The position numbers and the translations under genes were made by a program. 64,000 nt of DNA, taken from the NCBI RefSeq assembly GCF_001418135.1, contig NZ_LIPQ01000101.1, positions 1-64,000 on the forward strand, written 5' to 3'. Below the pieces are notes generated by a model that saw only the letters and a program-made list of their open reading frames with translations, ran no database searches and had not been told where the DNA came from. Source of the stretch: Streptomyces aureus (GTDB lineage: Bacteria; Actinomycetota; Actinomycetes; Streptomycetales; Streptomycetaceae). This document shows positions 1 to 64,000 of the stretch, piece by piece (position 1 is the stretch's first letter; every line of letters starts with the position of its first letter).

Positions 1-1
1 C

Positions 2-1283
2 GCCCCGGCCGCCGCCGGCCTCACCGCACTCCCCCTCCACCGGACACGCCGGCTCCTCGCCGACCTGACCCGGTCCTGCCTATTCGAACAGCCGCTGACC
101 GGCCGCTACACCCTCCACGAACCTGCTGCGCGGCTACGCCACCGAACTCACCCACACCCACGACGACACCGACGAACGCCACACCGCCACCCTCCGGGTC
201 CTGGACCACCACATGTTCACGGCCTACGAAGCCAACCTGCTGTTCAAGCAGGACTCACAGCCCGGACTCGACCTCGGCTCCCCCGCCACGGGCGTCGTCC
301 CGGAGACGTTCGCCACCATCGAACAGGCACGCCGATGGTTCACCGCCGAACACCGGGTACTGGCCCGCTTGCTGCAGACCGCCGTCAGCCAGAAGCTGGA
401 CCACCGGGTCACCGGCCTCGCGTGGACGCTGAAGGAGCACCTGTACCGCCAGGAGTACTGGCCCGACGCGATCACCGCGCTGACCCCCGCCCTGGAAGTG
501 GCACAGCGCCGGGGCGACCGTTTGAAGGAGGCGCGCTGTCTGCGCCACCTCGGCAGCATCCACACCTGTCCGGACCACCGGAGGCGGGCTCTGGATCACC
601 TGGAACGCGCCTCCGCCCTCTTCGAGGAACTCGGTGTGGCCGGCGAACGGGTTCGCGCCCTGTTCGTGACGGCGATGGCGCTGTTCCGGTTCGGCCGGCA
701 CCGGGAGGCGTTGGCTCCCGCCGAGCAAGGACTCGCGCTGGCCCGATCTACGGGGAACAAGCTGTGGACGGCCGAGTGCCTCAACGGGCTCTCCTGGCTG
801 CACTCCAACCTGGGGCGGCCCGGGAGAGGCCTCGTGTACGGCGAGGAGGCCATCGCCCTCTACCAGCGCCTGGACGCCCCGTGGCAGGAGGCCCAGTGCT
901 GGGACAGCGTGGGCTACGCCCTCCATCGACTCGGCCGGTACGAGGACGCGGCAGCCGCCTACCGGCGGGCGCTGGACGCCTTCGAGGAACTGGAGGACCA
1001 CAGGAACGTGGTCGGCTCGCTGATGCGACGGGGCGACACCCGTCTGGCCATGGGCGACCGGGAGGCCGCACGCACGGACTGGGTCAACGCGCTCGCCGAC
1101 GCCGAACGACAGGATCTGTCCCACAGCGCCCGGGAGATCCGAGACCGGCTCATCGCCCTGGACACGGATGCGAGCTCCGTACCCGTCCCGCCGCAGAAGG
1201 GCGTCGGCAATCGCACGGCGTCGGTTCCGACAGGCGCTGATTCTGCGCACCAGTCACCCGGGGCGGAGATTCACCGGCAGTAG
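2..1283 (+). pseudogene. AfsR/SARP-type regulator, C-terminal part, frameshifted and cut by the window edge
   Basis: Frame 2 from the window start reads like the winged-helix stretch after the NB-ARC ATPase of AfsR-like regulators and reaches GRYTLH near base 118. The expected continuation, DLLRGYA, is found only in frame 3 (bases 120-140), so one extra base at about 119-121 breaks the gene. The rest, through to 1283, is a run of TPR-like helical repeats. The N-terminal DNA-binding and P-loop parts lie outside the window. As written, translation could restart at ATG 213 and give a 356-residue TPR protein without DNA-binding or ATPase domains. Family members activate secondary-metabolite genes; the target here is unknown. 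It is either a true pseudogene or a sequencing indel. Confidence is high for the family and moderate for real inactivation. Confidence 0.7.
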
Positions 1284-1691
1284 GAGCTCTCTCCGTCCGA
1301 ACTCGGCGAGCCATCGCTTCACCAGGTTCAGCCAGCAGGACACCACCGGCGCGAAATGCCGAGGGCGATCCGGAAGAACGGTGTGTCCTCACACGACTAC
1401 CTGTTCTCGGCGGACGCGCGGGAAGTCATCGACGCCGAACTCGTCGGCTCGCGACGCGAACACCCTGATCCGGTCGTTCCCGTCGGTCCCGGGGGCCTAC
1501 GCGCCGTCGGCGCCGCGGAGCGCCCCCTGACGGACACGAGGACGTGCCGGGAGCGGGCGGCATGGGTCGGCAAGCGGCGCGACAAGGAGACGACAAGGTC
1601 TGGCGAAGGGGTCCCGCCGAGTGTTGAGCCACTCACCCGCGCAAGTGGGAGAGCCCGCCACGGAACACTCGAACAGAATTGAGCAACACCC
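1284..1691. other. intergenic, no convincing gene
   Basis: A 108-codon open frame at 1356-1682 has no recognisable domain, a proline/arginine-rich composition typical of chance frames in GC-rich DNA, and no clear ribosome binding site. The stretch presumably holds the promoter of the downstream sigma factor gene, but I cannot place it with confidence. Confidence 0.4.
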
Positions 1692-2273
1692 ATGAACGGG
1701 ACCATGGAAGCGGGTGCGGCCACCCTCGCCTCGACCCGGGCACATGCCCGGCACGTCGCTTCTGACACCGACTGCGACGCCTTCATACGAGACATCTACG
1801 AGCAGTACGGCCCTCTGCTCGTCCGGTACGCCGCGCGGCTGCTGGACGGCGACTGGCACAGGGCTGAGGACATCCTCCAGGAGACCGCGGCGCGCGCCTG
1901 GAAACACGCCCGGCTCTTGAGCACCCGCGGCGAACACATCCGGCCGTGGCTGTTCACCGTGGCCAGGAACCTGGTCATCGACCACCACCGGGCCCGGCAG
2001 GTCCGGCCGCTGGATCTGATGGCGGTCGAGGATCTGGACGCCTCCTGGGACGGCACGGAGTCCACGATCACCTCCCACGCGGTGCTGGAGGCACTGCGGG
2101 AGCTGAAGGAACAGCACCGGACCGTCATCCGCCTCATGTACTCCCTGGAATGCAGCGTGGCCCAGGTGGCCGAGCACCTCGGCATCCCGCCCGGCACAGT
2201 CAAGAGCCGTGCCTTCTACGCCGTGCGGGCGCTGCGCAAGTCCTTGGAGAAGCAGGGCGTACTCGGCGTGTAG
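1692..2273 (+). CDS. ECF-type RNA polymerase sigma factor
   Basis: A 193-residue protein with the two-domain layout of extracytoplasmic-function sigma factors. Region 2 spans about residues 28-100 (YEQYGPLLVRYA, then AEDILQETAARAW and WLFTVARNLVIDHHR). Region 4 spans about 128-182 and ends in a helix-turn-helix (SVAQVAEHLGIPPGTVKSRAF). It would bind core RNA polymerase and direct it to a small regulon. No anti-sigma gene with a zinc HxxxCxxC motif lies next to it, so its control is not visible here. The length is normal for the family. The ATG at 1692 lacks a strong Shine-Dalgarno sequence. The next ATG in frame is at codon 5. Confidence 0.9.
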   Translation: MNGTMEAGAATLASTRAHARHVASDTDCDAFIRDIYEQYGPLLVRYAARLLDGDWHRAEDILQETAARAWKHARLLSTRGEHIRPWLFTVARNLVIDHHRARQVRPLDLMAVEDLDASWDGTESTITSHAVLEALRELKEQHRTVIRLMYSLECSVAQVAEHLGIPPGTVKSRAFYAVRALRKSLEKQGVLGV

Positions 2274-3091
2274 TCACGGCACGGACGGGCGATGCCGGCC
2301 CGGTCATCATCCACGGTCCGCGTCGCCGCCGGACGGGTCCTGACGTCACCGTTCCGTCCGGTGCCGCTCCCCAGGCGGTACCGCTCGGCCCCGGGGTGTC
2401 GGCATGTCGGGGATGGTCCGTCGCCACCGAAGTCGAGGGGAGGAACCCGGAGAGTCCGGCTCACGACGATGGCGCACGCACTCGTCAGGCACCGCTGCCG
2501 GGCTCCACCCACCTGGTGGGAATCGTGAACCGCCCCGGAGGGTCCTGCTCGGAAAGCAGTGACACCCAGGCACTCAAACGCCCTTGTCGTCTTGCCCTGC
2601 TTCTGTCCGGAGCCGCTCGAACGACATGGGCGTATCGATGATCAGCCCCACTAGGGACCGGCTCGCGACCAGCGGCGCACGAGGTCGCCGCGGACCCGAT
2701 ACACCCGTCGTCTTCTTCGCTCGCCCTCGCCAGAGAGGTCGTGATCGCCTCGCCCTGCCCCCCGGACCACGGCGGAACCGGAGGGTCGGGAGCGACCTCC
2801 GGACTCGTTGCCGAGGAAAGCCCGCTGCGGCCGGAACGGCACCGGGACAAGCTGTGTCCCGGCCCCGGACCGACCCCTGCCGCCACCTCTCCGTGCCGAG
2901 TGGATGCCGGCCCCCAGGCCTTTCGCGATCACCGAGCTCCGCCTCGTCCAGGAAGGACCGCTCGGCCTCTTGGCGACAGCTCCTCGGTCGCCGTTCTCAT
3001 CCGGCAGCCGGCTCGTCCCTGCGGATACCGCACGCCTCCGGTGACACCGCAGTCGGCGGTCACCCCCTCCGACAGCACGAGTGCAACCTCG
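2274..3091. other. 818-bp intergenic stretch, nothing recognised
   Basis: Several short open frames occur on both strands, but none has a recognisable domain, a good ribosome binding site or plausible codon use. It separates the plus-strand sigma factor gene from the minus-strand Dps gene, so both genes terminate towards it. I see no repeat or RNA gene. Confidence 0.4.
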
Positions 3092-3565
3092 TCAGGCCCT
3101 GTTCTCCGCCTGGAACATCCAGCTCTGCTTCTCCAGTTCGGCAGTCAGCCCGATGAGGAGATCCTGGCTCACGGCGTCCACCGGACCAGTCTCCTCGATC
3201 CGCTCCCGCACCCTCCCGATGACCGCGGAGAACGTACGCACCAGGGCATCGACAGCGTCGCCGTCCTTCGTCCAGCCTGACGGGAAAGCAGGCACGCCGC
3301 TGGTGCCCGCGATGGTGACCGCCCGTCCGTCCGGACCCACTCCCAGCGCAGCCGCGCGTTCGGCCACCGTGTCCGCGTGGTCACGTGCGATCGAGGCAAC
3401 CTCGTCGAGCTGGACGTGGACTGATCGAAAACGCGGGCCGTACAGGTTCCAGTGCGCCTGCTTGGCCACCAGGGACAGGTCGAGCAGGTCGACCAGGGTC
3501 GCCTGGAGGGCCGCGCCGGCGATCTCGCGGTCACCCTCCGGCAGCGGGCTGTTGATCATCGTCAT
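3092..3565 (-). CDS. dps: Dps-family miniferritin (DNA protection during starvation)
   Basis: A 157-residue four-helix protein of the Dps family. These form dodecameric cages that oxidise Fe(II) with hydrogen peroxide, store ferric iron and often coat DNA. All five ferroxidase ligands fit the family spacing: H38 (in AKQAHWNLYG), H50, D54, D65 and E69. The start at 3565 was chosen because AAGGACC lies 8-9 bases upstream and the protein then begins just before the first helix. The same AAGGACCAC string precedes the ABC ATPase gene at 7347. It is a single gene facing away from the sigma factor. Confidence is high. Confidence 0.93.
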   Translation of the reverse strand: MTMINSPLPEGDREIAGAALQATLVDLLDLSLVAKQAHWNLYGPRFRSVHVQLDEVASIARDHADTVAERAAALGVGPDGRAVTIAGTSGVPAFPSGWTKDGDAVDALVRTFSAVIGRVRERIEETGPVDAVSQDLLIGLTAELEKQSWMFQAENRA

Positions 3566-3919
3566 AGGTCTGTGGTCCTTAGGGAATGGCGCTGGCACCC
3601 TGGCAAGGAGGCCGACGGGTTGCCGTCTGGATGAACTGGCCATCGCACGCACCCGTCTGGAGCTCCGATGGCCTCGACGCCATGTACGGCCGCAGGCCCC
3701 GAGGGGTTCAGCTCCTCCGGCATACGGTCGTGCATGTCGCACGACGCCCGGTCATCACCGGCGCCGCCGGACCGACCGGCGCGCGCTCCACCGCTGCGGC
3801 CACGCGGCACCGATCACGAGTCCGGCCGTGCTCGGGAACCACCCTCCGGCCCACCGGGAGCGGCGACGACCTCAAGCCCTTTCCCGAGCGCCGGAGGCCA
3901 TCAGACATCACGCCATCCA

Positions 3920-3976
3920 TGCGTCAAACGTGCGTCACGTGCGTCGAACATGCGTCAAGATATCGCCCATAACGCC
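3920..3976 (+). repeat. TGCGTCA iterons plus conserved flank, left junction A
   Basis: Four heptamers (TGCGTCA, one ending CG) start at 3920, 3931, 3940 and 3951, that is, spaced 11, 9 and 11 nt. The last is followed by AAGATATCGCCCATAACGCC. The last three heptamers and this tail recur at 10711-10756 with the same 9 and 11 spacing. Near-helical spacing beside an attachment remnant suggests recombinase arm-type sites. The function is inferred. Confidence 0.6.
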
Positions 3977-4004
3977 GATAACGCACACCCAGAGAAACAG
4001 CCTG

Positions 4005-4076
4005 TCAGCGCCCCTTTCCAGCAGGCTCAAGGATCGCGACGCACTCGACATGGCGGGTCGTCGGAAACGTGTCACG
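4005..4076 (-). repeat. attachment remnant A: 3' end of rRNA methyltransferase gene
   Basis: Read on the minus strand, this encodes DTFPTTRHVECVAILEPAG and then a three-residue tail and stop. It aligns with the C terminus of the intact methyltransferase at 60608-61936 (DLFPMTHHVECVAILEP, then VKKDA). No upstream coding sequence of that gene is present. This is the expected footprint of an element that integrates into the 3' end of the gene. It is the most diverged of the three clear copies. Confidence 0.7.
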
Positions 4077-4610
4077 ATGTGCCGAGGCGGGAGAACCTGC
4101 AGGTCAGGCTGCATTTCTCGATCCCGCCAGTGGGCTGTCGGATGCCCGGAGCGTCACAGCCGCTGTGCCGGTGAGGGCATACTGCGGACCGCTGGGAGGC
4201 ACACCGGCTGATGCGCTCGGCGGGGCTCAAGCGAGCCTGAGGCTCCAGAAAGCGGGACAAGCACAGGTCGAGTGCAGCATGCTCGCCCACCTTGACCGTC
4301 CCTCGCATCCCGTCTCGCCCGACCGGCTGGAGTCGATCGAGGGCGTCGACCTCGCTGCCCCCCACCACGCACCGAACGCTCCCGAACCTGCCCCGAGCAC
4401 CGTGGGCAGGCTGCGGCGGAAGCCCCGGCTCGCGGAGCCGTATTCCATGATCACGACTCTCGCCGCCCCGGCACAGCGCAGCGACCTCCAGCCCGATCCC
4501 GTCCAGGTCGACGCCCGCGAGCCGCTGCCGGGCGTCTTTGTGCACTCGGGTGGCCAGGTTTTCAGGCCCTCGCTGCCACGACCGTGTCCCGGTCCGATGG
4601 CCCGATCCGG

Positions 4611-5186
4611 TTACCGCCTCGGTCCCGCGACGGCGTAGGCCACGGTGCCGGCGACGGTGAGGACCAGGGCCGTCCAGGTGCCCGCTGCCGCGCCGGGCGG
4701 CAGCAGCATCCAGGTCGCCACCTGCATCGGCGCACTCGTCGGGGGCGGGGCGAAGAACGAGAACGCGAGCCAGGTGAACGGCAGCGTCCAGGCGTACTGG
4801 CCGCCCAAGAGCGCCGCGCCCAGGGCGACCAGTCCCATCATGCCCGCGCTGTCCCGGACGACGAACGCGGTGGTGGCCATGTCCTCGCCCATTGTCTGCA
4901 CTGTCAGCAGCACCGTGCCGACGACCGCGCCGATGAGCAGCACGTGTGCCGCTCTTCGGGGCACCCAGCCGATCGCGGCCGTCCGGTCCAGCGCGAGGTC
5001 CTGCCCCCTGAGCCCGATCGAGGCTGCCATCGCCCCCGTAGCGAGGATGAGCACGGGCAGGCGCGGATCACCGGGCCCGTCGCCCCCGTCCCGGGCAAGT
5101 GCCCACACCGCCACCGCGCTGATCACCACTGCGGCGAGTGACGCGGGTACCTGCCGCGAGCGCGCGTACAGCGTCAGCCATCTCAT
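4611..5186 (-). CDS. membrane protein of an ABC transporter operon
   Basis: A 191-residue, almost entirely hydrophobic protein with about five or six predicted transmembrane segments. The N terminus is MRWLTLYARSRQVPASLA. The first helix is AAVVISAVAVWALA and later ones lie near residues 75-95, 110-135 and 165-185. Its ATG overlaps the stop of the upstream permease gene by an ATGA, so the two are translationally coupled. It lacks an ATPase motif and most likely forms part of the membrane portion of the ABC-2-type exporter encoded upstream. The substrate is not recognisable. Confidence 0.7.
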   Translation of the reverse strand: MRWLTLYARSRQVPASLAAVVISAVAVWALARDGGDGPGDPRLPVLILATGAMAASIGLRGQDLALDRTAAIGWVPRRAAHVLLIGAVVGTVLLTVQTMGEDMATTAFVVRDSAGMMGLVALGAALLGGQYAWTLPFTWLAFSFFAPPPTSAPMQVATWMLLPPGAAAGTWTALVLTVAGTVAYAVAGPRR

Positions 5187-6541
5187 CGGGACGCACCGCC
5201 GTTCAGTGCGTCGAACGCGTCGCCCTTGCAGGAGAGCGCGGCGGCGCGCATCGCGTTGATCCGCGAGAACTGCTCGGCCCGCGGCAGCGCCTTGAGTTCC
5301 GTCCACACCGGGCCGGCCTCGGCGTCGACCTTGCGGCGCAAACCTGCTGACCCTGTGCCGGGCAGCGACCTGAGGTCCCCGAGGACCCAGCCCACCGCGA
5401 CGGCCTGCGCGAATTCATCATTCCCGAAGCTGCTCCAGCCGACGGGGGCGCACCCTGGCACCATGCCTTTGGCGATCAGGGCCCAGGTCAGCTCCTCGCC
5501 CTTCGCGGCGGCGATGATGTCGTCGTCCAAGTCGAAGAGTACGGTCTTGCCGGACCACTGCGGCGTGGAGCCGTCGGGCAGTACGGCGGTGTTCTCCCGG
5601 ACCGAGACCGGCGCCTGGCCGCCCAGGGCGCCGTGCAGCAGGCGCAGCGCCTCCTTACCGGGACCCGCGAGGTCGGCGAGTCGCGTCTGGTGCGTCTTGG
5701 TCACGCACACCGGGCCGTCGCACACCAGCTCCGCGGCGGCCTCGTCGACGACATACATCCGGCGGGGGTCGGAGGGGAGGACGAGCAGGGCGATCACCGC
5801 GCCCGCCAGGACGGGCGTCAGGGCGAGCAGCCGTGCGCGCGGGGTCGCGGCGACCAGCAGCGCGAAGCCGGTCGCGGCCATGCCGAGCAGCCAGATCGTC
5901 TGCCCGACGTGCACGGAGGCGGAGAGCGTGACGAGCACCTCGCGCACCTCCTGCGCCGGTGACAGCAGCGAGACCCGGTTCGGCTCCGTGCCCAACGACA
6001 TGTGCATGAGAGCCGTGAACACGAAGGCGCCCATTGCCAGCGCGGGTGGGGTGAGCGCGAACGGCAGGGCGCGCCCGGCCCCCATGCCCAGCACGGCTCC
6101 CGCGACGAGAGAGAGGGCGCCCACCAGCGAGATCGGCAGCCATCCGAGGTGCGTGTACTCGGTGTTGGGGAGTACCTGGACCGCGCCCACGAGGACGAGG
6201 AGCGCGAAGGCAGAGGCCAGGGTGATCGCCGTCGTGCCCGCCAGCGTGGCGGCGCGGTGCCAGGCGGGACGCGATGTGGCCGTCAGCAGCTCGGACATGT
6301 TCGAGCGGCGGTCGCGCAGGCCCTGCAGCGCCCCGAGCCCCACGGCCAGCGGCCACAGGTAGCCCAGCATGGCGCGGGTCCACAGGGCCATGGACGTCCA
6401 CTGGGCCGTCCACGCCGTGGTGCCCCTCCACCACGCCGCGTCCAGCAGGTACAGGAACGCCAGCGCCGTCGTCAGGACCACGGCGCCGGCCCACGGGGCG
6501 ATGGAGCGCTTCAGCTCGATGCGCAGGACGCGGATGTTCAC
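5183..6541 (-). CDS. ABC transporter permease with extracytoplasmic C-terminal domain
   Basis: A 452-residue protein. The first ~285 residues carry six or more hydrophobic helices (for example VVLTTALAFLYLLDAAWW and FALLVLVGAVQV). The last ~170 residues are polar with two nearby cysteines (LVCDGPVC), probably a domain outside the membrane. The GTG at 6541 overlaps the ATPase stop as GTGA. An ATG lies six codons further in, but the overlap favours the GTG. With the ATPase and the small membrane protein it would form an ABC-2-like exporter. The upstream sigma/anti-sigma pair suggests induction by envelope or drug stress. Confidence 0.75.
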   Translation of the reverse strand: MNIRVLRIELKRSIAPWAGAVVLTTALAFLYLLDAAWWRGTTAWTAQWTSMALWTRAMLGYLWPLAVGLGALQGLRDRRSNMSELLTATSRPAWHRAATLAGTTAITLASAFALLVLVGAVQVLPNTEYTHLGWLPISLVGALSLVAGAVLGMGAGRALPFALTPPALAMGAFVFTALMHMSLGTEPNRVSLLSPAQEVREVLVTLSASVHVGQTIWLLGMAATGFALLVAATPRARLLALTPVLAGAVIALLVLPSDPRRMYVVDEAAAELVCDGPVCVTKTHQTRLADLAGPGKEALRLLHGALGGQAPVSVRENTAVLPDGSTPQWSGKTVLFDLDDDIIAAAKGEELTWALIAKGMVPGCAPVGWSSFGNDEFAQAVAVGWVLGDLRSLPGTGSAGLRRKVDAEAGPVWTELKALPRAEQFSRINAMRAAALSCKGDAFDALNGGASR

Positions 6542-7347
6542 CAGGCGCCCCTTCCCTGCTCGGGGCCCTGCAGCAGCGCCGAGTAGCCGCGCTCCAGCGG
6601 GCTGTCGCCCACATGTTCGGGGCCGCCCATCGAGGCCAGCTCGTCTGGAGGGCCCTGGAAGACCAGCCGGCCCTCGGCGAAGAGCACCACGTCGGTGCAG
6701 GCGGCGGCGACGTCCTCCACCAGGTGGGTCGAGACGAGCACGCAGGTGTCCTTGCCCAGCTCCTGCAGCAGCTCGCGGAAGCGCAGCCGCTGCGCCGGGT
6801 CCAGGCCGACCGTCGGCTCGTCCAGCAGAAGGATCGTCGGGTCGTTGACGATGGCCTGGGCGATGCCGACCCTGCGCACCATGCCGCCCGACAGGGCCTT
6901 CATCTTCTCGTCGGCGCGGTCCGCCAGACCCACCCGCTCCACGGCGCGCTGCACCGCCCCGGGGATGTCCGCCTTGGGCACCTCCTTCAGCCACGCCATG
7001 TACTCGACGAACTCGCGCACCGTGAAGCGCTTGTAGTAGCCGAACTCCTGCGGCAGGTAACCGATCCGGCGGCGCAGCGCACGGTGCTCGCCCATGCCGC
7101 CCGCGGATTCTCCGAGCAGCTCCAGGGTGCCCTCAGTGGGGCGCAGCACGGTGGCCAGCGTCCGGATGAGGGTGGTCTTGCCCGCCCCGTTGGGGCCGAG
7201 GAGTCCGTGTACGCCGGTGCCCAGTGACAGGTCGAGCCCGTCGACGGCCATCCGGTTCCTGCCGACTCTGACCCTCAGCCCACTGGCCTGGATCTCCCAG
7301 GCGTAGGCCGTCGGCGCGACGTCGGCCGCACTCACGGCGGTCATCAT
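6538..7347 (-). CDS. ABC transporter ATP-binding protein
   Basis: A 269-residue ATPase with every diagnostic motif: Walker A GPNGAGKT (residues 51-58), Q-loop YLPQ (about 100), signature LSGGM (152-156), Walker B ILLLDE (172-177) and switch histidine STHLVED (about 208). It would power the membrane proteins encoded by the two overlapping downstream genes. The start at 7347 follows AAGGACCACCAC, a good ribosome binding site; the alternative ATG is the next codon. The ~150-bp gap to the anti-sigma gene may hold a separate promoter. Confidence 0.92.
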   Translation of the reverse strand: MMTAVSAADVAPTAYAWEIQASGLRVRVGRNRMAVDGLDLSLGTGVHGLLGPNGAGKTTLIRTLATVLRPTEGTLELLGESAGGMGEHRALRRRIGYLPQEFGYYKRFTVREFVEYMAWLKEVPKADIPGAVQRAVERVGLADRADEKMKALSGGMVRRVGIAQAIVNDPTILLLDEPTVGLDPAQRLRFRELLQELGKDTCVLVSTHLVEDVAAACTDVVLFAEGRLVFQGPPDELASMGGPEHVGDSPLERGYSALLQGPEQGRGAW

Positions 7348-7497
7348 GTGGTGGTCCTTACGTTGTCGGTGGGTTGATTCCGGTCTCTCGTGGGACCGGG
7401 AGACCCAGGGATGCCGGTGTGGCAGTGGTGTTTCAGCCACTCATCGGGATGCGCGCCACAAGATCGCCGGGGAAGGACACACCAGCGAGGCCGATGG

Positions 7498-8316
7498 TCA
7501 TCGATGGGCTCCCAGCACGGAATACGCTCCCCTGCGGGCGATCACGACTCCGATGCCGAGCGCGAGGACCAGCCCCCACACGGGCAGACCGTCCGTCTGC
7601 AGGGCGAAGGTCGTACGGCCGGCGACGAGGGTCGGCGCCACGACTACGGCGGCCCACACCGCCACCAGCGCAACGGCCGCACGGGTCACGCCGACGACAC
7701 CGCCGAGCGCCAGGGTCGCCGACGTGAAGGCCAGACAGGGCAGCAGCCACTGCGCGGCCGTCATCCCCGTCACCCATCCGGCCACCAGCAGCGCGGGGAC
7801 GACCACGGCGAGCACGGAGGCGGTGCGCCGCAGCACCAGGTACAGCCCGGCTCTCGGTGCCGAGGCCGTCAGTTCGTACGCCGGGTCGAGCCCGCGCGAC
7901 CACGACGCCGCGACGCCGAGCACCGGCAGGACCGGGGCGAGCAGACGTACCAGTGACACCTCGCTGGATCCGGTGCCGACCAGGTCGAGCAGGAGCGCGA
8001 GCAGTGTCACGCTCACGACCATGGCCAGCCACGGCACCATCACCGGCGTCATCCACGCGGACATCCACGCCGACCAGCGGCGCCGGCGCGGCATCGTGGC
8101 GGTGGCGGCCAATTGGGGGCCGAGGCCGGACCACACCGTGTCGACCAGTGCCGCCACGGCGGTCGCCTGCGTCGTAACGGCGGCCGACAGCCGGTCACGG
8201 CACACCCGGCACGCTTCCAGGTGGGCCTCCAGGGCCCACACCTCGTCTGCGGCGATGTCCGTGTCGCCGCGCGCGTAACCGTCGATGAGCCGCATCGACG
8301 CGTGTTCCACGCTCAT
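7498..8316 (-). CDS. membrane anti-sigma factor with zinc HxxxCxxC motif
   Basis: A 272-residue protein. The N terminus has the ZAS-type zinc motif H32-x3-C36-x2-C39 (HLEACRVC), which in this family binds and sequesters an ECF sigma factor. From about residue 95 there are six predicted membrane helices, more than the single one of simple anti-sigmas, so it may sense a membrane signal or the adjacent transporter. Its ATG overlaps the sigma stop by ATGA, which supports a 1:1 pair. The following ABC genes are probably part of the regulon. Confidence 0.85.
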   Translation of the reverse strand: MSVEHASMRLIDGYARGDTDIAADEVWALEAHLEACRVCRDRLSAAVTTQATAVAALVDTVWSGLGPQLAATATMPRRRRWSAWMSAWMTPVMVPWLAMVVSVTLLALLLDLVGTGSSEVSLVRLLAPVLPVLGVAASWSRGLDPAYELTASAPRAGLYLVLRRTASVLAVVVPALLVAGWVTGMTAAQWLLPCLAFTSATLALGGVVGVTRAAVALVAVWAAVVVAPTLVAGRTTFALQTDGLPVWGLVLALGIGVVIARRGAYSVLGAHR

Positions 8317-8864
8317 GCCAGCGTCCTCCGCATCGCGATCCTGGCCCGGCGGGCACGGGTCTTGACCGTGCCCTCGGGCAGTCCGAGCAGGACCGCGGTC
8401 TCCCTGACGGACAGTCCGTCGAGCACCATGGCCTGCAGTACCTCTCTGAGCTCCGGCGCGAGGCGCCGCAGCGCATCGCCGACGTCACCGCCGACGGTCG
8501 CCGCGAGCGCCTCCTCCTCGGCGGCGGGTGCCAGGGACTGCGGGGCGGCCGCGGGCGGCGGCTCCGCGTGGTGGGCCCTGCGCCGGAACGCGTCGACGAG
8601 GCGGCGCGCCGCGATCGTCCACAGCCAGCCGAGGGCCGTTCCTCCGGCCGCGGCCCCGGCGAACGCACCCGCCGCGCGCCACACCGCCAGATACGTCTCC
8701 TGCATGACTTCGGCGACGATCTGCTCGTCCGCGCAACGGCGGCGCAGCCGCACCGCCATCCACGGCGACGTACGCCGGTACAACTCCTCGAACGCGGCAC
8801 GGTCGCCCTTGGCCACCAGTCGGACGAGACGCTCCTCGTCCAACTCGTGCAGCGCTGCTCTCAC
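8313..8864 (-). CDS. ECF-type sigma factor paired with downstream anti-sigma
   Basis: About 183 residues. Region 2 contains LVAKGDRAAFEELYRR and VMQETYLAVWR. Region 4 ends in SVRETAVLLGLPEGTVKTRA, the helix-turn-helix that reads the -35 element. I chose the GTG at 8864 because a GGGGG ribosome binding site lies about ten bases upstream; a second GTG three codons earlier sits too close to it. It heads a minus-strand cluster of sigma, anti-sigma, ABC ATPase and two membrane proteins, so it is probably autoregulated and drives the exporter. Confidence 0.85.
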   Translation of the reverse strand: MRAALHELDEERLVRLVAKGDRAAFEELYRRTSPWMAVRLRRRCADEQIVAEVMQETYLAVWRAAGAFAGAAAGGTALGWLWTIAARRLVDAFRRRAHHAEPPPAAAPQSLAPAAEEEALAATVGGDVGDALRRLAPELREVLQAMVLDGLSVRETAVLLGLPEGTVKTRARRARIAMRRTLA

Positions 8865-9058
8865 TGATCTCACACCCCCTAGACGCCCGAGCCGGGCCGC
8901 GGGTTTTCCCCCCGACGTGATCCCCGACACATGTGGAAACCCGTGGGTTCCACTCAACTGAAGCTTCGCCACTACGCGGCAGTGGCTTGGCCGGCCCGGC
9001 AAGCTGATCTGGCTCGGCGGTCAACACCACGGCTCGCGTCGACTCGCCCCGGCTCGCC

Positions 9059-10003
9059 TCAACCCATGCGAGGCAGGGACGGGGCGGCCGCGGAGGCTTG
9101 ATCCGCAGCACGCAGGGCTCGCGCCAGCCACTCCAGCTCCTCGGACGCGTCGGGAGACGAGTACTGTCCGCGCACGCGGGCGACGAGCCTGCGGTAGCGG
9201 TCCGCCCCTGCCTCGATCCCGGCCTCCAGGCATATCAGCACGGCGGCCCGATCGGCGTCGCCGAACAGCTCGGACAGCACTTCGACCGCGGCCGGTCCCT
9301 CGGGGGCGATCCCGCGTTTTCTCACCTCCGCGACGGTCTGCACGACCTGCCTGGCCCACCAGATGGACGCCCCGGAGGCACGATGTTGCCCGGGGACCGG
9401 GGTGCACAGCTCCAGCATGGTGCGCATCCGGACTCGGAAACCGGGGTCCCGCACCAGCTCGGCCAGTTCGATCCAGGCGTCGACCTGCTCGGGTGTGGGG
9501 TCGTCGGGCAGTTCGATGCTGAAGGTGCGCATGCGGTCACGCATGCCCGGGTCGAGGTCGAGACGGCCGAACACCTCCTCCTTGAACTCGTCGATGATCT
9601 GCTTGCGTTCGGCGGCGGAAAGCCGTGCCAACCGGTTCATCAGCGCTGTCTCCTCAGCGGTCGAACCACGTTTCGATACGGTGGACAGGACGGCCCGGCT
9701 CACCTTGAGGGAGCGGATCTGCGCGTCGAGCGCGGCCACGTGCGCGTCGGCGATCTCGACGACCGTGGTGCGGCCGCTCAGGACGTGGCACACGTCGTCG
9801 AGCCCGAGGCCCAGCTCCCGCAGGGTGCGGACCAGCTCGACGCGGGCCACGGATTCGGCGTCGTACAGTCGGTAGCCGCTCGCGGAGCGGGCCACGGGCG
9901 GCACCGCTCCCTCGTCCGACCAGAAGCGCAGGGTGCGCACCGGAAGTCCGGTGCGGTGCGCGAGCTGGCCGATGGTGAGCACGTCGGGGCGTTCGTCTTC
10001 CAT
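9059..10003 (-). CDS. MerR-family transcription regulator
   Basis: A 314-residue protein. The N-terminal winged helix-turn-helix (LTIGQLAHRTGLPVRTLRFW, residues 9-28) and the SGYRLYD wing are classic MerR. A central coiled-coil helix (about 70-110) would dimerise. The long C-terminal half (about 130-314) is all-helical, with no cysteine-rich metal site, so it probably senses an organic ligand or protein. No target gene is divergently transcribed next to it. The ATG at 10003 has AGGATC seven bases upstream. Confidence 0.88.
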   Translation of the reverse strand: MEDERPDVLTIGQLAHRTGLPVRTLRFWSDEGAVPPVARSASGYRLYDAESVARVELVRTLRELGLGLDDVCHVLSGRTTVVEIADAHVAALDAQIRSLKVSRAVLSTVSKRGSTAEETALMNRLARLSAAERKQIIDEFKEEVFGRLDLDPGMRDRMRTFSIELPDDPTPEQVDAWIELAELVRDPGFRVRMRTMLELCTPVPGQHRASGASIWWARQVVQTVAEVRKRGIAPEGPAAVEVLSELFGDADRAAVLICLEAGIEAGADRYRRLVARVRGQYSSPDASEELEWLARALRAADQASAAAPSLPRMG

Positions 10004-10710
10004 GGCGAGATCCTGGACCCTCCAGCCGCTGGAGACTCAACCGCCCGGACGCGCGAGCCGGTGGATCTTGACGTCGAGGGGCTTTCCACCGCTTGCCGTG
10101 GCGGTCATGCAGGTCCACCTGAGCCCGTGAGGACCCGGCACACGACGGGGCTCAGCAAAGGCGCATCAGTACTGGCAACACCACCTGCCGTGGATGCGCA
10201 CCCCCCAGGAGAATCGCCTTCACGACTGCGCAGCGCAGGGAAAGCAGGAGACGTGCCGGGGGTCGAGCCGATCGCCCAGGCCTCGCCCAGTCCGCCGCCC
10301 TGCTGCACGCGGCCGATCTCCACGGCCACAATTACGCATCGACGCCATCCAGGCCGCGTCACGATCCTGACCTCCGACGCCGAGGAGGTCACCATGCTCG
10401 CGGCCGACCACCCCCGCGTCGCCGCCGAGAAGGTCATGGATCGCATGGGCCGAGAGCCACGTGCAGCGCCTGAACCCCCTCAAACGGTAACCCCGCGCCG
10501 GGGATCTCAGGCCGTTCATGCGCGGCTGGAACCCCTACGGACCCACCGACTGGGGCCCGTTCCGCCGAAGTACGGCGGCAGCGCACCTGCCGCCGCAATC
10601 AGCGGCGCTGAAACCCGGCTGATTTTCGTCAAGTTCCCGCAAAGCCGGCACTCGGCAAGCGCCCCCCAGCATGACCTGCACGATCAGCCAGGTGACGCCT
10701 CGCCAGAAAG

Positions 10711-10756
10711 AGCGTCACGAGCGTCGCTCCAGCGTCAAAATATCGCCCGTAACGCC
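10711..10756 (+). repeat. AGCGTCA iterons plus conserved flank, junction B
   Basis: AGCGTCA-type heptamers begin at 10711, 10720 and 10731 (spacing 9 and 11). They are followed by AAAATATCGCCCGTAACGCC. Spacing and tail match the array at 3931-3976 almost base for base outside the variable linkers, so the two junctions share one architecture. Confidence 0.65.
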
Positions 10757-10787
10757 CACACCGCCCATAAAGCACACGCGCAAACCG

Positions 10788-10870
10788 CAGGTCAGGCGTC
10801 CTTCTTCATTGGCTCAAGGATCGCCACGCACTCCACGTGGTGCGTCATCGGAAAGGTGTCGCAGGAGACG
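10788..10870 (-). repeat. attachment remnant B: 3' end of rRNA methyltransferase gene
   Basis: The minus strand encodes DTFPMTHHVECVAILEPMK, then KDA and a stop. This matches the intact gene's C terminus (60608-61936) at all but two residues: T for L in the first triplet and M for V near the end. At DNA level the 21 bases CAGGTCAGGCGTC(C)TTCTTCA and a later block ending CACGTGGTG are identical in both. The rest of the gene is absent. This is the best left boundary for the island that ends at 60.6 kb, about 49.8 kb away. Confidence 0.85.
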
Positions 10871-10935
10871 GAACGGGAGAAACCCCTGGTCAAGACCGCT
10901 TTCTGGTCCTCGCGTCCTGCTACTTTAGCCCCCAG

Positions 10936-10953
10936 AGCGTCACACGAGCGTCA
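10936..10953 (+). repeat. pair of AGCGTCA iterons right of attachment remnant B
   Basis: AGCGTCA occurs at 10936 and 10947, spaced 11 nt, about 65 bp inside remnant B. The same 11-nt pair occurs at 60437/60448 near the other island end and, with one mismatch, at 53148/53159. Confidence 0.55.
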
Positions 10954-10977
10954 CGGCTGCGGGACCGGTATGAGTAA

Positions 10978-11394
<417 letters not shown>

Positions 11395-11603
11395 CTATAC
11401 ACGGTGAGGTCCAGGGAAAGGCTCTGTCGTCGACACCGGGCCGGGGTGGTACTCCGTGGCGGCGGAGGCGTGTCGGGCATCGGCATCCGTCGCCCCCGCC
11501 GGGACGGTGTTGTGGGGAAAGCCGAGAGAGTCAGAGATGTGGCTTGGCGTACCCCCAGAGAGAACCCCGGCGAGAGACGTCCCGCCGGGGCACGAAACCG
11601 AGA

Positions 11604-14600
11604 TCAAAAGAGCGAGAGCTGTTCGAGTTCGTCAGGTTCGGCAGACAATCCAGCTGCCTCGGTGAGGTCAGGATCCGCGTCATGCAAACGATCGTCGTTG
11701 TCCCCGTCCGTAGCTGCCACCGTGGATCCGTCCCCGGGCTCCTCCACGCCGGGGTCATCCGACGAGAACATCGGCAACACGTACGCCTGGGCAAGGCCCG
11801 CAAGGTGGAGTGGCAACGGAAGGGACAGCGCCACTGGGTAGTCCGGGGCCTGGCGGAGTTGGTGCATCGCCAGGGCAATTGCTTCCGGTTCGTCAGGCCC
11901 GTCGGAAGCCGGCCCAGGAGCGTCCTCACCCGGGTGACAGCCGAGTACGGCAATTTCGACAAGTGCCGGGTTCCAGGCCCCGGTCCCCGCCTGAGACGTC
12001 AGATGTCCAGCGGCGTTGATCCGCGTGGCGACACGGTCGAGCGCCGGTGAGATCGCAAACGAGCCAGGGCGCTCTGTCGTGCTGTAGAAGACCCTTTCGT
12101 GTGGTGACCGCCGCTCACCGTCGCCCACCACTTCCGCCCAGAAGCCGGCCGGCTGACCATGGGGCTTGCCCGGCGCAGCCAAGCCCCACCACTGCGCGGT
12201 CTCCCGGCCGCCTCGTCCTCGTACTCGCACGAGGCGGAGCTCGTTGTCGAAGCGCGCGGCCGGCGCGTGACCCGTCTTGAGAAGGTCACGGACTGTCTGA
12301 CCGTCTTGCAGCCAGGGCCAGTGAAGCCTGCTGTTCTGGGCATGGGTGATGAGCACCGTGGGATCTCCCCGCAATGAGTGCAGCATGCGTTGAAGAAAGC
12401 TCGCGGTCTCTCGACGCTGCTCCGCCAGATTGGTGCGCCACTGCTTGACCGTGACGGGAGTCCCGTTGGTACTCGTGACATCGCGCTGACCGGGGATGAT
12501 CGGATCAGGATCGGTGTACGCATCCGTATCGATCTCCGCCTTCCTCACCAGCCCCAGGAGAAAACGGGGATAGGGAATCCAGTCACAGGCGTCGTCGTCC
12601 CAGCCGCGAACGACCGCGAGCCCTTGCGTCGCAGGAATCGGAGTAACGCGCACCGCAACCGGAAGATGCTTCGGCAGCCGGGTGGGACCGTCCTTACGGC
12701 GCTTGACCATCCACACCGCGGCGTACTGCAGTCCCTCCGGGAGGTCACCGCCCAGCGTGTGCTGGGGCAGAACGCGAACGCCGAGTTGGCGCAGTCCGTC
12801 GAGCCACGCATTTTGGGCACGGTGCTCCAGATTGTCGGCGTTCTTGATCTGCCGGTCCGTGGATGGGGTGACGACGAACTGGGTGAGCAACCCCGCGTCG
12901 GCGCACCCGAGCCGGATGGCGAACTTGGGATCCGTCTCTCTCGGTCGGAAGGTGCTGCGGTGTGCGATCTCGACCAGAGCTAGTCCGGGGCAGGACGGAT
13001 CGGCGCCGTCTCCCCTCACCCACTCGCGGAGGTCGCGACGCCGCACCGTGACGGCAGCGGCAATTCGGGCTCCTTTGCCCTTGACGGCTGTGTCGAAGGC
13101 CAGACGGTCGCCGAGCCCATCGACCAGGGGAAGGCAGCGCAGTCTCAGTACGAGCTCTGGCGTCTGCCATTCCAGGACCACAGGTGCACCCGGCCGCGCG
13201 TCGTCGAACGCCTGGTCCACCGCCGCCGCTCCACTCACTCCCCCATCACCGTCCAGACCAAGGACACCGGCGAATGCCTCCACGGCCTCACGCCGCAGCT
13301 CTGCTGTCTGCCACAAGAGTCTGGCTTCCACCACTGGCAGACCGTCCCGCTCGGTGGCGAGTCCCGTGAGGCGGGACAAGGCAGCGAGCGCAGTCCGCCG
13401 GGCATGGGCAGCGCGCAGTTCCTCCGCCTTCTTCTCCGTGTCCTTGGGTTTCGGCCGACGGTTCTCAGGAGCACCGATGCCCTTGCCCCGGCCACGGAAC
13501 AGGTCAGGGATACGTGCCACCCCCTCGGGCAGAGCCTGTTCCGCCCATGCGGTCAGCTCGGCCGTCTGGTTAGGCATGATGCCACGGCCGACCTCGTGGA
13601 CGCCCATGCGCGCGCTGTGGACCACGGCAGCCCTGACACCGGTACCGTCGCCGATCCACACGCTCGGATCCTTGAGGAGTTGGTCCGGGTCAGGAAAATG
13701 CCCGGCAACGCTGAGCCTGTGCAGGATGCCCGCCGGGTCGTTCCCGACCCACGAGTAGGTGTCGGTGGCGCGATCCCGCTTCAGACGGGCCAGGGCATAT
13801 CGCTGGGTGGCCGGCGCTCCGGGCAGCCAGGGAATCTTGGGCCGGAGGTAGACGGTGGTGGCCTCGCGGTACGGAAGAGGCAGGCGCCCGTTGTCGGACC
13901 TGGTGTGCGTGGCCCAGCGGCGTACACCCCAGTGCAGGTGAAGCCGGGGCCGGGGATCGAACGGGGTGGTGTGCAAGGAGATGTTGAGGACGATGGAGAA
14001 CCACCAGTCCTGGCGCTTGATGGTGCGTTGCAGCGGTTGGGACATCAGCTCTGCCCCTTGATCACGGGGGCCTCGGGACAGGGCCCGGAAACGCAGCTCG
14101 CCGCCGTCGAACGGATAGGGGTCGAGAGCAAGGATGCGACGCGCCAGTGCATCGGTGGCCAGTTGGAACTGCCTGGCCTCGGGCGCCGCAGTTCCACCTG
14201 ATGTCGCACGGGTATTCAGCAGATCCACTCCCGGAACCGCTTCCCACCCCGGGAGGTTCCGCTTCAGCTCAGCACTGCAATCAAGCAGGCGGGAACGGAA
14301 CTTCGGGTCCTCGGCCGCTTCCCTGGGGCCCAGGGTCCGCAGCCAGGCGTCCAGGAGCTTCCCGAGCGTGTCGGGGGGCAGGGGGTCCGAGACATCGGCA
14401 GGCAGGTACATCCAGAAATCCTCGGCGGGCATGGGGCCGTCCCCGACGGGCGGCCGTGGGCGCGGTCTCACGATCACGTCGGGCGCGAGGGTCTGCAGTA
14501 CAGCGTCCAGGCGCCGGGTGGGAATGTTCTTGTGCTGCCCCTCCTCCGTGCGTCCATGGTTGTGCAGTTCGAGGAGCCCCTCATGCCAGTGCTCGGGAAA

Positions 14601-14681
14601 CCGGAGCGCGCGGAAGTCTGCGGTCCACGGTGCGGCGCCCTCGGCGAGATGGAACGCGGCGCGCCGAATGCTCTGGTACAT
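11604..14681 (-). CDS. pPIWI-RE family protein (prokaryotic PIWI/Argonaute relative)
   Basis: A 1025-residue protein matching the pPIWI-RE family: an N-terminal X region (about 1-400), a MID-like middle, and a C-terminal RNase H-fold region (about 640-1000). The latter holds conserved arginines (NELRLVRVR) and a conserved glutamate (WNPALVEIAV). The family was predicted from sequence to act with a DinG helicase and a REase against invading nucleic acid, perhaps at R-loops; both partners lie immediately upstream. The last residues are EQLSLF, and QLSLF fits the consensus for binding the bacterial sliding clamp DnaN. The start at 14681 has GGAG seven bases upstream. It is the last gene of a four-gene minus-strand operon. 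Confidence 0.85.
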   Translation of the reverse strand: MYQSIRRAAFHLAEGAAPWTADFRALRFPEHWHEGLLELHNHGRTEEGQHKNIPTRRLDAVLQTLAPDVIVRPRPRPPVGDGPMPAEDFWMYLPADVSDPLPPDTLGKLLDAWLRTLGPREAAEDPKFRSRLLDCSAELKRNLPGWEAVPGVDLLNTRATSGGTAAPEARQFQLATDALARRILALDPYPFDGGELRFRALSRGPRDQGAELMSQPLQRTIKRQDWWFSIVLNISLHTTPFDPRPRLHLHWGVRRWATHTRSDNGRLPLPYREATTVYLRPKIPWLPGAPATQRYALARLKRDRATDTYSWVGNDPAGILHRLSVAGHFPDPDQLLKDPSVWIGDGTGVRAAVVHSARMGVHEVGRGIMPNQTAELTAWAEQALPEGVARIPDLFRGRGKGIGAPENRRPKPKDTEKKAEELRAAHARRTALAALSRLTGLATERDGLPVVEARLLWQTAELRREAVEAFAGVLGLDGDGGVSGAAAVDQAFDDARPGAPVVLEWQTPELVLRLRCLPLVDGLGDRLAFDTAVKGKGARIAAAVTVRRRDLREWVRGDGADPSCPGLALVEIAHRSTFRPRETDPKFAIRLGCADAGLLTQFVVTPSTDRQIKNADNLEHRAQNAWLDGLRQLGVRVLPQHTLGGDLPEGLQYAAVWMVKRRKDGPTRLPKHLPVAVRVTPIPATQGLAVVRGWDDDACDWIPYPRFLLGLVRKAEIDTDAYTDPDPIIPGQRDVTSTNGTPVTVKQWRTNLAEQRRETASFLQRMLHSLRGDPTVLITHAQNSRLHWPWLQDGQTVRDLLKTGHAPAARFDNELRLVRVRGRGGRETAQWWGLAAPGKPHGQPAGFWAEVVGDGERRSPHERVFYSTTERPGSFAISPALDRVATRINAAGHLTSQAGTGAWNPALVEIAVLGCHPGEDAPGPASDGPDEPEAIALAMHQLRQAPDYPVALSLPLPLHLAGLAQAYVLPMFSSDDPGVEEPGDGSTVAATDGDNDDRLHDADPDLTEAAGLSAEPDELEQLSLF

Positions 14682-14727
14682 GTCGGTTCTCCAAATGCTG
14701 TCGTGGCTTCGGGGTCGGGGATTCGGT

Positions 14728-17700
14728 TCAGCAGTCGGTTTCGATGCCGCACAACGCCTCGTACAACGGGCGATAGAGCAGCCTGACCAGCGAGGGGTCA
14801 GCAGGGTCAGGGAACACCTGGTGGGCACGGTCCGCGCTGAAGTAGGGAGCCAGCACACCGCGCAGCGCTACGAGGAGCCCGGGATCCTTGTGCCATCGCG
14901 GGCGGCGGCCTGATGACGTCGCGCGGGCTCGTGACGCGGCGAGCCGGGGCGCGAAGGCCGCGTCGACGAAGACGACCCGAGCGGGTACACCGCCACGCAC
15001 CAGTCGCCCGATGACCTGCCAAATGGTGACCAGTTGGTCCCAGGCGAAGGACCTCTTCTCGGCGTCGGACAGCATCGAGTAGATGTAGGGCCGCGACAGC
15101 AGATGTCGCCACACTCCGCGCGCGGTCGTCCGGAAGGCGCCCCCCGCTTCATCGAGATCGTCCGCCTTGCCCACCAGCTCGCTGAAGGTGCCCTGGGCAA
15201 GGCCCGGTTGGTCACGAACGAAGCGGGTGGCCCAGTCGTTGATCGCGAAAACCGCGAGGGAAAGGTCGTCCGGACGCGGGTGCGGGCGAACCAGGAAGAA
15301 CACCGTTCCGAATGCGGCGACTCGTTCCTCGCCCGGCCGTTGTGGGACCGTCAGAATGTTGTGGCCTCGCTCGACAGCGAGGAGGGGCGCCACGAGGAGT
15401 TCGGCTTCAGGGTCGTCGGCGAAGGACGCCAGATCTCCGCGGCGCACCGCTCCGGCCCCGGTGGCCGGGGTTCCGGCTGGGACCTCGCCGTTGATGGCGG
15501 CATCGAGTTCGGCATCGTCAGCAGCGAGCACGCGCACCCGGCCACGCCACCTGGGGATCTCGTCCAGAAGATCGGCCGTCGACGATGCTTCCCGGTAGCT
15601 CCCGACGAGCAGGAGTGCCCGCCGCCGACGCTCGTCGGCGATCTGAGCGAGTTCGTGCTGGAGGGGACTGGGGCTGCCATCCCGGCCCGGGCGAGCAAGC
15701 TTGTGGACGAGAAGCCGCAGGACGTCGGGGCGCTTCTCGGGGTCCTGCCCCGAGAGGCGAATCGGCTGCCCGGCGTCGTCGTACAGGAACTCGGTTCGGA
15801 ACACTGTCCTGCGGATGGAGTCCAGCGCCTGCGGCTGGGGCTTGAGCACCGCCTGGACGGGTGCGAGGACATGGGCGCGGGTCGATGTGCCCGCCCAGCT
15901 GGTGCCGGACATCAGCAGAACGTGGGGGCCAGACCTGTGCCGTCCGGGATCGGCGCCGAGTTGGGGCAGAGACAACAGCAGCTCGCGGCCTACGCCGGCG
16001 CACCGGAAGAAGCGCAGCGTGCCCGTGCGACGTCCCTCACGGTCGGGGGCGCGTCCCCGCTCGTCCAGCAGGTACTGGAAGCCGAGCACGTTGCCCATCG
16101 GCGCCTCGGGCAGGAGGGGAGCGTAGTCGAGAGGCGGGCGTCTGGTGAGTTCGTGCCCGCCCGCGTCGAGCCGGAGCGCCGCTTCCACCTGGGGCCAAAG
16201 GAAGGTCACACGGTCCAGGCGCTGGTGGAGGGCCGCCAGAACGAGCGTGAATTCCAGTCTCAACGCGTTGAGCTCGAGCCACTCCTCGCTGAAGGGGATC
16301 TGCTCAGGGTCGGGAGTCCTTCCTTCCGGGGGCCGCGGCATGGAACGCTGAGCCGGCGTCGGAGCCCCCTCAAGGAGGCGGTCGAGGAGTACACGCACCC
16401 GCCTGCGTGTGAGCTTCTCGTTGAGGGTGTGCAGGAGGTCGTGGGCAAGGTGGGCCAGGCCGTCCGCGACCGTTCCATGAGGTCCGCGATCGCCGAGGGG
16501 ATCGTCGCGGAAGACATCGAACAGCTTGGTCACCTCGTCACGGCGGGCCGCCCATGGTTCGTCGGCGGCGGACTCGGCTTCGGCCGTGCGCGAGCCGAGA
16601 CCCTCTTCGTCCTCGAAGAGTTCGTCCTCGTCCTCGATGCCTTGATCGGCTTCGAAGTCCCCATCCGAGGGTGCTCTGTGGAGCGGGTACCAGGCGTGGA
16701 GCAGCTTCTCCTGAAGGGTCCAGGCACTGAAGTAGTCGATCTGAACCCAGTCCCGCAGGCGCTCGTCCCCGATGAGCATGGCGTACAGCCGGTCGGCAGC
16801 GGAGCCGACCACGTCGAGTGCCGCGGACCATCGTTCGACGTCCCTGTCCGACAGTTGCAGCCGGCCCTGTCGCGCCAGCTCCGCGATCTCGTGTGTCTGT
16901 AGTTGATCAAGCCAGGATTCCGGTCCTGTGGTGACCAGGGTGGCCGAGGGGGCGAACATCTGGTCGAGCTGCATCTGAACCCGGTCGGCCTCGTCCACGA
17001 TCATGATGTCGCTCCGCAGACAGGCGAGCTCCATATAGCGCAGGCGCTCCGCGTTGAGCTGCCTGGGCACCGCCGTCTGCACGAGGCTCGCCGGGTTGGC
17101 CACCCAGATGAGCGCGTCCACGAGATCGCGTGCCGCCGAGTGACGGGGGCAGGCGCTCCAGACCGGGCAGGCATGGGGGTCTCGCAGCTCCTCGTCCTCC
17201 GGCGTCTCAGTGCCTCGGTCATGGGGCCGTAGGCCACGAGCTCGCTCCAGCTCCCGGGTCGCCCGCGCGGCGGCGGCCTCTTCCGGCACCGCCGTCCGCT
17301 GATGTGCGGGATGCAGTGCGCCACAGGGTGCGTCGGCATGGCGAAGCGGCTCGGGCGCCTCCAGACCACGCAACGCATCCAGGGGGCAGGCCGTGCTGAG
17401 GTGAGCGAAGGCCCGGTCGGTGTGAGCAAGCAGGGAGTGCTTGCCCCGTGCGGCCATCCGACGGTGGAGGCGCTGGGTGTGCTGTTGACGGGTGGTGCCG
17501 CCCTGCACGAGCGCGGCCCGGAGCCCGAAGCCACGGAACAACTCGGTCAGCGTGAGCTGTTCGGCGACGTCACCTACAACCAGCGTGATGCGCAGCTTAC
17601 GGTGGTAAGCCCATACGGCGATCAGCGTCATGAGCGTCGACTTCCCGGCCCCGACCATGCCGACGAGATGAGTCAGCTGATCGAGCGGAAGCGCGTCGGC

Positions 17701-18432
17701 CTTCGCGAACTCCACCCCCCCGGCAGTACGGGTATCGAGCTCCAATCTGTCCAGCCGATTCGCCCAGTTGCCCGGTGCGAGAGTGCGTCGGCGCTCCTCC
17801 TCATCCATCCACTCGGCGGTTGCTGCGAGTTCGGTGAGCGGAATCTCGATCGGGCCGGACGGCCCGGGTCTCCCGGCGCGGAGATCGTGTCCTGGTGCCG
17901 GTTCCAGCACAAGCTCCGCCGGCACCGTGACAGAGGAATACCTGCGCCGGTCCATGAACCGGTAGGTGCCCGCCTCGGCCTGCGGAAGCGGGTTCGTGGA
18001 GAACTCGGGCAAGCTGCCGAGCGCAGCGTCGTACACGGCGAAACGGTGGGAAGCCGCTGGCGGGATCACCCTGCGGGCCGGGCCGCCGCCCGGCGGAACC
18101 CGGTAGGCCCGCAGCCGCTCCGGCAGCTCCAGGTACGCCTCCAGGCTCTGCTCCCACATCCGCCGCCGCCGCATCGGCCACAGCAGGTGGCGCGCAGCGG
18201 TCAGCGCCACGCGGTCGTCGGGGCCGGTGACGAGCCCGGCGGCCTGGGCGAAGGGGTACCCGCCGAGGAGTACCCATACTCCGGCGGCGTCGCGCCCGGG
18301 TTGAAGGTTCTCAAGGAGGCGCAGTCCCAGTTCGACCTGGCAGAGCATCGCGGGCTTCGTGGCGGCGTGCTCCTCGGGCCAGGGGCTCAGATCGCGGGCA
18401 AGCTGCTTGTACCAGCTGCTGCGGTCACGCAT
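14728..18432 (-). CDS. DinG/XPD-type helicase of the pPIWI-RE locus
   Basis: About 1234 residues. The first ~200 residues form the helicase-associated N-terminal region seen in pPIWI-RE islands (domain Z type). Then come Walker A GMVGAGKST (about 257-266), four cysteines between the ATPase motifs (about 348, 371, 422 and 427, including CPVWSAC) as in the Fe-S domain of DinG/XPD, the Walker B box DEAD (about 475) and motif VI VIGRLVRGG (about 1139). It should unwind DNA or R-loops 5' to 3'. The ATG at 18432 overlaps the REase gene's stop and has GGAG six bases upstream. An ATG four codons earlier (18444) is possible. Confidence 0.85.
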   Translation of the reverse strand: MRDRSSWYKQLARDLSPWPEEHAATKPAMLCQVELGLRLLENLQPGRDAAGVWVLLGGYPFAQAAGLVTGPDDRVALTAARHLLWPMRRRRMWEQSLEAYLELPERLRAYRVPPGGGPARRVIPPAASHRFAVYDAALGSLPEFSTNPLPQAEAGTYRFMDRRRYSSVTVPAELVLEPAPGHDLRAGRPGPSGPIEIPLTELAATAEWMDEEERRRTLAPGNWANRLDRLELDTRTAGGVEFAKADALPLDQLTHLVGMVGAGKSTLMTLIAVWAYHRKLRITLVVGDVAEQLTLTELFRGFGLRAALVQGGTTRQQHTQRLHRRMAARGKHSLLAHTDRAFAHLSTACPLDALRGLEAPEPLRHADAPCGALHPAHQRTAVPEEAAAARATRELERARGLRPHDRGTETPEDEELRDPHACPVWSACPRHSAARDLVDALIWVANPASLVQTAVPRQLNAERLRYMELACLRSDIMIVDEADRVQMQLDQMFAPSATLVTTGPESWLDQLQTHEIAELARQGRLQLSDRDVERWSAALDVVGSAADRLYAMLIGDERLRDWVQIDYFSAWTLQEKLLHAWYPLHRAPSDGDFEADQGIEDEDELFEDEEGLGSRTAEAESAADEPWAARRDEVTKLFDVFRDDPLGDRGPHGTVADGLAHLAHDLLHTLNEKLTRRRVRVLLDRLLEGAPTPAQRSMPRPPEGRTPDPEQIPFSEEWLELNALRLEFTLVLAALHQRLDRVTFLWPQVEAALRLDAGGHELTRRPPLDYAPLLPEAPMGNVLGFQYLLDERGRAPDREGRRTGTLRFFRCAGVGRELLLSLPQLGADPGRHRSGPHVLLMSGTSWAGTSTRAHVLAPVQAVLKPQPQALDSIRRTVFRTEFLYDDAGQPIRLSGQDPEKRPDVLRLLVHKLARPGRDGSPSPLQHELAQIADERRRRALLLVGSYREASSTADLLDEIPRWRGRVRVLAADDAELDAAINGEVPAGTPATGAGAVRRGDLASFADDPEAELLVAPLLAVERGHNILTVPQRPGEERVAAFGTVFFLVRPHPRPDDLSLAVFAINDWATRFVRDQPGLAQGTFSELVGKADDLDEAGGAFRTTARGVWRHLLSRPYIYSMLSDAEKRSFAWDQLVTIWQVIGRLVRGGVPARVVFVDAAFAPRLAASRARATSSGRRPRWHKDPGLLVALRGVLAPYFSADRAHQVFPDPADPSLVRLLYRPLYEALCGIETDC

Positions 18433-19612
18433 CCTTCGCTCCATTCGTTTCCGTGATCTGCGGCGTGATCCGTGCGGTGGCCCCGCGCTCGCCGCGAAGT
18501 CGAGCGCGAGCGGTCCTCACCAGCTCGTCGTCCGACAGCAGCCTGAGGCCACCGGCCTGCGGGGCACGCTCTCGTGCGAATACATCCAGGTAGTCGCGCC
18601 GTGTCCGCACCCGGAAGCGCGGCACGACCCAGCAGGCTTCGTCGTAGGGCGGGTCGGGTCGCACGGCCTTGGCCGACCTGCCCAGAAGGCCCGGATGCGC
18701 CCAGTCCTTCACGTCGATCGCCCACACATGACCGTCGGGGAAGGTGACCCGGAGGTCGTACGCGTCGAAGCCCGGCCACATCTCCACGGCGAGCCCGAGG
18801 CCTCGAAGTTCCTGTTCCAGATCGGCCTCGGCCCGTCCGGGTCCTGTAACGAACTGGCGCAGCGGTCTGCGGAGTTGCCGAATGTCCCCCACATCGGCGG
18901 CTGGCAGGACTCGACCGTGGGGCGGGACTCCCTGAAACCGGCACTGGTCGCGTTCACACCACCAGCCGCCTCCGGCCACCGGGGTGAGCAACGTCAGACA
19001 CCTCCCGCACGTGAGGTGGAGGCCGTCCCGGCGAGATCCGGCCGGCACGGGGCCGTAGATCTCGTCGATGAGAAACCTCACCGGATCGAGATAGAGGTCG
19101 GCGCCGATGTCGAGCCAGTCCGACTCGGTCAGAACGGGGCGGGTGACCAGCAGTCGACGGAAGGCGGTGTACGACTCGGGGGACGAGGCATCGCGACAGG
19201 CACGCATGGCCTCCTGGATGACGACCCTGTCGTACTGGCGTCCGGCGCTGTCTCCGAGCATCTTGACGGCGAGCTCGTCGCAGAGCTGGGTCGGCCGTCC
19301 CGAGTCCTCGTCGATCAGACGGTCCTCGGCGGCGAACAGCCCCTCGGGAAGCCGGTCGAGGGGCCAGCTGCCCAGTGGTCTTGCCCGGCACCAGCGCATC
19401 AGCTCCGGAATCCCCGAGGGTGGCCGTGCCCCACTGAGAAGGCACGCCAGCACCAGCCCGTCGAGGGCCCGCTGTGCCTCAGCCGGGTAGGGAAGCGAGA
19501 ACGAGTCGAGACGAGTGACCCCGTCCAGGCGAACGACGGCAGTGGCGACCGCACGCAGGAGCACCACATCGCGGTGCAGGAGCCAATCCGGCACCGGCGG
19601 CTGCTCAGGCAT
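18425..19612 (-). CDS. REase-fold protein of the pPIWI-RE locus
   Basis: A 395-residue protein. A zinc ribbon, TCGRC (about 203) with WWCERDQC (about 220), precedes a PD-(D/E)xK-type core: DAYDLRVTFPDG (D about 285) and AIDVKDW (about 300), the D-x-K motif of restriction-endonuclease folds. This matches the REase predicted to accompany pPIWI-RE. The helical N-terminal half resembles the island-specific domains of the family. It overlaps the upstream gene by 8 bp and the helicase gene too, so the three should be made together. The ribosome binding site GGGGGAG lies five bases before ATG 19612. Cleavage activity is inferred from the motif only. Confidence 0.8.
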   Translation of the reverse strand: MPEQPPVPDWLLHRDVVLLRAVATAVVRLDGVTRLDSFSLPYPAEAQRALDGLVLACLLSGARPPSGIPELMRWCRARPLGSWPLDRLPEGLFAAEDRLIDEDSGRPTQLCDELAVKMLGDSAGRQYDRVVIQEAMRACRDASSPESYTAFRRLLVTRPVLTESDWLDIGADLYLDPVRFLIDEIYGPVPAGSRRDGLHLTCGRCLTLLTPVAGGGWWCERDQCRFQGVPPHGRVLPAADVGDIRQLRRPLRQFVTGPGRAEADLEQELRGLGLAVEMWPGFDAYDLRVTFPDGHVWAIDVKDWAHPGLLGRSAKAVRPDPPYDEACWVVPRFRVRTRRDYLDVFARERAPQAGGLRLLSDDELVRTARARLRGERGATARITPQITETNGAKDA

Positions 19613-21362
19613 GAATGCTCCCCCGGTCGGCGAAGTGGTCGGCCTCGGCGGCGTCCGGGTGGCGGCCGACGCCTTGCGGGTGCTCGGCGACGTACGCGGT
19701 GCCCGGCTTGCACCACGTACGCGCCTGGCAGCCGTGGCAGTGTCGACCGGTCGTGGGCTCGTACGAGGCGTCGTCCAGAAGAGGCTGTGCGAGATCGGCA
19801 ATGATCTCCCTGGCTTCGGCGACAACCACCGGTTGACTGGGGTCGATACGCTCTAGACGGCTCTCCCCGCGCCCCTCCCTCAGGTGCTCGAACTCCACCC
19901 AGGAACGTCGCGGATCAGCATCCAGGGCGCCCGCCGAGAACAGCAGCACCGCCAGCGCGAGCTGGGGATAGGACCGCAGCAGTGAACGGCCTTCCCACAC
20001 AGGGCTGGACGCGGTCTTCGTCTCCCGCCAGATCCAGTCTCCTCGCCGGGTGTAGAGCAGGTCTGGTACGGCCAAGACGACGACGTCGAGCTCGGGTACG
20101 TACGCGGTCACCCGGTGCTGAACCAGCACCTGTTCGTTCGACCCGATCCCGTTCAAGGGGCACAGCACGCGATGTTCCGTCAGCATCCGCACGGCCACGT
20201 GCGCGAGCGGGCCCTCCAGAGGGTGGGCGGCGGGCAGCGAAGAGGCGTCGGGGATCGGCAGGTCGCGGCATCCTCGTACCGGACGATCCGCGTGTCGCTG
20301 ATTGAGCCAGGTGTCCACGGCCCGGCCTCGGCGAGCGCCGTCGTTCTCCGCTGACAGGTCGTTCAGATGCAACTGCCGCACCAGGTGGTACTGGGCCGGG
20401 CACTCGCCGTGCAGACGCAGGTCCCAGGCCGAGACGGACCGGCGACCGCGCATGGGCGCCGTGGAAGCAGCGCCCCAAAGCCTCGGAGTCCGGTGCAGTG
20501 CGGCGCACCCGCTGATGGCCTTGCAGTCGACGCAGCTCGCGCCCGGCCGGGTGCCGGCACCGGTCGCAGCGGCGACGAACGCGGGCGCCGCATCGGCCAT
20601 GAACCGGTTCTGGACTTCGGTGCGGTGCCAGTCGAGCAGCGGGGTGACACTGCCGTCGGCACAGCCGAAGTCGAAGACGCGCACTCTCTCGGGCAGCCGC
20701 GTATTGGCGGTGGCATCCTTCGGCGGCGTGTCTCCACGACGGCGACGCGGAGTCGGCGCGCCGTTGGCCATCACATGCGCGATGGCCGCCTTCTCCGCAG
20801 CGGCCCGGTCCGCCTTGGCCCGGCCGAGACTGGGGATCCACAGGTCCCGTACGGAGCCGTCCGCCGAAGCGTACTGGCGACCCCATGCCGTGTGCTCGTA
20901 CTGCTGACCCCCGCGCGCGTCCGGAGCGTCCTTCTTCTTGGAACGCGCCGTCCATCCCAGCCGCACGGGTACGGTCGGCGGGAGACCCGCCGCTCGCGCG
21001 GCGGCCTGCTCCTCACCGCGGGCCGCTGCATACCGCTCGAACGCCTGAACAGTCCAGGCCATCAAGGAGGGATGCGCAGGCGCACTTCGGCCACGGAAGG
21101 CGCCGCGAGTACCGCGCAGTTCATCGAGCACCCGCCCGATCGGCCAGCCGTCCTGCTCCCACAGATCGAGGGCCGCGAACAGCGGACCGGGCGCGAAGTC
21201 CTCACGCGGTGCCCGCCGGAACGGCGCCGGCGGTTCGGCGGCGACCAATGGCCTGACAGCGGTGCGCAGATGGGTCGGACAGGCCCCGGGATCAGGACGG
21301 GCCGTCCTGGAGCTCACCTTGATCAACCAGCCGGGGCCGATGGTCCCGGGCGGATTCTCCAT
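19605..21362 (-). CDS. Cys-cluster protein, possible RecB/Cas4-like nuclease, first gene of the pPIWI-RE operon
   Basis: A 585-residue protein. A central CVDCKAISGC (about 277-286) and a C-terminal HCHGCQARTWC (about 541-551) give two cysteine clusters. Between them lie DLLYTRRGDWIWRETKTA, with E-x-K at about 447, and then a helix with SYPQLALAVLL. A D...E-x-K core followed by a helix and a terminal cysteine cluster is the layout of Cas4/AddB-type Fe-S nucleases, so an exonuclease role is plausible but not proven. It leads the operon and the ribosome binding site is GGGGGAACC before ATG 21362. The usual pPIWI-RE island has three genes; this is a fourth. Confidence 0.65.
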   Translation of the reverse strand: MENPPGTIGPGWLIKVSSRTARPDPGACPTHLRTAVRPLVAAEPPAPFRRAPREDFAPGPLFAALDLWEQDGWPIGRVLDELRGTRGAFRGRSAPAHPSLMAWTVQAFERYAAARGEEQAAARAAGLPPTVPVRLGWTARSKKKDAPDARGGQQYEHTAWGRQYASADGSVRDLWIPSLGRAKADRAAAEKAAIAHVMANGAPTPRRRRGDTPPKDATANTRLPERVRVFDFGCADGSVTPLLDWHRTEVQNRFMADAAPAFVAAATGAGTRPGASCVDCKAISGCAALHRTPRLWGAASTAPMRGRRSVSAWDLRLHGECPAQYHLVRQLHLNDLSAENDGARRGRAVDTWLNQRHADRPVRGCRDLPIPDASSLPAAHPLEGPLAHVAVRMLTEHRVLCPLNGIGSNEQVLVQHRVTAYVPELDVVVLAVPDLLYTRRGDWIWRETKTASSPVWEGRSLLRSYPQLALAVLLFSAGALDADPRRSWVEFEHLREGRGESRLERIDPSQPVVVAEAREIIADLAQPLLDDASYEPTTGRHCHGCQARTWCKPGTAYVAEHPQGVGRHPDAAEADHFADRGSIHA

Positions 21363-21445
21363 GGTTCCCCCTGCTGAGGGCAGCGCGGACAGGATGCACT
21401 CGGCCACATCAAGGCCCTGAGCACGTCACCAGCATGACATGGAGC

Positions 21446-21462
21446 TGTGAACTAAGTCCACA
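21446..21462. promoter_or_regulatory. shared operator, site 1 (between pPIWI-RE operon and kinase 1)
   Basis: TGTGAACTAAGTCCACA, with core GTGAAC-TAA-GTCCAC. It lies 84 bp from the operon's ATG at 21362 and 77 bp from the kinase GTG at 21538, so one protein could control both directions. It is one of six related sites in the window. Confidence 0.65.
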
Positions 21463-21537
21463 CACGGACCATCATTGGTCGACTTCACGCTACGCTGGCG
21501 TGCGCCAGGCAGTGCAGGCGTACGGAGGGGCGCAACG

Positions 21538-23025
21538 GTGGACATGGGCTCACAGGAGATCCGGACAGGACAGACCGTCGGCGGGCGCTTCAGGCTCGTC
21601 GCCGCGATCGGCAAGGGCGGCATGGCCCAGGTCTGGCGCGCCCATGACCTTCGGACCGGGCGGGATGCCGCGGTCAAGTTTCTCCGTCCGGACACCGAGG
21701 ACCTCCATCAGCTCGACACTCACGAGCGGCTGGCCGAACTCGACATGCTCCGCGCCCGGTTCCGCCGCGAGGCGAACCTCCTCGCCCAGTTGGCCCACCA
21801 GGGGATCCCCGAGCTGTACGACCGGGGCTCGCACGACGGCATGCCGTATCTCGCCATGCGCCTGGTCCCCGGGGTGACCCTTCACAAGTTCCTCGCGGAG
21901 AACGGCCCGCTCGCCCTGACCGTGGCCACCGCCGTCGCCGCGCAGGCAGCGGACGCCCTGGCCTGCGCGCACACACTGCCCGTCGTACACCGGGATCTGA
22001 AGCCCCACAACATCATGGTCTCCGACGAAGGGGTTGTCGTCCTCCTCGACTTCGGCATCGCGAAGCCGATCGGCGTCGGCGTCACTCACTACACGAGGCA
22101 CGGCTCGACGCTCGGAAGCCGCGGTTACCAGGCTCCCGAACAGATCTTGGAGAGAGAGCCCACCACGCGCACGGACATCTACTCCTTCGGCTGCGTCTGC
22201 TACGAACTGTTCGCAGGCCGCGCCCCCTTCATCCTCGGCGAGGAGAAGGGGCTGATCGAGCAGCATCTGCACAAGGATCCACTGCCGCCGAGCACTTACG
22301 CGGCCGGAATCCCCGATGCCCTCGACGATCTGCTGCTCCGCATGTTGGCCAAGGATCCCGAGCAGCGGCCTGCAATCGACGAAGTACTCAATGTCCTGAG
22401 CCCGTTGACACCTCGTCCTGGCTCACCTGAACCGCGCCCCCGGCTGCGCTACGACCCCACGGCCCCGTTTCGTCTTCCGAAGAACCAACCGGGCGATGGG
22501 CCATCGGCGACGACTCCTCAGCCCGTTCCGACCGTCTTCGAAGCAGACGACGAATGGCTGGACGTACGTGCCGTCGAGCGGCTCTGCGATGCGGCCGAGC
22601 AGGAGATTCAGGAGGGTGACCCGGACGAGGCCGTGCGACGCCTTGCACAGCTCGCCCCCCGGGCCCGGCAGGAGTGGGGCGCCCGGCGCCCCCTTGTCCG
22701 CCGGGTCTGGGACCTGGCCGCCGATGGGCTGCGGATCGCCGGCGACTGTGGCGGCGCGGCGCATCTCTACGAGTCCATCGCCGACGATCTGGCCCGCGGT
22801 GAGGGGCCGCGGGAGCGGGCCGATCAGACCGTTCTGCGACTCCGCGTCGCCGAATGCCGTCTCGCGTTCGGCGAGATCGAGGCGGCGATCAGGGTGGTCG
22901 AGGAGGCGGGGTACCTGGCGGCAGGGCTGCCTGCGCCGCTGGCCGCGCAAGTGGAGGAGGTGCGGCGCGAGGTCGACCTCGATCTCACCGAACGGCTCGC
23001 CGGGCCCGACATCCCTCAGGAGTAG
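21538..23025 (+). CDS. soluble Ser/Thr protein kinase with helical C-terminal tail (kinase 1)
   Basis: A 495-residue protein with a complete eukaryotic-like kinase domain: glycine loop GKGGMAQVW (about 25-33), AVKFL lysine, catalytic HRDLKPHN (about 151-158), DFGIAK (about 171) and YQAPEQ. After a proline-rich linker (about 300-340), residues 345-490 form TPR-like helices. There is no transmembrane helix and no PASTA domain, unlike housekeeping PknB-type kinases, so it acts in the cytosol. I chose GTG 21538 because GGAGGGG lies seven bases upstream; ATG two codons later is the alternative. It is divergent from the pPIWI-RE operon with an operator between. A defence role is inferred from context. 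Confidence 0.85.
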   Translation: MDMGSQEIRTGQTVGGRFRLVAAIGKGGMAQVWRAHDLRTGRDAAVKFLRPDTEDLHQLDTHERLAELDMLRARFRREANLLAQLAHQGIPELYDRGSHDGMPYLAMRLVPGVTLHKFLAENGPLALTVATAVAAQAADALACAHTLPVVHRDLKPHNIMVSDEGVVVLLDFGIAKPIGVGVTHYTRHGSTLGSRGYQAPEQILEREPTTRTDIYSFGCVCYELFAGRAPFILGEEKGLIEQHLHKDPLPPSTYAAGIPDALDDLLLRMLAKDPEQRPAIDEVLNVLSPLTPRPGSPEPRPRLRYDPTAPFRLPKNQPGDGPSATTPQPVPTVFEADDEWLDVRAVERLCDAAEQEIQEGDPDEAVRRLAQLAPRARQEWGARRPLVRRVWDLAADGLRIAGDCGGAAHLYESIADDLARGEGPRERADQTVLRLRVAECRLAFGEIEAAIRVVEEAGYLAAGLPAPLAAQVEEVRREVDLDLTERLAGPDIPQE

Positions 23026-23097
23026 CGTGCCGGCCGCACCCGGCCTGCGCCCGCCTACACCGACACTCCCTCGCTGCCGCGCGGGCCAGCAGCTTCG

Positions 23098-25149
23098 TCA
23101 CGCCTTACGCGACAACCGCCCCGCCGCCAGCTCATCGCTGAGGCCACGCACGAGACCGACACCGAGGGAACTCAGCCGCGTGACGAGCCTCTCGAACGAG
23201 ACCACCTGCTTGAACGCCTCGCTGTAGACCTGCTGTTCTTCCAACGAGACCTGGCGCACTTGCAACCTGCGCACATCGACTCGTGAGGAGCTCGACGCGT
23301 GTGTACCCGCCTGCCGGGCATTGGCAGGTGCCCGCAGCGACCCGGCGAGGAACCAGGCGTCGAGCTTTTCCGGGTGCACGCGCAGCGCGTGCAGCTGGGG
23401 CCCGAGCGCCATGGCGTCGCCTTGATGCACCCAAGCGGAGAACGCCCTGGCCACACCCGCGACCACGACATCCCCCCGCTCCACGATGACCGCTCCCTCC
23501 ACCTCGGCATCCGAATGGCTCAGCCAGCTGCCGGGCTCACCGTCGAGAAGCAGGTCGGGGATGGTGAGCAGCGCTACCCCGCCCTCGTCCGGCCGACTGT
23601 CGATCACCGTTCCGCTCGTCGGCTGCTGGCCTGCCCTGAGTGTGAGCGCGCCGGCCCGGGCGAGCTCGCCCACGGTTGTCGTGGGCTGGGCGCCTTCCTC
23701 AGCGTCCGACAGAGTCAGCGCTGCCAGGCGCCCGCCCGTGACACCGAGATCGGAGACCAGTCCGCTGAATTCGTTCCAGGATTCGCCGAGCGGAGGAGCG
23801 GAACCCAAGGCCCCCGAAGCCACATGACGGCCGGGTGTGAGGTCGACCTCGTCGTCGAGCAGATCGATGACGGGCACGCTGCTGACGTACTCCGGCCGGG
23901 CGGCTGCCCCGCTGTCCGTCGCGACGCTCCCCGCGGCGTCAACAGCGGCTCGGACGAAGGAGCCGAGTGCCTCCCAGTCCGGCCCGGAGTCCCTTGCCGA
24001 GGCTCGGGGGAAGCGCGCGGCGCCATCGGCGAGGAGCAGCTCACCGGGGCCCTGCGGTTCGGCTCCGGCCGTGGGCAGTCGCAGCACCCAGAGCTGCAGC
24101 GAGACGCTGTGTGGCGCCGCACACCCGGGCGGCAGCGCCACAACGGCCCGGAGCGCCCCCGTACGAAGAAGTGATCCTCGGATTCTGCGTCCCGCTCTGC
24201 GGTTCGCCACGGCCGGCGGGAGGAGCAGGACGGCAACCCCTCCAGGGCGCAACTGGGAGAGACAGTGCTGGACCCAGGCGAGTTCAGGCTCGGTGCGTGG
24301 CGGCATTCCGTGTGCCCATCGAGCATCCGTGGCCAGTTCTTCGTAGCCCCAGTCACGTTCGTTGAACGGAGGGTTGCAGAGCACCACGTCCGCACGAGTG
24401 CCCGCGAAGGGGTCGGCACGGAGGGAGTCGCCGCTTCTGACCTCGGGGTTCGGCGCTCCCTGTGCCGAGGGCGATGCGAGCGCGAGGCGAGCGTCCGCAA
24501 GGGCTGCGAGCACCGGGTCCTTGTCGCAGCCGAGCGGAACCACCCCGGGGTGTCCCGCGGCTGCGACCAGCAGATGTCCGGTGCCGCAGGCGGGGTCGAG
24601 GACCGTGACCAGGCCGTTGTCCGTCCCGTCACCCTGCCTGACCCGGAAGCGTAGAGCGAGGTCGGCCATGATCGCGGCCAGCGGTTCGGGAGTCGTGCTG
24701 ATCTGGCGCACATGTACGTCGAGCCAGCGCCGCAGCAGAAACTCGAAGGTCTCGCTAGGGCCCTCGCTCCGTCCGAGCTCCAGTGTCTCCGCAACCAGTT
24801 TCCGTGCCGCGGCCGGAAGTTCGGAGGGGTACTCGGCGCCCTTGCCCGTACCGCGTCCGCTCAGCAACCATCCGGCGGCCGCGATCGCAAGCCCCGTCTC
24901 GTCGCGGTTACCCAGTGCCTCGAACTGCGGCCACAGCCAGTCGCGACCTGCGGACTTCCTCAGCTTGTTGTTGTCCCGCAGCCATGCCTCGATCTCGGTC
25001 AAGGAGAACTGCGGGCTCCCGTCCGTGCCACCGATCCGCGTGGGAAACGACTCGTGCCGCCGCCGCCAGTTACTCACAGCAGCGCGCCCCACCCCCGCGA
25101 GTCGCGCGATTTCGGCCAAGGTCACTGGCACAGCGCGTGATGAGGTCAT
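23098..25149 (-). CDS. N6-adenine DNA methyltransferase with N-terminal HTH and HsdS-like C terminus
   Basis: A 683-residue protein. Residues 1-60 hold a helix-turn-helix (LAEIARLAGVGRAAVSNWRR). The centre is a type I-style adenine methylase: SAM motif DPACGTGHLL (about 184) and catalytic NPPF (259-262). The C-terminal ~200 residues (GELARAGALTLRAG, then GPQLHALRVHPEKLDAW and QRSLEEQQ-like helices) resemble one target-recognition half of an HsdS subunit, so specificity may be built in. No endonuclease domain is present, so it may mark host DNA against the pPIWI-RE nucleases. The HTH could let it regulate its own promoter. The ribosome binding site GGGAG lies five bases before the ATG. Confidence 0.82.
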   Translation of the reverse strand: MTSSRAVPVTLAEIARLAGVGRAAVSNWRRRHESFPTRIGGTDGSPQFSLTEIEAWLRDNNKLRKSAGRDWLWPQFEALGNRDETGLAIAAAGWLLSGRGTGKGAEYPSELPAAARKLVAETLELGRSEGPSETFEFLLRRWLDVHVRQISTTPEPLAAIMADLALRFRVRQGDGTDNGLVTVLDPACGTGHLLVAAAGHPGVVPLGCDKDPVLAALADARLALASPSAQGAPNPEVRSGDSLRADPFAGTRADVVLCNPPFNERDWGYEELATDARWAHGMPPRTEPELAWVQHCLSQLRPGGVAVLLLPPAVANRRAGRRIRGSLLRTGALRAVVALPPGCAAPHSVSLQLWVLRLPTAGAEPQGPGELLLADGAARFPRASARDSGPDWEALGSFVRAAVDAAGSVATDSGAAARPEYVSSVPVIDLLDDEVDLTPGRHVASGALGSAPPLGESWNEFSGLVSDLGVTGGRLAALTLSDAEEGAQPTTTVGELARAGALTLRAGQQPTSGTVIDSRPDEGGVALLTIPDLLLDGEPGSWLSHSDAEVEGAVIVERGDVVVAGVARAFSAWVHQGDAMALGPQLHALRVHPEKLDAWFLAGSLRAPANARQAGTHASSSSRVDVRRLQVRQVSLEEQQVYSEAFKQVVSFERLVTRLSSLGVGLVRGLSDELAAGRLSRKA

Positions 25150-25251
25150 CCGGTCTCCCAGCGTATATACGGTTCAAAGCCGGATCATCGGCACTCCGGA
25201 GCACGAAAACAGGCCACCACCCACGCACCCCACCGTCAGGCTACTACGCCC

Positions 25252-25266
25252 GTTGACTTTGTTCAC
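25252..25266. promoter_or_regulatory. shared operator, site 2 (between methyltransferase and kinase 2)
   Basis: GTTGAC-TTT-GTTCAC; the reverse strand reads GTGAAC-AAA-GTCAAC. It lies about 103 bp from the methyltransferase ATG (25149) and 86 bp from the kinase ATG (25352), the same divergent arrangement as site 1. Confidence 0.65.
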
Positions 25267-25351
25267 AGGTGCGCACCGCTCATTCACCAAGCCTTTGCCC
25301 CCGTACGATCGCCCCACACACCCCACGACCTGGGCTCGGGAAGGAAGGGTC

Positions 25352-26293
25352 ATGCGCGCCATCGGCCATGGCACCGTAGTCGGCAATCGCTACCGGCTGG
25401 ACCGTCCACTCGGCCGCGGGAGCATGGGGCGCGTGTGGCAGGGACACGATCTTCACCTGGAGCGCCCTGTCGCCGTCAAGACGGTCACCACGGACGATCT
25501 CACGAGCGAGGAAGACCTCGACCGGTTCCGTAGACGCTTCGAGCGGGAGGCCAAGGCCGCTGCCGCACTCGACAGCGCAAACGTGGCGACCGTCTACGAC
25601 GCCGCCATGACGGGCGAGCTCCACTGGCTCGTGATGCAGCTCGTGGACGGTGCGACCCTCGACATGGTCCTGGATGAACGCGAGCGCCTCGACGTGGCCT
25701 CGGCGGCGGCCGTATGCGCGCAGATCTGCGCGGGTCTCTCGGTGGCACACGCCGCCGGCCTCATCCATCGGGACCTCAAGCCGGAGAATGTCATGATCCG
25801 CCGCGACGGCGTGGTGAAGGTCCTGGACTTCGGCCTGGTGAAGCTGGTGGTGGATGACGGCTCGCGACTGACAGCCACGGGCGAGCATCCGGGAAATCTC
25901 CTGTACGCCTCCCCCGAGCTGATCTCCGGGAACGGCGCACCACTCGACGCCCGCAGCGACCTCTACAGCGTCGGCTGCCTGCTGCACCATCTACTCTCGG
26001 GTATGCCGCCGTTCCCCTCCACGTCCCCTCTGGCCGTCGTCAGCGGGCACCTGTACGAGGCCCCGCCGGCTCTCGGCGAGTACGGAGTGGAGGTGCCGAA
26101 CGAGCTCCAGGCCTTGCTTTTCGCCCTGCTCGCGAAGGAGCGCACGGAACGGCCGGAATCGGCAGCCGACGTGTACGGCGCCCTGGGCCCCTGGCTGCCC
26201 ACCCCGGCCGCCGGGCCCGCCACACTGCGCAGTTTCGGCCCCGAGGATCCGCGGCGCCCCTTCGTCCTGCCCCAGGGACCGTATCCGGTGTGA
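25352..26293 (+). CDS. soluble Ser/Thr protein kinase (kinase 2)
   Basis: A 313-residue protein that is little more than a kinase domain: glycine loop GRGSMGRVW (about 21-29), AVKTV lysine, HRDLKPEN (about 139-146), DFGLVK (about 159) and YASPELIS. The activation-loop end (GEHPGNLLYASPE) is typical of Hanks-type actinobacterial kinases. There is no membrane helix or sensor domain. AAGGAAGGG lies close upstream of the ATG. It is divergent from the methyltransferase, across operator site 2, and is followed after 96 bp by kinase 3, possibly in the same transcript. The substrate is unknown. Confidence 0.87.
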   Translation: MRAIGHGTVVGNRYRLDRPLGRGSMGRVWQGHDLHLERPVAVKTVTTDDLTSEEDLDRFRRRFEREAKAAAALDSANVATVYDAAMTGELHWLVMQLVDGATLDMVLDERERLDVASAAAVCAQICAGLSVAHAAGLIHRDLKPENVMIRRDGVVKVLDFGLVKLVVDDGSRLTATGEHPGNLLYASPELISGNGAPLDARSDLYSVGCLLHHLLSGMPPFPSTSPLAVVSGHLYEAPPALGEYGVEVPNELQALLFALLAKERTERPESAADVYGALGPWLPTPAAGPATLRSFGPEDPRRPFVLPQGPYPV

Positions 26294-26389
26294 CGGATTC
26301 CGACGCACGATCGTTCCGTCGCCCTGGTGCGGTGAGAGGATGCTGAGCACCCAGCGGGGGCAAACGCAATTCAGGGGCCGGGGGAGCGT

Positions 26390-27877
26390 GTGAGACGAGT
26401 CATCCAGGAACGCTTCGAGCTGATCCGACGCATCGGCCGGGGAGGCATGGGCGAAGTCTGGGAGGCGAAGGACCTCCGGCTCAATCGGCTCGTCGCGGTG
26501 AAGCTGCTGCGTCTGGACGGCACCGGCGGAGGCAGTAGCCGACTGGAGCGGCGCTTCGAGCAGGAAGCGGACCTCCTTGCCCGCCTCGGGCACCCGGGTG
26601 TACCCGTGATCCACGACACGGGCAGGCACGAGAGTGACGCTCTGTACATCGCCATGGAACTCGTCCATGGCCAGACCCTGGCCGACCGCCTCAAGGAGCA
26701 CGGCCCGTTCCCGGTGACGCTGGCCGCGAGCGTCGCGGTGCAGACGGTGGAGGTGCTCGCCGAAGCACATCAGATCCCTGTCATCCATCGTGACCTGAAG
26801 CCGTCGAATCTGATGCTGACAGACAAGGGGACGCTGAAGGTTCTCGATTTCGGCATCGCCGCCGCCCGGCAGGACGATCCCGACGCGCCACGGCTCACCG
26901 GGACGAACGATCTCCTCGGTACGCCGGGGTTCATCTCGCCCGAACAGGGACTGGGCAAGCCGGCAACCGCACGGAGTGACCTGTACGCCCTCGGCTGCGT
27001 GCTGTACGAGATCCTGGCGGGGAAGCCGCCTTTCGAGTTGCAGGGTGGCGTGCCGCTCGCCCTGCTCCTCAAACACATGCACGACAAGCCCGCTCCCGTC
27101 ACCGAGCACCGAGCGGACCTGCCGTCCGAGTTCGCCGACCTCGTCATGCGACTGCTCGCCAAGGACCCCGCGGATCGCCCCTCGGTACGGGAAGTACGGG
27201 AAGTGGCTCGCACCTGGCTGGAGCCACAGACGATCCCCGGCCCGCGCACGCCGTCGGCAGACCGCCCCGCCCCCGCGAGCTCGCAGACGCGGTCCGCGTC
27301 GGGTGCGGAAGGCGCACAGTCGGCGGCGTCCCTCTCCGAAGAGGTCCGCGCGCTGGCGGCGCGGGGGGAGCATGTCGCCGCCGCGGCCCTCCTGGAGAAA
27401 CACCTCTGCGGTACGCGCCGACGGCTCGACGACACCGAGGTGCTGCCCTTGCGTCTCACCTACGCCGCGCTGCTGATCGAGTCCGAGGAGTTCACGACCG
27501 CGTACGAGGTGTTCTTCAGCCTCGGGGGCGCCCTGCGTCAGCACCGTCCGGCAACAGACCGGGATGTCCTTGCGTGTCGCGCGGGCGCAGCCCGATGCCT
27601 CTCGGAACTCGGCCGCACTCCTGAGGCGCGGCACGAGTACGAGGCACTGCTCCCCGTCCAGCAACATGTCTTCGGGCCGATGGACCGGGCCGTCTTCGAC
27701 ACCCGGTACGAGATCGCCGCGCTCACCGCCCGCGGGGGCCAGATCGAGAGCGCTCAGGCCCAGCTGACCGGCTTGGACGCCGACCAGCAGCGCGTCCTGC
27801 CACGCACGGATCCCCGGCACGCCAGGACCGCGGCGCTCCTCGGACGACTCGATCGCTTCGAGCGGCGCTCCACGTAG
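26390..27877 (+). CDS. soluble Ser/Thr protein kinase with TPR-like tail (kinase 3)
   Basis: A 495-residue protein. Kinase motifs are GRGGMGEVW (about 17-25), AVKLL lysine, HRDLKPSN (about 133-140), DFGIAA (about 153) and FISPEQG. After a proline/serine-rich linker (about 275-310), the tail (about 315-490) is helical and TPR-like (AARGEHVAAAALLEKHL, FTTAYEVFFSLGGALRQ). The length and layout match kinase 1, so the two are probably paralogues with different substrates. The start is GTG 26390 after a GGGGGAG ribosome binding site. There is no transmembrane segment. Operator site 3 and drmD follow downstream. Confidence 0.85.
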   Translation: MRRVIQERFELIRRIGRGGMGEVWEAKDLRLNRLVAVKLLRLDGTGGGSSRLERRFEQEADLLARLGHPGVPVIHDTGRHESDALYIAMELVHGQTLADRLKEHGPFPVTLAASVAVQTVEVLAEAHQIPVIHRDLKPSNLMLTDKGTLKVLDFGIAAARQDDPDAPRLTGTNDLLGTPGFISPEQGLGKPATARSDLYALGCVLYEILAGKPPFELQGGVPLALLLKHMHDKPAPVTEHRADLPSEFADLVMRLLAKDPADRPSVREVREVARTWLEPQTIPGPRTPSADRPAPASSQTRSASGAEGAQSAASLSEEVRALAARGEHVAAAALLEKHLCGTRRRLDDTEVLPLRLTYAALLIESEEFTTAYEVFFSLGGALRQHRPATDRDVLACRAGAARCLSELGRTPEARHEYEALLPVQQHVFGPMDRAVFDTRYEIAALTARGGQIESAQAQLTGLDADQQRVLPRTDPRHARTAALLGRLDRFERRST

Positions 27878-27898
27878 TCCCGATCCGAGCCATCACGC

Positions 27899-27913
27899 GT
27901 GAACTATGTTCAC
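27899..27913. promoter_or_regulatory. shared operator, site 3 (upstream of drmD)
   Basis: GTGAAC-TAT-GTTCAC, a perfect 6+3+6 palindrome and the best of the six sites. It lies 116 bp upstream of the drmD ATG. A possible promoter overlaps it: TTCACA (27909-27914) followed by TAACAT near 27929. Confidence 0.7.
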
Positions 27914-28029
27914 AACAGAATCCCTCGGTTAACATACCGCCCACGGCGGCTTCCCGTTCCGTGTCCTGAATTGCGTAAAGTCGATGCCGTATGCGAGGGC
28001 GCGGCCCCGTCACAGAGAGAAGGCACAGC

Positions 28030-31000
28030 ATGACGCAGGCGGCCCGGCGGGATCGCGGCACGGACGCATCGGAGCAGCTGCCCCAGGAGGGCGAGCTGGT
28101 CGAGGTGCGCGGCCAGAGCTGGGTCGTCGCCGGTGTCGATGCGGCGCCCGCCGAAGGTGGGCGGGCCGCCACTCTGGTCCACCTCCAGTCGGTGGCCGAC
28201 GGCCGCTTCGGGGACACGCTCTCCGTCATATGGGAGGTCGAGCCAGGGCGCAGGGTCCTGGACCGGGGCTCGCTGCCCGATGCCTCCGCCTGCCAGTTCG
28301 ACCCGCCCTCGCGTCTCGCCGCCTTCCTCGACGCCGTCCGCTGGTCGGCGGTCGCCTCCGCCGACGTCAAGACCCTCCAAGCGCCCTTCCGCTCGGGCGT
28401 CGCTGTCGAGCCGTACCAGCTCGAACCCGTCTCCCGTGCTGTCGGCGCACCGCGTGTCAACCTTCTCCTCGCCGACGATGTCGGTCTCGGCAAGACCATC
28501 GAGGCCGGTCTCGTCGTGCAGGAGCTGCTGCTGCGCGGCAGGGCGCACCGGGTCATGGTGGTCTGCCCGGCGGGCCTCACCCTGAAGTGGCGGGACGAGC
28601 TGCAGGACAAGTTCGGTCTCACCTTCACCATCGTCGACTCCGAGCACTGCGCACGGCTGCGCCGGACCCACGGCACGGCGGCCAATCCGTTCCGGGTCCA
28701 CCCGCTCACCATCATCTCGCTCCCCTGGCTGCGCGGTCCGAAGGCGCAGCGGCTACTGGACGAAGTGGTCCCGGCCCGGGAGGAGAACCAGGAGGACGGG
28801 TCCCAGCAGCGCCGCTTCTTCGACCTTCTCGTCCTGGACGAGGCTCACCATGTCGCACCGGCCGCACCCAAACAGGTGTATGCGGTCGACTCCCAGCAGA
28901 CCAAGCTGATCCGGCGCCTGGTGCCGCACTTCGAGCACCGGCTGTTCCTCTCCGCGACCCCGCACAATGGCTACCCGGAGTCGTACACCGCGCTGCTCGA
29001 ACTCATCGACAACCAGAAGTTCGCCCGGGGTGTCGAACCCGACAAGCAGTCCCGGGACGAGACGGTCGTACGCCGTCTGAAGGTCAACGTCACCAACCCC
29101 GACGGTACACAGCGCTTCCGTATCCGCCAGACCCACGAGCTCCCCGTTGAATACACCGAGTTGGAACGGGAGATCCACGGCCTGCTCGGCAGCTTCGCCG
29201 ACCTGCGCAAGCGTCGTATGGCCCCGAAGGCGCGCGGTGGCCGCCGTGCCGCCGACCTCGTCACGCTGCTGCTGAAGAAGCGCCTCTTCTCCTCCCCCGC
29301 CGCCTTCCTGCACACCGTCAAGGTGTACCTCTCCCACCTGGACGACACACACGGCCGCACGCGTTCCGCCGCCGCCGAAGTCCCCGAGTGGCTGGAAGAG
29401 TTCGCCGACCTCGCCGCCGACCTGGACGACCTCGGCCTGGCCGACGCCGAGGACGCGGCCCTCACCCGCTCCACCAGCCTGACGCCGCAGGAGGACGGGG
29501 ACGAGCTGACGCTGCTGCGGGAGATGGAGCGCTGGGCTCTCATGCACGAGGCCGCCGCCGACTCCAAGGCCGACGCGCTGATCAATGAGCTCAAGGCGAT
29601 CTGCCGCCCCGACCAGCACTGGCTCAACGAGCGGGTCGTGGTCTTCACCGAGTACCGCGACACCCAGAAGTGGCTGTTCAGCCTGCTCCAGCAGCATCAG
29701 CTCACCGACGGCGGGCGGGTCGCCGTGCTGCACGGCGGGCTGAACGCCGAGGAGCGCGAGGAGATCCGGCTCGGCTTCCAGGCCCATCCGGCCACCGAGG
29801 AAGGCAAGGTCCGCATCCTGCTGGCGACCGACGCGGCCAGCGAGGGCATCGACCTCCAGAACCACTGCCACCGGCTGTTCAACTACGACATCCCGTTCAA
29901 CCCCAACAAGCTGGAGCAGCGCATCGGCCGGATCGACCGCTGGGGCCAGCGCACGGATCCGGAGATCACCCATTTCATCGGCGCCGGCTGGGAGAAGGCC
30001 AAGGCCGGCTCCTACGAGGCCGACCTCGAGTTCCTCTCCCGCGTCGCCCGCAAGGTCGCCAAGATGGAACAGGACCTCGGCTCGGTCAACGCCGTCATCG
30101 CCGAGGCCGTACAACGGCGCATGACCGGCGACCAGATGCCCGTGGACATCGAGAACGCGAAGCCGAGGCAGATCGCCGGCCGCAAGACCGGCGGCGACAT
30201 CGCCGCCGAGCAGAACGTGACCGCGCAGGCCAAGCGTCTCGCCGACCAGTACCAGGAGACGGTCGACACCCTCGGCCTGACCCCGGCCAACATCAAGCGC
30301 GTCGTCGACACCGCGCTCGCGCTCGACCACCAGCAGCCCCTCGCTCCCCACCACAGCGTGGACTTCGAGGGCGGCCTGTACGACGTGCCGCCGCTCTCCG
30401 GCACGTGGGAGCGCGCCACCCGGGGCCTGGCCCACAAGCTGCGCCCTGCCGAGCAGCGCCCCGTCACCTTCGACCCGCAGATCGCCGCGCTCGGTCGTGA
30501 CGACATCGTGCTCGCCCACCTGAAGCACCCACTGGTCGCGCTCTCCACCCGGCTGCTCACCGCCGCGGTCTGGAACGCGGACAGCGTCGGCCTGCACCGC
30601 GTCGCGGCCGTTGTCAGCGACGACCCCGCTCTTCAGACGACGCTCGTCTCGGCCTACGCGCGGTACGTCCTCGTCGGCGCGGACGGCACCCGCCTGCACG
30701 AGGAGATCCTCTACGCAGGCGGCTGGTTCGGCGACACGGGTCGCTTCCGCCGCTGGGACTCCGTCGGCGCCCAAGGTGCCGCCCTGGGTCGCGCCCTCAC
30801 CGACGGCACCGAGGCCGCGCCCGCCCTGCGCCAGGAGCTCACCGGTGCCTGGTCCAAACTGAAGGACCCGCTGTACGACTCTCTGGCCGCCCGCGCCCGC
30901 GAGCGGCGCGCCTCGCTGGAGAACGCCCTCGACAGCCGCCGCGCCGAGGAGGAGGCCCGCATCCAGGCCACCCTCGACCGCTTCGAGGCCACCCTGCGCG

Positions 31001-31248
31001 CCAAGCTCAAGGAGGAGGGCGACGACGACAACGAGCAGATCGCGCTCTTCGGCACCCGCGAGGTGTCCACCGCCGAGCAGCGCCAGTACCGCGAGGACCG
31101 CGAACGCTGGCAGGCGCGTATCGAGTCCCTGTCTGCCGAGCGGGAGCGTGAGCGCGCCACCATCGCCGCCCGCTACCACGAGCCGCGCTCCCACCTCTTC
31201 CCCGTCGCCGTCGTCTTCGTGATCCCCGCAAAGGAAGCCCGCCGATGA
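28030..31248 (+). CDS. drmD: DISARM class 1 SNF2-like helicase DrmD
   Basis: A 1072-residue superfamily 2 ATPase: Walker A DVGLGKT (about 150), CPAGLTLKW, Walker B DEAH (about 270), SATPHNG (about 308), and in the second lobe EGIDLQNHCHRLFNYD and RIGRIDRWGQ (about 630). The charged helical C-terminal part (about 960-1060) is likely coiled coil. In class 1 DISARM, drmD partners with drmMI and the core drmA, drmB and drmC to restrict phage DNA. The ATG at 28030 has GAAGG seven bases upstream. The stop overlaps the drmMI start (ATGA). It is controlled by operator site 3. Confidence 0.92.
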   Translation: MTQAARRDRGTDASEQLPQEGELVEVRGQSWVVAGVDAAPAEGGRAATLVHLQSVADGRFGDTLSVIWEVEPGRRVLDRGSLPDASACQFDPPSRLAAFLDAVRWSAVASADVKTLQAPFRSGVAVEPYQLEPVSRAVGAPRVNLLLADDVGLGKTIEAGLVVQELLLRGRAHRVMVVCPAGLTLKWRDELQDKFGLTFTIVDSEHCARLRRTHGTAANPFRVHPLTIISLPWLRGPKAQRLLDEVVPAREENQEDGSQQRRFFDLLVLDEAHHVAPAAPKQVYAVDSQQTKLIRRLVPHFEHRLFLSATPHNGYPESYTALLELIDNQKFARGVEPDKQSRDETVVRRLKVNVTNPDGTQRFRIRQTHELPVEYTELEREIHGLLGSFADLRKRRMAPKARGGRRAADLVTLLLKKRLFSSPAAFLHTVKVYLSHLDDTHGRTRSAAAEVPEWLEEFADLAADLDDLGLADAEDAALTRSTSLTPQEDGDELTLLREMERWALMHEAAADSKADALINELKAICRPDQHWLNERVVVFTEYRDTQKWLFSLLQQHQLTDGGRVAVLHGGLNAEEREEIRLGFQAHPATEEGKVRILLATDAASEGIDLQNHCHRLFNYDIPFNPNKLEQRIGRIDRWGQRTDPEITHFIGAGWEKAKAGSYEADLEFLSRVARKVAKMEQDLGSVNAVIAEAVQRRMTGDQMPVDIENAKPRQIAGRKTGGDIAAEQNVTAQAKRLADQYQETVDTLGLTPANIKRVVDTALALDHQQPLAPHHSVDFEGGLYDVPPLSGTWERATRGLAHKLRPAEQRPVTFDPQIAALGRDDIVLAHLKHPLVALSTRLLTAAVWNADSVGLHRVAAVVSDDPALQTTLVSAYARYVLVGADGTRLHEEILYAGGWFGDTGRFRRWDSVGAQGAALGRALTDGTEAAPALRQELTGAWSKLKDPLYDSLAARARERRASLENALDSRRAEEEARIQATLDRFEATLRAKLKEEGDDDNEQIALFGTREVSTAEQRQYREDRERWQARIESLSAERERERATIAARYHEPRSHLFPVAVVFVIPAKEARR

Positions 31249-34200
31249 GCCCCCGCCCCGCCGCCTCCCGAGGACTCGCCGCCGCCCGGGCCAAGGCGCT
31301 CGACGGCCGCTCCCAGCACCAGGAGTGGCTCGACCTCACCGAGGTCTCGGGCCCCTTCCTGACGATGCCGGTACTGCTCCACACCTGGCCCCAGCTCGAC
31401 GCCCTCGACAAGGACGAGCGCGCCCGTCTGCGCGCCCAGCACGCCGACTGGCAGACCAACACCGCGGCAGGCCGGGACGAGTGGGTCGCGTACATCCTGC
31501 GCTCGCTCCTTGAATGGGGCGACGCGCTGGCCCTGCGGCAGGGGGAGGGCGAGGACGTACCGGACCTGGTCCTGGACCGCTTCACGCTGGACGTCCCCGA
31601 GCACGGCGCCCGTCTGCGCGCCGACTTCGCCCTGGTCGAGCCCGGCGCGGACCTCGCCGCCGAACCGGATGCGACCACGGCCGCCAAGCGGGTCCGTGTG
31701 CTCGGCATGACCGTGCCGAGCGGCACCGCCCCCACAGCGCGTGCGAACTGGGGCGGCGACTGGGCGGCCAGTCCGGCCGACCGCCTGGCCCGCCTCCTCC
31801 GCCACCACGACATCCCGCTCGGCCTACTCACCGACGGCCGCTGGTGGTGCCTGGTCTGGGCGCCGATCGGCGGCGTCACGACCACGGCCGTCTTCGACTC
31901 CATCGACTGGAACGCGGCCGCCGATCGGAACGTCGTCCGCGCCTTCGTCTCCCTGCTGCGCCGCCGGCGCTTCTTCGAGTACGAGGAGTCCGAGACCCTC
32001 GTCGGCCTGCTGAGGAAGAGCCTGGACGCGGGCGACGAGGTCACCGACGCCCTGGGCGTCCAGGTCCGTCAGGCGGTCGAGCTCCTGGTCGACGCGATCG
32101 GCCGTGCCGACGCCCGGACGATGGAGAACGGCGCACCCGGCCTGCGCGCCGACGGCGTCGCAGCGAGCGAGGTCTACCGGGGCGCGGTCGCGGTGATGAT
32201 GCGCGTCGTCTTCCTCCTCTTCGCCGAGGAACGAGGGCTCCTTCCGGCGGACAACGAGGTGTACGCGAAGTCCTATTCGGCCCGCTTCCTACGGGCTGAG
32301 CTGAAGGCACGGGCGGACGCCGAGGGCGAGGCGTCCCTGGAGCACACGACGGCGGCCTGGCACCGGCTCATCGCGCTGTTCCACGCGGTGCACGGCGGCG
32401 TCAAGCACCCGGAGCTCGTCCTGCCGGCGTACGACGGCTCGATCTTCGACCCGAGCACGTACCCCTGGCTGGAGTCCCAGTCCGGGCTCCTGCCGATCGA
32501 CGACCGCACGGTCCTGCACATGCTCCAATCCGTCCAGGAAGTCCGCGTCGGCACGGGCAAGCAGCGCGAGACCCGAACGCTCAGCTTCCGCGCGCTCGAC
32601 GTCGAGCAGATCGGTTACGTGTACGAGGGCCTGCTCTCGTACGACGGCGAGCGCGCCGTCGAGACCATGGTGGGCCTGATCGGCCCCGCGGGCATGGAAC
32701 ACGAAGTGCCGCTGCGGGAGCTGGAGTCCCTTGCGGCGCAGTCGAACGGCAACGTCAAGACGCTGGCGAAGAAGATCTTCGAGCAGTGGAAGGACCCCAA
32801 GCCGCCGGCGAACGCGACAAGGCTGGAGAAGCTGCTGTCCCCGGCAAAGGGCGCGAAGGGCGAGTCCGACGCGGAGGCACGGCGGCTAATCCAGGCTGCT
32901 TCACGGGACGCGGGGCTCACGGAGCGGCTGCTGCCGTTCTTCGGACTGCTGCGGAGGGATCTGCGAGACCTCCCGGTGGTGATCAGGGCGGGTTCACTGT
33001 TCGTCACGGAGTCCTCACTCCGGAAGAACACCGGCACGCACTACACCCCGCGGTCGCTGGCGGAGGAGGTCGTCCGGCACGCGCTGGAGCCCCTGGTGTA
33101 CGAGCCGGGCCCGCTCCAGACGGCGGACGAGTCGGCCTGGGTCCCGAAGTCCGCGAGCGAGATCCTGGACCTGAAGGTCGCGGACATCGCGATGGGCTCG
33201 GCGGCGTTCCTGGTCGCGGCGTGCCGGTACCTCGCCGACCGCCTCATCGAAGCGTGGGCGCGCGAGGAGCGCGAGGACGCGGTGACGTACCGGGCCGCCG
33301 GTCGGGGCGTCGACACCGTGACGTCGGTGGACGCGGAGTCCGACCCGGTGGTCGTGGAGGCGCGCCGCCAGATCATCGAGCACTGCCTGTACGGGGTGGA
33401 CATCAACCCCATGGCCGTGGAGATGGCCAAGCTGTCGCTGTGGCTGGTCTCGATGGACCCGGAGCGCCCGTTCACGTTCCTGGACGACCGTCTGGTGGCG
33501 GGAGACTCGTTGCTTGGCGTCTCGTCGATGGACCAGCTGACGGCGGTCCACCTGGACGTGGCGAAGGGCGACCTGCTGGGCGCGGAGGCAGACACGGAGA
33601 CGCTGGTGGCGGAGGTGGTTGCTGCTCGGCACGCCATCACGGAGCTGGGCGACAGCCCAGAGGAACTGGCCCAGAAGCGCGAACTGTTGCGGGGCGTCCG
33701 CGATAAGACGGCGAAGCTGAGGCTGGTCGGCGACCTGATCGCGGGCGCGGCACTGGCGACTTGCGCGTCAGGCCGGGTGGCCTGGTACGAGGACGAGGGC
33801 GGCGAGCGGGTCAGGGACCTGTTCCCGACGGCGGCGCGACTGGCTCGAGACGTGGTGCCGGCGGCGGTTGCGGATGAGTCAGTGGTGGTGACGGAGGCGC
33901 GGAAGCAGGCGGCGGAGTGGCTAGCGAGCGAGCTGCCGGAGGGCGGGCTGCGGAGGGTGCCGGTACATTGGCCGCTGGAATTTCCGGAGGTGTTTGCGGA
34001 GAGGGGTGGGTTTGATGCGGTGGTGGGGAATCCTCCGTTCTTGGGTGGACAGAAGCTGACCGGCGCGATGGGCGAGGCTTATCGCGAGTACATGGTGGAT
34101 TACCTTGCATGGGGCAAGCGGGGTAGTGCGGATCTAGTAGCCTATTTTCAGCTACGCACTCACACACTGACCAGCAAACACGGAAAATCCGGATTGGTAG

Positions 34201-35573
34201 CGACGAATACGCTCGCACAAGGCGAATCGCGCAGCGTTGGCCTCGACCAACTACACGCTGCGGGCGTGACCATTTATCGGGCCATCAAGAGCGCACCCTG
34301 GAAGTCAAATTCCGCAGCGCTTGAATATTGCGCAATCTGGGCAACTAAATCGCCGATCAGCGACTTTGCTGAGGTTGTTTTGGACGGCACAAAGGTAGCG
34401 AATGGCATTACGCCAGCACTCAACCCCGGCACTCGGGAGCTTCGATGGGTCGAGTCGCTCGAATCAAACCGCAACCAATGCTTCCAGGGAAGCAACATCG
34501 TCGGTCTTGGCTTCGTAGTAACTGAAGCCGAAGCTCGCGCATGGATTGCCACCGATGGGCGAAATTCGGACGTGCTCTACCCCTACGTAGGCGGTCAGGA
34601 TCTAGTAAATAGCCCCACACTCGACTCTGGTCGATGGATCATCAACTTCCACGACTGGCCCTCCTCGCGCGCCGCCGAATACAAGCAACCTTTCCAGCGC
34701 GTCGTAGATCTCGTCAAACCAGAGCGCGAACAAAACAATCGAAAAGTATACCGCGATCACTGGTGGCAGTATGCCGAAAAGAGACCGGCTCTAACGAATA
34801 AGCTCGGCAAGATCAGCAACTGCATCTCCATCCCGAGGATCAGCAAGTACGCTCTACCCGTCATGATGCCGACCCGGCACGTGTTCGACCAGATGCTTGT
34901 CATTGTCGCATCCGAAGACCGTGCGATGCTCGCAGCGTTGAGTAGCTCCCCCCATCTCTGGTGGGTCATCGAGTATTCATCAACGCTGGAAACTCGGACC
35001 AACTATTCGATTTCCTCTGGCTTTGAGGCTTTCCCGACTCCTAACCTCACCGGAAGGATGCGCACAGCCGGTAGCCATCTCGACGAGTTTCGCCGCGAGC
35101 TCATGATTCGCCGCAACATCGGCCTGACCGCCACCTACAACCTCGTCCACGACGCGACCTGCCAAGATGCCGACATCGTCGAACTCCGCCGTATCCACGA
35201 GGAGGTCGACAAGGCCACCGTCGAGGCCTACGAGTGGCACGACCTCCTGGACGAGACCGGAGCCACGCCGGCCGCCGACCCGACCCACGTGACCGTCCCC
35301 CTCGACCACGGGTTCCACGAAACCGATCAGGGCACCCGCTACACCATCGGCCTCCTCGCCCGTACCGAGATCATCGACCGGCTCCGTCAGCTCAACCACC
35401 AGGCCTACGCCGACGAGGTGTTCCTCGGGCTGCACAAGAAGCCCAAGAAGCACCCGGACATGCCCCCGCCCTCTCCCGAGGCACACCGCAAGAAGGCGGA
35501 GCAGTCACGGAAGACCACTAGGGTCGACTTCGAGGACGACGGACTCTTCCGGCCCGAGGGAAGCCTCTTCTAG
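31245..35573 (+). CDS. drmMI: DISARM class 1 adenine methyltransferase DrmMI
   Basis: A 1442-residue Eco57I/Pgl-like N6-adenine methylase. Landmarks are GTHYTPRSLAEEV (about 597), a SAM-binding loop MGSAAFLV (about 649), YGVDINPMAVEMAKLSLW and catalytic NPPF (about 928). In DISARM this methylation marks host DNA as self. From about 34.0 to 35.07 kb (roughly residues 920-1275, after NPPF) the DNA is clearly poorer in GC and uses rarer codons than either flank. This is the part that should hold target recognition, so it may be a swapped module. The C terminus, DDGLFRPEGSLF, resembles the tail of the 526-residue protein downstream. Translation is coupled to drmD by ATGA. Confidence 0.92.
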   Translation: MSPRPAASRGLAAARAKALDGRSQHQEWLDLTEVSGPFLTMPVLLHTWPQLDALDKDERARLRAQHADWQTNTAAGRDEWVAYILRSLLEWGDALALRQGEGEDVPDLVLDRFTLDVPEHGARLRADFALVEPGADLAAEPDATTAAKRVRVLGMTVPSGTAPTARANWGGDWAASPADRLARLLRHHDIPLGLLTDGRWWCLVWAPIGGVTTTAVFDSIDWNAAADRNVVRAFVSLLRRRRFFEYEESETLVGLLRKSLDAGDEVTDALGVQVRQAVELLVDAIGRADARTMENGAPGLRADGVAASEVYRGAVAVMMRVVFLLFAEERGLLPADNEVYAKSYSARFLRAELKARADAEGEASLEHTTAAWHRLIALFHAVHGGVKHPELVLPAYDGSIFDPSTYPWLESQSGLLPIDDRTVLHMLQSVQEVRVGTGKQRETRTLSFRALDVEQIGYVYEGLLSYDGERAVETMVGLIGPAGMEHEVPLRELESLAAQSNGNVKTLAKKIFEQWKDPKPPANATRLEKLLSPAKGAKGESDAEARRLIQAASRDAGLTERLLPFFGLLRRDLRDLPVVIRAGSLFVTESSLRKNTGTHYTPRSLAEEVVRHALEPLVYEPGPLQTADESAWVPKSASEILDLKVADIAMGSAAFLVAACRYLADRLIEAWAREEREDAVTYRAAGRGVDTVTSVDAESDPVVVEARRQIIEHCLYGVDINPMAVEMAKLSLWLVSMDPERPFTFLDDRLVAGDSLLGVSSMDQLTAVHLDVAKGDLLGAEADTETLVAEVVAARHAITELGDSPEELAQKRELLRGVRDKTAKLRLVGDLIAGAALATCASGRVAWYEDEGGERVRDLFPTAARLARDVVPAAVADESVVVTEARKQAAEWLASELPEGGLRRVPVHWPLEFPEVFAERGGFDAVVGNPPFLGGQKLTGAMGEAYREYMVDYLAWGKRGSADLVAYFQLRTHTLTSKHGKSGLVATNTLAQGESRSVGLDQLHAAGVTIYRAIKSAPWKSNSAALEYCAIWATKSPISDFAEVVLDGTKVANGITPALNPGTRELRWVESLESNRNQCFQGSNIVGLGFVVTEAEARAWIATDGRNSDVLYPYVGGQDLVNSPTLDSGRWIINFHDWPSSRAAEYKQPFQRVVDLVKPEREQNNRKVYRDHWWQYAEKRPALTNKLGKISNCISIPRISKYALPVMMPTRHVFDQMLVIVASEDRAMLAALSSSPHLWWVIEYSSTLETRTNYSISSGFEAFPTPNLTGRMRTAGSHLDEFRRELMIRRNIGLTATYNLVHDATCQDADIVELRRIHEEVDKATVEAYEWHDLLDETGATPAADPTHVTVPLDHGFHETDQGTRYTIGLLARTEIIDRLRQLNHQAYADEVFLGLHKKPKKHPDMPPPSPEAHRKKAEQSRKTTRVDFEDDGLFRPEGSLF

Positions 35574-35600
35574 AGCGACGCCCCTCCGCACAGCGCACAA

Positions 35601-35644
35601 CCCGTCTCCGTACCGATGGCGAAACGCCCCGGTACGGAGACGGG
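35601..35644. terminator. strong hairpin after drmMI
   Basis: CCCGTCTCCGTACC (35601-35614) and GGTACGGAGACGGG (35631-35644) form a perfect 14-bp stem with a 16-nt loop. It starts 28 bp after the drmMI stop. It has no T tract, as is common for Streptomyces terminators. It should reduce read-through into the CoiA-like gene, which starts 51 bp further on. Confidence 0.75.
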
Positions 35645-35694
35645 CGTACCTGACGACCCCACGCGCACCGCGCCGACCCTCACCGCGAGGTCTC

Positions 35695-38037
35695 ATGTCG
35701 CCGTACGGACACGATCACCGGCTCGTACAGACCGGCGTCATCGGTCACAAGGACTCCGACCACCCGGTCATCCTTCCGATGGCCGCCCACGAGCTGGACC
35801 TGTGGCGCAGAGCCCACCCCACCTACAGCTACTGGTGCGGCACACAACTGGGTGGCTGTGGAGGCGAGTTAAGCGACCGTCGCTACACCAACAAGGTATG
35901 CCACTTCGCCCACCACCCCAACGCCGTCTGCCACCGCACCGCGAACGGCGAATCCAGCGCTGACCACCTCTTCATCAAGCGCGGCGTACAACACCTGCTC
36001 AGCAGGCAGCAGGTACGTGGCAGGGTCAAAACCCGGGACCTCGGTACCGGCCCCGGCGACGCCGTCGATGTCGACCTGCCCGGAGCCCGTCGCAGGCTCC
36101 GATTCCAGCTCGGCAACCTCGACTACCGCGCCTGGCGGCGTTCCGCCGACGACCTGGCCGAGGAGGGCGTGGACGACCTCGACTGGGTCTTCGGCCCCGA
36201 CACCCCCGTCACCCGCGAACTCGTCGGCCGGCACGGCTTCTGCCTCCGCGTCCGTCTCGAAACCGTCGGCGGTGAGCGTCGCGTCCACATCGGCGCCGAG
36301 ACACAGGACCGGACGGTCGAGTGGACCCCGCTCGAAGAGTGCAAGCTGACGCCGACCGGCCTGATCACCCCACGCGTCGAGTCGATCCGCATATCGCAGC
36401 CTCGTCCGAAGCCGTTCACCTTCCCACTCGCGGGAGGGGTGATCTTCGTACCCGTCCCGGAGGCCTCGGCCCCCACCAACTCGCCCTTTGCCGACGACGA
36501 TCGGCACCTCATCGTGGCCGACGTCAAGCCGGTCGACAGCCCCGTCGTCCGCGCCCTGCTCTCTCTCCCCGGAGATACGGACCCACCGCCCGCTGACCAC
36601 GTCTACCGCGCCGCCTACTCGGCTCACATGCTGGTCACCGAAGGCGGCGGCTGGGCGGTGCACACCGACCGCTATGTCCGCCTGAACGTCAACGAGGCCC
36701 AGCGCACCGGCCTCTGGGTTCCGCCCCCGATGGCAGGCACCGCACCTGTACCGGCCACGCGCCCGCCGTCTCAGCCCAAGCAGCCGACCGAGGCACAGGT
36801 ATCCCCGCCCGAGCCTGCTCGCATGCAGCAGCGCCCAGCCAAGCCGACGGTCCTCACCAAGGACGACCTGGTGGTTCGGCTGCGTGATGCGCTCGCGGAG
36901 CGCGCCCGGCTGGGTGCCACCACGACCTGGGAAGCTCTCGCCAAACAGATCGGATTCGACGCGGCGGAACTCTCCGCCGCCGATCGCCGTGATCTGCTCG
37001 TGGAAGTGGATTCGCCGTTGTCCGAGTACGTTCCGGTCAGATCCGCCCTACTCCGTGAGGGCACCAAACCGCTTCCGTACCTCGGGGACATCCTCGATCG
37101 CCTCGGCGTCCCCTACGCGAAGGGTTCCTCCCAGATCCGGCAGTGGGCCGTGGTCGAACGGGATCGCGCCTACGCCGCGTACGGGCAGCCGGCCCGAGCC
37201 ATGGGGGCGCGCCTGAATCTGGCCCCCGCTCAAAGGCATCTGCTCACCAAAACCCCGGGCCCTCGGAAGTCCGTCCAGGTGCTCACACCGGTGCGGCGAA
37301 GCGAGCCCAAGCAGCATGCCCGGACCGATGCACGAATGAGCGAACTGATCGCCCAGCTCAGAGAAGTGCGATCGCGCCTCACCAAATCGGTTCGGAAGCG
37401 GGTCAACCGGTCGATCCGTGGAGCCGAGGCATGGCTCGGCACTCTGCCTATGCAACGCGTCCCCGCCAGGGCGCGAGCTGCTGCCCAGAGCCGCGAACAT
37501 CACGTCAGCTCTCTGGAGAACGCCCTCACCGCTGCTCGTACAGATATCGCCGGATCAGAGTTCCTCACGCGCCATCAGGACGCGCAGAAGTCGACTGTCC
37601 CGAAGGCAGAGAAGACGGCCCCCATCCCCACCAAGTTCTCATCTGCGCCGGCGGCTTCGACCGACACGTCGACATCGGAAGCACGGCTGACCCGCCAACT
37701 ACTCAGGGCGGCGTCTCGCGGCGAGACGGTCCACCTCCTCGACCTCGAAGGTGGCATAACTCTTCCAGACGCCACTCTGCGCATGAGGCTGGTGTCCGTG
37801 GACCGCAACGCAGGCCCGGACGGCCCCTTGCTCTCGGCCCTCGTCACGGCACCTGCGGGCGGACCTGTGCTGTTCTTCCGCAAAATCCTCAACGAGTTGG
37901 GACTCGCCGTGCCACAGACCGACCAGGCGCTCAAGGCCATCTGGCATCGAGAGCAGGAGCGGGCCTACGCGGCACACGCGACTCCTCCCCGCCCCATGCC
38001 ACCCCGCCTGGTACCTCCCGCGGAGTCGGTCAGTTGA
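35695..38037 (+). CDS. CoiA-like protein with duplicated C-terminal module
   Basis: A 780-residue protein. The N terminus has the CoiA-family pattern: C48, C55, CHFAH (69-73), C79 and ESSADHLFIK (E86, H91, K95), a zinc-binding and nuclease-like motif set. CoiA acts in competence on incoming DNA. The rest is not recognised. The C-terminal half carries two copies of one module, each an acidic helical part, then ILDRLG or ILNELG, a tryptophan, a variant of ERAYAA and a MGARL or MPPRL ending (ends about residues 505 and 775). It sits between drmMI and drmA. The hairpin suggests its own promoter. Its stop overlaps the convergent DUF397 gene by 8 bp. It is not a standard DISARM gene. Confidence 0.65.
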   Translation: MSPYGHDHRLVQTGVIGHKDSDHPVILPMAAHELDLWRRAHPTYSYWCGTQLGGCGGELSDRRYTNKVCHFAHHPNAVCHRTANGESSADHLFIKRGVQHLLSRQQVRGRVKTRDLGTGPGDAVDVDLPGARRRLRFQLGNLDYRAWRRSADDLAEEGVDDLDWVFGPDTPVTRELVGRHGFCLRVRLETVGGERRVHIGAETQDRTVEWTPLEECKLTPTGLITPRVESIRISQPRPKPFTFPLAGGVIFVPVPEASAPTNSPFADDDRHLIVADVKPVDSPVVRALLSLPGDTDPPPADHVYRAAYSAHMLVTEGGGWAVHTDRYVRLNVNEAQRTGLWVPPPMAGTAPVPATRPPSQPKQPTEAQVSPPEPARMQQRPAKPTVLTKDDLVVRLRDALAERARLGATTTWEALAKQIGFDAAELSAADRRDLLVEVDSPLSEYVPVRSALLREGTKPLPYLGDILDRLGVPYAKGSSQIRQWAVVERDRAYAAYGQPARAMGARLNLAPAQRHLLTKTPGPRKSVQVLTPVRRSEPKQHARTDARMSELIAQLREVRSRLTKSVRKRVNRSIRGAEAWLGTLPMQRVPARARAAAQSREHHVSSLENALTAARTDIAGSEFLTRHQDAQKSTVPKAEKTAPIPTKFSSAPAASTDTSTSEARLTRQLLRAASRGETVHLLDLEGGITLPDATLRMRLVSVDRNAGPDGPLLSALVTAPAGGPVLFFRKILNELGLAVPQTDQALKAIWHREQERAYAAHATPPRPMPPRLVPPAESVS

Positions 38038-38245
38038 GCGGCTGCGCCCCGGCATACCCCAGGAACGTGGTCCACGTGGTGGGTGCGAGCGTGAGCCTGG
38101 GGCCTGCCGGGTTCTTCGAGTCCCGTACGTGGATCTCGGCCGACGTGACGCCAACCTCGACGCAGTCGCCACCGCCCGATCCGCTGTAGCTGCTCTTGCG
38201 CCAGTTCAGCAGTCCGTCGTGTTCGGTAGCCCGCTCCATTTTCAT
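38030..38245 (-). CDS. DUF397 small protein
   Basis: A 71-residue DUF397 protein with the family signature WRKSSYSGSGGGDCVEV near the N terminus. In Streptomyces such proteins are encoded with a DUF5753-type XRE regulator and act with it, probably by direct binding; the biochemical role is not settled. Its ATG overlaps the regulator's stop (ATGA), so the two should be made in a fixed ratio. A second ATG at codon 3 is an alternative start. Confidence 0.88.
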   Translation of the reverse strand: MKMERATEHDGLLNWRKSSYSGSGGGDCVEVGVTSAEIHVRDSKNPAGPRLTLAPTTWTTFLGYAGAQPLN

Positions 38246-39090
38246 GCTGCTCCTGCAAGCCGTTCGACGAGACGCGCAGACTCTTCGACGTTGAGGGCCT
38301 GCGAGCGCAGCTTGCCATATCGCAGACCGAAGGCGCTGACCTTTGCTGGGTCACTGATCACGATGCCGACCTCCTGGGCCTCGATGTAGCCGAAGTGGCG
38401 GTGTTCGAGGGTCTCCAGGAGGACGAACGCTCCGTTGAGACCCGGGTGGTACCCAGGAGCCTCCGGCATCACTTGCAGCTCGACGTTGCGCATCGCACCA
38501 ATCTTGAGCAAGTGCTCCAGCTGAGACCGCATCAGCGCTTCGTCACCCATCGGGTTGACGAGCGTCGCCTGGCCGATGATGAACGACAGCTGCACGATCG
38601 GTGCTCTGGTGAGGAGCCGCTGCCGGTTCAGTCGGGCCTCTGTGTGCAGCTCGATGGTCTCCTCGTCCAGGGGAGGGCAATGCGCGGAGAACAGCGCCTT
38701 CGCATACTCCGGCGTCTGCAACAACCCCGGCACCACCAACGGGTCATAAGCGAACCGACTCACCGCCTCCGTCTCGATCAGCGCGAAGTCCTGGAAGAAT
38801 TTTGGCAGTTTGGCCCGGTCCACCTCCTCCTGGAGCTCCCGGAGCACTCCCCCCGCCTCCAGCATCCGCTCCGCCGCCTCCGTGAACGCCGCCTTCGCCG
38901 GCCGTCGCCCCTGCTCGATCGATGCCACCTGCTCATACGAGTAACCGGTCGCGTCCGCGAGGCCTTGCTGCGTCAGGTTGGCCCTCCGACGGAACAGCTT
39001 CACGAGCTTCCCGTACGCAACCCAGATCGCCGGATACTCCTCCTCCCCCGTCCGCTTCTTCCCCTGTCCTGCCAGCTGCCCCTCGCCCAT
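38242..39090 (-). CDS. XRE-family regulator with DUF5753 domain
   Basis: A 282-residue protein. The N-terminal helix-turn-helix (LTQQGLADATGYSYEQVASI) is followed from about residue 90 by the DUF5753 domain (PGLLQTPEYAKALFSAH, then a long ligand-like helical region). This is the WhiJ/AbaA type of regulator, present in many paralogues in Streptomyces and normally grouped with a DUF397 protein and a small ATPase, as here. I chose ATG 39090, which gives the usual family length; an ATG at 39126 would add 12 atypical residues. It is one candidate binder of the six operators, although its own promoter lacks the motif. Confidence 0.85.
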   Translation of the reverse strand: MGEGQLAGQGKKRTGEEEYPAIWVAYGKLVKLFRRRANLTQQGLADATGYSYEQVASIEQGRRPAKAAFTEAAERMLEAGGVLRELQEEVDRAKLPKFFQDFALIETEAVSRFAYDPLVVPGLLQTPEYAKALFSAHCPPLDEETIELHTEARLNRQRLLTRAPIVQLSFIIGQATLVNPMGDEALMRSQLEHLLKIGAMRNVELQVMPEAPGYHPGLNGAFVLLETLEHRHFGYIEAQEVGIVISDPAKVSAFGLRYGKLRSQALNVEESARLVERLAGAA

Positions 39091-39265
39091 GCACCACCAC
39101 ACCCCGATGCGCCCACGTACCGCCATACAGTTCCCAGTTGAACGCGGTGCGCCCCGCCCCGGTAACGGCCGACGCCCCGTACAAACCCGTACCCGACCCG
39201 TACAGCGTGCTCGGGTACGTCCATCCGACCTGGTCAGCGTATGGGCGTGACAGGACGGTTACACC

Positions 39266-39748
39266 ATGAAGTCAGAAATCGCCGCCCCCGCCACCCACTT
39301 CAGAGTCCAACTCAGCTCCACCCGGCGCGGCGCGCGTCTCGCCCGCCTCCTCGTCGAGCGGCAGCTGGACGACTGGGGACTCGCCCCCACGGACCCCACC
39401 TCCGCCGCGCTCGTCGCCATCACCGCGGAACTCTCCGCCAACGCGATCACCCACGGCCGGAGTCCCGGCAGGGACTTCGCCGTGCGGCTACTCCGCTCCA
39501 CCGATCACCTCCGTGTCGAAGTCAGCGACACCCGCCCCGACAGGCTTCCGGCGATGCCCCCTGCGCGACCACCCGAGCATGCCGTCACCGGTCGCGGCCT
39601 CCTCCTCGTCGACGCCTTCGCCGACCAGTGGGGCTGTGAAGCGCGTGCCCCCTACATCAAGACAGTCTGGGCCGAGGTGTCCCGACGGGTGGGGTGTGAC
39701 TTGGACGAGACGGCTCACCCTCGCCATCAACAGCATGTCATCCTCTAA
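39266..39748 (+). CDS. HATPase_c (anti-sigma-like) ATP-binding protein
   Basis: A 160-residue GHKL-fold protein of the RsbW/SpoIIAB-like kind. The N-box is ELSANAITHG, the G1 box VEVSDTRPD, and the G2-like GRGLLLVDAFADQWG completes the ATP site. It is divergent from the XRE/DUF397 pair, the standard gene trio. Such ATPases act as anti-sigma kinases or as partners of the neighbouring HTH protein; which applies here cannot be told. It ends 49 bp before the 526-residue gene. Confidence 0.85.
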   Translation: MKSEIAAPATHFRVQLSSTRRGARLARLLVERQLDDWGLAPTDPTSAALVAITAELSANAITHGRSPGRDFAVRLLRSTDHLRVEVSDTRPDRLPAMPPARPPEHAVTGRGLLLVDAFADQWGCEARAPYIKTVWAEVSRRVGCDLDETAHPRHQQHVIL

Positions 39749-39761
39749 GCATCCAGCGGCC

Positions 39762-39791
39762 TTGTGTGAACTGAGTCAACACACCTAGAGT
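39762..39791 (+). promoter_or_regulatory. promoter with embedded shared operator, site 4
   Basis: A -35 TTGTGT (39762-39767) and -10 TAGAGT (39786-39791) are 18 bp apart. The operator GTGAAC-TGA-GTCAAC (39766-39780) fills the spacer, so a bound protein would block RNA polymerase. The ATG at 39798 falls where transcription should start, and no Shine-Dalgarno is present, so the mRNA is probably leaderless. Confidence 0.65.
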
Positions 39792-39797
39792 CTACGC

Positions 39798-41378
39798 ATG
39801 GCCACCACGGGGTACTCCACCGAATTCCACTCCCTTCGCCACGCCTGGTTCAAGGACGCGGCCTCACATCTGTCAGATCTCCTGGCCCATCTCTCCCCGG
39901 ATGTGCACCGCTCCCTCCCCTACGACCTCGGCCCCCGCGACCTCGTCGCCGCGACCTTCCTCACCCGCGTCGCACATGCCGACGTGGCACGCCGGGAGAT
40001 CGCCTTCGTCGCGGGGGATCTCGTACGCCTGGCGGGGACTCGCACGACCCAGGAGCCGGAGCGGGTGGGAGAGATCGAGGAGTTGTGGCTCGCACTGCGG
40101 GAGCCGACCCTCCCCATCCTGCGGTCGTGGTGGCTGGAGCCCGTCTCTGAGGGGTTTCTCGCGTACTGGGCTCGGACCAGGGCCGAGGAAGTGGGATGGC
40201 CGCGGGTACATCAGGAGTTGCGCGAGCGGTGGTCCTTGGACAACGACGGCATCTGGCGGCGCGGCCTGATGCCCACCGACGGGCCAGGCGACGACGACTG
40301 GTGCGGGTACTTCGCATTCCTGGAGGCGAACACGCACGACCAGGAGGTGGACCTCGCCCGGATGCTGCTCGCTCGGATGGACGGACTGGCCGAGGAGATC
40401 GACGCATTCGCCGCCGAGTGCGCGGCCGAGCTGGCCGACGCACCCCATCTGCGAACCATCCACGGGGAGCGGACGCTTGCCACCTCACTCACCACGGTGA
40501 TCGAGGGAAACTTGAAGGCGGCTGGCGGAGGCGGTTTCCCCCCGGAACTTCAGGCTGCCGCCGAGTCGATGCGCGACACGGGGCGAGCGTATCTCCGCTG
40601 GCTGGAGGACGAGTTCATCGCGGGCCTCACTCCACTGGAGCTCGCACATCTCGATCTCGGTTCGGCCGAGGACGCGCGATGCGAGGCGTACATGCGCACG
40701 TTCTCGGAGATCTGGTGCACGCCGGGGGTCACGGCTCTGCCGACTCCTGTCTTCACGGAGGAGGACTACGCGCCCCTCAGGCCCGCCGAACGACCCCGCG
40801 CCATCGTTCCGGAGTGGATGGGCAGGGTGGGCGAGGTGCTCTCGAAGGCCGGGCAGCTCGGCTGGACCTGTACGGTCGGTTCGCAGCCGTGGTGGCTGTA
40901 CGTGGCCGAGGCCGGCCTGGAGTCGGCGGCGGTCCTGCGGTTCAAGCACGACGGTCAGGTAAGGATCGGGCATCGCACCCTCGACGACCCCAACGACATG
41001 CTCGTCGGGTTCCCCGCCCATGACCCTGACGCACAGAGCCTCCACATGAGGTTCCGCTACGACGAGGACGACGCACGCCAGATGTGCGAGCTGCTGATCC
41101 TCTCGCGCGCCGGGCGTGCACAGCTCGGCTTCCTGGTGTGCGATGCGACAGAGACCTTCCGCATGCTGCGCATGGTCAGCGTTCCCCTGCCCCCAGCTCT
41201 GCGCCTCGCCATGCGGGACAAGGCACTGCGTCAGCTGGACGCCATGACGGGTGGCGACCTGCGCAAGCTGGCGGAGCTTCTCGCCCCGGAGCCCGGCATC
41301 ACGCCACCCACGGAGGAGCCAGTAGAGGAGGGGCTGTTCGACGACGGGCTCTTCCCCCGCGAGGACACCCTCTTCTGA
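39798..41378 (+). CDS. unknown 526-residue protein inside the DISARM locus
   Basis: I do not recognise a family. It is mostly helical with many W/E/R residues. Notable stretches are VEEIWLAL-like acidic helices (about 90-110), a WWLYVAEAGL segment (about 370) and a C-terminal tail GLFDDGLFPREDTLF that resembles the end of DrmMI. There is no signal peptide, membrane helix, Walker motif or nuclease motif. It lies between the regulatory trio and drmA, is transcribed with drmA and has its own promoter with the shared operator. That makes it a likely working part or control protein of the composite system. It could be a scaffold or adaptor. Confidence in it being a gene is high; the function is unknown. 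Confidence 0.85.
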   Translation: MATTGYSTEFHSLRHAWFKDAASHLSDLLAHLSPDVHRSLPYDLGPRDLVAATFLTRVAHADVARREIAFVAGDLVRLAGTRTTQEPERVGEIEELWLALREPTLPILRSWWLEPVSEGFLAYWARTRAEEVGWPRVHQELRERWSLDNDGIWRRGLMPTDGPGDDDWCGYFAFLEANTHDQEVDLARMLLARMDGLAEEIDAFAAECAAELADAPHLRTIHGERTLATSLTTVIEGNLKAAGGGGFPPELQAAAESMRDTGRAYLRWLEDEFIAGLTPLELAHLDLGSAEDARCEAYMRTFSEIWCTPGVTALPTPVFTEEDYAPLRPAERPRAIVPEWMGRVGEVLSKAGQLGWTCTVGSQPWWLYVAEAGLESAAVLRFKHDGQVRIGHRTLDDPNDMLVGFPAHDPDAQSLHMRFRYDEDDARQMCELLILSRAGRAQLGFLVCDATETFRMLRMVSVPLPPALRLAMRDKALRQLDAMTGGDLRKLAELLAPEPGITPPTEEPVEEGLFDDGLFPREDTLF

Positions 41379-41422
41379 GAAGCCGTCACGTCTCAACTTC
41401 CCCACCACAGGCAGCTGTCATT

Positions 41423-41437
41423 GTGAACACAGTCAAC
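41423..41437. promoter_or_regulatory. shared operator, site 5 (upstream of drmA)
   Basis: GTGAAC-ACA-GTCAAC, 89 bp before the drmA ATG. The preceding TT gives a TTGTGA that could serve as a -35, with a weak CATCCT 17 bp downstream. It has the same right half-site as site 4. Confidence 0.65.
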
Positions 41438-41526
41438 GCATGACATCCTCCCTTCATCCGTCGCATCGCGCCACGCACAGGTAGCCTCGTCCAGTTGGCT
41501 CCCCTCGCACGAAAGGGCCCCGTCAC

Positions 41527-44500
41527 ATGCCGTCCCAGCCCGCCGCCGCCACCCCTGGCGTGCCGCACCCCCTCGACGAGGTACCGCAGACATTCCTCCC
41601 CGGTGATTCGTACGACGTGCGCGACGGCCTGGTGAAGTACATCCGTGACGACCTGCTCGGCCCGTGGGACGGGGTCACCGAGGAACTCCCCCACCGCTCG
41701 GCCGGACCACGCGACCGTTACCTGGTCGGCATGCTCGGGCCCCGCCCGGAGAGCAGCGATACCGCGACCCAGATCGCCCGCAACGCCGCCCATCTCGCCG
41801 ACGTCGAGCCCGGAAGCGACGACGGCAAGGAAGAGGCCGGCCTGGAAGACCGGCTCACTCCGCAGGCTTCCGGGCGGATCTGGGCCTCCTCCATGGGGCT
41901 CTCCTTCGTCGTCCCGGCCTCCGTCGGCGCGCTGACCGTCGCGGCGACCTGGGGACGGTACTCGCAGACCAGCGGACTCACCGACGACGGGCGCCCCGCG
42001 CAGGTCTGGGGACGGGAACCCGTCAAGCACGAGAGCGACGTCCATGTGGCGCGGACCGGTGACCAGAGCCGCGTCCTGGAAGGGGACGAGTCCTCGGGCA
42101 TCCTCCTCGACGTCCAGGTGCGCGAGCGTGCCACGGGCGAAGGCGGCGAGGACCTGCGCGTCGTGGAGGTCGCACTGATCAACCGGCTGCGCGAAGGCGA
42201 CACCGATCGCCGGGACACCCAGTGGCTGTTCCAGGCCGCTCTCACCGTGACGGCGTTCCCCGACGAGCGGGCCGCTGTCTTCCTGCCCATCGACGATCCG
42301 CTCGACCCCACCACGGCCGACGGCTCCGAGGACGCGGAGGAGCGGCGGCTGCGGCTGCTCTACCGGGACAGCCTGCGGCACGCGGTCGGCCGTAACGTCG
42401 CCGTACAGGTACACGTACGCAAGGGTGAGCGGCGGGCACACCGCCTGGAGACCACCTGGCTCCCGGCCTACGACGTCCCGGCCACCTCGGCGCCCACCGC
42501 CGCCGAGCAGCCGCTCCTCGACGGGCTCGAACTCGGCATGGACGAACTGGCCGCCCTGGCCGTGCCCGAGCGCCGTAAGGAGCTGACCGAGGTTCTCGCC
42601 CCGCTCGCCGACGGCTACAGCAGGTGGCTGGAGGAGCAGCGCCAGAAGGCACAGGGCCTTCCCGAGGACCTGCGGATCGCCGCCGAGACCGCGATCGACC
42701 AAGCAGAGGAGGTCTGCCACCGCATCGCCTTCGGCATCGACGCGCTCAGCGCCGACAAGGACGCCCTCGAAGCCTTCCGGTTCGCCAATCGGGCGATGGC
42801 CCTCCAGCGGCGCAACACGGCCATCGCCGGACTTCGGACCGGGCAGGAGGGTGTCACGTACCAGCAGGCGTACGACGAGGTATGGGGCAGGGGCAAGGAA
42901 GCGGCCAGTTGGCGCCCCTTCCAGTTGGCGTTCGTCCTGCTCAACCTGGCCTCGCTGACCCAGCCTGGCCATCCGCACCGCGGCACTGGGCGCGAGGCCC
43001 TTGTCGATCTGCTGTTCTTCCCGACCGGTGGCGGCAAGACCGAGGCCTATCTGGGCCTCGCCGCGTACACCTTCGCGCTGCGCCGCCTTCAGGGCGTGGT
43101 GGGCAGCGGATCGGAGGCGCGGGACGGCAGCGACGGTGTCGGCGTCCTCATGCGCTACACGCTGCGTCTGCTGACGGCCCAGCAGTTCCAGCGGGCGGCC
43201 GCTCTCGTCAGTGCCTGCGAGGTGCTGCGGCGCGAGGAGTTCACTCGGGACGCACGGTGGGGCATCACCCCGTTCCGTATTGGCCTGTGGGTCGGCAACT
43301 CCGTGTCGCCGAACTGGTTCTCCGAGGCACAGGAGCAGATCGCCGGCGCCAAGGAGAGCTCCAGCGACAAGCACGCGCGGGTGATCCAGGTACTCAGCTG
43401 CCCGTGGTGCGGCGAAGGTCTGACCGCCCACTCGAACATGGAGTACGACGCGGACCGGCGCCGCGTGCTGCTCTACTGCCCGCGGGGCGAGGGTGAGAGC
43501 CGTTGCCCCTTCTCCCGGCTCGGCTCGCGTAACGTCGAGGGGTTCAGCGAGGGCATCCCGGTGATCACCGTCGACGAGGAGATCTACCGGCTTGCCCCCG
43601 CGATGGTCATCGCCACCGTGGACAAGCTGGCGCAGCTGCCGTGGAACGGATACGCGGGGCTTCTCTTCGGGCGCGTCACCGACTGGTGCGCGCGGCACGG
43701 ATACCGCCATGCCGACCTGGACGAGCGGACCGACTGCCGCAGCAGGCACACGAAGAAGGGAAAGCTGGAAGCGGTGGCCGCTCGTCCCGTCACCCGGCTG
43801 CGCCCGCCGGACCTGATCATCCAGGACGAGCTGCACCTGATCTCGGGGGCCCTGGGCACGACGGTCGGACTCTTCGAGGCCGCCGTGGACCAGTTGTGCA
43901 GTTGGTCGTTCACGGACAAGACCGGACGCCGCCACGAGGTCGGTCCGAAGATCGTCGCCTCCACTGCGACGACGAAGAGGGCGGCCGACCAGGTACGGGG
44001 AGTGTTCGCCCGCCAGGTCGCGGTCTTCCCGCCCCAGGTCCTGGACGTCGGCGACACCTTCTTCTCCCGGCAGGTCGAGCTGAGCCGTTCCGACCCCGGC
44101 CGTCGCTACCTCGGTGTGTGCGCGCACGGCACGCGCCTGAAGGCGGCCGAGATCCGGGTCGCCGAGATCATGCTGCTCGGCGCGCAGCAGCTCTTCGACG
44201 AGCACGGTGCGGCGGCCGATCCGTACATGACGCTGGTCGGCTACTTCAACGCCACACGCGAACTCGCCGGCATGCGCCGCTACATGGACGACGACATCGC
44301 CACCCGGGTGCGGGTGAACGGCGGTCGCAAGGGACACAGGACGATCTCCGACCGGATCGTCACCAAGTCGGGGATGCTGAACATCCAGGAGCTGACGTCA
44401 CGGATCTCGTCCGCCGACATCGGAGCCACGCTCAAGCGTCTGGAGACCGCCTTCGACCCCGAGCGGGACACTTCGCTGCGCCGCAGGGCCCTCTTCATGG

Positions 44501-45375
44501 AGTATGCGGTGGCACGCAAGGAGAAGCGCGAACCCAGGGTCAAGCTGACGCCTTTGCAGCGGCAGGCCGTCGATGTCGTGCTCGCCACCTCGATGCTCCA
44601 GGTCGGCGTGGACGTCTCGCGTTTCGGCCTGATGCTCGTCGTCGGTCAGCCGAAGAACACCGCCGAGTACATCCAGGCGTCCTCGCGCGTCGGCCGTGAC
44701 GCCCGCCGCCCCGGCCTGGTCGTCACCCTGTACAACTGGTCCCGCCCCCGGGACCTGGCGCACTTCGAGGACTTCGGTCACTACCACGCCACGTTCTACC
44801 GGCAGGTCGAAGCCCTTTCCGTCACGCCTTTCACCCGTCGTGCCCTCGACCGGGGTACCGCGCCGACGTACATCGCGGCACTGCGCCAGGCCACCCACGA
44901 GCACTCGCGCAACACCGACGCCCAAAGCATCGACCTGGACGGGCCGATCGCCGCCGAAGTCGAGGCGCGGCTGCTTGACCGGGCCGACCGGGTGGGCGGA
45001 GCGACCGCCCAGCGCTATCTCGCCGAGCGGATCAGGGCGTTGAAGGACTCCTGGGCCGAGCAGCGTGAGCGCGGCGGTGTGCTCGGCTACCGGAGGGAGA
45101 AGAAGAAGACCAGCCTCGTCACCGGACTGCTCCACCGGGCCGACGGCTCGCGCTGGGACGAGCTCACCGTGCCCATGTCGATGCGCGAGACCGAGAACGA
45201 GCTCAACCTGCTGCTGGCCGGCAGCGGGAACTTCGTGGACCAGGCCACGCACAGTGGACCCGACTGGAGGTTCACACCAGCCGGGGACGAGGACGCAGGC
45301 GACACGGCGGCACCCGTCGACGCCGACGAATACGGGGACGCCGCCTCCGGCGCGGCAGGAAAGGGACGACGATGA
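41527..45375 (+). CDS. drmA: DISARM core helicase DrmA
   Basis: A 1282-residue superfamily 2 helicase-like protein. Walker A is PTGGGKT (about 500-506), the Walker B-like QDELHLISG lies at about 765, a Cys motif CPWCGEGL (about 630) precedes it, and motif VI is SSRVGRDARR (about 1053). DrmA and DrmB form the DISARM core that loads on foreign DNA ends, with DrmA tracking on DNA. The N-terminal ~450 residues are the family-specific arm. It starts a tight drmA-drmB-drmC operon (ATGA overlap into drmB), separate from drmD-drmMI. Confidence 0.93.
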   Translation: MPSQPAAATPGVPHPLDEVPQTFLPGDSYDVRDGLVKYIRDDLLGPWDGVTEELPHRSAGPRDRYLVGMLGPRPESSDTATQIARNAAHLADVEPGSDDGKEEAGLEDRLTPQASGRIWASSMGLSFVVPASVGALTVAATWGRYSQTSGLTDDGRPAQVWGREPVKHESDVHVARTGDQSRVLEGDESSGILLDVQVRERATGEGGEDLRVVEVALINRLREGDTDRRDTQWLFQAALTVTAFPDERAAVFLPIDDPLDPTTADGSEDAEERRLRLLYRDSLRHAVGRNVAVQVHVRKGERRAHRLETTWLPAYDVPATSAPTAAEQPLLDGLELGMDELAALAVPERRKELTEVLAPLADGYSRWLEEQRQKAQGLPEDLRIAAETAIDQAEEVCHRIAFGIDALSADKDALEAFRFANRAMALQRRNTAIAGLRTGQEGVTYQQAYDEVWGRGKEAASWRPFQLAFVLLNLASLTQPGHPHRGTGREALVDLLFFPTGGGKTEAYLGLAAYTFALRRLQGVVGSGSEARDGSDGVGVLMRYTLRLLTAQQFQRAAALVSACEVLRREEFTRDARWGITPFRIGLWVGNSVSPNWFSEAQEQIAGAKESSSDKHARVIQVLSCPWCGEGLTAHSNMEYDADRRRVLLYCPRGEGESRCPFSRLGSRNVEGFSEGIPVITVDEEIYRLAPAMVIATVDKLAQLPWNGYAGLLFGRVTDWCARHGYRHADLDERTDCRSRHTKKGKLEAVAARPVTRLRPPDLIIQDELHLISGALGTTVGLFEAAVDQLCSWSFTDKTGRRHEVGPKIVASTATTKRAADQVRGVFARQVAVFPPQVLDVGDTFFSRQVELSRSDPGRRYLGVCAHGTRLKAAEIRVAEIMLLGAQQLFDEHGAAADPYMTLVGYFNATRELAGMRRYMDDDIATRVRVNGGRKGHRTISDRIVTKSGMLNIQELTSRISSADIGATLKRLETAFDPERDTSLRRRALFMEYAVARKEKREPRVKLTPLQRQAVDVVLATSMLQVGVDVSRFGLMLVVGQPKNTAEYIQASSRVGRDARRPGLVVTLYNWSRPRDLAHFEDFGHYHATFYRQVEALSVTPFTRRALDRGTAPTYIAALRQATHEHSRNTDAQSIDLDGPIAAEVEARLLDRADRVGGATAQRYLAERIRALKDSWAEQRERGGVLGYRREKKKTSLVTGLLHRADGSRWDELTVPMSMRETENELNLLLAGSGNFVDQATHSGPDWRFTPAGDEDAGDTAAPVDADEYGDAASGAAGKGRR

Positions 45376-47270
45376 GCACCAACTACTTCCGCCGCGTCGG
45401 CGCAGCACGCCCCAGCCACCTGATGTACACGGCGGGGGTCGGCTCACTGATCGACCTGCCGAACTTCTCCGTCCTGGTCAAGGGCCTCGAATCCTGGAGC
45501 CACGGCGGCCTGACGGACTACGTGATCGACGAGCCCAGGCTCCGTACTGCCGTCAACCGCTCGCTCCAGCTGTACGGTGCCGCTCGGGTCGAGGAGCTGC
45601 GCTCGGCCCCGTGGATGGAGGGTGCGGACAGCTCACCCAAGGACCGGGCAGCGCAGGGTGTGGGTGTACCGGTGACGCCCTTCCCGCAGTGGCTCCGGTG
45701 CACGGCCTGCAACATCCTGGCGCCCATCGACGCGGAGGCCTTCACCTTCGTCAACAACAATCCGCGCACTCCGCACGAGGCGAAGTTCGTCCACGACTGC
45801 AAGCCCGGCAAGCCGCTCGCGGTCGCGGCCCGCTTCACGCTCGTCTGCACCGACGGACACCTGGACGAGTTCCCGTACGCGCCCTTCGTCCATCACGGCA
45901 ACGCCTGCGTGAAGATGCCCAGGCCTCTGCTCCGCATGAAGGACCACGGCGGCAACCAGGCGGCCAACGTGACCCTGGAGTGCGTCGCCTGCGGTGAGAA
46001 GCGCAATATCCGCGACGCGATGGGAGACCGGGGCCGGCGCAACCTGCCCCAGTGCCGCGGTCGTCACCCGCATCTCGGTTCGTACCAGAGCGACGGGTGC
46101 GACAAGGAGCCGACCCTCATGGTGGCGGGCGCGTCCAACCAGTGGTTCCCCATGACACTCAGCGCGCTTGCCCTCCCGCCGAGCAGGAACGGCAACCTCA
46201 GCGAACTCGTCGAGGAGCGCTGGGTCGAAGTGCAAGGGGTCACCTCACGCGTGGTCTTCGACGCCTTCGCCGCCACCCCCTCGTTCGCGTATCTCAGGGG
46301 GTACGACGCCGAAGCCTTCATCGCCGCCGTCCAGGCCCACAGGGACCGGTTGGAGGGGAACACACCCCAGGCGGAAGCAGCTGCCCCGCCGGATCTGCTC
46401 AGCCCTGAATGGACCGTCCTGTCCTCGTCCCCCATGCCCGATGCCACCGATGACTTCGCCCTCGAAGCGATGCCGGTGCCCGATGCCCTGACCGACCTCT
46501 TCGCGGACGTACGGCAGGTACAGCGGCTGAGGGAGGCTCGTGCGCTGATCGGGTTCACTAGGCTCGACGCCCCGGACCCGGAGGCGCCGGAGATCGCCAC
46601 ACGAGTACGCCTGGACCGCACGTCCCAGAACTGGGTCCCCGCGAGCGAGGTACGGGGCGAGGGGATCTTCCTGCGGGTGCGGGAGGACCTGATGGCCGAG
46701 TGGGAGGAGCGCATGAGCAAGTCGCCCGCGATGCAGGCGCACCGCGAGGCGTTCGCCCGCTTCCGCACCAACCGCAAGTCGGACCGGTTGCAGGGCTCGT
46801 TTGACCCCATGCGGGGCTGGCCCGGGGAGCGGTACATCGCCCTGCACTCGCTCTCGCATCTCCTGATCCGGACCATCGCCCTGGAATGCGGCTACAGCTC
46901 GGCCAGCCTGGCCGAGCGCATCTACGCCGGGGACGAGGAACACCCGACGACCGGAATCCTCATCTACACGGCCGTACCGGACTCCGAAGGCACCCTGGGA
47001 GGTCTCGTCTCCCTCGCCGAGGAACCGCACTTCGAGCGGATCATGCGCCGGGCTCTGAGGGACGCGTCCCGCTGTTCCTCCGATCCGCTGTGCGCCGAGA
47101 GGCTGCCGCGCGATCCGGCCGACTATCTCCACGGAGCCGCCTGCCACGTCTGCCTGTTCGTCTCCGAGACGACCTGTGAACGCGGCAATCGCTTCCTCGA
47201 CCGCCGCTTCATCGTCCCGCTGGGCGACGAGACGGACCAGGTCCTGACGCCGGTGGGTCTGAGGCCGTGA
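45372..47270 (+). CDS. drmB: DISARM core protein DrmB (DUF1998)
   Basis: A 632-residue DUF1998 protein. It has CxxC pairs in the N-terminal half (RCTACNI, LECVACGEK), the DUF1998 helix LHSLSHLLIRTIALECGYSS (about 490-510), and C-terminal cysteines in ACHVCLFVSETTCERGNR (about 590-608). DrmB partners DrmA; the cysteines probably bind zinc. Its ATG overlaps the drmA stop and its stop overlaps the drmC GTG, so translation is coupled through the operon. Confidence 0.92.
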   Translation: MSTNYFRRVGAARPSHLMYTAGVGSLIDLPNFSVLVKGLESWSHGGLTDYVIDEPRLRTAVNRSLQLYGAARVEELRSAPWMEGADSSPKDRAAQGVGVPVTPFPQWLRCTACNILAPIDAEAFTFVNNNPRTPHEAKFVHDCKPGKPLAVAARFTLVCTDGHLDEFPYAPFVHHGNACVKMPRPLLRMKDHGGNQAANVTLECVACGEKRNIRDAMGDRGRRNLPQCRGRHPHLGSYQSDGCDKEPTLMVAGASNQWFPMTLSALALPPSRNGNLSELVEERWVEVQGVTSRVVFDAFAATPSFAYLRGYDAEAFIAAVQAHRDRLEGNTPQAEAAAPPDLLSPEWTVLSSSPMPDATDDFALEAMPVPDALTDLFADVRQVQRLREARALIGFTRLDAPDPEAPEIATRVRLDRTSQNWVPASEVRGEGIFLRVREDLMAEWEERMSKSPAMQAHREAFARFRTNRKSDRLQGSFDPMRGWPGERYIALHSLSHLLIRTIALECGYSSASLAERIYAGDEEHPTTGILIYTAVPDSEGTLGGLVSLAEEPHFERIMRRALRDASRCSSDPLCAERLPRDPADYLHGAACHVCLFVSETTCERGNRFLDRRFIVPLGDETDQVLTPVGLRP

Positions 47271-48031
47271 GTCGCGAGGAGTTCGAGGCCGCGGCGCACG
47301 CGGTCGCGGCGGTCCTCGGATCCTCGCGCACCAAGGACCTGGCGGGAGTACTGGCCCGCGGGCGCGGAATGGAGCATGCGCTCCTCGCGGTCCAGGATCC
47401 GCGTGCGAGCGAGGCGATACGGGAGGTGTACGCGTCGGTACGGCGGGAGCGCATCCCCTATCCGGAGGCCGCGGCCTATCTGCGGGGCTTCGTCGCCGGG
47501 CTGGCGGGGCAGCCTGACGAGGCTCACGTCAGTACGGTCTGGAGCGGGCCCGCCACACCGGGCGTGCCGGTTCGGCCGACCGCACGGGTCCTCGCCGAGG
47601 TCGTCGGCCGGGCCGAGCGGGAACTGCTGGCCATGACGTACTCGGCCCGTCCCTATGAACCGCTCGCCGTCGCGCTGCGGGCGGCCATCGCGCGGGGCGT
47701 CGACGTCCATGTCGTGGTCGAGACCAAGGCGGGAGCCGCGGGCCTGCTCGGCGGGCCGGAGCCGGCCGAGGCGTTCGCGGCCGTGCCCGGCGTACGGTTG
47801 TGGCACTGGGACCCCAAGCGGCGCGACCACCGCCAGGCTCGGCAGCACGCCAAGCTGGCGGTGGCCGACCGGCGCGTGCTGCTCCTGGGCAGTGCGAACC
47901 TGACGGAGTCAGGTGTCCGCAGGAACCTGGAAGCGGGGGTGTTGGTCACGGGTGGCACCGCCCCTCAGAGGGCTGCCGAGCACATACGGGAACTTCAGCG
48001 GCGGGGAGTGCTGAGACCGCTGTATCCGTAG
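47267..48031 (+). CDS. drmC: DISARM phospholipase-D-type nuclease DrmC
   Basis: A 254-residue protein with one HKD motif, HAKLAVADRRVLLLGSANLT (H and K at about 194 and 196), as in phospholipase-D-superfamily nucleases. A single motif implies dimeric action. In DISARM, drmC is the third conserved core gene but was found less important for protection than drmA and drmB. The start is GTG 47267, overlapping the drmB stop (GTGA). It converges on the DUF262 gene with a 36-bp gap containing a small CCCCGAGGGG hairpin. Confidence 0.9.
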   Translation: MSREEFEAAAHAVAAVLGSSRTKDLAGVLARGRGMEHALLAVQDPRASEAIREVYASVRRERIPYPEAAAYLRGFVAGLAGQPDEAHVSTVWSGPATPGVPVRPTARVLAEVVGRAERELLAMTYSARPYEPLAVALRAAIARGVDVHVVVETKAGAAGLLGGPEPAEAFAAVPGVRLWHWDPKRRDHRQARQHAKLAVADRRVLLLGSANLTESGVRRNLEAGVLVTGGTAPQRAAEHIRELQRRGVLRPLYP

Positions 48032-48067
48032 GCGCGCGAAACCCCGAGGGGACGGTGTCTGCCTGCG

Positions 48068-50650
48068 TCAGACCGGTTCGGTCCCTTCGTCCAGCGGCCG
48101 GCGGGCCTCGGCGAGGGCGATCGTATGCACGAACCACTCCAGGACCGCGCTCAGTTCCTCGCTGCGGCCTGCGAAGACCTCAAGGGGGAACGAGGGACGC
48201 AGGTCCAGTTTCGCCTCGGCCAAGTCGATGCCCTCGATCGTGTTCAGACGGGTCAACAGCTCGCGTCGCAGCGGCTCGTCGTCGAAGGGTGCGCGGCGCT
48301 TCAGGTGTTGGAAGACGACCTCGACCGTACCCGTCTCCGGGTAGAGGGCCAGGGGCCACAGGGTGCGCACGGCAAGTGGCATGCCCACCTCGACGGTGGG
48401 AAAACAGCTGGTCTCGTTCGCCCGGCCGTACGCGCGGTAGCCACCCTGCAGCTCCCAGAAGCGGAGTGCGCTCAGCACCCCGTCCACGGTCTGGGGCGTC
48501 TGGTTGTCCCTGAGCTGGGATTCGAAGCGGGCGGCGGCCGACTGCTGGTCGTCCTCCGCCTCGCGCGTGGGAGCCGACTCGTCGGAAGCGTCCCTACCCA
48601 GCAGGGTTCCCAGGTCCGCGGTGGTCAGGCGGTGGGAGCGGCTGGCCCGGCCCGAGGCGTCGAAAGCGATCCCCTCGGCTTCCAGGAGGACCCGGGGATC
48701 GCCCGAGTGCTGGTCGTCGGTCCAGCTGAAGCCGGCCGAGATCCGGCCGTCGGCCGTCAGGACGCGGTAGGCACCGTGGAGACCGGGTTTGGTTCCCACA
48801 TGGTTGCCCACCGAAATGGCATGGGTTCCAATAAGGGCCGCGAGGTCACCGTACGTGGTCCAGGTCCCCGACGGCATCGCCAGGAGGGCTTCGCGCAGTT
48901 CCTTCCAGCCGGCCCATTCGTCGTCCGCCTGGACAAGTTCCTCGATGGGCCCGGGCCACAGCTGGGTCGCCCGCTCCACCAATTCGTCGGCGCGGGCCAG
49001 GATCTCCGCCCTGCCCCAGCGCCCCTGTGCCGCGATGCGCTGGTTCATCCGCAGGGCGCTGGAGTCGAGGATCTCCTGCTTGCGGTGGAAGGGGTGGTTG
49101 GACAACCGGGCGTTGTCCCCGGACAGCGTGAGGTTACCCAGCGTGTGGACGAGCAGGGCGTGCAGCTCGTCGGGACTCTCGCCGTCCTCAGCCTCTTCCG
49201 CCAGCAGGTCGTACCACTGCTGCGCGGGGCGCTGGGGCATTACGTGCTCCACGGTGAGCCGGGCCTTTGCGTAGTCGACCGGCTCACTCGCGCTATAGCT
49301 CTCCTCAAGGCGGCGGAGCACTTGGAAACGCTGATTGCTGCGGCCGGTCTTGTAGAAGGGCCGGGTTCGGACCGCCTCGCGGACGGCATCATCGCCCGGC
49401 CAGGCGCGCGCGCCCGTCTTGTTCCTCGACAGGAACCGCCGTACGGCCTCGGCGGGCGAGCCGTCCTTGTCCAGCTCCTTGGGGATCTCCATGAACACGC
49501 GATTGGTGCCGGTGGTGGACAGACCCGCGAGCAGACGCCGCACCATGTAGCTCTCGGCGTAGGACAGCGCTTCGGCTGCCTCGGCCGCCGTGGCACGATC
49601 GGCGTCAACCAGGTCGAGCAGGTGAAGCGCCAGCGGGTAGTGGGTCTGGCCTCCCCACCTGGACAGCCGCTCCAGAGCCTCTCGGAGTCGGGGATCCGTC
49701 TCTCGCTGGGGTTCCAGGATCCGCATGAGCCGGCCGGCCCGCTCGGAGAGCAGGACGATTTCGGCGTGGAGCGCCGATTCGTCGTGGGTCAGGCGCTCCA
49801 GCCGCTTCTTCTGGTCGCGGTAGATGTCGCTCTGCTTGGCGCGACTGTTGCCGGCGACCACCAGGTCGAGCCAGACGAGCAGTTCCAGGTTGTCCGGGCC
49901 GAGCAGCTCCTGCATGGGCAGCCACAGGTCGCGGTAGACCGCCTCGCCCCGGGTCGGCAGGTACATGAAGAGGTAGTTGCGCAGCAGATCGCTCTGGCTC
50001 AGTCCGACACCGGTGTTGTTGATCGACTCGAAGATCCGGTAGACGTTGTCGCCCTCGGCTGCCGTGATCGCGACAATCGAGAGAAAGTTGCCGAGTACCG
50101 TCTCGACGGCGTCGGTCCATTGCTCTCCGGCGCTCTCCTCGCCCTCGGTCAGCGCTCCGAGGAAAAACAGGTAGGCGGATCCGATATTGCCCGAACCTCC
50201 CGCCTTCGGGAGGGACTGGACGCATGCGGTGAAGGCCGCGCGGTCCGCCTGCGTCGGCAGCAGCCGGAAGTGGTCGTCACCGTCCTGGTAGCCGTTGACC
50301 AGCAGCAGGTCGTGGATGCGAGCGGCCTTCTTGTCGGATCCCCGCGCCCGCCAGTGATCTCGCAGCGCGGTGAAGGCCAGCATAAGGGTGGTGAGCCGCT
50401 GCTGTCCGTCGACGACGAGCCAGCGCTGCATCCCGCCGGCGACGACCCGCTCCGGGGCCAGCACGACCGATCCCAGGAAGTGAGCGGCCGGTGGACGGTT
50501 CTCCAGCTGGTCCTCGACGAGCTCCTGCACGTCGTCCCAGAGCTGCCGCAGCTGCTCTCGCTGCCAGCTGTACGTGCGCTGGTAGAGAGGTACTTGGAAC
50601 TGCATCTCCCCCTGAACCAGCTTGCTGAACGTGATCTCCCGAGCCTGCAC
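48068..50650 (-). CDS. GmrSD-like DUF262-DUF1524 protein fused to an alkyltransferase-like domain
   Basis: An 860-residue protein. Residues 1-300 are DUF262/ParB-like with VPLYQRTYSW (about 20-29) and DGQQRLTTL (about 80), the NTP-using GmrS part. Residues about 430-530 are the DUF1524 nuclease part with EHVMPQ (about 468) and TLGNLTLSGDNARLSN, an HNH-like GmrD. Then comes a DNA-binding domain like the C-terminal part of O6-alkylguanine-DNA alkyltransferase (TWTTYGDLAALIGTHAISVG, about 590-660). I see no PCHR cysteine motif, so it should recognise DNA rather than repair it. Type IV enzymes of this kind cut modified phage DNA. The start is GTG 50650 with a GAGGGGG ribosome binding site. Confidence 0.83.
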   Translation of the reverse strand: MQAREITFSKLVQGEMQFQVPLYQRTYSWQREQLRQLWDDVQELVEDQLENRPPAAHFLGSVVLAPERVVAGGMQRWLVVDGQQRLTTLMLAFTALRDHWRARGSDKKAARIHDLLLVNGYQDGDDHFRLLPTQADRAAFTACVQSLPKAGGSGNIGSAYLFFLGALTEGEESAGEQWTDAVETVLGNFLSIVAITAAEGDNVYRIFESINNTGVGLSQSDLLRNYLFMYLPTRGEAVYRDLWLPMQELLGPDNLELLVWLDLVVAGNSRAKQSDIYRDQKKRLERLTHDESALHAEIVLLSERAGRLMRILEPQRETDPRLREALERLSRWGGQTHYPLALHLLDLVDADRATAAEAAEALSYAESYMVRRLLAGLSTTGTNRVFMEIPKELDKDGSPAEAVRRFLSRNKTGARAWPGDDAVREAVRTRPFYKTGRSNQRFQVLRRLEESYSASEPVDYAKARLTVEHVMPQRPAQQWYDLLAEEAEDGESPDELHALLVHTLGNLTLSGDNARLSNHPFHRKQEILDSSALRMNQRIAAQGRWGRAEILARADELVERATQLWPGPIEELVQADDEWAGWKELREALLAMPSGTWTTYGDLAALIGTHAISVGNHVGTKPGLHGAYRVLTADGRISAGFSWTDDQHSGDPRVLLEAEGIAFDASGRASRSHRLTTADLGTLLGRDASDESAPTREAEDDQQSAAARFESQLRDNQTPQTVDGVLSALRFWELQGGYRAYGRANETSCFPTVEVGMPLAVRTLWPLALYPETGTVEVVFQHLKRRAPFDDEPLRRELLTRLNTIEGIDLAEAKLDLRPSFPLEVFAGRSEELSAVLEWFVHTIALAEARRPLDEGTEPV

Positions 50651-50752
50651 GAACGCCCCCTCACACCAAGTTGCCCACGCCGACCCGCCATTCTTCCCCA
50701 TCCAGGTACGGTGATCGGAAGAATCGACGGACCGCACGACTGGGGGCGACGC

Positions 50753-52966
50753 ATGGCGACGCTGGGAATCCACAAGGACTTCCTCAGGGAATTCGCCAAG
50801 CTGGAGAAACCGGTCCAAAAGCGCGTCGAGGAAGTCTTCGACAAGTTCCAGGAGCACCGGCATGCAGGGCTCCACCTGGAGAAGCTGGAGAAGGCGCGGG
50901 ACCCTCGTATCCGCACCATCCGCATCAACCAGTTCATGCGGGGAGTGGTCCTGGCCCCGGAGTCGGGAGACAGCTTTCTGCTCCTCAAGGTCATGCCTCA
51001 CGACGATGCCATCGCCTGGGCCGTCAAGCACCGGGCGACCGTCAACTCCGCCACGCGGGGCATCGAGTTGCGCAACGATGTCGCACTGGAGCGGGCGACC
51101 GCTGGCGTCCGGGCGATCGCCCCGAAGGATTCCAAGAGGCTGTTCGCGCATGTCGCCGACAAGGAGATGATCCGACTCGGGATCGACCCCGACCTCCTCC
51201 CCCTCGTTCGCCATCTCAGCGACGAGGCTCATCTCGACGCCCTGCACAAGATCCTGCCGGAACAGCAGTACGACGTACTGGCAGGCCTCGCTGCCGGAAT
51301 GGAACCCGAGGACGTCTGGCGCGAGGTCGTGCTCGTACAGCTGGAACAGCCCACAGCCCGTACGTCTCAGCACACCGCTACGGCAGAGAACCGTGATCAA
51401 TCGGACTCTCCGGCCGGCCAGGACGAGCTCTCTGCCGCCATGGCCCGCTCGCAGGGCAGGATCGCCCTCGTCTCCGGACCTGACGAGCTGATGGACATCC
51501 TGTCGCGCCCCTTCGACGCGTGGCGGGTGTTCCTGCACCCCAGCCAGCGGAAGGTGGCATACCGGCCGTCGTTCAAGGGACCGGCCCGGATCGCCGGCGG
51601 CCCTGGCACCGGCAAGACCGTGGTCGCGCTGCATCGTGCCCTGCATCTCGCAAGGCAGCTTCCGGCAGGCTCGCCGGACGAGTCGATCCTGCTCACCACG
51701 TACACCCGGGATCTTGCGGCCGATCTCCGGAGCAGCCTCGAACTGCTGATTCCGGAGGTGGAGTTGCGGGCAAAGATCCGCGTCGTCAACGTGGACGCGC
51801 TCGCCCATCAACTCGTACGGGAGGATCGCGGTGCCCCGCTCTCGCTCGTCACAGGGCAGAAGGAGATCACGGCACGCTGGTCCCGCATCGCACACCGACT
51901 CGGTATCGACTTCGCCGACGCCTTCCTCGACCAGGAGTGGCGGCACGTCATCCTCGCCCAGGACCTGCGTTGTCCCGAGGCATACCTCAAGGCATCCCGA
52001 ACCGGACGGGGCACTCCCCTCGGCCCGCTGAAGCGAGCCCAGGTATGGCGGGCCGTCGAGGCGTTCACGCAGGAGCTGCGACAGGCAGGCGAATGGACGT
52101 TCCTCCAGGTGTGCGCCGAGGCCGCTCGGCTCCTGGCGGAACGGCGTGCGGAGCACGCGTTCCGCCACGTGGTGATCGACGAAGCCCAGGATCTCCATCC
52201 CGCCCAGTGGCGATTGCTGAGGGCCTTGGTCCCGCCCGGCCCGGACGACCTGTTCATCGCCGGCGACGCCCATCAGCGGATCTACGGCAACAAGGTGTCG
52301 CTGCGAAGCCTCGATATTTCGGTGACCGGCCGGTCCACTCGGCTGCGTATCAACTACCGGACCACGAAGGAGATCCTCGTCTGGTCCACCAACTTGCTGA
52401 CCGGCGAGCGGGTGGACGACATGGACGGAGGCGACGATTCATTCGACGGCTATCGGTCGGCATTCCACGGGGCGCCTCCGCGGACCAGTGGCGCCGGCTC
52501 CAAGCCCGAGGAGATCGCCGACCTGGTGGCACAGATCGAGGAATGGACCCAGGCCGATGTCTCGCCGCACGAGATCGGCGTCGCCGTGCGGTTCGTTCAA
52601 CTGGGCAAGGACATCGCTCAGGGCCTGGAGCGGGCCGGCCTCCCGGCGACCGTGCTCGGCAGCACGTCGTCGGGACCCGGTGACGGCGTCCGAATCGGCA
52701 CCATGCACCGGATGAAGGGCCTCGAATTCCGATGCATGGCCGTGGTCGGCGTGAACGACGGTGTCGTACCGATGCGCAGCGCGGTGACAGCGGAGGAGGT
52801 GGATGCTCAGCAGCATCGCGAGGATCTGCTGAGCGAATTGAGCCTGCTCTTCGTCGCCTGCACCCGGGCACGTGAAGCGCTCCGGGTTTCCTGGCACGGG
52901 CATCCCAGTCCGTTCCTCCATGGGGTTCTGGAACGAATGCCGAATGGCTCCGGATGTAGATCTTGA
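50753..52966 (+). CDS. ParE-like/UvrD-like helicase fusion
   Basis: A 737-residue protein. The first ~100 residues resemble a RelE/ParE toxin fold (MATLGIHKDFLREFAKLEKP, then RTIRINQFMRGVVLAPE). The rest is a superfamily 1 helicase: Walker A GGPGTGKT (about 282), DEAQD (about 475), INYRTT (about 532) and GTMHRMKGLEF (about 649). Such fusions are common in actinobacteria; the toxin part may serve as a DNA or protein contact instead of a toxin, since no antitoxin gene is beside it. It is divergent from the DUF262 gene across 102 bp, so the two may act together against modified DNA. GGGGG lies upstream of ATG 50753. Confidence 0.83.
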   Translation: MATLGIHKDFLREFAKLEKPVQKRVEEVFDKFQEHRHAGLHLEKLEKARDPRIRTIRINQFMRGVVLAPESGDSFLLLKVMPHDDAIAWAVKHRATVNSATRGIELRNDVALERATAGVRAIAPKDSKRLFAHVADKEMIRLGIDPDLLPLVRHLSDEAHLDALHKILPEQQYDVLAGLAAGMEPEDVWREVVLVQLEQPTARTSQHTATAENRDQSDSPAGQDELSAAMARSQGRIALVSGPDELMDILSRPFDAWRVFLHPSQRKVAYRPSFKGPARIAGGPGTGKTVVALHRALHLARQLPAGSPDESILLTTYTRDLAADLRSSLELLIPEVELRAKIRVVNVDALAHQLVREDRGAPLSLVTGQKEITARWSRIAHRLGIDFADAFLDQEWRHVILAQDLRCPEAYLKASRTGRGTPLGPLKRAQVWRAVEAFTQELRQAGEWTFLQVCAEAARLLAERRAEHAFRHVVIDEAQDLHPAQWRLLRALVPPGPDDLFIAGDAHQRIYGNKVSLRSLDISVTGRSTRLRINYRTTKEILVWSTNLLTGERVDDMDGGDDSFDGYRSAFHGAPPRTSGAGSKPEEIADLVAQIEEWTQADVSPHEIGVAVRFVQLGKDIAQGLERAGLPATVLGSTSSGPGDGVRIGTMHRMKGLEFRCMAVVGVNDGVVPMRSAVTAEEVDAQQHREDLLSELSLLFVACTRAREALRVSWHGHPSPFLHGVLERMPNGSGCRS

Positions 52967-53078
52967 CGCCCGAATCGATCAACCTGCCGCTCGGCTCCCG
53001 AGGCCCATATCTGTACACCGAGGAGCTGAAGCGCGTTTCTAGCAGCTCGAGCCCCTGCAACCCCAACCCCGCCAAACG

Positions 53079-53093
53079 GTGAACTGAGTTCCG
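53079..53093. promoter_or_regulatory. operator-like site 6, orphan
   Basis: GTGAAC-TGA-GTTCCG. The left half is identical to sites 3-5 and the right half differs from GTTCAC at two positions. No gene starts nearby on either strand, so it may be left over from a lost gene or be a chance match. Confidence 0.4.
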
Positions 53094-53123
53094 ACTGGCC
53101 CGTTCATCCGGGAAACCCCAGCC

Positions 53124-53165
53124 CAGGCGTTCTCCTTCACCAGCTCCAGGGTCAAACGAGCGTCA
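53124..53165. repeat. attachment-like remnant D with AGCGTCA iterons
   Basis: CAGGCGTTCTCCTTCACCAG resembles the start of the methyltransferase 3' end (CAGGCGTCCTTCTTCACCGG). Read on the minus strand it gives LELVKENAW against ILEPVKKDA. AGGGTCA (53148) and AGCGTCA (53159) follow at 11-nt spacing. It is more degenerate than remnants A and B. Confidence 0.4.
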
Positions 53166-53776
53166 CGACATCGACGACGGCACTGCGCCGTGTAGCGGCG
53201 GAAGAACCCGCCCTTCCCAGCGCCTCGGCCGTCTTCACCGCCGCTGCTCGCTAGTGGGGGGCGTGCAGCGCCAGGGAACGCACCGCCCTGGGAACGTGGC
53301 GATGCGCACACCATCCCTGCCGTTCAAACCGGCGGACAGCCCTCCGGTGGACCGCGAACCGCTCTTCGACCACGAGGAAGGCGCGCATCACCTGCCGGTA
53401 GAGATGGTGTTGGGGATGGCAAGGTGGGCGAGGGGAGCGTAGTCGGCGGGGCTGGCGGGCCGGGCTGTCGAGGATACCGGGAAGGTCTGAGACACCATCT
53501 TCGGCCCCTTCTTTCAGACCAGTGACCGCACCTGTGTCTGGTATCCGATATTCGGCTGCCAGACTCGTCCGCGCACTTGCTCCGGCCCAGTGCCGCCAAG
53601 CAGGGAAAGCGGCCACAACAGCGCTGCAAGGCAGGCGAAATCATCAGGACAGCGGTGCAAGAATTCCCCGGCGCCGTAATGTCCGGATGTTTTCGGCGGC
53701 CCTCTGCGGAGCAGTGCCGCCGGTGACGAGCAGCCTCGCTTCCAGATATCTGCCTACCCGGCGGTGCTCACTCGGT

Positions 53777-56700
53777 TCAGGGCTTGCCCGTGAGGTTCGA
53801 TCCCGCTTCGAGGCTCACTTGCACGAGGCCTTCCGTTGTGGCGAGGGCCAAGTCGCCGTCGACGAAGGCGACGTCGTGCACCGGAAGGCCCAGGGGGATA
53901 CTCAGCGCCTCTGCTCCTGTCTCGGAGTTCCAGAAGCGGACGGTTCCATTGTTGTCGCCCGTGACGAGCATGGCTTCGTGGTCCGGGAGCCGATACGACT
54001 CAATGGCGGTCAGGTCTGGATGGGTGATCGACTTCCCCACGGCCTCGCCTGTCATGACGTTCCACCGTCGTGCGACCCCGTCCGCGCCCGCCGTGGCCAG
54101 GAGAGACTGCCCGCCGAGTCCGACGAACGCGGACAAGGCCCGTATGCCACCGGCGTGATCCGTCACCAACTCGCCGGTCTTCTCGCCGGTACCCGGATCC
54201 CACAACCGCACCACCCCGTCCTCACCACCCGTGGCCAGGAAGGACCGCCCGCCGAACCCGACGAACGCCGACAGCGCCTGCACCCCACCGGCGTGATCCG
54301 TCACCAACTCGCCGGCCTTCTCGCCAGTACCCAAATCCCACAACCGCACCACCCCATCCTCACCACCCGTGGCGAAAGCGAGCCTTTTGCCATCGCCACG
54401 GTCGACTCGGACCGCGGTTACCGCGAGGACGTCTCCGTCGCGTTCGGTCGGCAGCACATCGACCTGCTCGCCCTCGGCCGGGTCGAACACCCGCAGCACC
54501 GCGTCGGCGCCCACAGCGGCAATCAGCGTCTGTTCCTCTTCGCCGGTGAAGGACGTCAGCGCCCGCGTGGTCGTCGCGGCGTCGTGAAAGGGCACACCTG
54601 CCAGTCGGCCGCTGAGCGGTGCCCAGATCCGTAGGGTGTGGTCGTCGCCGCTGGTAGCCAGCAGTGGGTACGCACCGGACAAGGGCGGCACCGGCGTCAC
54701 GGCCCTCACCCAGTCCTCGTGGCCTGCCAGAAGAGCTGTCACCGGCTGGCCGCCGGCCGGATCCCATAGTCGGACACTGTTGTCCGCTCCGGCAGTGACG
54801 AGTAGCGTCCGTACACCGTCCTCGCCTGACTCGACCAGCGTTCCCACCGCGAGGACTGGTTCCATGTGACCGGTGAGAGGCTCCCTGGTCTGCCTGCCGG
54901 TATCCGGATCCCAGATCCGTATCGTCCCGTCCTCACCCCCGGAAGCCAGCAGTGTCTGCCCTTCCCGCCCCACGAATGCCGCGACGGAGAAGACGGCTCC
55001 TTCGTGACCGGTCAGGGGATCAGTGATTTCCTCCCCGGTGACCGGGTTCCAAATCCGTAGCGTCCCGTCGTTGCCCGCGGTGGCCAGGAGCACATGCCTG
55101 TCCTGGTCGTCCAGACTGCCGAACGCCACCACCGAGTAGACGTCGCCATCGTGACCGGTCCCCACGAGCACATCGGTTTCCCGGCCGGTGTCCGGGTCCC
55201 ACTCCGTCCCGGGCTCGTCCAAGCCTCCCACCGCCAGCTCCCTGCCAGTCAGCGGCTCCCAGACGCGCAGCGTCCCGTCTCCGCCTCCCGTGGCAAGCAG
55301 CGTCTGCTTGTTGGCGTCCTCGAACGCCGCCACGGAGTGGACCCAGTCGTCGTGAGCGGTCAGCGGCTCCCCCACTGCCTCTCCCCTGATGGGGTCCCAG
55401 ATGCGTACTGTGCCGTCCGCTCCCCCGGTGGCCAGCAGCGTCCGCCCCTTCGGGCCCGTGAACGCCTCGATCGACTGGACGGCGGCGTCGTGCAGCGTCA
55501 CCGGGTCCCCCACGGCTTCCCCCCGCGCCGGGTCCCAGAACCGTACCGTCCCGTCGTCACTGCCCGACGCCAGCAGCACTCTCCCTGAGGCGTCCGTGAA
55601 CGCCACGACGGTCTGGACCGAGCCCCTGTGACCGGTAAGACGCAAGTGCGGTGCGTGGCCTTTCAGTTGTCCCCAGCGCACGGACCAGGCCGAATCAGGG
55701 TCGGAAGTTCTCCTGCCGAAGCGCTGCACGACGCTCTCCTGCGTGCAGCGAAGACTCGCGAGCTCCCGCAATCCTCGCCGGTCCCGGGAGTCCACGGTGG
55801 CGAGTTGCTCCCATGCGAACAGGACTCCGGCCACCGGGGGAGGAAGCTCGAACCGCCCGAGGGCTCTGAGCATGACGCTGGCGACGACCGCCGAGGGGCT
55901 CAGCCGGTCGAGCAGTTGGGGGCGGTCCGCAAGGACCTGCCATCCGTCCGGCCCGGCAAGACCGGCATGGGTGGGCAGATGGTTCACGACATAGGGGTTG
56001 GGTCGTTGGTCCAGCACCGGGCTCGGGGGTTCCACCAGGTACTCGGTGATACGGCGGTGCCGGTCGTCGTGCGCAGAAGGCGGAACCGTCCGGGTGAAGT
56101 GCTCGGAGAATGTCCGGTGCGCCAGGCGGTACACGCTCTGGCCCGATTCCGTGTCCAACATGAGGTACGGCGCGGCTGTGTCCGTCAGCTCTGTGATGTC
56201 GTCATCGGTGACGGCAATGTCAGGGCTGTCGGCGAGGGCCGTAGCGATGCCTGCCCAGACGCCGTCGGCGATGGGCAGGCCGCGCCCCTGTGTCAGAGCG
56301 AGCGCTTCGAGGAGGAGGCGATTACAGGGGATCTTTTCACTCAACCGCTCGACGGCCCGGGCGAAGAGCTGTCGGTGGTCGCACGCGAGCAGGGGGGTCG
56401 GGTCAGCGGCCAGGTCAGGGGTACTGATGATTTCGTGCACAGCAAGACGACCGTAGAGGAATTCCCGGTCAAGATCACTGAGGGCTTCCGCAGTCCTGTC
56501 GATCTGTGAGGGCTCGACGCCCAACCGGGCCCGTGCCGCGTGCAGTCGATTGCGTATGTACTGGCGCATGGCCGCGGGGTCGCGGACGACGCTCAGTGTC
56601 TCGCGGTTGCCGTTCCGATCCGTTCCCAGTGCCTCCATGAGGTCCGCGTCGTCGAATGCCGGCAGATCGGGTCCTTCGGCCGTGGACCGGCGCGTGCCAA

Positions 56701-58054
56701 CAACGACGCGCACACCGTCCAGGTCCGCCAGGGGGCTGAGTATCCGTTCCGCGATCAGCAGAGGTAGGTGCGCCTCGTCGAGCGCGTCCGCCAGTAGCGT
56801 GAAGCGGACGTCGGCGTCGGCCCTGGAGAGCTGTTCGCCGGCGCCTCTGCCGACCGCGCGAAAGCGCTCGACCAGCCAGGCACACTGTTCGCCGATCGCC
56901 GCGTCGGGCGGAATGCCGAGCCCGGCCGAGTCCGCAATACGCTGCACCACAGTCCGGGGCGTCGCCCCCGTCAGGTGAAGGACCGAGTCGAAGACGTCGT
57001 AGGGAGGGACGCTGCCCTCGGGAAGGGGGCCGAGCTTCTGATGCTCAATCAGAATATCGGCGAGCTCACGACGGGAGTGCACCACGATGTGCCCCAGAAG
57101 CGCCGACTTACCCGACCCCGCCGCTCCGGTGACGACGAGCATCCCTCCTTCCGCGCTGTCGAGCCATGCGAGGATCCGGCGGCGCTCTTCCTCACGGCCT
57201 TCGAAGTACCAGTTCTGTTCCCCCAGTTCGGCACCACTGGCCTTGGGGATGAAGTGGAGACGCTCGTCGTCCGTGAGGTTGTCGAGGACCTTCTCGATGT
57301 CGGTCACGGTGTCCAGGGACGCCTGCATGCGGCCCGCCAGCGTGGGCACGGCGCGGCGCAGAGCGGCACCACCGTCACCCGGACGCAGGTGGACAGAACA
57401 GCCGCTCAGGTTCCGCTGGAGCTCTCTGGCGAGGTCGTAGAAGTCGATCGTGTCCTCGGTGCGGAAGGTGCTCGTCAGAACGGTGTTCAGTACCCTCCGG
57501 AAAGCGCCGAGGACGGTGCTCCCCTCCGCGGCCGTCGCAATCAGCAGGTAGTCGCGCGCTTCCTTGTCATCCAGAGCCTTGGACTGCATCCGATCCACGA
57601 AGTCACTGGAGGAGCACGCATCGATGATCACGATGGCCCAGCCGGCGTCGACCTGACACTGCCGCGCTTTGAGGGACTGCAGCAGGTCCTCGGGCCCGAT
57701 GCCGTTCTGAGTCAGTTCCGCGGGGCTGAGGGCGTGGGCGAGCAACGTCGTGGGACCCCCGTTGCTCCACCCATGACCGACCCAGTACAGGACTGTGTCA
57801 CCAGTGACGTGGGAGGCCGACCACTCTTCAAGTCGTTGCTTTACAGCGCCGACGTCTCGTTTCTCCGCGGGGACTGCCCAGGGGTCGACGCGAGCACCGA
57901 ACGGTTCCAGCAGCGCGGCAACGGCCGCCACCTCCGGCTCCGTCTCCAGATGGTCATGGTGAACATACACACCGATGTCGACCGGAAAGAACTGCAGCGC
58001 CCCCGAGGCGTTCCCGCTGTCCGAAACAGTCACCATCGGCCGCGTCTCAGTCAT
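53777..58054 (-). CDS. caspase-like/NACHT/WD40 protein
   Basis: A 1425-residue protein. A caspase-like peptidase domain fills about residues 15-190, with the histidine in YWVGHG (about 91-94) and cysteine in DACSSS (about 145). A NACHT/STAND ATPase follows, with P-loop GAAGSGKS (about 302-309). The C-terminal ~600 residues are WD40 repeats (about 800-1415, many ending in VRLWD or IRIWD). The layout is that of NLR-like immune proteins: repeat sensor, ATPase switch, protease output. I chose ATG 58054; its ATGACTGA overlaps the lipase stop by 8 bp, so the two are coupled. The likely outcome is proteolysis on sensing infection, perhaps of the lipase. Signal and substrate are unknown. Confidence 0.85.
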   Translation of the reverse strand: MTETRPMVTVSDSGNASGALQFFPVDIGVYVHHDHLETEPEVAAVAALLEPFGARVDPWAVPAEKRDVGAVKQRLEEWSASHVTGDTVLYWVGHGWSNGGPTTLLAHALSPAELTQNGIGPEDLLQSLKARQCQVDAGWAIVIIDACSSSDFVDRMQSKALDDKEARDYLLIATAAEGSTVLGAFRRVLNTVLTSTFRTEDTIDFYDLARELQRNLSGCSVHLRPGDGGAALRRAVPTLAGRMQASLDTVTDIEKVLDNLTDDERLHFIPKASGAELGEQNWYFEGREEERRRILAWLDSAEGGMLVVTGAAGSGKSALLGHIVVHSRRELADILIEHQKLGPLPEGSVPPYDVFDSVLHLTGATPRTVVQRIADSAGLGIPPDAAIGEQCAWLVERFRAVGRGAGEQLSRADADVRFTLLADALDEAHLPLLIAERILSPLADLDGVRVVVGTRRSTAEGPDLPAFDDADLMEALGTDRNGNRETLSVVRDPAAMRQYIRNRLHAARARLGVEPSQIDRTAEALSDLDREFLYGRLAVHEIISTPDLAADPTPLLACDHRQLFARAVERLSEKIPCNRLLLEALALTQGRGLPIADGVWAGIATALADSPDIAVTDDDITELTDTAAPYLMLDTESGQSVYRLAHRTFSEHFTRTVPPSAHDDRHRRITEYLVEPPSPVLDQRPNPYVVNHLPTHAGLAGPDGWQVLADRPQLLDRLSPSAVVASVMLRALGRFELPPPVAGVLFAWEQLATVDSRDRRGLRELASLRCTQESVVQRFGRRTSDPDSAWSVRWGQLKGHAPHLRLTGHRGSVQTVVAFTDASGRVLLASGSDDGTVRFWDPARGEAVGDPVTLHDAAVQSIEAFTGPKGRTLLATGGADGTVRIWDPIRGEAVGEPLTAHDDWVHSVAAFEDANKQTLLATGGGDGTLRVWEPLTGRELAVGGLDEPGTEWDPDTGRETDVLVGTGHDGDVYSVVAFGSLDDQDRHVLLATAGNDGTLRIWNPVTGEEITDPLTGHEGAVFSVAAFVGREGQTLLASGGEDGTIRIWDPDTGRQTREPLTGHMEPVLAVGTLVESGEDGVRTLLVTAGADNSVRLWDPAGGQPVTALLAGHEDWVRAVTPVPPLSGAYPLLATSGDDHTLRIWAPLSGRLAGVPFHDAATTTRALTSFTGEEEQTLIAAVGADAVLRVFDPAEGEQVDVLPTERDGDVLAVTAVRVDRGDGKRLAFATGGEDGVVRLWDLGTGEKAGELVTDHAGGVQALSAFVGFGGRSFLATGGEDGVVRLWDPGTGEKTGELVTDHAGGIRALSAFVGLGGQSLLATAGADGVARRWNVMTGEAVGKSITHPDLTAIESYRLPDHEAMLVTGDNNGTVRFWNSETGAEALSIPLGLPVHDVAFVDGDLALATTEGLVQVSLEAGSNLTGKP
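54095..54370 (-). repeat. tandem 138-bp repeat within the WD40 domain
   Basis: Two direct units of exactly 138 bp (46 codons) at 54095-54232 and 54233-54370 encode successive WD40 blades starting GELVTDHAGG. The last ~80 bp of each unit are nearly identical in DNA, much closer than the other blades. This points to recent duplication or gene conversion. Confidence 0.7.
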
Positions 58055-59528
58055 CCTTGGGATCGACTGCCAGGACGAGCTGTGTGACGGGTGAGTTGCC
58101 TCCGGATTTGGCCTTGATCCGGTACAGACCGGGTGCGGGCAGGGTGACTTGGGCGCCGAGTTCACCATCGATTCGGTGGAGGCCCGCCCTGGCAATCTGC
58201 TGATCGGTTGCCGCGTTGTGGACGGTGCATCGCGTCCCAGCGTTCGCAGGCCGCCCCGAGTCCGGCGCGGAACGCACCCGCAGCAACCAAGGGCGACCTG
58301 CCACGACATAGTCGGGAACATCCAGGCCGATGTGACCGTCACCCAGTGCGGGACCACGGTTGTGGTCGTACTCGGTGAGCACGGCTCGCACATACTCGAC
58401 GGCGGCGCTGTCCTTGGCCAGGCCGCCATGCTGCAACGGGAGTCCTACAGGCTCGTTCGCGGCGAGGTGGGCCGCGTCCCGGTAGACGGTGCCGTCGCCT
58501 GCCCGGTCACGGCGGATGGGGATGCGGTCACCGTCGCGGGCCAGTTCACCGTCTCCGTTACGCTCGAACGCGACGTACTGCTTGTGCACCACCCCAGCGT
58601 CGAGACGCAGACTCTGCGCCGTCGGCTGGGCCACGCCGACGAGCGCGCGGTGCCCTTGGAGGGCGGGCGCCCGTTCACGCATGCGTTGCTGGAACAATTG
58701 GGCCTCACGGGCGAGTTCTACGTCACCACCCAAGGCTGCCACGTCGGCCGGGCCCAGGCGGTGCACGTCAGTCCCCGCGTCGACGCAGCGGTAGTCCGGC
58801 AGCAGGTCGTGCACGCCGGGCAGTGTCGCCGACAGGGCCTGCATCCGGCGTCGCAGCCGGGCGGGCAGACGGCCGGAGCGGTCGCCGTTGAGGATGACGG
58901 CCGCCTTGACCGAACCAAGGAACGGCGTGCCGAGGGTGACCACGGCTCTGGTGTCAGGGGCCAGGTCGCTGCCCTGGGACACGGCGTGGGCGAAGGCGGC
59001 CCGGGTGACCAGGCCGCCCATGGAATGGGCGACGAACACCAGGCGGGCCTCGCGCCCGTCCGGATGCCGACGGCGTGCCCGATCGTGCTCCTCACTGGCG
59101 CGCCACCGGATCAGGTGACGATGGGCGGCTTCCGCCAGCAGTGCGCCGTTGACGGCGACGGGTAGCCGCCAGTCGTACGGGAACTCGAGTACGGCCTTCG
59201 GGTCAGCGACCGTCCGCTCGATGGCGGCGAGCAGGGCGCTGTAGGGCTCGAGCCCTTTCAGGAACGGCGCCCAGACGGGAAAGCGCAGCAGCCCGGTGGC
59301 TTCCACCCGGCCGTACTTGCCGGACCGCTCGTCCTCGTCCATGTGCAACGGGTGCGTCCCGTCGTCACGCAGCCAGGCACCCAGCCACCGAGGATCACGC
59401 AGACCCCACACCGAGTGCCCTGTGACGGTGTCGCGCAGCGCACTGCCCATGATCCCCGGCACCACGACCACGGCGTCATGAGTGACATCAGGTGACACGC
59501 CGGTGCGCTCGTTCCCCCCAAACATCAT
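58047..59528 (-). CDS. LCAT-like alpha/beta-hydrolase (lipase/acyltransferase) with C-terminal beta domain
   Basis: A 493-residue protein. The N terminus has VVVVPGIMGSALRD, the oxyanion-hole strand of lecithin-cholesterol-acyltransferase-like lipases. The triad is visible: nucleophile serine in AHSMGG (about 166), aspartate in AGDGTV (about 343) and histidine in LQHGG (about 363). Residues about 395-493 resemble a beta-sandwich (APGLYRIKAKSGG). There is no signal peptide, so it stays in the cell and could attack the host membrane. It overlaps the caspase-like gene and lies upstream in the same operon. ATG 59528 has a poor ribosome binding site; GTG at about 59494, after GGGGGG, is an alternative start. 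Confidence 0.78.
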   Translation of the reverse strand: MMFGGNERTGVSPDVTHDAVVVVPGIMGSALRDTVTGHSVWGLRDPRWLGAWLRDDGTHPLHMDEDERSGKYGRVEATGLLRFPVWAPFLKGLEPYSALLAAIERTVADPKAVLEFPYDWRLPVAVNGALLAEAAHRHLIRWRASEEHDRARRRHPDGREARLVFVAHSMGGLVTRAAFAHAVSQGSDLAPDTRAVVTLGTPFLGSVKAAVILNGDRSGRLPARLRRRMQALSATLPGVHDLLPDYRCVDAGTDVHRLGPADVAALGGDVELAREAQLFQQRMRERAPALQGHRALVGVAQPTAQSLRLDAGVVHKQYVAFERNGDGELARDGDRIPIRRDRAGDGTVYRDAAHLAANEPVGLPLQHGGLAKDSAAVEYVRAVLTEYDHNRGPALGDGHIGLDVPDYVVAGRPWLLRVRSAPDSGRPANAGTRCTVHNAATDQQIARAGLHRIDGELGAQVTLPAPGLYRIKAKSGGNSPVTQLVLAVDPKDD

Positions 59529-59671
59529 GCAGGAACGATATCCGGCAGACGCCGTGTGGAGGAGCGGAAACCCAAGGACCACCGCCGCCGACGAGAGGCA
59601 GCGGCGGCACTCACCCGCGCCTTCAACTCGGTTCGCAGGAAGCGGGCCGAGTAGCACCGGGCGTACACCAG

Positions 59672-60095
59672 TTACTCAACGGCCTGGCGGACCTGGATAC
59701 CGAGGGCCTCGGTGACCTCATCGCCCGCGTCGAGGTTCTTCTTCAGCAGCCCAACCAGGGTCTCGGACTCGTCGTACTCGAAGAATCGGCGGCGCAGGAG
59801 AGAGGCGAAAGCGCGGACAACGTTGCGTTCGGCGGCCTCGTTCCAGCCGATGTCAAGGACGTGTCGGCCAGGCTCGACCTCCCAAATGACGGAGAGGGTG
59901 TCGCCGAACCGTCCGTCGGCGACGGGCTGGAGGTGGATGAGCGTCGCGGCGCGGCCGTCGGAGGCCGGGCGGGGTCCACCCAGGCGACGACCCAGCTCTG
60001 ACCCCGTACTTCGACGAGCTCACCATCCCGGGGCAGTCGCTCCTCCGGAACCGCCGCGCCCCCCACTCGCCGTGAGCCGCGGATGCCACGGCCGA
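59672..60095 (-). pseudogene. scar of a second DISARM locus: drmD start joined to mid-drmMI
   Basis: On the minus strand, GELVEVRGQSWVVA and then, after a frameshift, FGDTLSVIWEVEPG match the DrmD N terminus (residues about 20-75). The reading runs straight into WNEAAERNVVRAF and FFEYDESETLVGLL and ends ...GIQVRQAVE-stop, matching DrmMI residues about 225-285. A drmD-to-drmMI deletion of roughly 3.7 kb and a frameshift remain. It is inverted relative to the intact locus and its similarity to that locus is high but not identical, so it came from a related, not duplicated, copy. It is not functional. Confidence 0.8.
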
Positions 60096-60436
60096 TGCCG
60101 ACCCGGACATCGGCGCAGCCCCTGGACTGCGCCACGTCCCTGAGCCGCAAGACGACCGGGAACCGCTGTCGCTATTCGATGCGACGTCAGGCTGATCGCG
60201 CTGGAGGTGTCCCGGGACTCGATGAAGTCGCTAAGGTCCGCGCCGGGCTACGGGCGGTGATCGAACGCCGCTTACCGAAGGCAGGGCCGTGGGTCGTGGC
60301 CACGCGCTGACGCATTGGCCTGCCGCCACCTGCGGCATCTCCGCCACAAGACGTCCGCCGCGTTGATGGCAGTCACACGCTCACGGAAAATGAGCCTGCG
60401 ATGGGTGCCTCTCCGGGATGAAAACCCCGCAGGACG

Positions 60437-60454
60437 AGCGTCATCTGAGCGTCA
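60437..60454 (+). repeat. AGCGTCA iteron pair, right junction
   Basis: AGCGTCA at 60437 and 60448, spaced 11 nt, about 150 bp from the intact methyltransferase stop. It has the same motif, orientation and spacing as the pair at 10936/10947. Confidence 0.6.
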
Positions 60455-60517
60455 ACATTCCGAGAAGTGGATGACACCGCTGCCGGCCCGGTCACCGCTG
60501 CAGCGTGAAGTCGCAGG

Positions 60518-60590
60518 TCAGACCTCCTCTAATGGACAGGCTGTCCGCTCGAACCGTTGCACAACCGGAAACAGGTCGAGCGGCCCGACC
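60518..60590 (-). repeat. possible diverged attachment copy C2
   Basis: The minus strand reads GPLDLFPVVQRFERTACP, then LEEV and a stop. LDLFP and the position of the stop recall the DLFPMTHHVECVAILEP end of the intact gene, which lies just to the right. The match is weak, so this is tentative. Confidence 0.3.
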
Positions 60591-60599
60591 ATCTGTAAA

Positions 60600-60680
60600 A
60601 CCCCAGGTCAGGCGTCCTTCTTCACCGGCTCCAGAATCGCCACGCACTCCACGTGGTGGGTCATCGGGAACAGGTCGAAG
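60600..60680 (-). repeat. attachment-site copy C, 3' end of the intact methyltransferase gene
   Basis: The 21-bp block starting CAGGTCAGGCGTCC and the CACGTGGTG block are shared with remnant B at 10788-10870. This copy is joined to the complete gene, so it is the functional 3' end that the island restored or left intact. Confidence 0.8.
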
Positions 60681-61936
60681 GCCCTCAGCGTCCGGACCTT
60701 GTAGCCGCGGTCCGCGAAGTACGCCAGGTCTCGGGCCAGGGCTGCCGGGTCGCAGGCCACGTAGGCGATGCGGCGGGCGCCGAGGCCTGCGAGGTGGTGG
60801 ACCGTCTGCTTGCCGGCGCCGGCGCGCGGGGGGTCCAGGACGATGAGGTCGACCTCCGTGATGCCCGTGCGCGGGAGGACCGACTCGACCTTGCCCTGTT
60901 CGACGCGGACGCGCGGGAAGGCCGCCAGGTTGTGGCGGGCGTCCTCGACCGCGCGCTTGCCCGACTCGATGCCGAGGACCGCGCCCTGCTCGCCGACGCG
61001 GTCGGCGATGGCGCCCGCGAAGAGGCCGACGCCGCAGTAGAGGTCGAGGGCCGTTTCGCCCTTGCGGGGGGTGAGGCCCTGCATGACGGCGAGCATCAGG
61101 GTCTGCGCGGCCTTCGGGTGGACCTGCCAGAAGCCGCCGTTGCCGACGCGGTAGGTGCGGTCGTCGGCGCGCTCGCGGACGAAGGCGCGGCCGTGGACGC
61201 GGTGGACTCCGCCGTCCTTCTCGTCGACGCGGAGGACGGAGACCGGCTTGTCCAGTTCGACCAGGGGGAGGCGGCCGCCGGGCTTCGGGGTCAGGATGAC
61301 CTGGCGGTCGTTCGAGCCGGAGGCGGCGATGGCCTCGACCGAGGCCATGTTCTCCCAGTCGCGCTTCTCGATGCCCAGTTCCGAGACGCCCGGCGCCGCG
61401 ATCATGCAGTGGTCGATCACCTCGACCTCGTGCGAGCGGTGCTTGCGCAGGCCCGCGTGGCCGTCCGCGTCGATCGCGTACTGGACGCGGGTCCGCCACT
61501 GCGGGACCTCGCCCTGCGGGAGCTTGTCGCCCTCGGCCGGCATGACGGTGCCGTCCCAGCCGGCCTCCTCGGGGGTCAGGCCGGCGAGCCGCAGGAGCTG
61601 CTCGGCGATGACCTCGCCCTTGAGGCGGCGCTGGGCTCCGGGCTTGGCGTGCTGCCAGTCGCAGCCGCCGCACTTGCCCGGGCCCGCGAAGGGGCACGGG
61701 GCCTCGACGCGGTCCTTGGACGGGTCGAGGATCGTGATCGCGTCCGCGCGCAGGAAGCGGGAGGTCTCCTCGCCCTCGGTGACGCGGGCGACGACCCTCT
61801 CGCCGGGCAGCGCGTGGCGGACGAAGAGGACACGGCCCGCCTCGGTGCGGGCGATGCAGTGGCCTCCGTGCGCGACCGGACCGACCTCGACCTCGTACTC
61901 TTCCCCGACCAACGACGAAACAGGGGTGTTCTGCAT
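60608..61936 (-). CDS. TrmA/RlmCD-family rRNA (uracil-C5) methyltransferase
   Basis: A 442-residue protein. An N-terminal TRAM domain (GEEYEVEVGPVAHGGHCIAR), four cysteines for an Fe-S cluster (CPFAGPGKCGGCDW, plus one later), a SAM loop LDLYCGVGLFAGAI, VLDPPRAGAGK and the catalytic cysteine in YVACDPAAL identify the uracil-5-methyltransferase family that modifies 23S rRNA or tRNA. Its 3' end is the apparent integration target of the island. The gene faces the island and its stop lies inside the repeated block. The ATG at 61936 gives the usual TRAM start. Confidence 0.9.
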   Translation of the reverse strand: MQNTPVSSLVGEEYEVEVGPVAHGGHCIARTEAGRVLFVRHALPGERVVARVTEGEETSRFLRADAITILDPSKDRVEAPCPFAGPGKCGGCDWQHAKPGAQRRLKGEVIAEQLLRLAGLTPEEAGWDGTVMPAEGDKLPQGEVPQWRTRVQYAIDADGHAGLRKHRSHEVEVIDHCMIAAPGVSELGIEKRDWENMASVEAIAASGSNDRQVILTPKPGGRLPLVELDKPVSVLRVDEKDGGVHRVHGRAFVRERADDRTYRVGNGGFWQVHPKAAQTLMLAVMQGLTPRKGETALDLYCGVGLFAGAIADRVGEQGAVLGIESGKRAVEDARHNLAAFPRVRVEQGKVESVLPRTGITEVDLIVLDPPRAGAGKQTVHHLAGLGARRIAYVACDPAALARDLAYFADRGYKVRTLRAFDLFPMTHHVECVAILEPVKKDA

Positions 61937-62043
61937 GGTGGGGAAGCTCCAAGGGGACGCGACGGTGGGCTGCCGTTTGGACGGCAGCCCACCAGTCTAG
62001 TTGTTCTTTTTGAGATGTTCCTTGCGCCCGGTGTTCGGCGGCG

Positions 62044-64000
62044 CTAGTTGTTCTTGGTCGCCGGTTCCTTGTGGCCCTTCTCCACCGGGCCGCGGCGGAC
62101 CGAGCCCGGCGCGTTCCACTCCTGGCGCTTCCTGGCCCGCTTCTTCGCGACCTCGGAGGACCGGAGCTGGTAGGGGACGGAGGTCACCATGACGCCGGGG
62201 GTGAAGAGCAGCCTGCCCTTGAGGCGGAGTGCGGACTGGTTGTGGAGCAGGTGCTCGTACCAGTGCCCGACGACGTACTCCGGGATGTAGACGGAGACGG
62301 CGTCGCGCGGGCTCTCCCGGCGGATGTTCTTGACGTACTCGATCACCGGGCGGGTGATCTCGCGGTACGGCGAGTCGAGGATCTTGAGCGGGACGTTGAT
62401 GCCGCGCCGCTCCCACTCCTCCCTCAGCGCCCTCGTCTCGACCGGGTCGACGTTGACGGTCAGCGCCTCCAGCTCGTTCGCGTGCATGAGCTTGGCGTAG
62501 GCCAGGGCGCGGAGGGTGGGCTTGTGGAGCTTGGAGACGAGGACGATGGAGCGGACCCGGGAGGGGCGTACGTACTCGTCGGGGCGGTCCTCGGCGGCGG
62601 CGATCTCGGCGGCGACCGAGTCGTAGTGCCGGCGGATCGCGGACATCGTCCCGTAGAAGATCACCATGCCGAGCAGGGCGACCCAGGCGCCGTGGGTGAA
62701 CTTGGTGGCGAGGACGACGACGAGGACGAGGCCGGTGAAGAAGGCGCCGAAGGCGTTGATCGCGCGGGAGCGGATCATGTGGCGGCGCTTGGCCGGGTCC
62801 CGCTCGGTCGTCAGGTGCCGGTTCCAGTGCCGGACCATGCCGGTCTGGCTGAGGGTGAAGGAGACGAAGACGCCGACGATGTACAGCTGGATCAGCTTGG
62901 TCGAGTCCGCCCCGTAGACCCAGACGAGCAGGGCGGCGGCACCGGCGAGGAGCACGATGCCGTTGGAGAAGGTGAGGCGGTCGCCGCGGGTGTGCAGCTG
63001 GCGCGGCAGGTACCGGTCCTGGGCGAGGATCGAGCCGAGGAGCGGGAAGCCGTTGTACGCGGTGTTGGCGGCCAGGAAGAGGACGAGCGCGGTGGCTGCG
63101 GCGAGCAGGATGAAGAAGAACGTTCCGTCGCCGAAGACGGCGGCCGCGACCTGGGAGATGACCGGGTCCTGGACATAGCCCTCGCCGACCGGCCGGCCGT
63201 TGACCAGCAGGTCCTGCGCCGGCTTCTCGGCCATCCGGACATCGGTGGCCATGGCCAGGAAGATGATGCCGCAGAACATCGTGACGGCCAGGCCGCCCAT
63301 GAGGGCGAGCGTGGTGGCGGCGTTCCTCGACTTGGGCTTGCGGAAGGCGGGGACACCGTTGGAGATCGCCTCGACGCCGGTGAGCGCGGCACAGCCGGAG
63401 GAGAACGCGCGCAGCAGCAGGAAGACGAGCGCGAAGCCCGCGAGCCCTTCGTGCTCGGGCTTGATCTCGAAGTCGGCGGTGGGCGCCTTCATGGTCTCGT
63501 CGAGGACGATCCCCTTGTACGCGCCCCAGGCGATCATGATGAAGACGCCGGCGACGAAGACGTACGTCGGGATCGCGAAGAGCGAGCCCGACTCCTTCAC
63601 TCCGCGCAGGTTCATCACGGTGAGCAGCACGATCACGCCGACCGCGCAGGCCACCTTGTGCTCGACGACGAAGGGGATCGCGGAGCCGAGGTTCTCGATG
63701 CCCGAGGAGATCGACACGGCGACGGTCAGGACGTAGTCGACGAGCAGGGCGCTCGCGACGGTCAGTCCGGCCTTCGGCCCGAGGTTGGTGTTGGCGACCT
63801 CGTAGTCGCCGCCGCCGCTCGGGTACGCGTGGACGTTCTGCCGGTACGAGGCGACGACCGTGAACATCAGGACGACGACCGCGAGCGCGATCCACGGGCT
63901 GAAGTGGTAGGCCGACAGCCCGGCCACGGACAGAACGAGCAGCACCTCGCCCGGTGCGTACGCCACCGAGGACAGCGGGTCGGAGGCGAAGACGGGGAGG
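62044..64000 (-). CDS. APC-superfamily amino acid permease, 5' end beyond the window
   Basis: At least 651 residues. The reading frame continues through the window edge with FASDPLSSVAYAPGEVLL, the typical first membrane segment of the large APC/KUP-like permeases, so the start codon is outside. Twelve or so membrane helices fill residues 1-450, including SGGGDYEVANTNLGPKAGL. A ~180-residue hydrophilic C-terminal domain follows (about 470-640, with SIVLVSKLHKPTLRALAYAK), probably regulatory and cytosolic. It probably transports amino acids or another cation-coupled substrate. It looks like chromosomal backbone beside the methyltransferase. Confidence 0.85.
   Translation of the reverse strand, partial: LPVFASDPLSSVAYAPGEVLLVLSVAGLSAYHFSPWIALAVVVLMFTVVASYRQNVHAYPSGGGDYEVANTNLGPKAGLTVASALLVDYVLTVAVSISSGIENLGSAIPFVVEHKVACAVGVIVLLTVMNLRGVKESGSLFAIPTYVFVAGVFIMIAWGAYKGIVLDETMKAPTADFEIKPEHEGLAGFALVFLLLRAFSSGCAALTGVEAISNGVPAFRKPKSRNAATTLALMGGLAVTMFCGIIFLAMATDVRMAEKPAQDLLVNGRPVGEGYVQDPVISQVAAAVFGDGTFFFILLAAATALVLFLAANTAYNGFPLLGSILAQDRYLPRQLHTRGDRLTFSNGIVLLAGAAALLVWVYGADSTKLIQLYIVGVFVSFTLSQTGMVRHWNRHLTTERDPAKRRHMIRSRAINAFGAFFTGLVLVVVLATKFTHGAWVALLGMVIFYGTMSAIRRHYDSVAAEIAAAEDRPDEYVRPSRVRSIVLVSKLHKPTLRALAYAKLMHANELEALTVNVDPVETRALREEWERRGINVPLKILDSPYREITRPVIEYVKNIRRESPRDAVSVYIPEYVVGHWYEHLLHNQSALRLKGRLLFTPGVMVTSVPYQLRSSEVAKKRARKRQEWNAPGSVRRGPVEKGHKEPATKNN

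What the first reader, a model, noticed from the sequence alone, without database searches (positions are those of the whole stretch)
21446..53093. One palindromic operator motif ties the pPIWI-RE locus, kinases, methyltransferase and DISARM together
Six sites share GTGAAC-N3-GTTCAC or close variants: 21447, 25252, 27899 (perfect), 39766, 41423 and 53079. Five lie 17-117 bp upstream of gene starts: pPIWI-RE operon with kinase 1, methyltransferase with kinase 2, drmD, the 526-residue gene and drmA. The odd spacing (N3) is not that of LexA. This implies one regulator co-controls systems usually described separately and that the unknown gene and kinases are working parts.
Basis: partly seen in the sequence, partly recalled or inferred. 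Interest (0 to 1): 0.85.

Follow-up and report, generated by a model that had tools for sequence, protein, structure and literature searches.

The report
Defence-island operator read by HTH-methyltransferase
A short palindromic DNA switch sits in front of several separate anti-phage systems in this Streptomyces island and in dozens of related islands, always together with a DNA-binding methyltransferase-like protein that probably reads it, which suggests that one regulator controls a whole multi-system immune island.

Summary
GTGAAC-N3-GTTCAC-type sites at 21447, 25252, 27899, 39766 and 41423 lie in the promoters of pPIWI-RE/kinase 1, methyltransferase/kinase 2, drmD, the 526-aa gene and drmA. 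A refined consensus has six matches in the 7.9-Mb genome, five of them here. The sixth site (53079) is degenerate and unsupported.

A matrix trained only on the window's five sites finds the site in other islands: 40/40 methyltransferase homologs, 15/15 pPIWI-RE promoters, 14/15 drmD and 5/5 drmA linked to that methyltransferase. DISARM loci without it score 1/18 (drmD) and 0/8 (drmA). Genes inside operons score 0/54.

The likely reader is not the XRE protein but the HTH-methyltransferase (23098-25149): its HTH helix is invariant, and a paralog class with one helix substitution (AGVG to AGVT) has a correspondingly changed operator. The sites overlap inferred -35/-10 regions, so repression is likely. 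Binding, repression and the inducing signal are inferred, not shown. The closest precedent in mechanism is M.SsoII/M.Ecl18kI. I found no report of one such protein controlling several unrelated defence systems.

The parts
21447..21461 (.). operator GTGAACTAAGTCCAC between the pPIWI-RE operon (leftward) and kinase K1 (rightward)
   Evidence: 15/15 homologous promoters carry a site
25252..25266 (.). operator GTTGACTTTGTTCAC (reverse GTGAACAAAGTCAAC) between HTH-MTase (leftward) and kinase K2 (rightward)
   Evidence: 40/40 MTase homologs carry a site
25238..25243 (-). inferred -10 element TAGCCT of the MTase promoter, 8 nt past the operator
   Evidence: TANNNT at gap 8 in 19 of 31 homologous promoters
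27899..27913 (.). perfect operator GTGAACTATGTTCAC upstream of drmD
   Evidence: 14/15 MTase-linked drmD homologs, 1/18 unlinked
27930..27935 (+). inferred -10 element TAACAT of drmD, 16 nt past the operator
   Evidence: TANNNT at gap 15-17 in 15 of 15 homologous promoters
39766..39780 (.). operator GTGAACTGAGTCAAC, 17 bp before the 526-aa gene
   Evidence: not testable in relatives for lack of homologs
41423..41437 (.). operator GTGAACACAGTCAAC upstream of drmA
   Evidence: site upstream of drmA also in G225, G065, G136, G009, G341
53079..53093 (.). degenerate match GTGAACTGAGTTCCG; rejected as part of the regulon
   Evidence: 2 mismatches; right half broken, no convincing gene start next to it, not seen in relatives
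23098..25149 (-). HTH-N6-methyltransferase with type I S-like C-terminus; proposed reader of the operator
   Evidence: PF02384 5.5e-25, HTH_17 3.3e-4; operator in its own promoter in all homologs of its class; helix-operator covariation
24970..25128 (-). HTH domain, residues about 8-60, invariant AGVGRAAVSNWRRR
   Evidence: alignment; AlphaFold pLDDT about 91-94
21544..23025 (+). Ser/Thr kinase K1 (PD-T4-6/Mad6-like)
   Evidence: start set by the conserved promoter
25352..26293 (+). Ser/Thr kinase K2
   Evidence: Pfam Pkinase 3e-43
26390..27877 (+). Ser/Thr kinase K3, downstream of K2; no operator of its own in DISARM islands
11604..21407 (-). pPIWI-RE operon: PprPDDEXK 19605-21407, PprRE 18425-19825, PprDinG 14728-18444, pPIWI 11604-14858
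   Evidence: PADLOC
27991..35573 (+). DISARM drmD (27991-31248) and drmMI (31245-35573)
   Evidence: PADLOC
35695..38037 (+). 780-aa gene, no library match; homologs elsewhere carry the operator, this copy does not
38030..39748 (.).
   Evidence: no operator between XRE and HATPase
39798..41378 (+). 526-aa gene of unknown family
   Evidence: no Pfam, PADLOC or NCBIfam match; one partial homolog in 393 genomes
41527..48031 (+). DISARM drmA (41527-45375), drmB (45372-47270), drmC (47267-48031)
   Evidence: PADLOC

Best explanation
The palindrome is the operator of a dedicated regulon that spans the whole defence island. The most likely reader is the HTH-methyltransferase encoded in the middle of the island (23098-25149): two copies of its N-terminal HTH would bind the two half-sites, the conserved GTGAAC half and the target-specific second half. 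It would repress its own gene, the divergent kinases K2-K3, the pPIWI-RE operon with kinase K1, drmD-drmMI, the 526-aa gene and drmA-drmB-drmC by covering the -35 region. Shown by sequence: the sites, their island restriction, their conservation in the same promoters, their dependence on a linked HTH-MTase, and the coupled change of helix and operator. Inferred: physical binding, repression rather than activation, and release of repression when the protein is drawn away or altered (by unmethylated incoming DNA, SAM state or kinase phosphorylation).
For: Island restriction: 5 of 6 consensus sites of the genome are here. In relatives, 23 of 27 distinct sites lie in the island, and 7 genomes have none. 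Conservation: a matrix built from the window's five sites scores 40/40 MTase, 15/15 pPIWI-RE, 14/15 drmD and 5/5 drmA upstream regions at 11 or more; 0/54 for the operon-internal drmMI, PprRE, PprDinG and pPIWI; 8 of 921 random 360-bp windows reach 11.4. Dependence on the MTase: drmD 1/18 and drmA 0/8 in loci without it. Beyond the family: G646 (same class, another family) has sites at both the MTase and the K1/pPIWI-RE promoters at 31-56% protein identity. Covariation: AGVG helix, 54 of 62 have GTGAAC-N3; AGVT helix, 0 of 31 have it and 26 of 31 have GTNNNC-N3-GTCAAC at 57-63 bp. The own genome's stand-alone paralog also has an operator, GTGAACCGAGTCAAC. Promoter geometry: fixed but different gaps to -10-like elements, MTase 8, drmD 15-17, pPIWI-RE 9-13 nt. 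Precedent: M.Ecl18kI/M.SsoII, whose N-terminal HTH region binds a 15-bp inverted repeat as two molecules and shuts its own promoter (PMC3695355).
Against: No binding, expression or methylation data. The AGVG/AGVT covariation may be one evolutionary event. MTase-less DISARM loci are also more distant (39-66% drmD identity), so absence of the operator could partly reflect lineage. L144 has a weak drmD site (14) with kinase K3 but no MTase seen within its 20 kb. K1's site lies further upstream (gap 24-29 nt to its -10), so activation there is possible. The pPIWI-RE search for MTase-less Streptomyces loci failed three times; only one distant plasmid example without the site was seen.
Confidence: 0.78

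Rival explanations
1. The XRE-DUF5753 protein (38242-39126), with DUF397 and the HATPase, is the reader, and the MTase is only a target.
For: An XRE regulator lies inside the island; homologs 58-66% identical lie in G225, G065, G136, G009 and G341, which carry the operator.
Against: Most loci with the operator show no XRE within the DNA read. DISARM loci with XRE homologs but no MTase lack the operator. XRE and HATPase promoters lack it (XRE 1 of 15, HATPase 0 of 13), although autoregulation would be expected. The relative WhiJ9 binds direct repeats CGNNCTCAAC, not a palindrome (PMC10294661). The operator changes with the MTase helix. Caveat: the XREs of MTase-less loci are only 31-40% identical, so they might read another site.
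Confidence: 0.08
2. The motif is a promoter element (a -35 box of one sigma factor) rather than a regulator's operator.
For: The half-sites resemble -35 boxes (TTGACT, TTCACA) and overlap the -35 position at drmD and MTase.
Against: Gaps to the -10-like element differ by promoter (8, 9-13, 15-17, 24-29 nt). Both half-sites and the N3 spacing are kept. The sites are confined to islands instead of spread over the genome.
Confidence: 0.05
3. The palindrome is a methylation site of the MTase (or DrmMI), used for epigenetic marking rather than for HTH binding.
For: The MTase has an S-like target-recognition part and a coiled coil; the site holds adenines on both strands.
Against: The sites are promoter-placed and nearly absent elsewhere. 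Family members with altered motif IV (CHPP, DLPA, SYPP) still have an operator. Operator class follows the HTH.
Confidence: 0.07

Closest known systems
M.SsoII / M.Ecl18kI (C5-methyltransferases with an N-terminal HTH regulating their own R-M system)
   Same: A DNA methyltransferase with an N-terminal HTH; a 15-bp inverted repeat in the divergent promoter next to its gene; autorepression by covering the promoter (PMC3695355).
   Different: Here an N6-MTase-like protein of the type I M plus S architecture with another HTH (HTH_17); the operator stands in front of several unrelated defence operons, and part of the family has a degenerate catalytic motif.
RptR
   Same: A repressor of a defence island with a conserved palindromic binding site, found in diverse bacteria (PMC12255303).
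   Different: A small stand-alone repressor binding TAGCTA repeats of one island promoter; here the presumed reader is an MTase-like protein with about one site per operon across several systems.
BrxR (WYL regulators of BREX)
   Same: A dedicated regulator of a defence system that acts on its promoter (PMC9122589; details from own knowledge).
   Different: WYL-domain protein, one BREX system; not the protein family found here.
MADS (Mad1 HTH, Mad2 MTase, Mad6 kinase)
   Same: HTH, N6-MTase and Ser/Thr kinase in one defence locus; weak Mad1 and Mad2 and clearer Mad6 similarity.
   Different: The MTase scores 20.9 bits against the MAD2 cut-off of 720 and the kinase 144.9 against 460 for MAD6. 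The core here is pPIWI-RE plus DISARM.
pPIWI-RE and class 1 DISARM systems
   Same: All PADLOC core genes are present.
   Different: The 2013 pPIWI-RE description notes no associated methylase and suggests autoregulation only by HTHs fused to the REase (PMC3702460); here a linked HTH-MTase and kinase are conserved.

Membership tests
HTH-methyltransferase autoregulators (M.SsoII/Ecl18kI type) | DNA-methyltransferase with an N-terminal HTH | tested here: met
   N6_Mtase domain and HTH_17 in one protein; confident HTH in the model
HTH-methyltransferase autoregulators (M.SsoII/Ecl18kI type) | Inverted-repeat operator in its own promoter | tested here: met
   40 of 40 homologs
HTH-methyltransferase autoregulators (M.SsoII/Ecl18kI type) | Member of the C5 SsoII-like family | tested here: not met
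   N6/type I HsdM-like by Pfam and by fold; works like it, is not one of it
HTH-methyltransferase autoregulators (M.SsoII/Ecl18kI type) | Protein binds the operator and changes transcription | not testable with these tools
   needs EMSA and expression data
Class 1 DISARM | drmD, drmMI, drmA, drmB, drmC | tested here: met
   PADLOC hits
pPIWI-RE system | pPIWI-RE, DinG helicase and REase genes | tested here: met
   PADLOC hits
MADS | MAD2 and MAD6 above curated cut-offs | tested here: not met
   20.9 vs 720 and 144.9 vs 460 bits
LexA/SOS box | CGAAC-N4-GTTCG spacing | tested here: not met
   All five sites are N3 with GT..AC halves; LexA consensus from own knowledge
WhiJ/XRE-DUF397 regulon | Operator at the XRE promoter and wherever XRE is present | tested here: not met

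The most novel reading that the evidence does not exclude
A family of methyltransferase-derived proteins, some with altered catalytic motifs, acts as a sensor-repressor of multi-system immunity islands. The MTase/S part senses incoming or unmodified DNA, SAM or phosphorylation by the island kinases, and this releases the HTH from its operators, switching on pPIWI-RE, DISARM, type IV-like GmrSD and helicase-nuclease systems together. The operator is a portable tag by which new defence genes join the regulon.
Probability: 0.35. Interest if true: 0.92.

Novelty: new variant of a known kind. Interest (0 to 1): 0.8.

Why it matters
How defence islands are regulated is largely open, and most known regulators control one system. 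Here one operator links pPIWI-RE, DISARM, three kinases and, in related islands, GmrSD, helicase-nuclease, Druantia-like and UvrD-helicase genes, so these may be parts of one regulated immune programme. The operator also works as a search key: genes of unknown function that carry it become candidate defence genes. The proposed reader is a named protein, so the idea can be tested directly by gel shift and deletion. Some family members have altered catalytic motifs but an unchanged HTH, which suggests a restriction-type enzyme turned into a transcription factor.

Tried and rejected
Site 53079 as a regulon member: broken half-site, no convincing gene start, opposite-strand helicase-like remnant. 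XRE as reader. Sigma promoter element. MADS membership. A match in the promoter of a housekeeping lyase-like gene elsewhere in the genome (C209:21795) looks like a chance match: its TAAACT fits a -10 box of a short-leader promoter; its conservation was not tested. Most other loose matches in the genome lie in open frames and have GC-rich cores. Searches that failed on the server: drmA in the genus and three pPIWI-RE searches, so the MTase-less pPIWI-RE control is thin. Structure of the 526-aa protein without homologs: pLDDT 40, not used. Comparing MTases with and without the HTH as a natural control was abandoned, because homologs whose hits began after residue 69 turned out to have the HTH and the operator too.
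Full report
OBSERVATION. Allowing three mismatches, the window has 36 matches against 22 expected, so the loose pattern proves little. A consensus refined on homologous loci of other genomes, GTRAACWNWGWHNAY, occurs six times, five of them here, with control 0. That consensus includes the window's own sites, so it is partly circular; the cleaner test is the next paragraph. The sixth site, 53079, has a broken half (GTTCCG), precedes no convincing start codon and is dropped.

CONSERVATION. I trained a matrix on the five window sites only and scored 360-bp upstream regions in other genomes. Regions at 11 or more: HTH-methyltransferase 40/40, PprPDDEXK/K1 divergent promoter 15/15, drmD 14/15 (the exception, L088, is a drmD copy with an internal stop), drmA 5/5. 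Genes inside the operons (drmMI 15, PprRE 12, PprDinG 16, pPIWI 11 regions) give none. Of 921 random 360-bp windows, 8 reach 11.4 and 1 reaches 14; AT-rich windows do so more often (20 of 297 at 11.4), so single weak hits mean little, but most real sites score 14-24. The sites survive at 45-65% protein identity and at class level: G646, from another family, has sites at both the MTase and the K1/pPIWI-RE promoter with proteins 31-56% identical.

ISLAND RESTRICTION. In 15 further genomes, GTGAACWNWGTYNAY has 27 distinct matches; 23 lie in the island around the HTH-MTase (G225 four, G065 six, G136 four, G009 three, G306 three, G341 two, G241 one). Seven genomes have none, including G110, G015, G122 and G227, which carry DISARM without the island MTase. 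In G065, G136, G009 and G341 the same site precedes drmA, and further sites precede homologs of the window's 780-aa gene, GmrSD genes and a 1933-1967-aa gene in the place where homologous loci encode a helicase-nuclease with an MTES_1575 domain. Elsewhere sites precede a Druantia-E-like helicase gene (L050) and a UvrD/GajB-like helicase gene (L054).

WHO READS IT. MTase loci were fetched with the MTase as query, so its presence there proves nothing. The reverse test was made with drmD: in 18 drmD loci without the MTase within 20 kb, one has a site (L144, weak, next to a K3 homolog), and drmA there scores 0/8. Several of these loci carry the XRE-DUF397-HATPase trio, without the operator. XRE promoters score 1/15 and HATPase promoters 0/13 in all loci. 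The studied relative WhiJ9 binds direct repeats (PMC10294661). The caveat is that the MTase-less loci are also more distant relatives.

COVARIATION. All 62 MTases of the AGVG helix class keep AGVGRAAVSNWRRR, and 54 have GTGAAC-N3-GNNNAY upstream; the others have variants such as GTAAAC. In a paralog class the helix reads AGVTRAAVSNWRRR; none of 31 has that operator, and 26 have GTNNNC-N3-GTCAAC at 57-63 bp from the start. Spacing and outer GT...AC are kept and the conserved half changes from GTGAAC to GTTGAC. This may be one evolutionary event. The own genome also holds a stand-alone paralog with the operator GTGAACCGAGTCAAC.

THE PROTEIN. N-terminal HTH (pLDDT about 91-94), an HsdM-like MTase and an S-like region with a coiled coil; nearest solved folds are type I or PacII modification subunits. 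Motif IV is NPPF here, but CHPP, SYPP or DLPA in some relatives, while the HTH is invariant. This suggests that DNA binding, not methylation, is the shared function of the family. Whether the window's enzyme methylates DNA is not known.

MECHANISM. Conserved -10-like elements lie 8 nt (MTase), 9-13 nt (pPIWI-RE), 15-17 nt (drmD) and 24-29 nt (K1) past the operator. The site therefore covers the -35 or spacer region at MTase, pPIWI-RE and drmD, as a repressor would, and is not a fixed -35 element of one sigma factor. M.Ecl18kI does this at its own promoter with a 15-bp inverted repeat bound by two molecules (PMC3695355). The inducing event is unknown; titration by incoming DNA, SAM state and phosphorylation by the island kinases are possibilities, all inferred.

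PLACE AMONG KNOWN SYSTEMS. Defence-island repressors such as RptR (PMC12255303) and BrxR exist, and HTH-MTase autoregulators exist. I found no report of an N6-MTase-like regulator with one operator across several unrelated defence systems, within the open-access papers searched. I rate it a new variant of a known kind.

Noticed in passing
L008:582 (own genome, contig C15) and L096-L109: Many Streptomyces carry a stand-alone HTH-MTase paralog with CHPP in motif IV and a near-invariant operator GTGAACCGAGTCAAC next to a divergent gene; probably a core transcription factor.
   Followed up: partly
L169-L198: A second paralog class (AGVT helix, hits in 74 of 393 Streptomyces) with its own operator GTNNNC-N3-GTCAAC about 58 bp upstream.
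   Followed up: partly
L199:12804-19279, L202:13063, L203:6451-7412, L207:2851-4002: Further operator copies before 780-aa-gene homologs, GmrSD genes and very large helicase-nuclease genes in DISARM islands; islands of 40-50 kb with up to six strict sites.
   Followed up: partly
window 52273-52966, + strand: Apparent remnant of a UvrD-like helicase reading opposite to GmrSD (motif-like GPDDLFIAGDAHQRIYG); judged by eye from the sequence only.
   Followed up: no
window 48068-52273: GmrSD protein fused to about 540 extra N-terminal residues that are a separate gene in relatives, often just upstream of drmA.
   Followed up: partly
window 38030-39748: XRE-DUF5753, DUF397 and HATPase trio (WhiJ/BldB/AbaA-like layout) within DISARM, also in many MTase-less DISARM loci; a second, separate regulatory layer.
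   Followed up: partly
window 53777-58429: 1550-aa WD40 beta-propeller protein with weak Mad8 similarity (E 0.0047) at the island edge.
   Followed up: no
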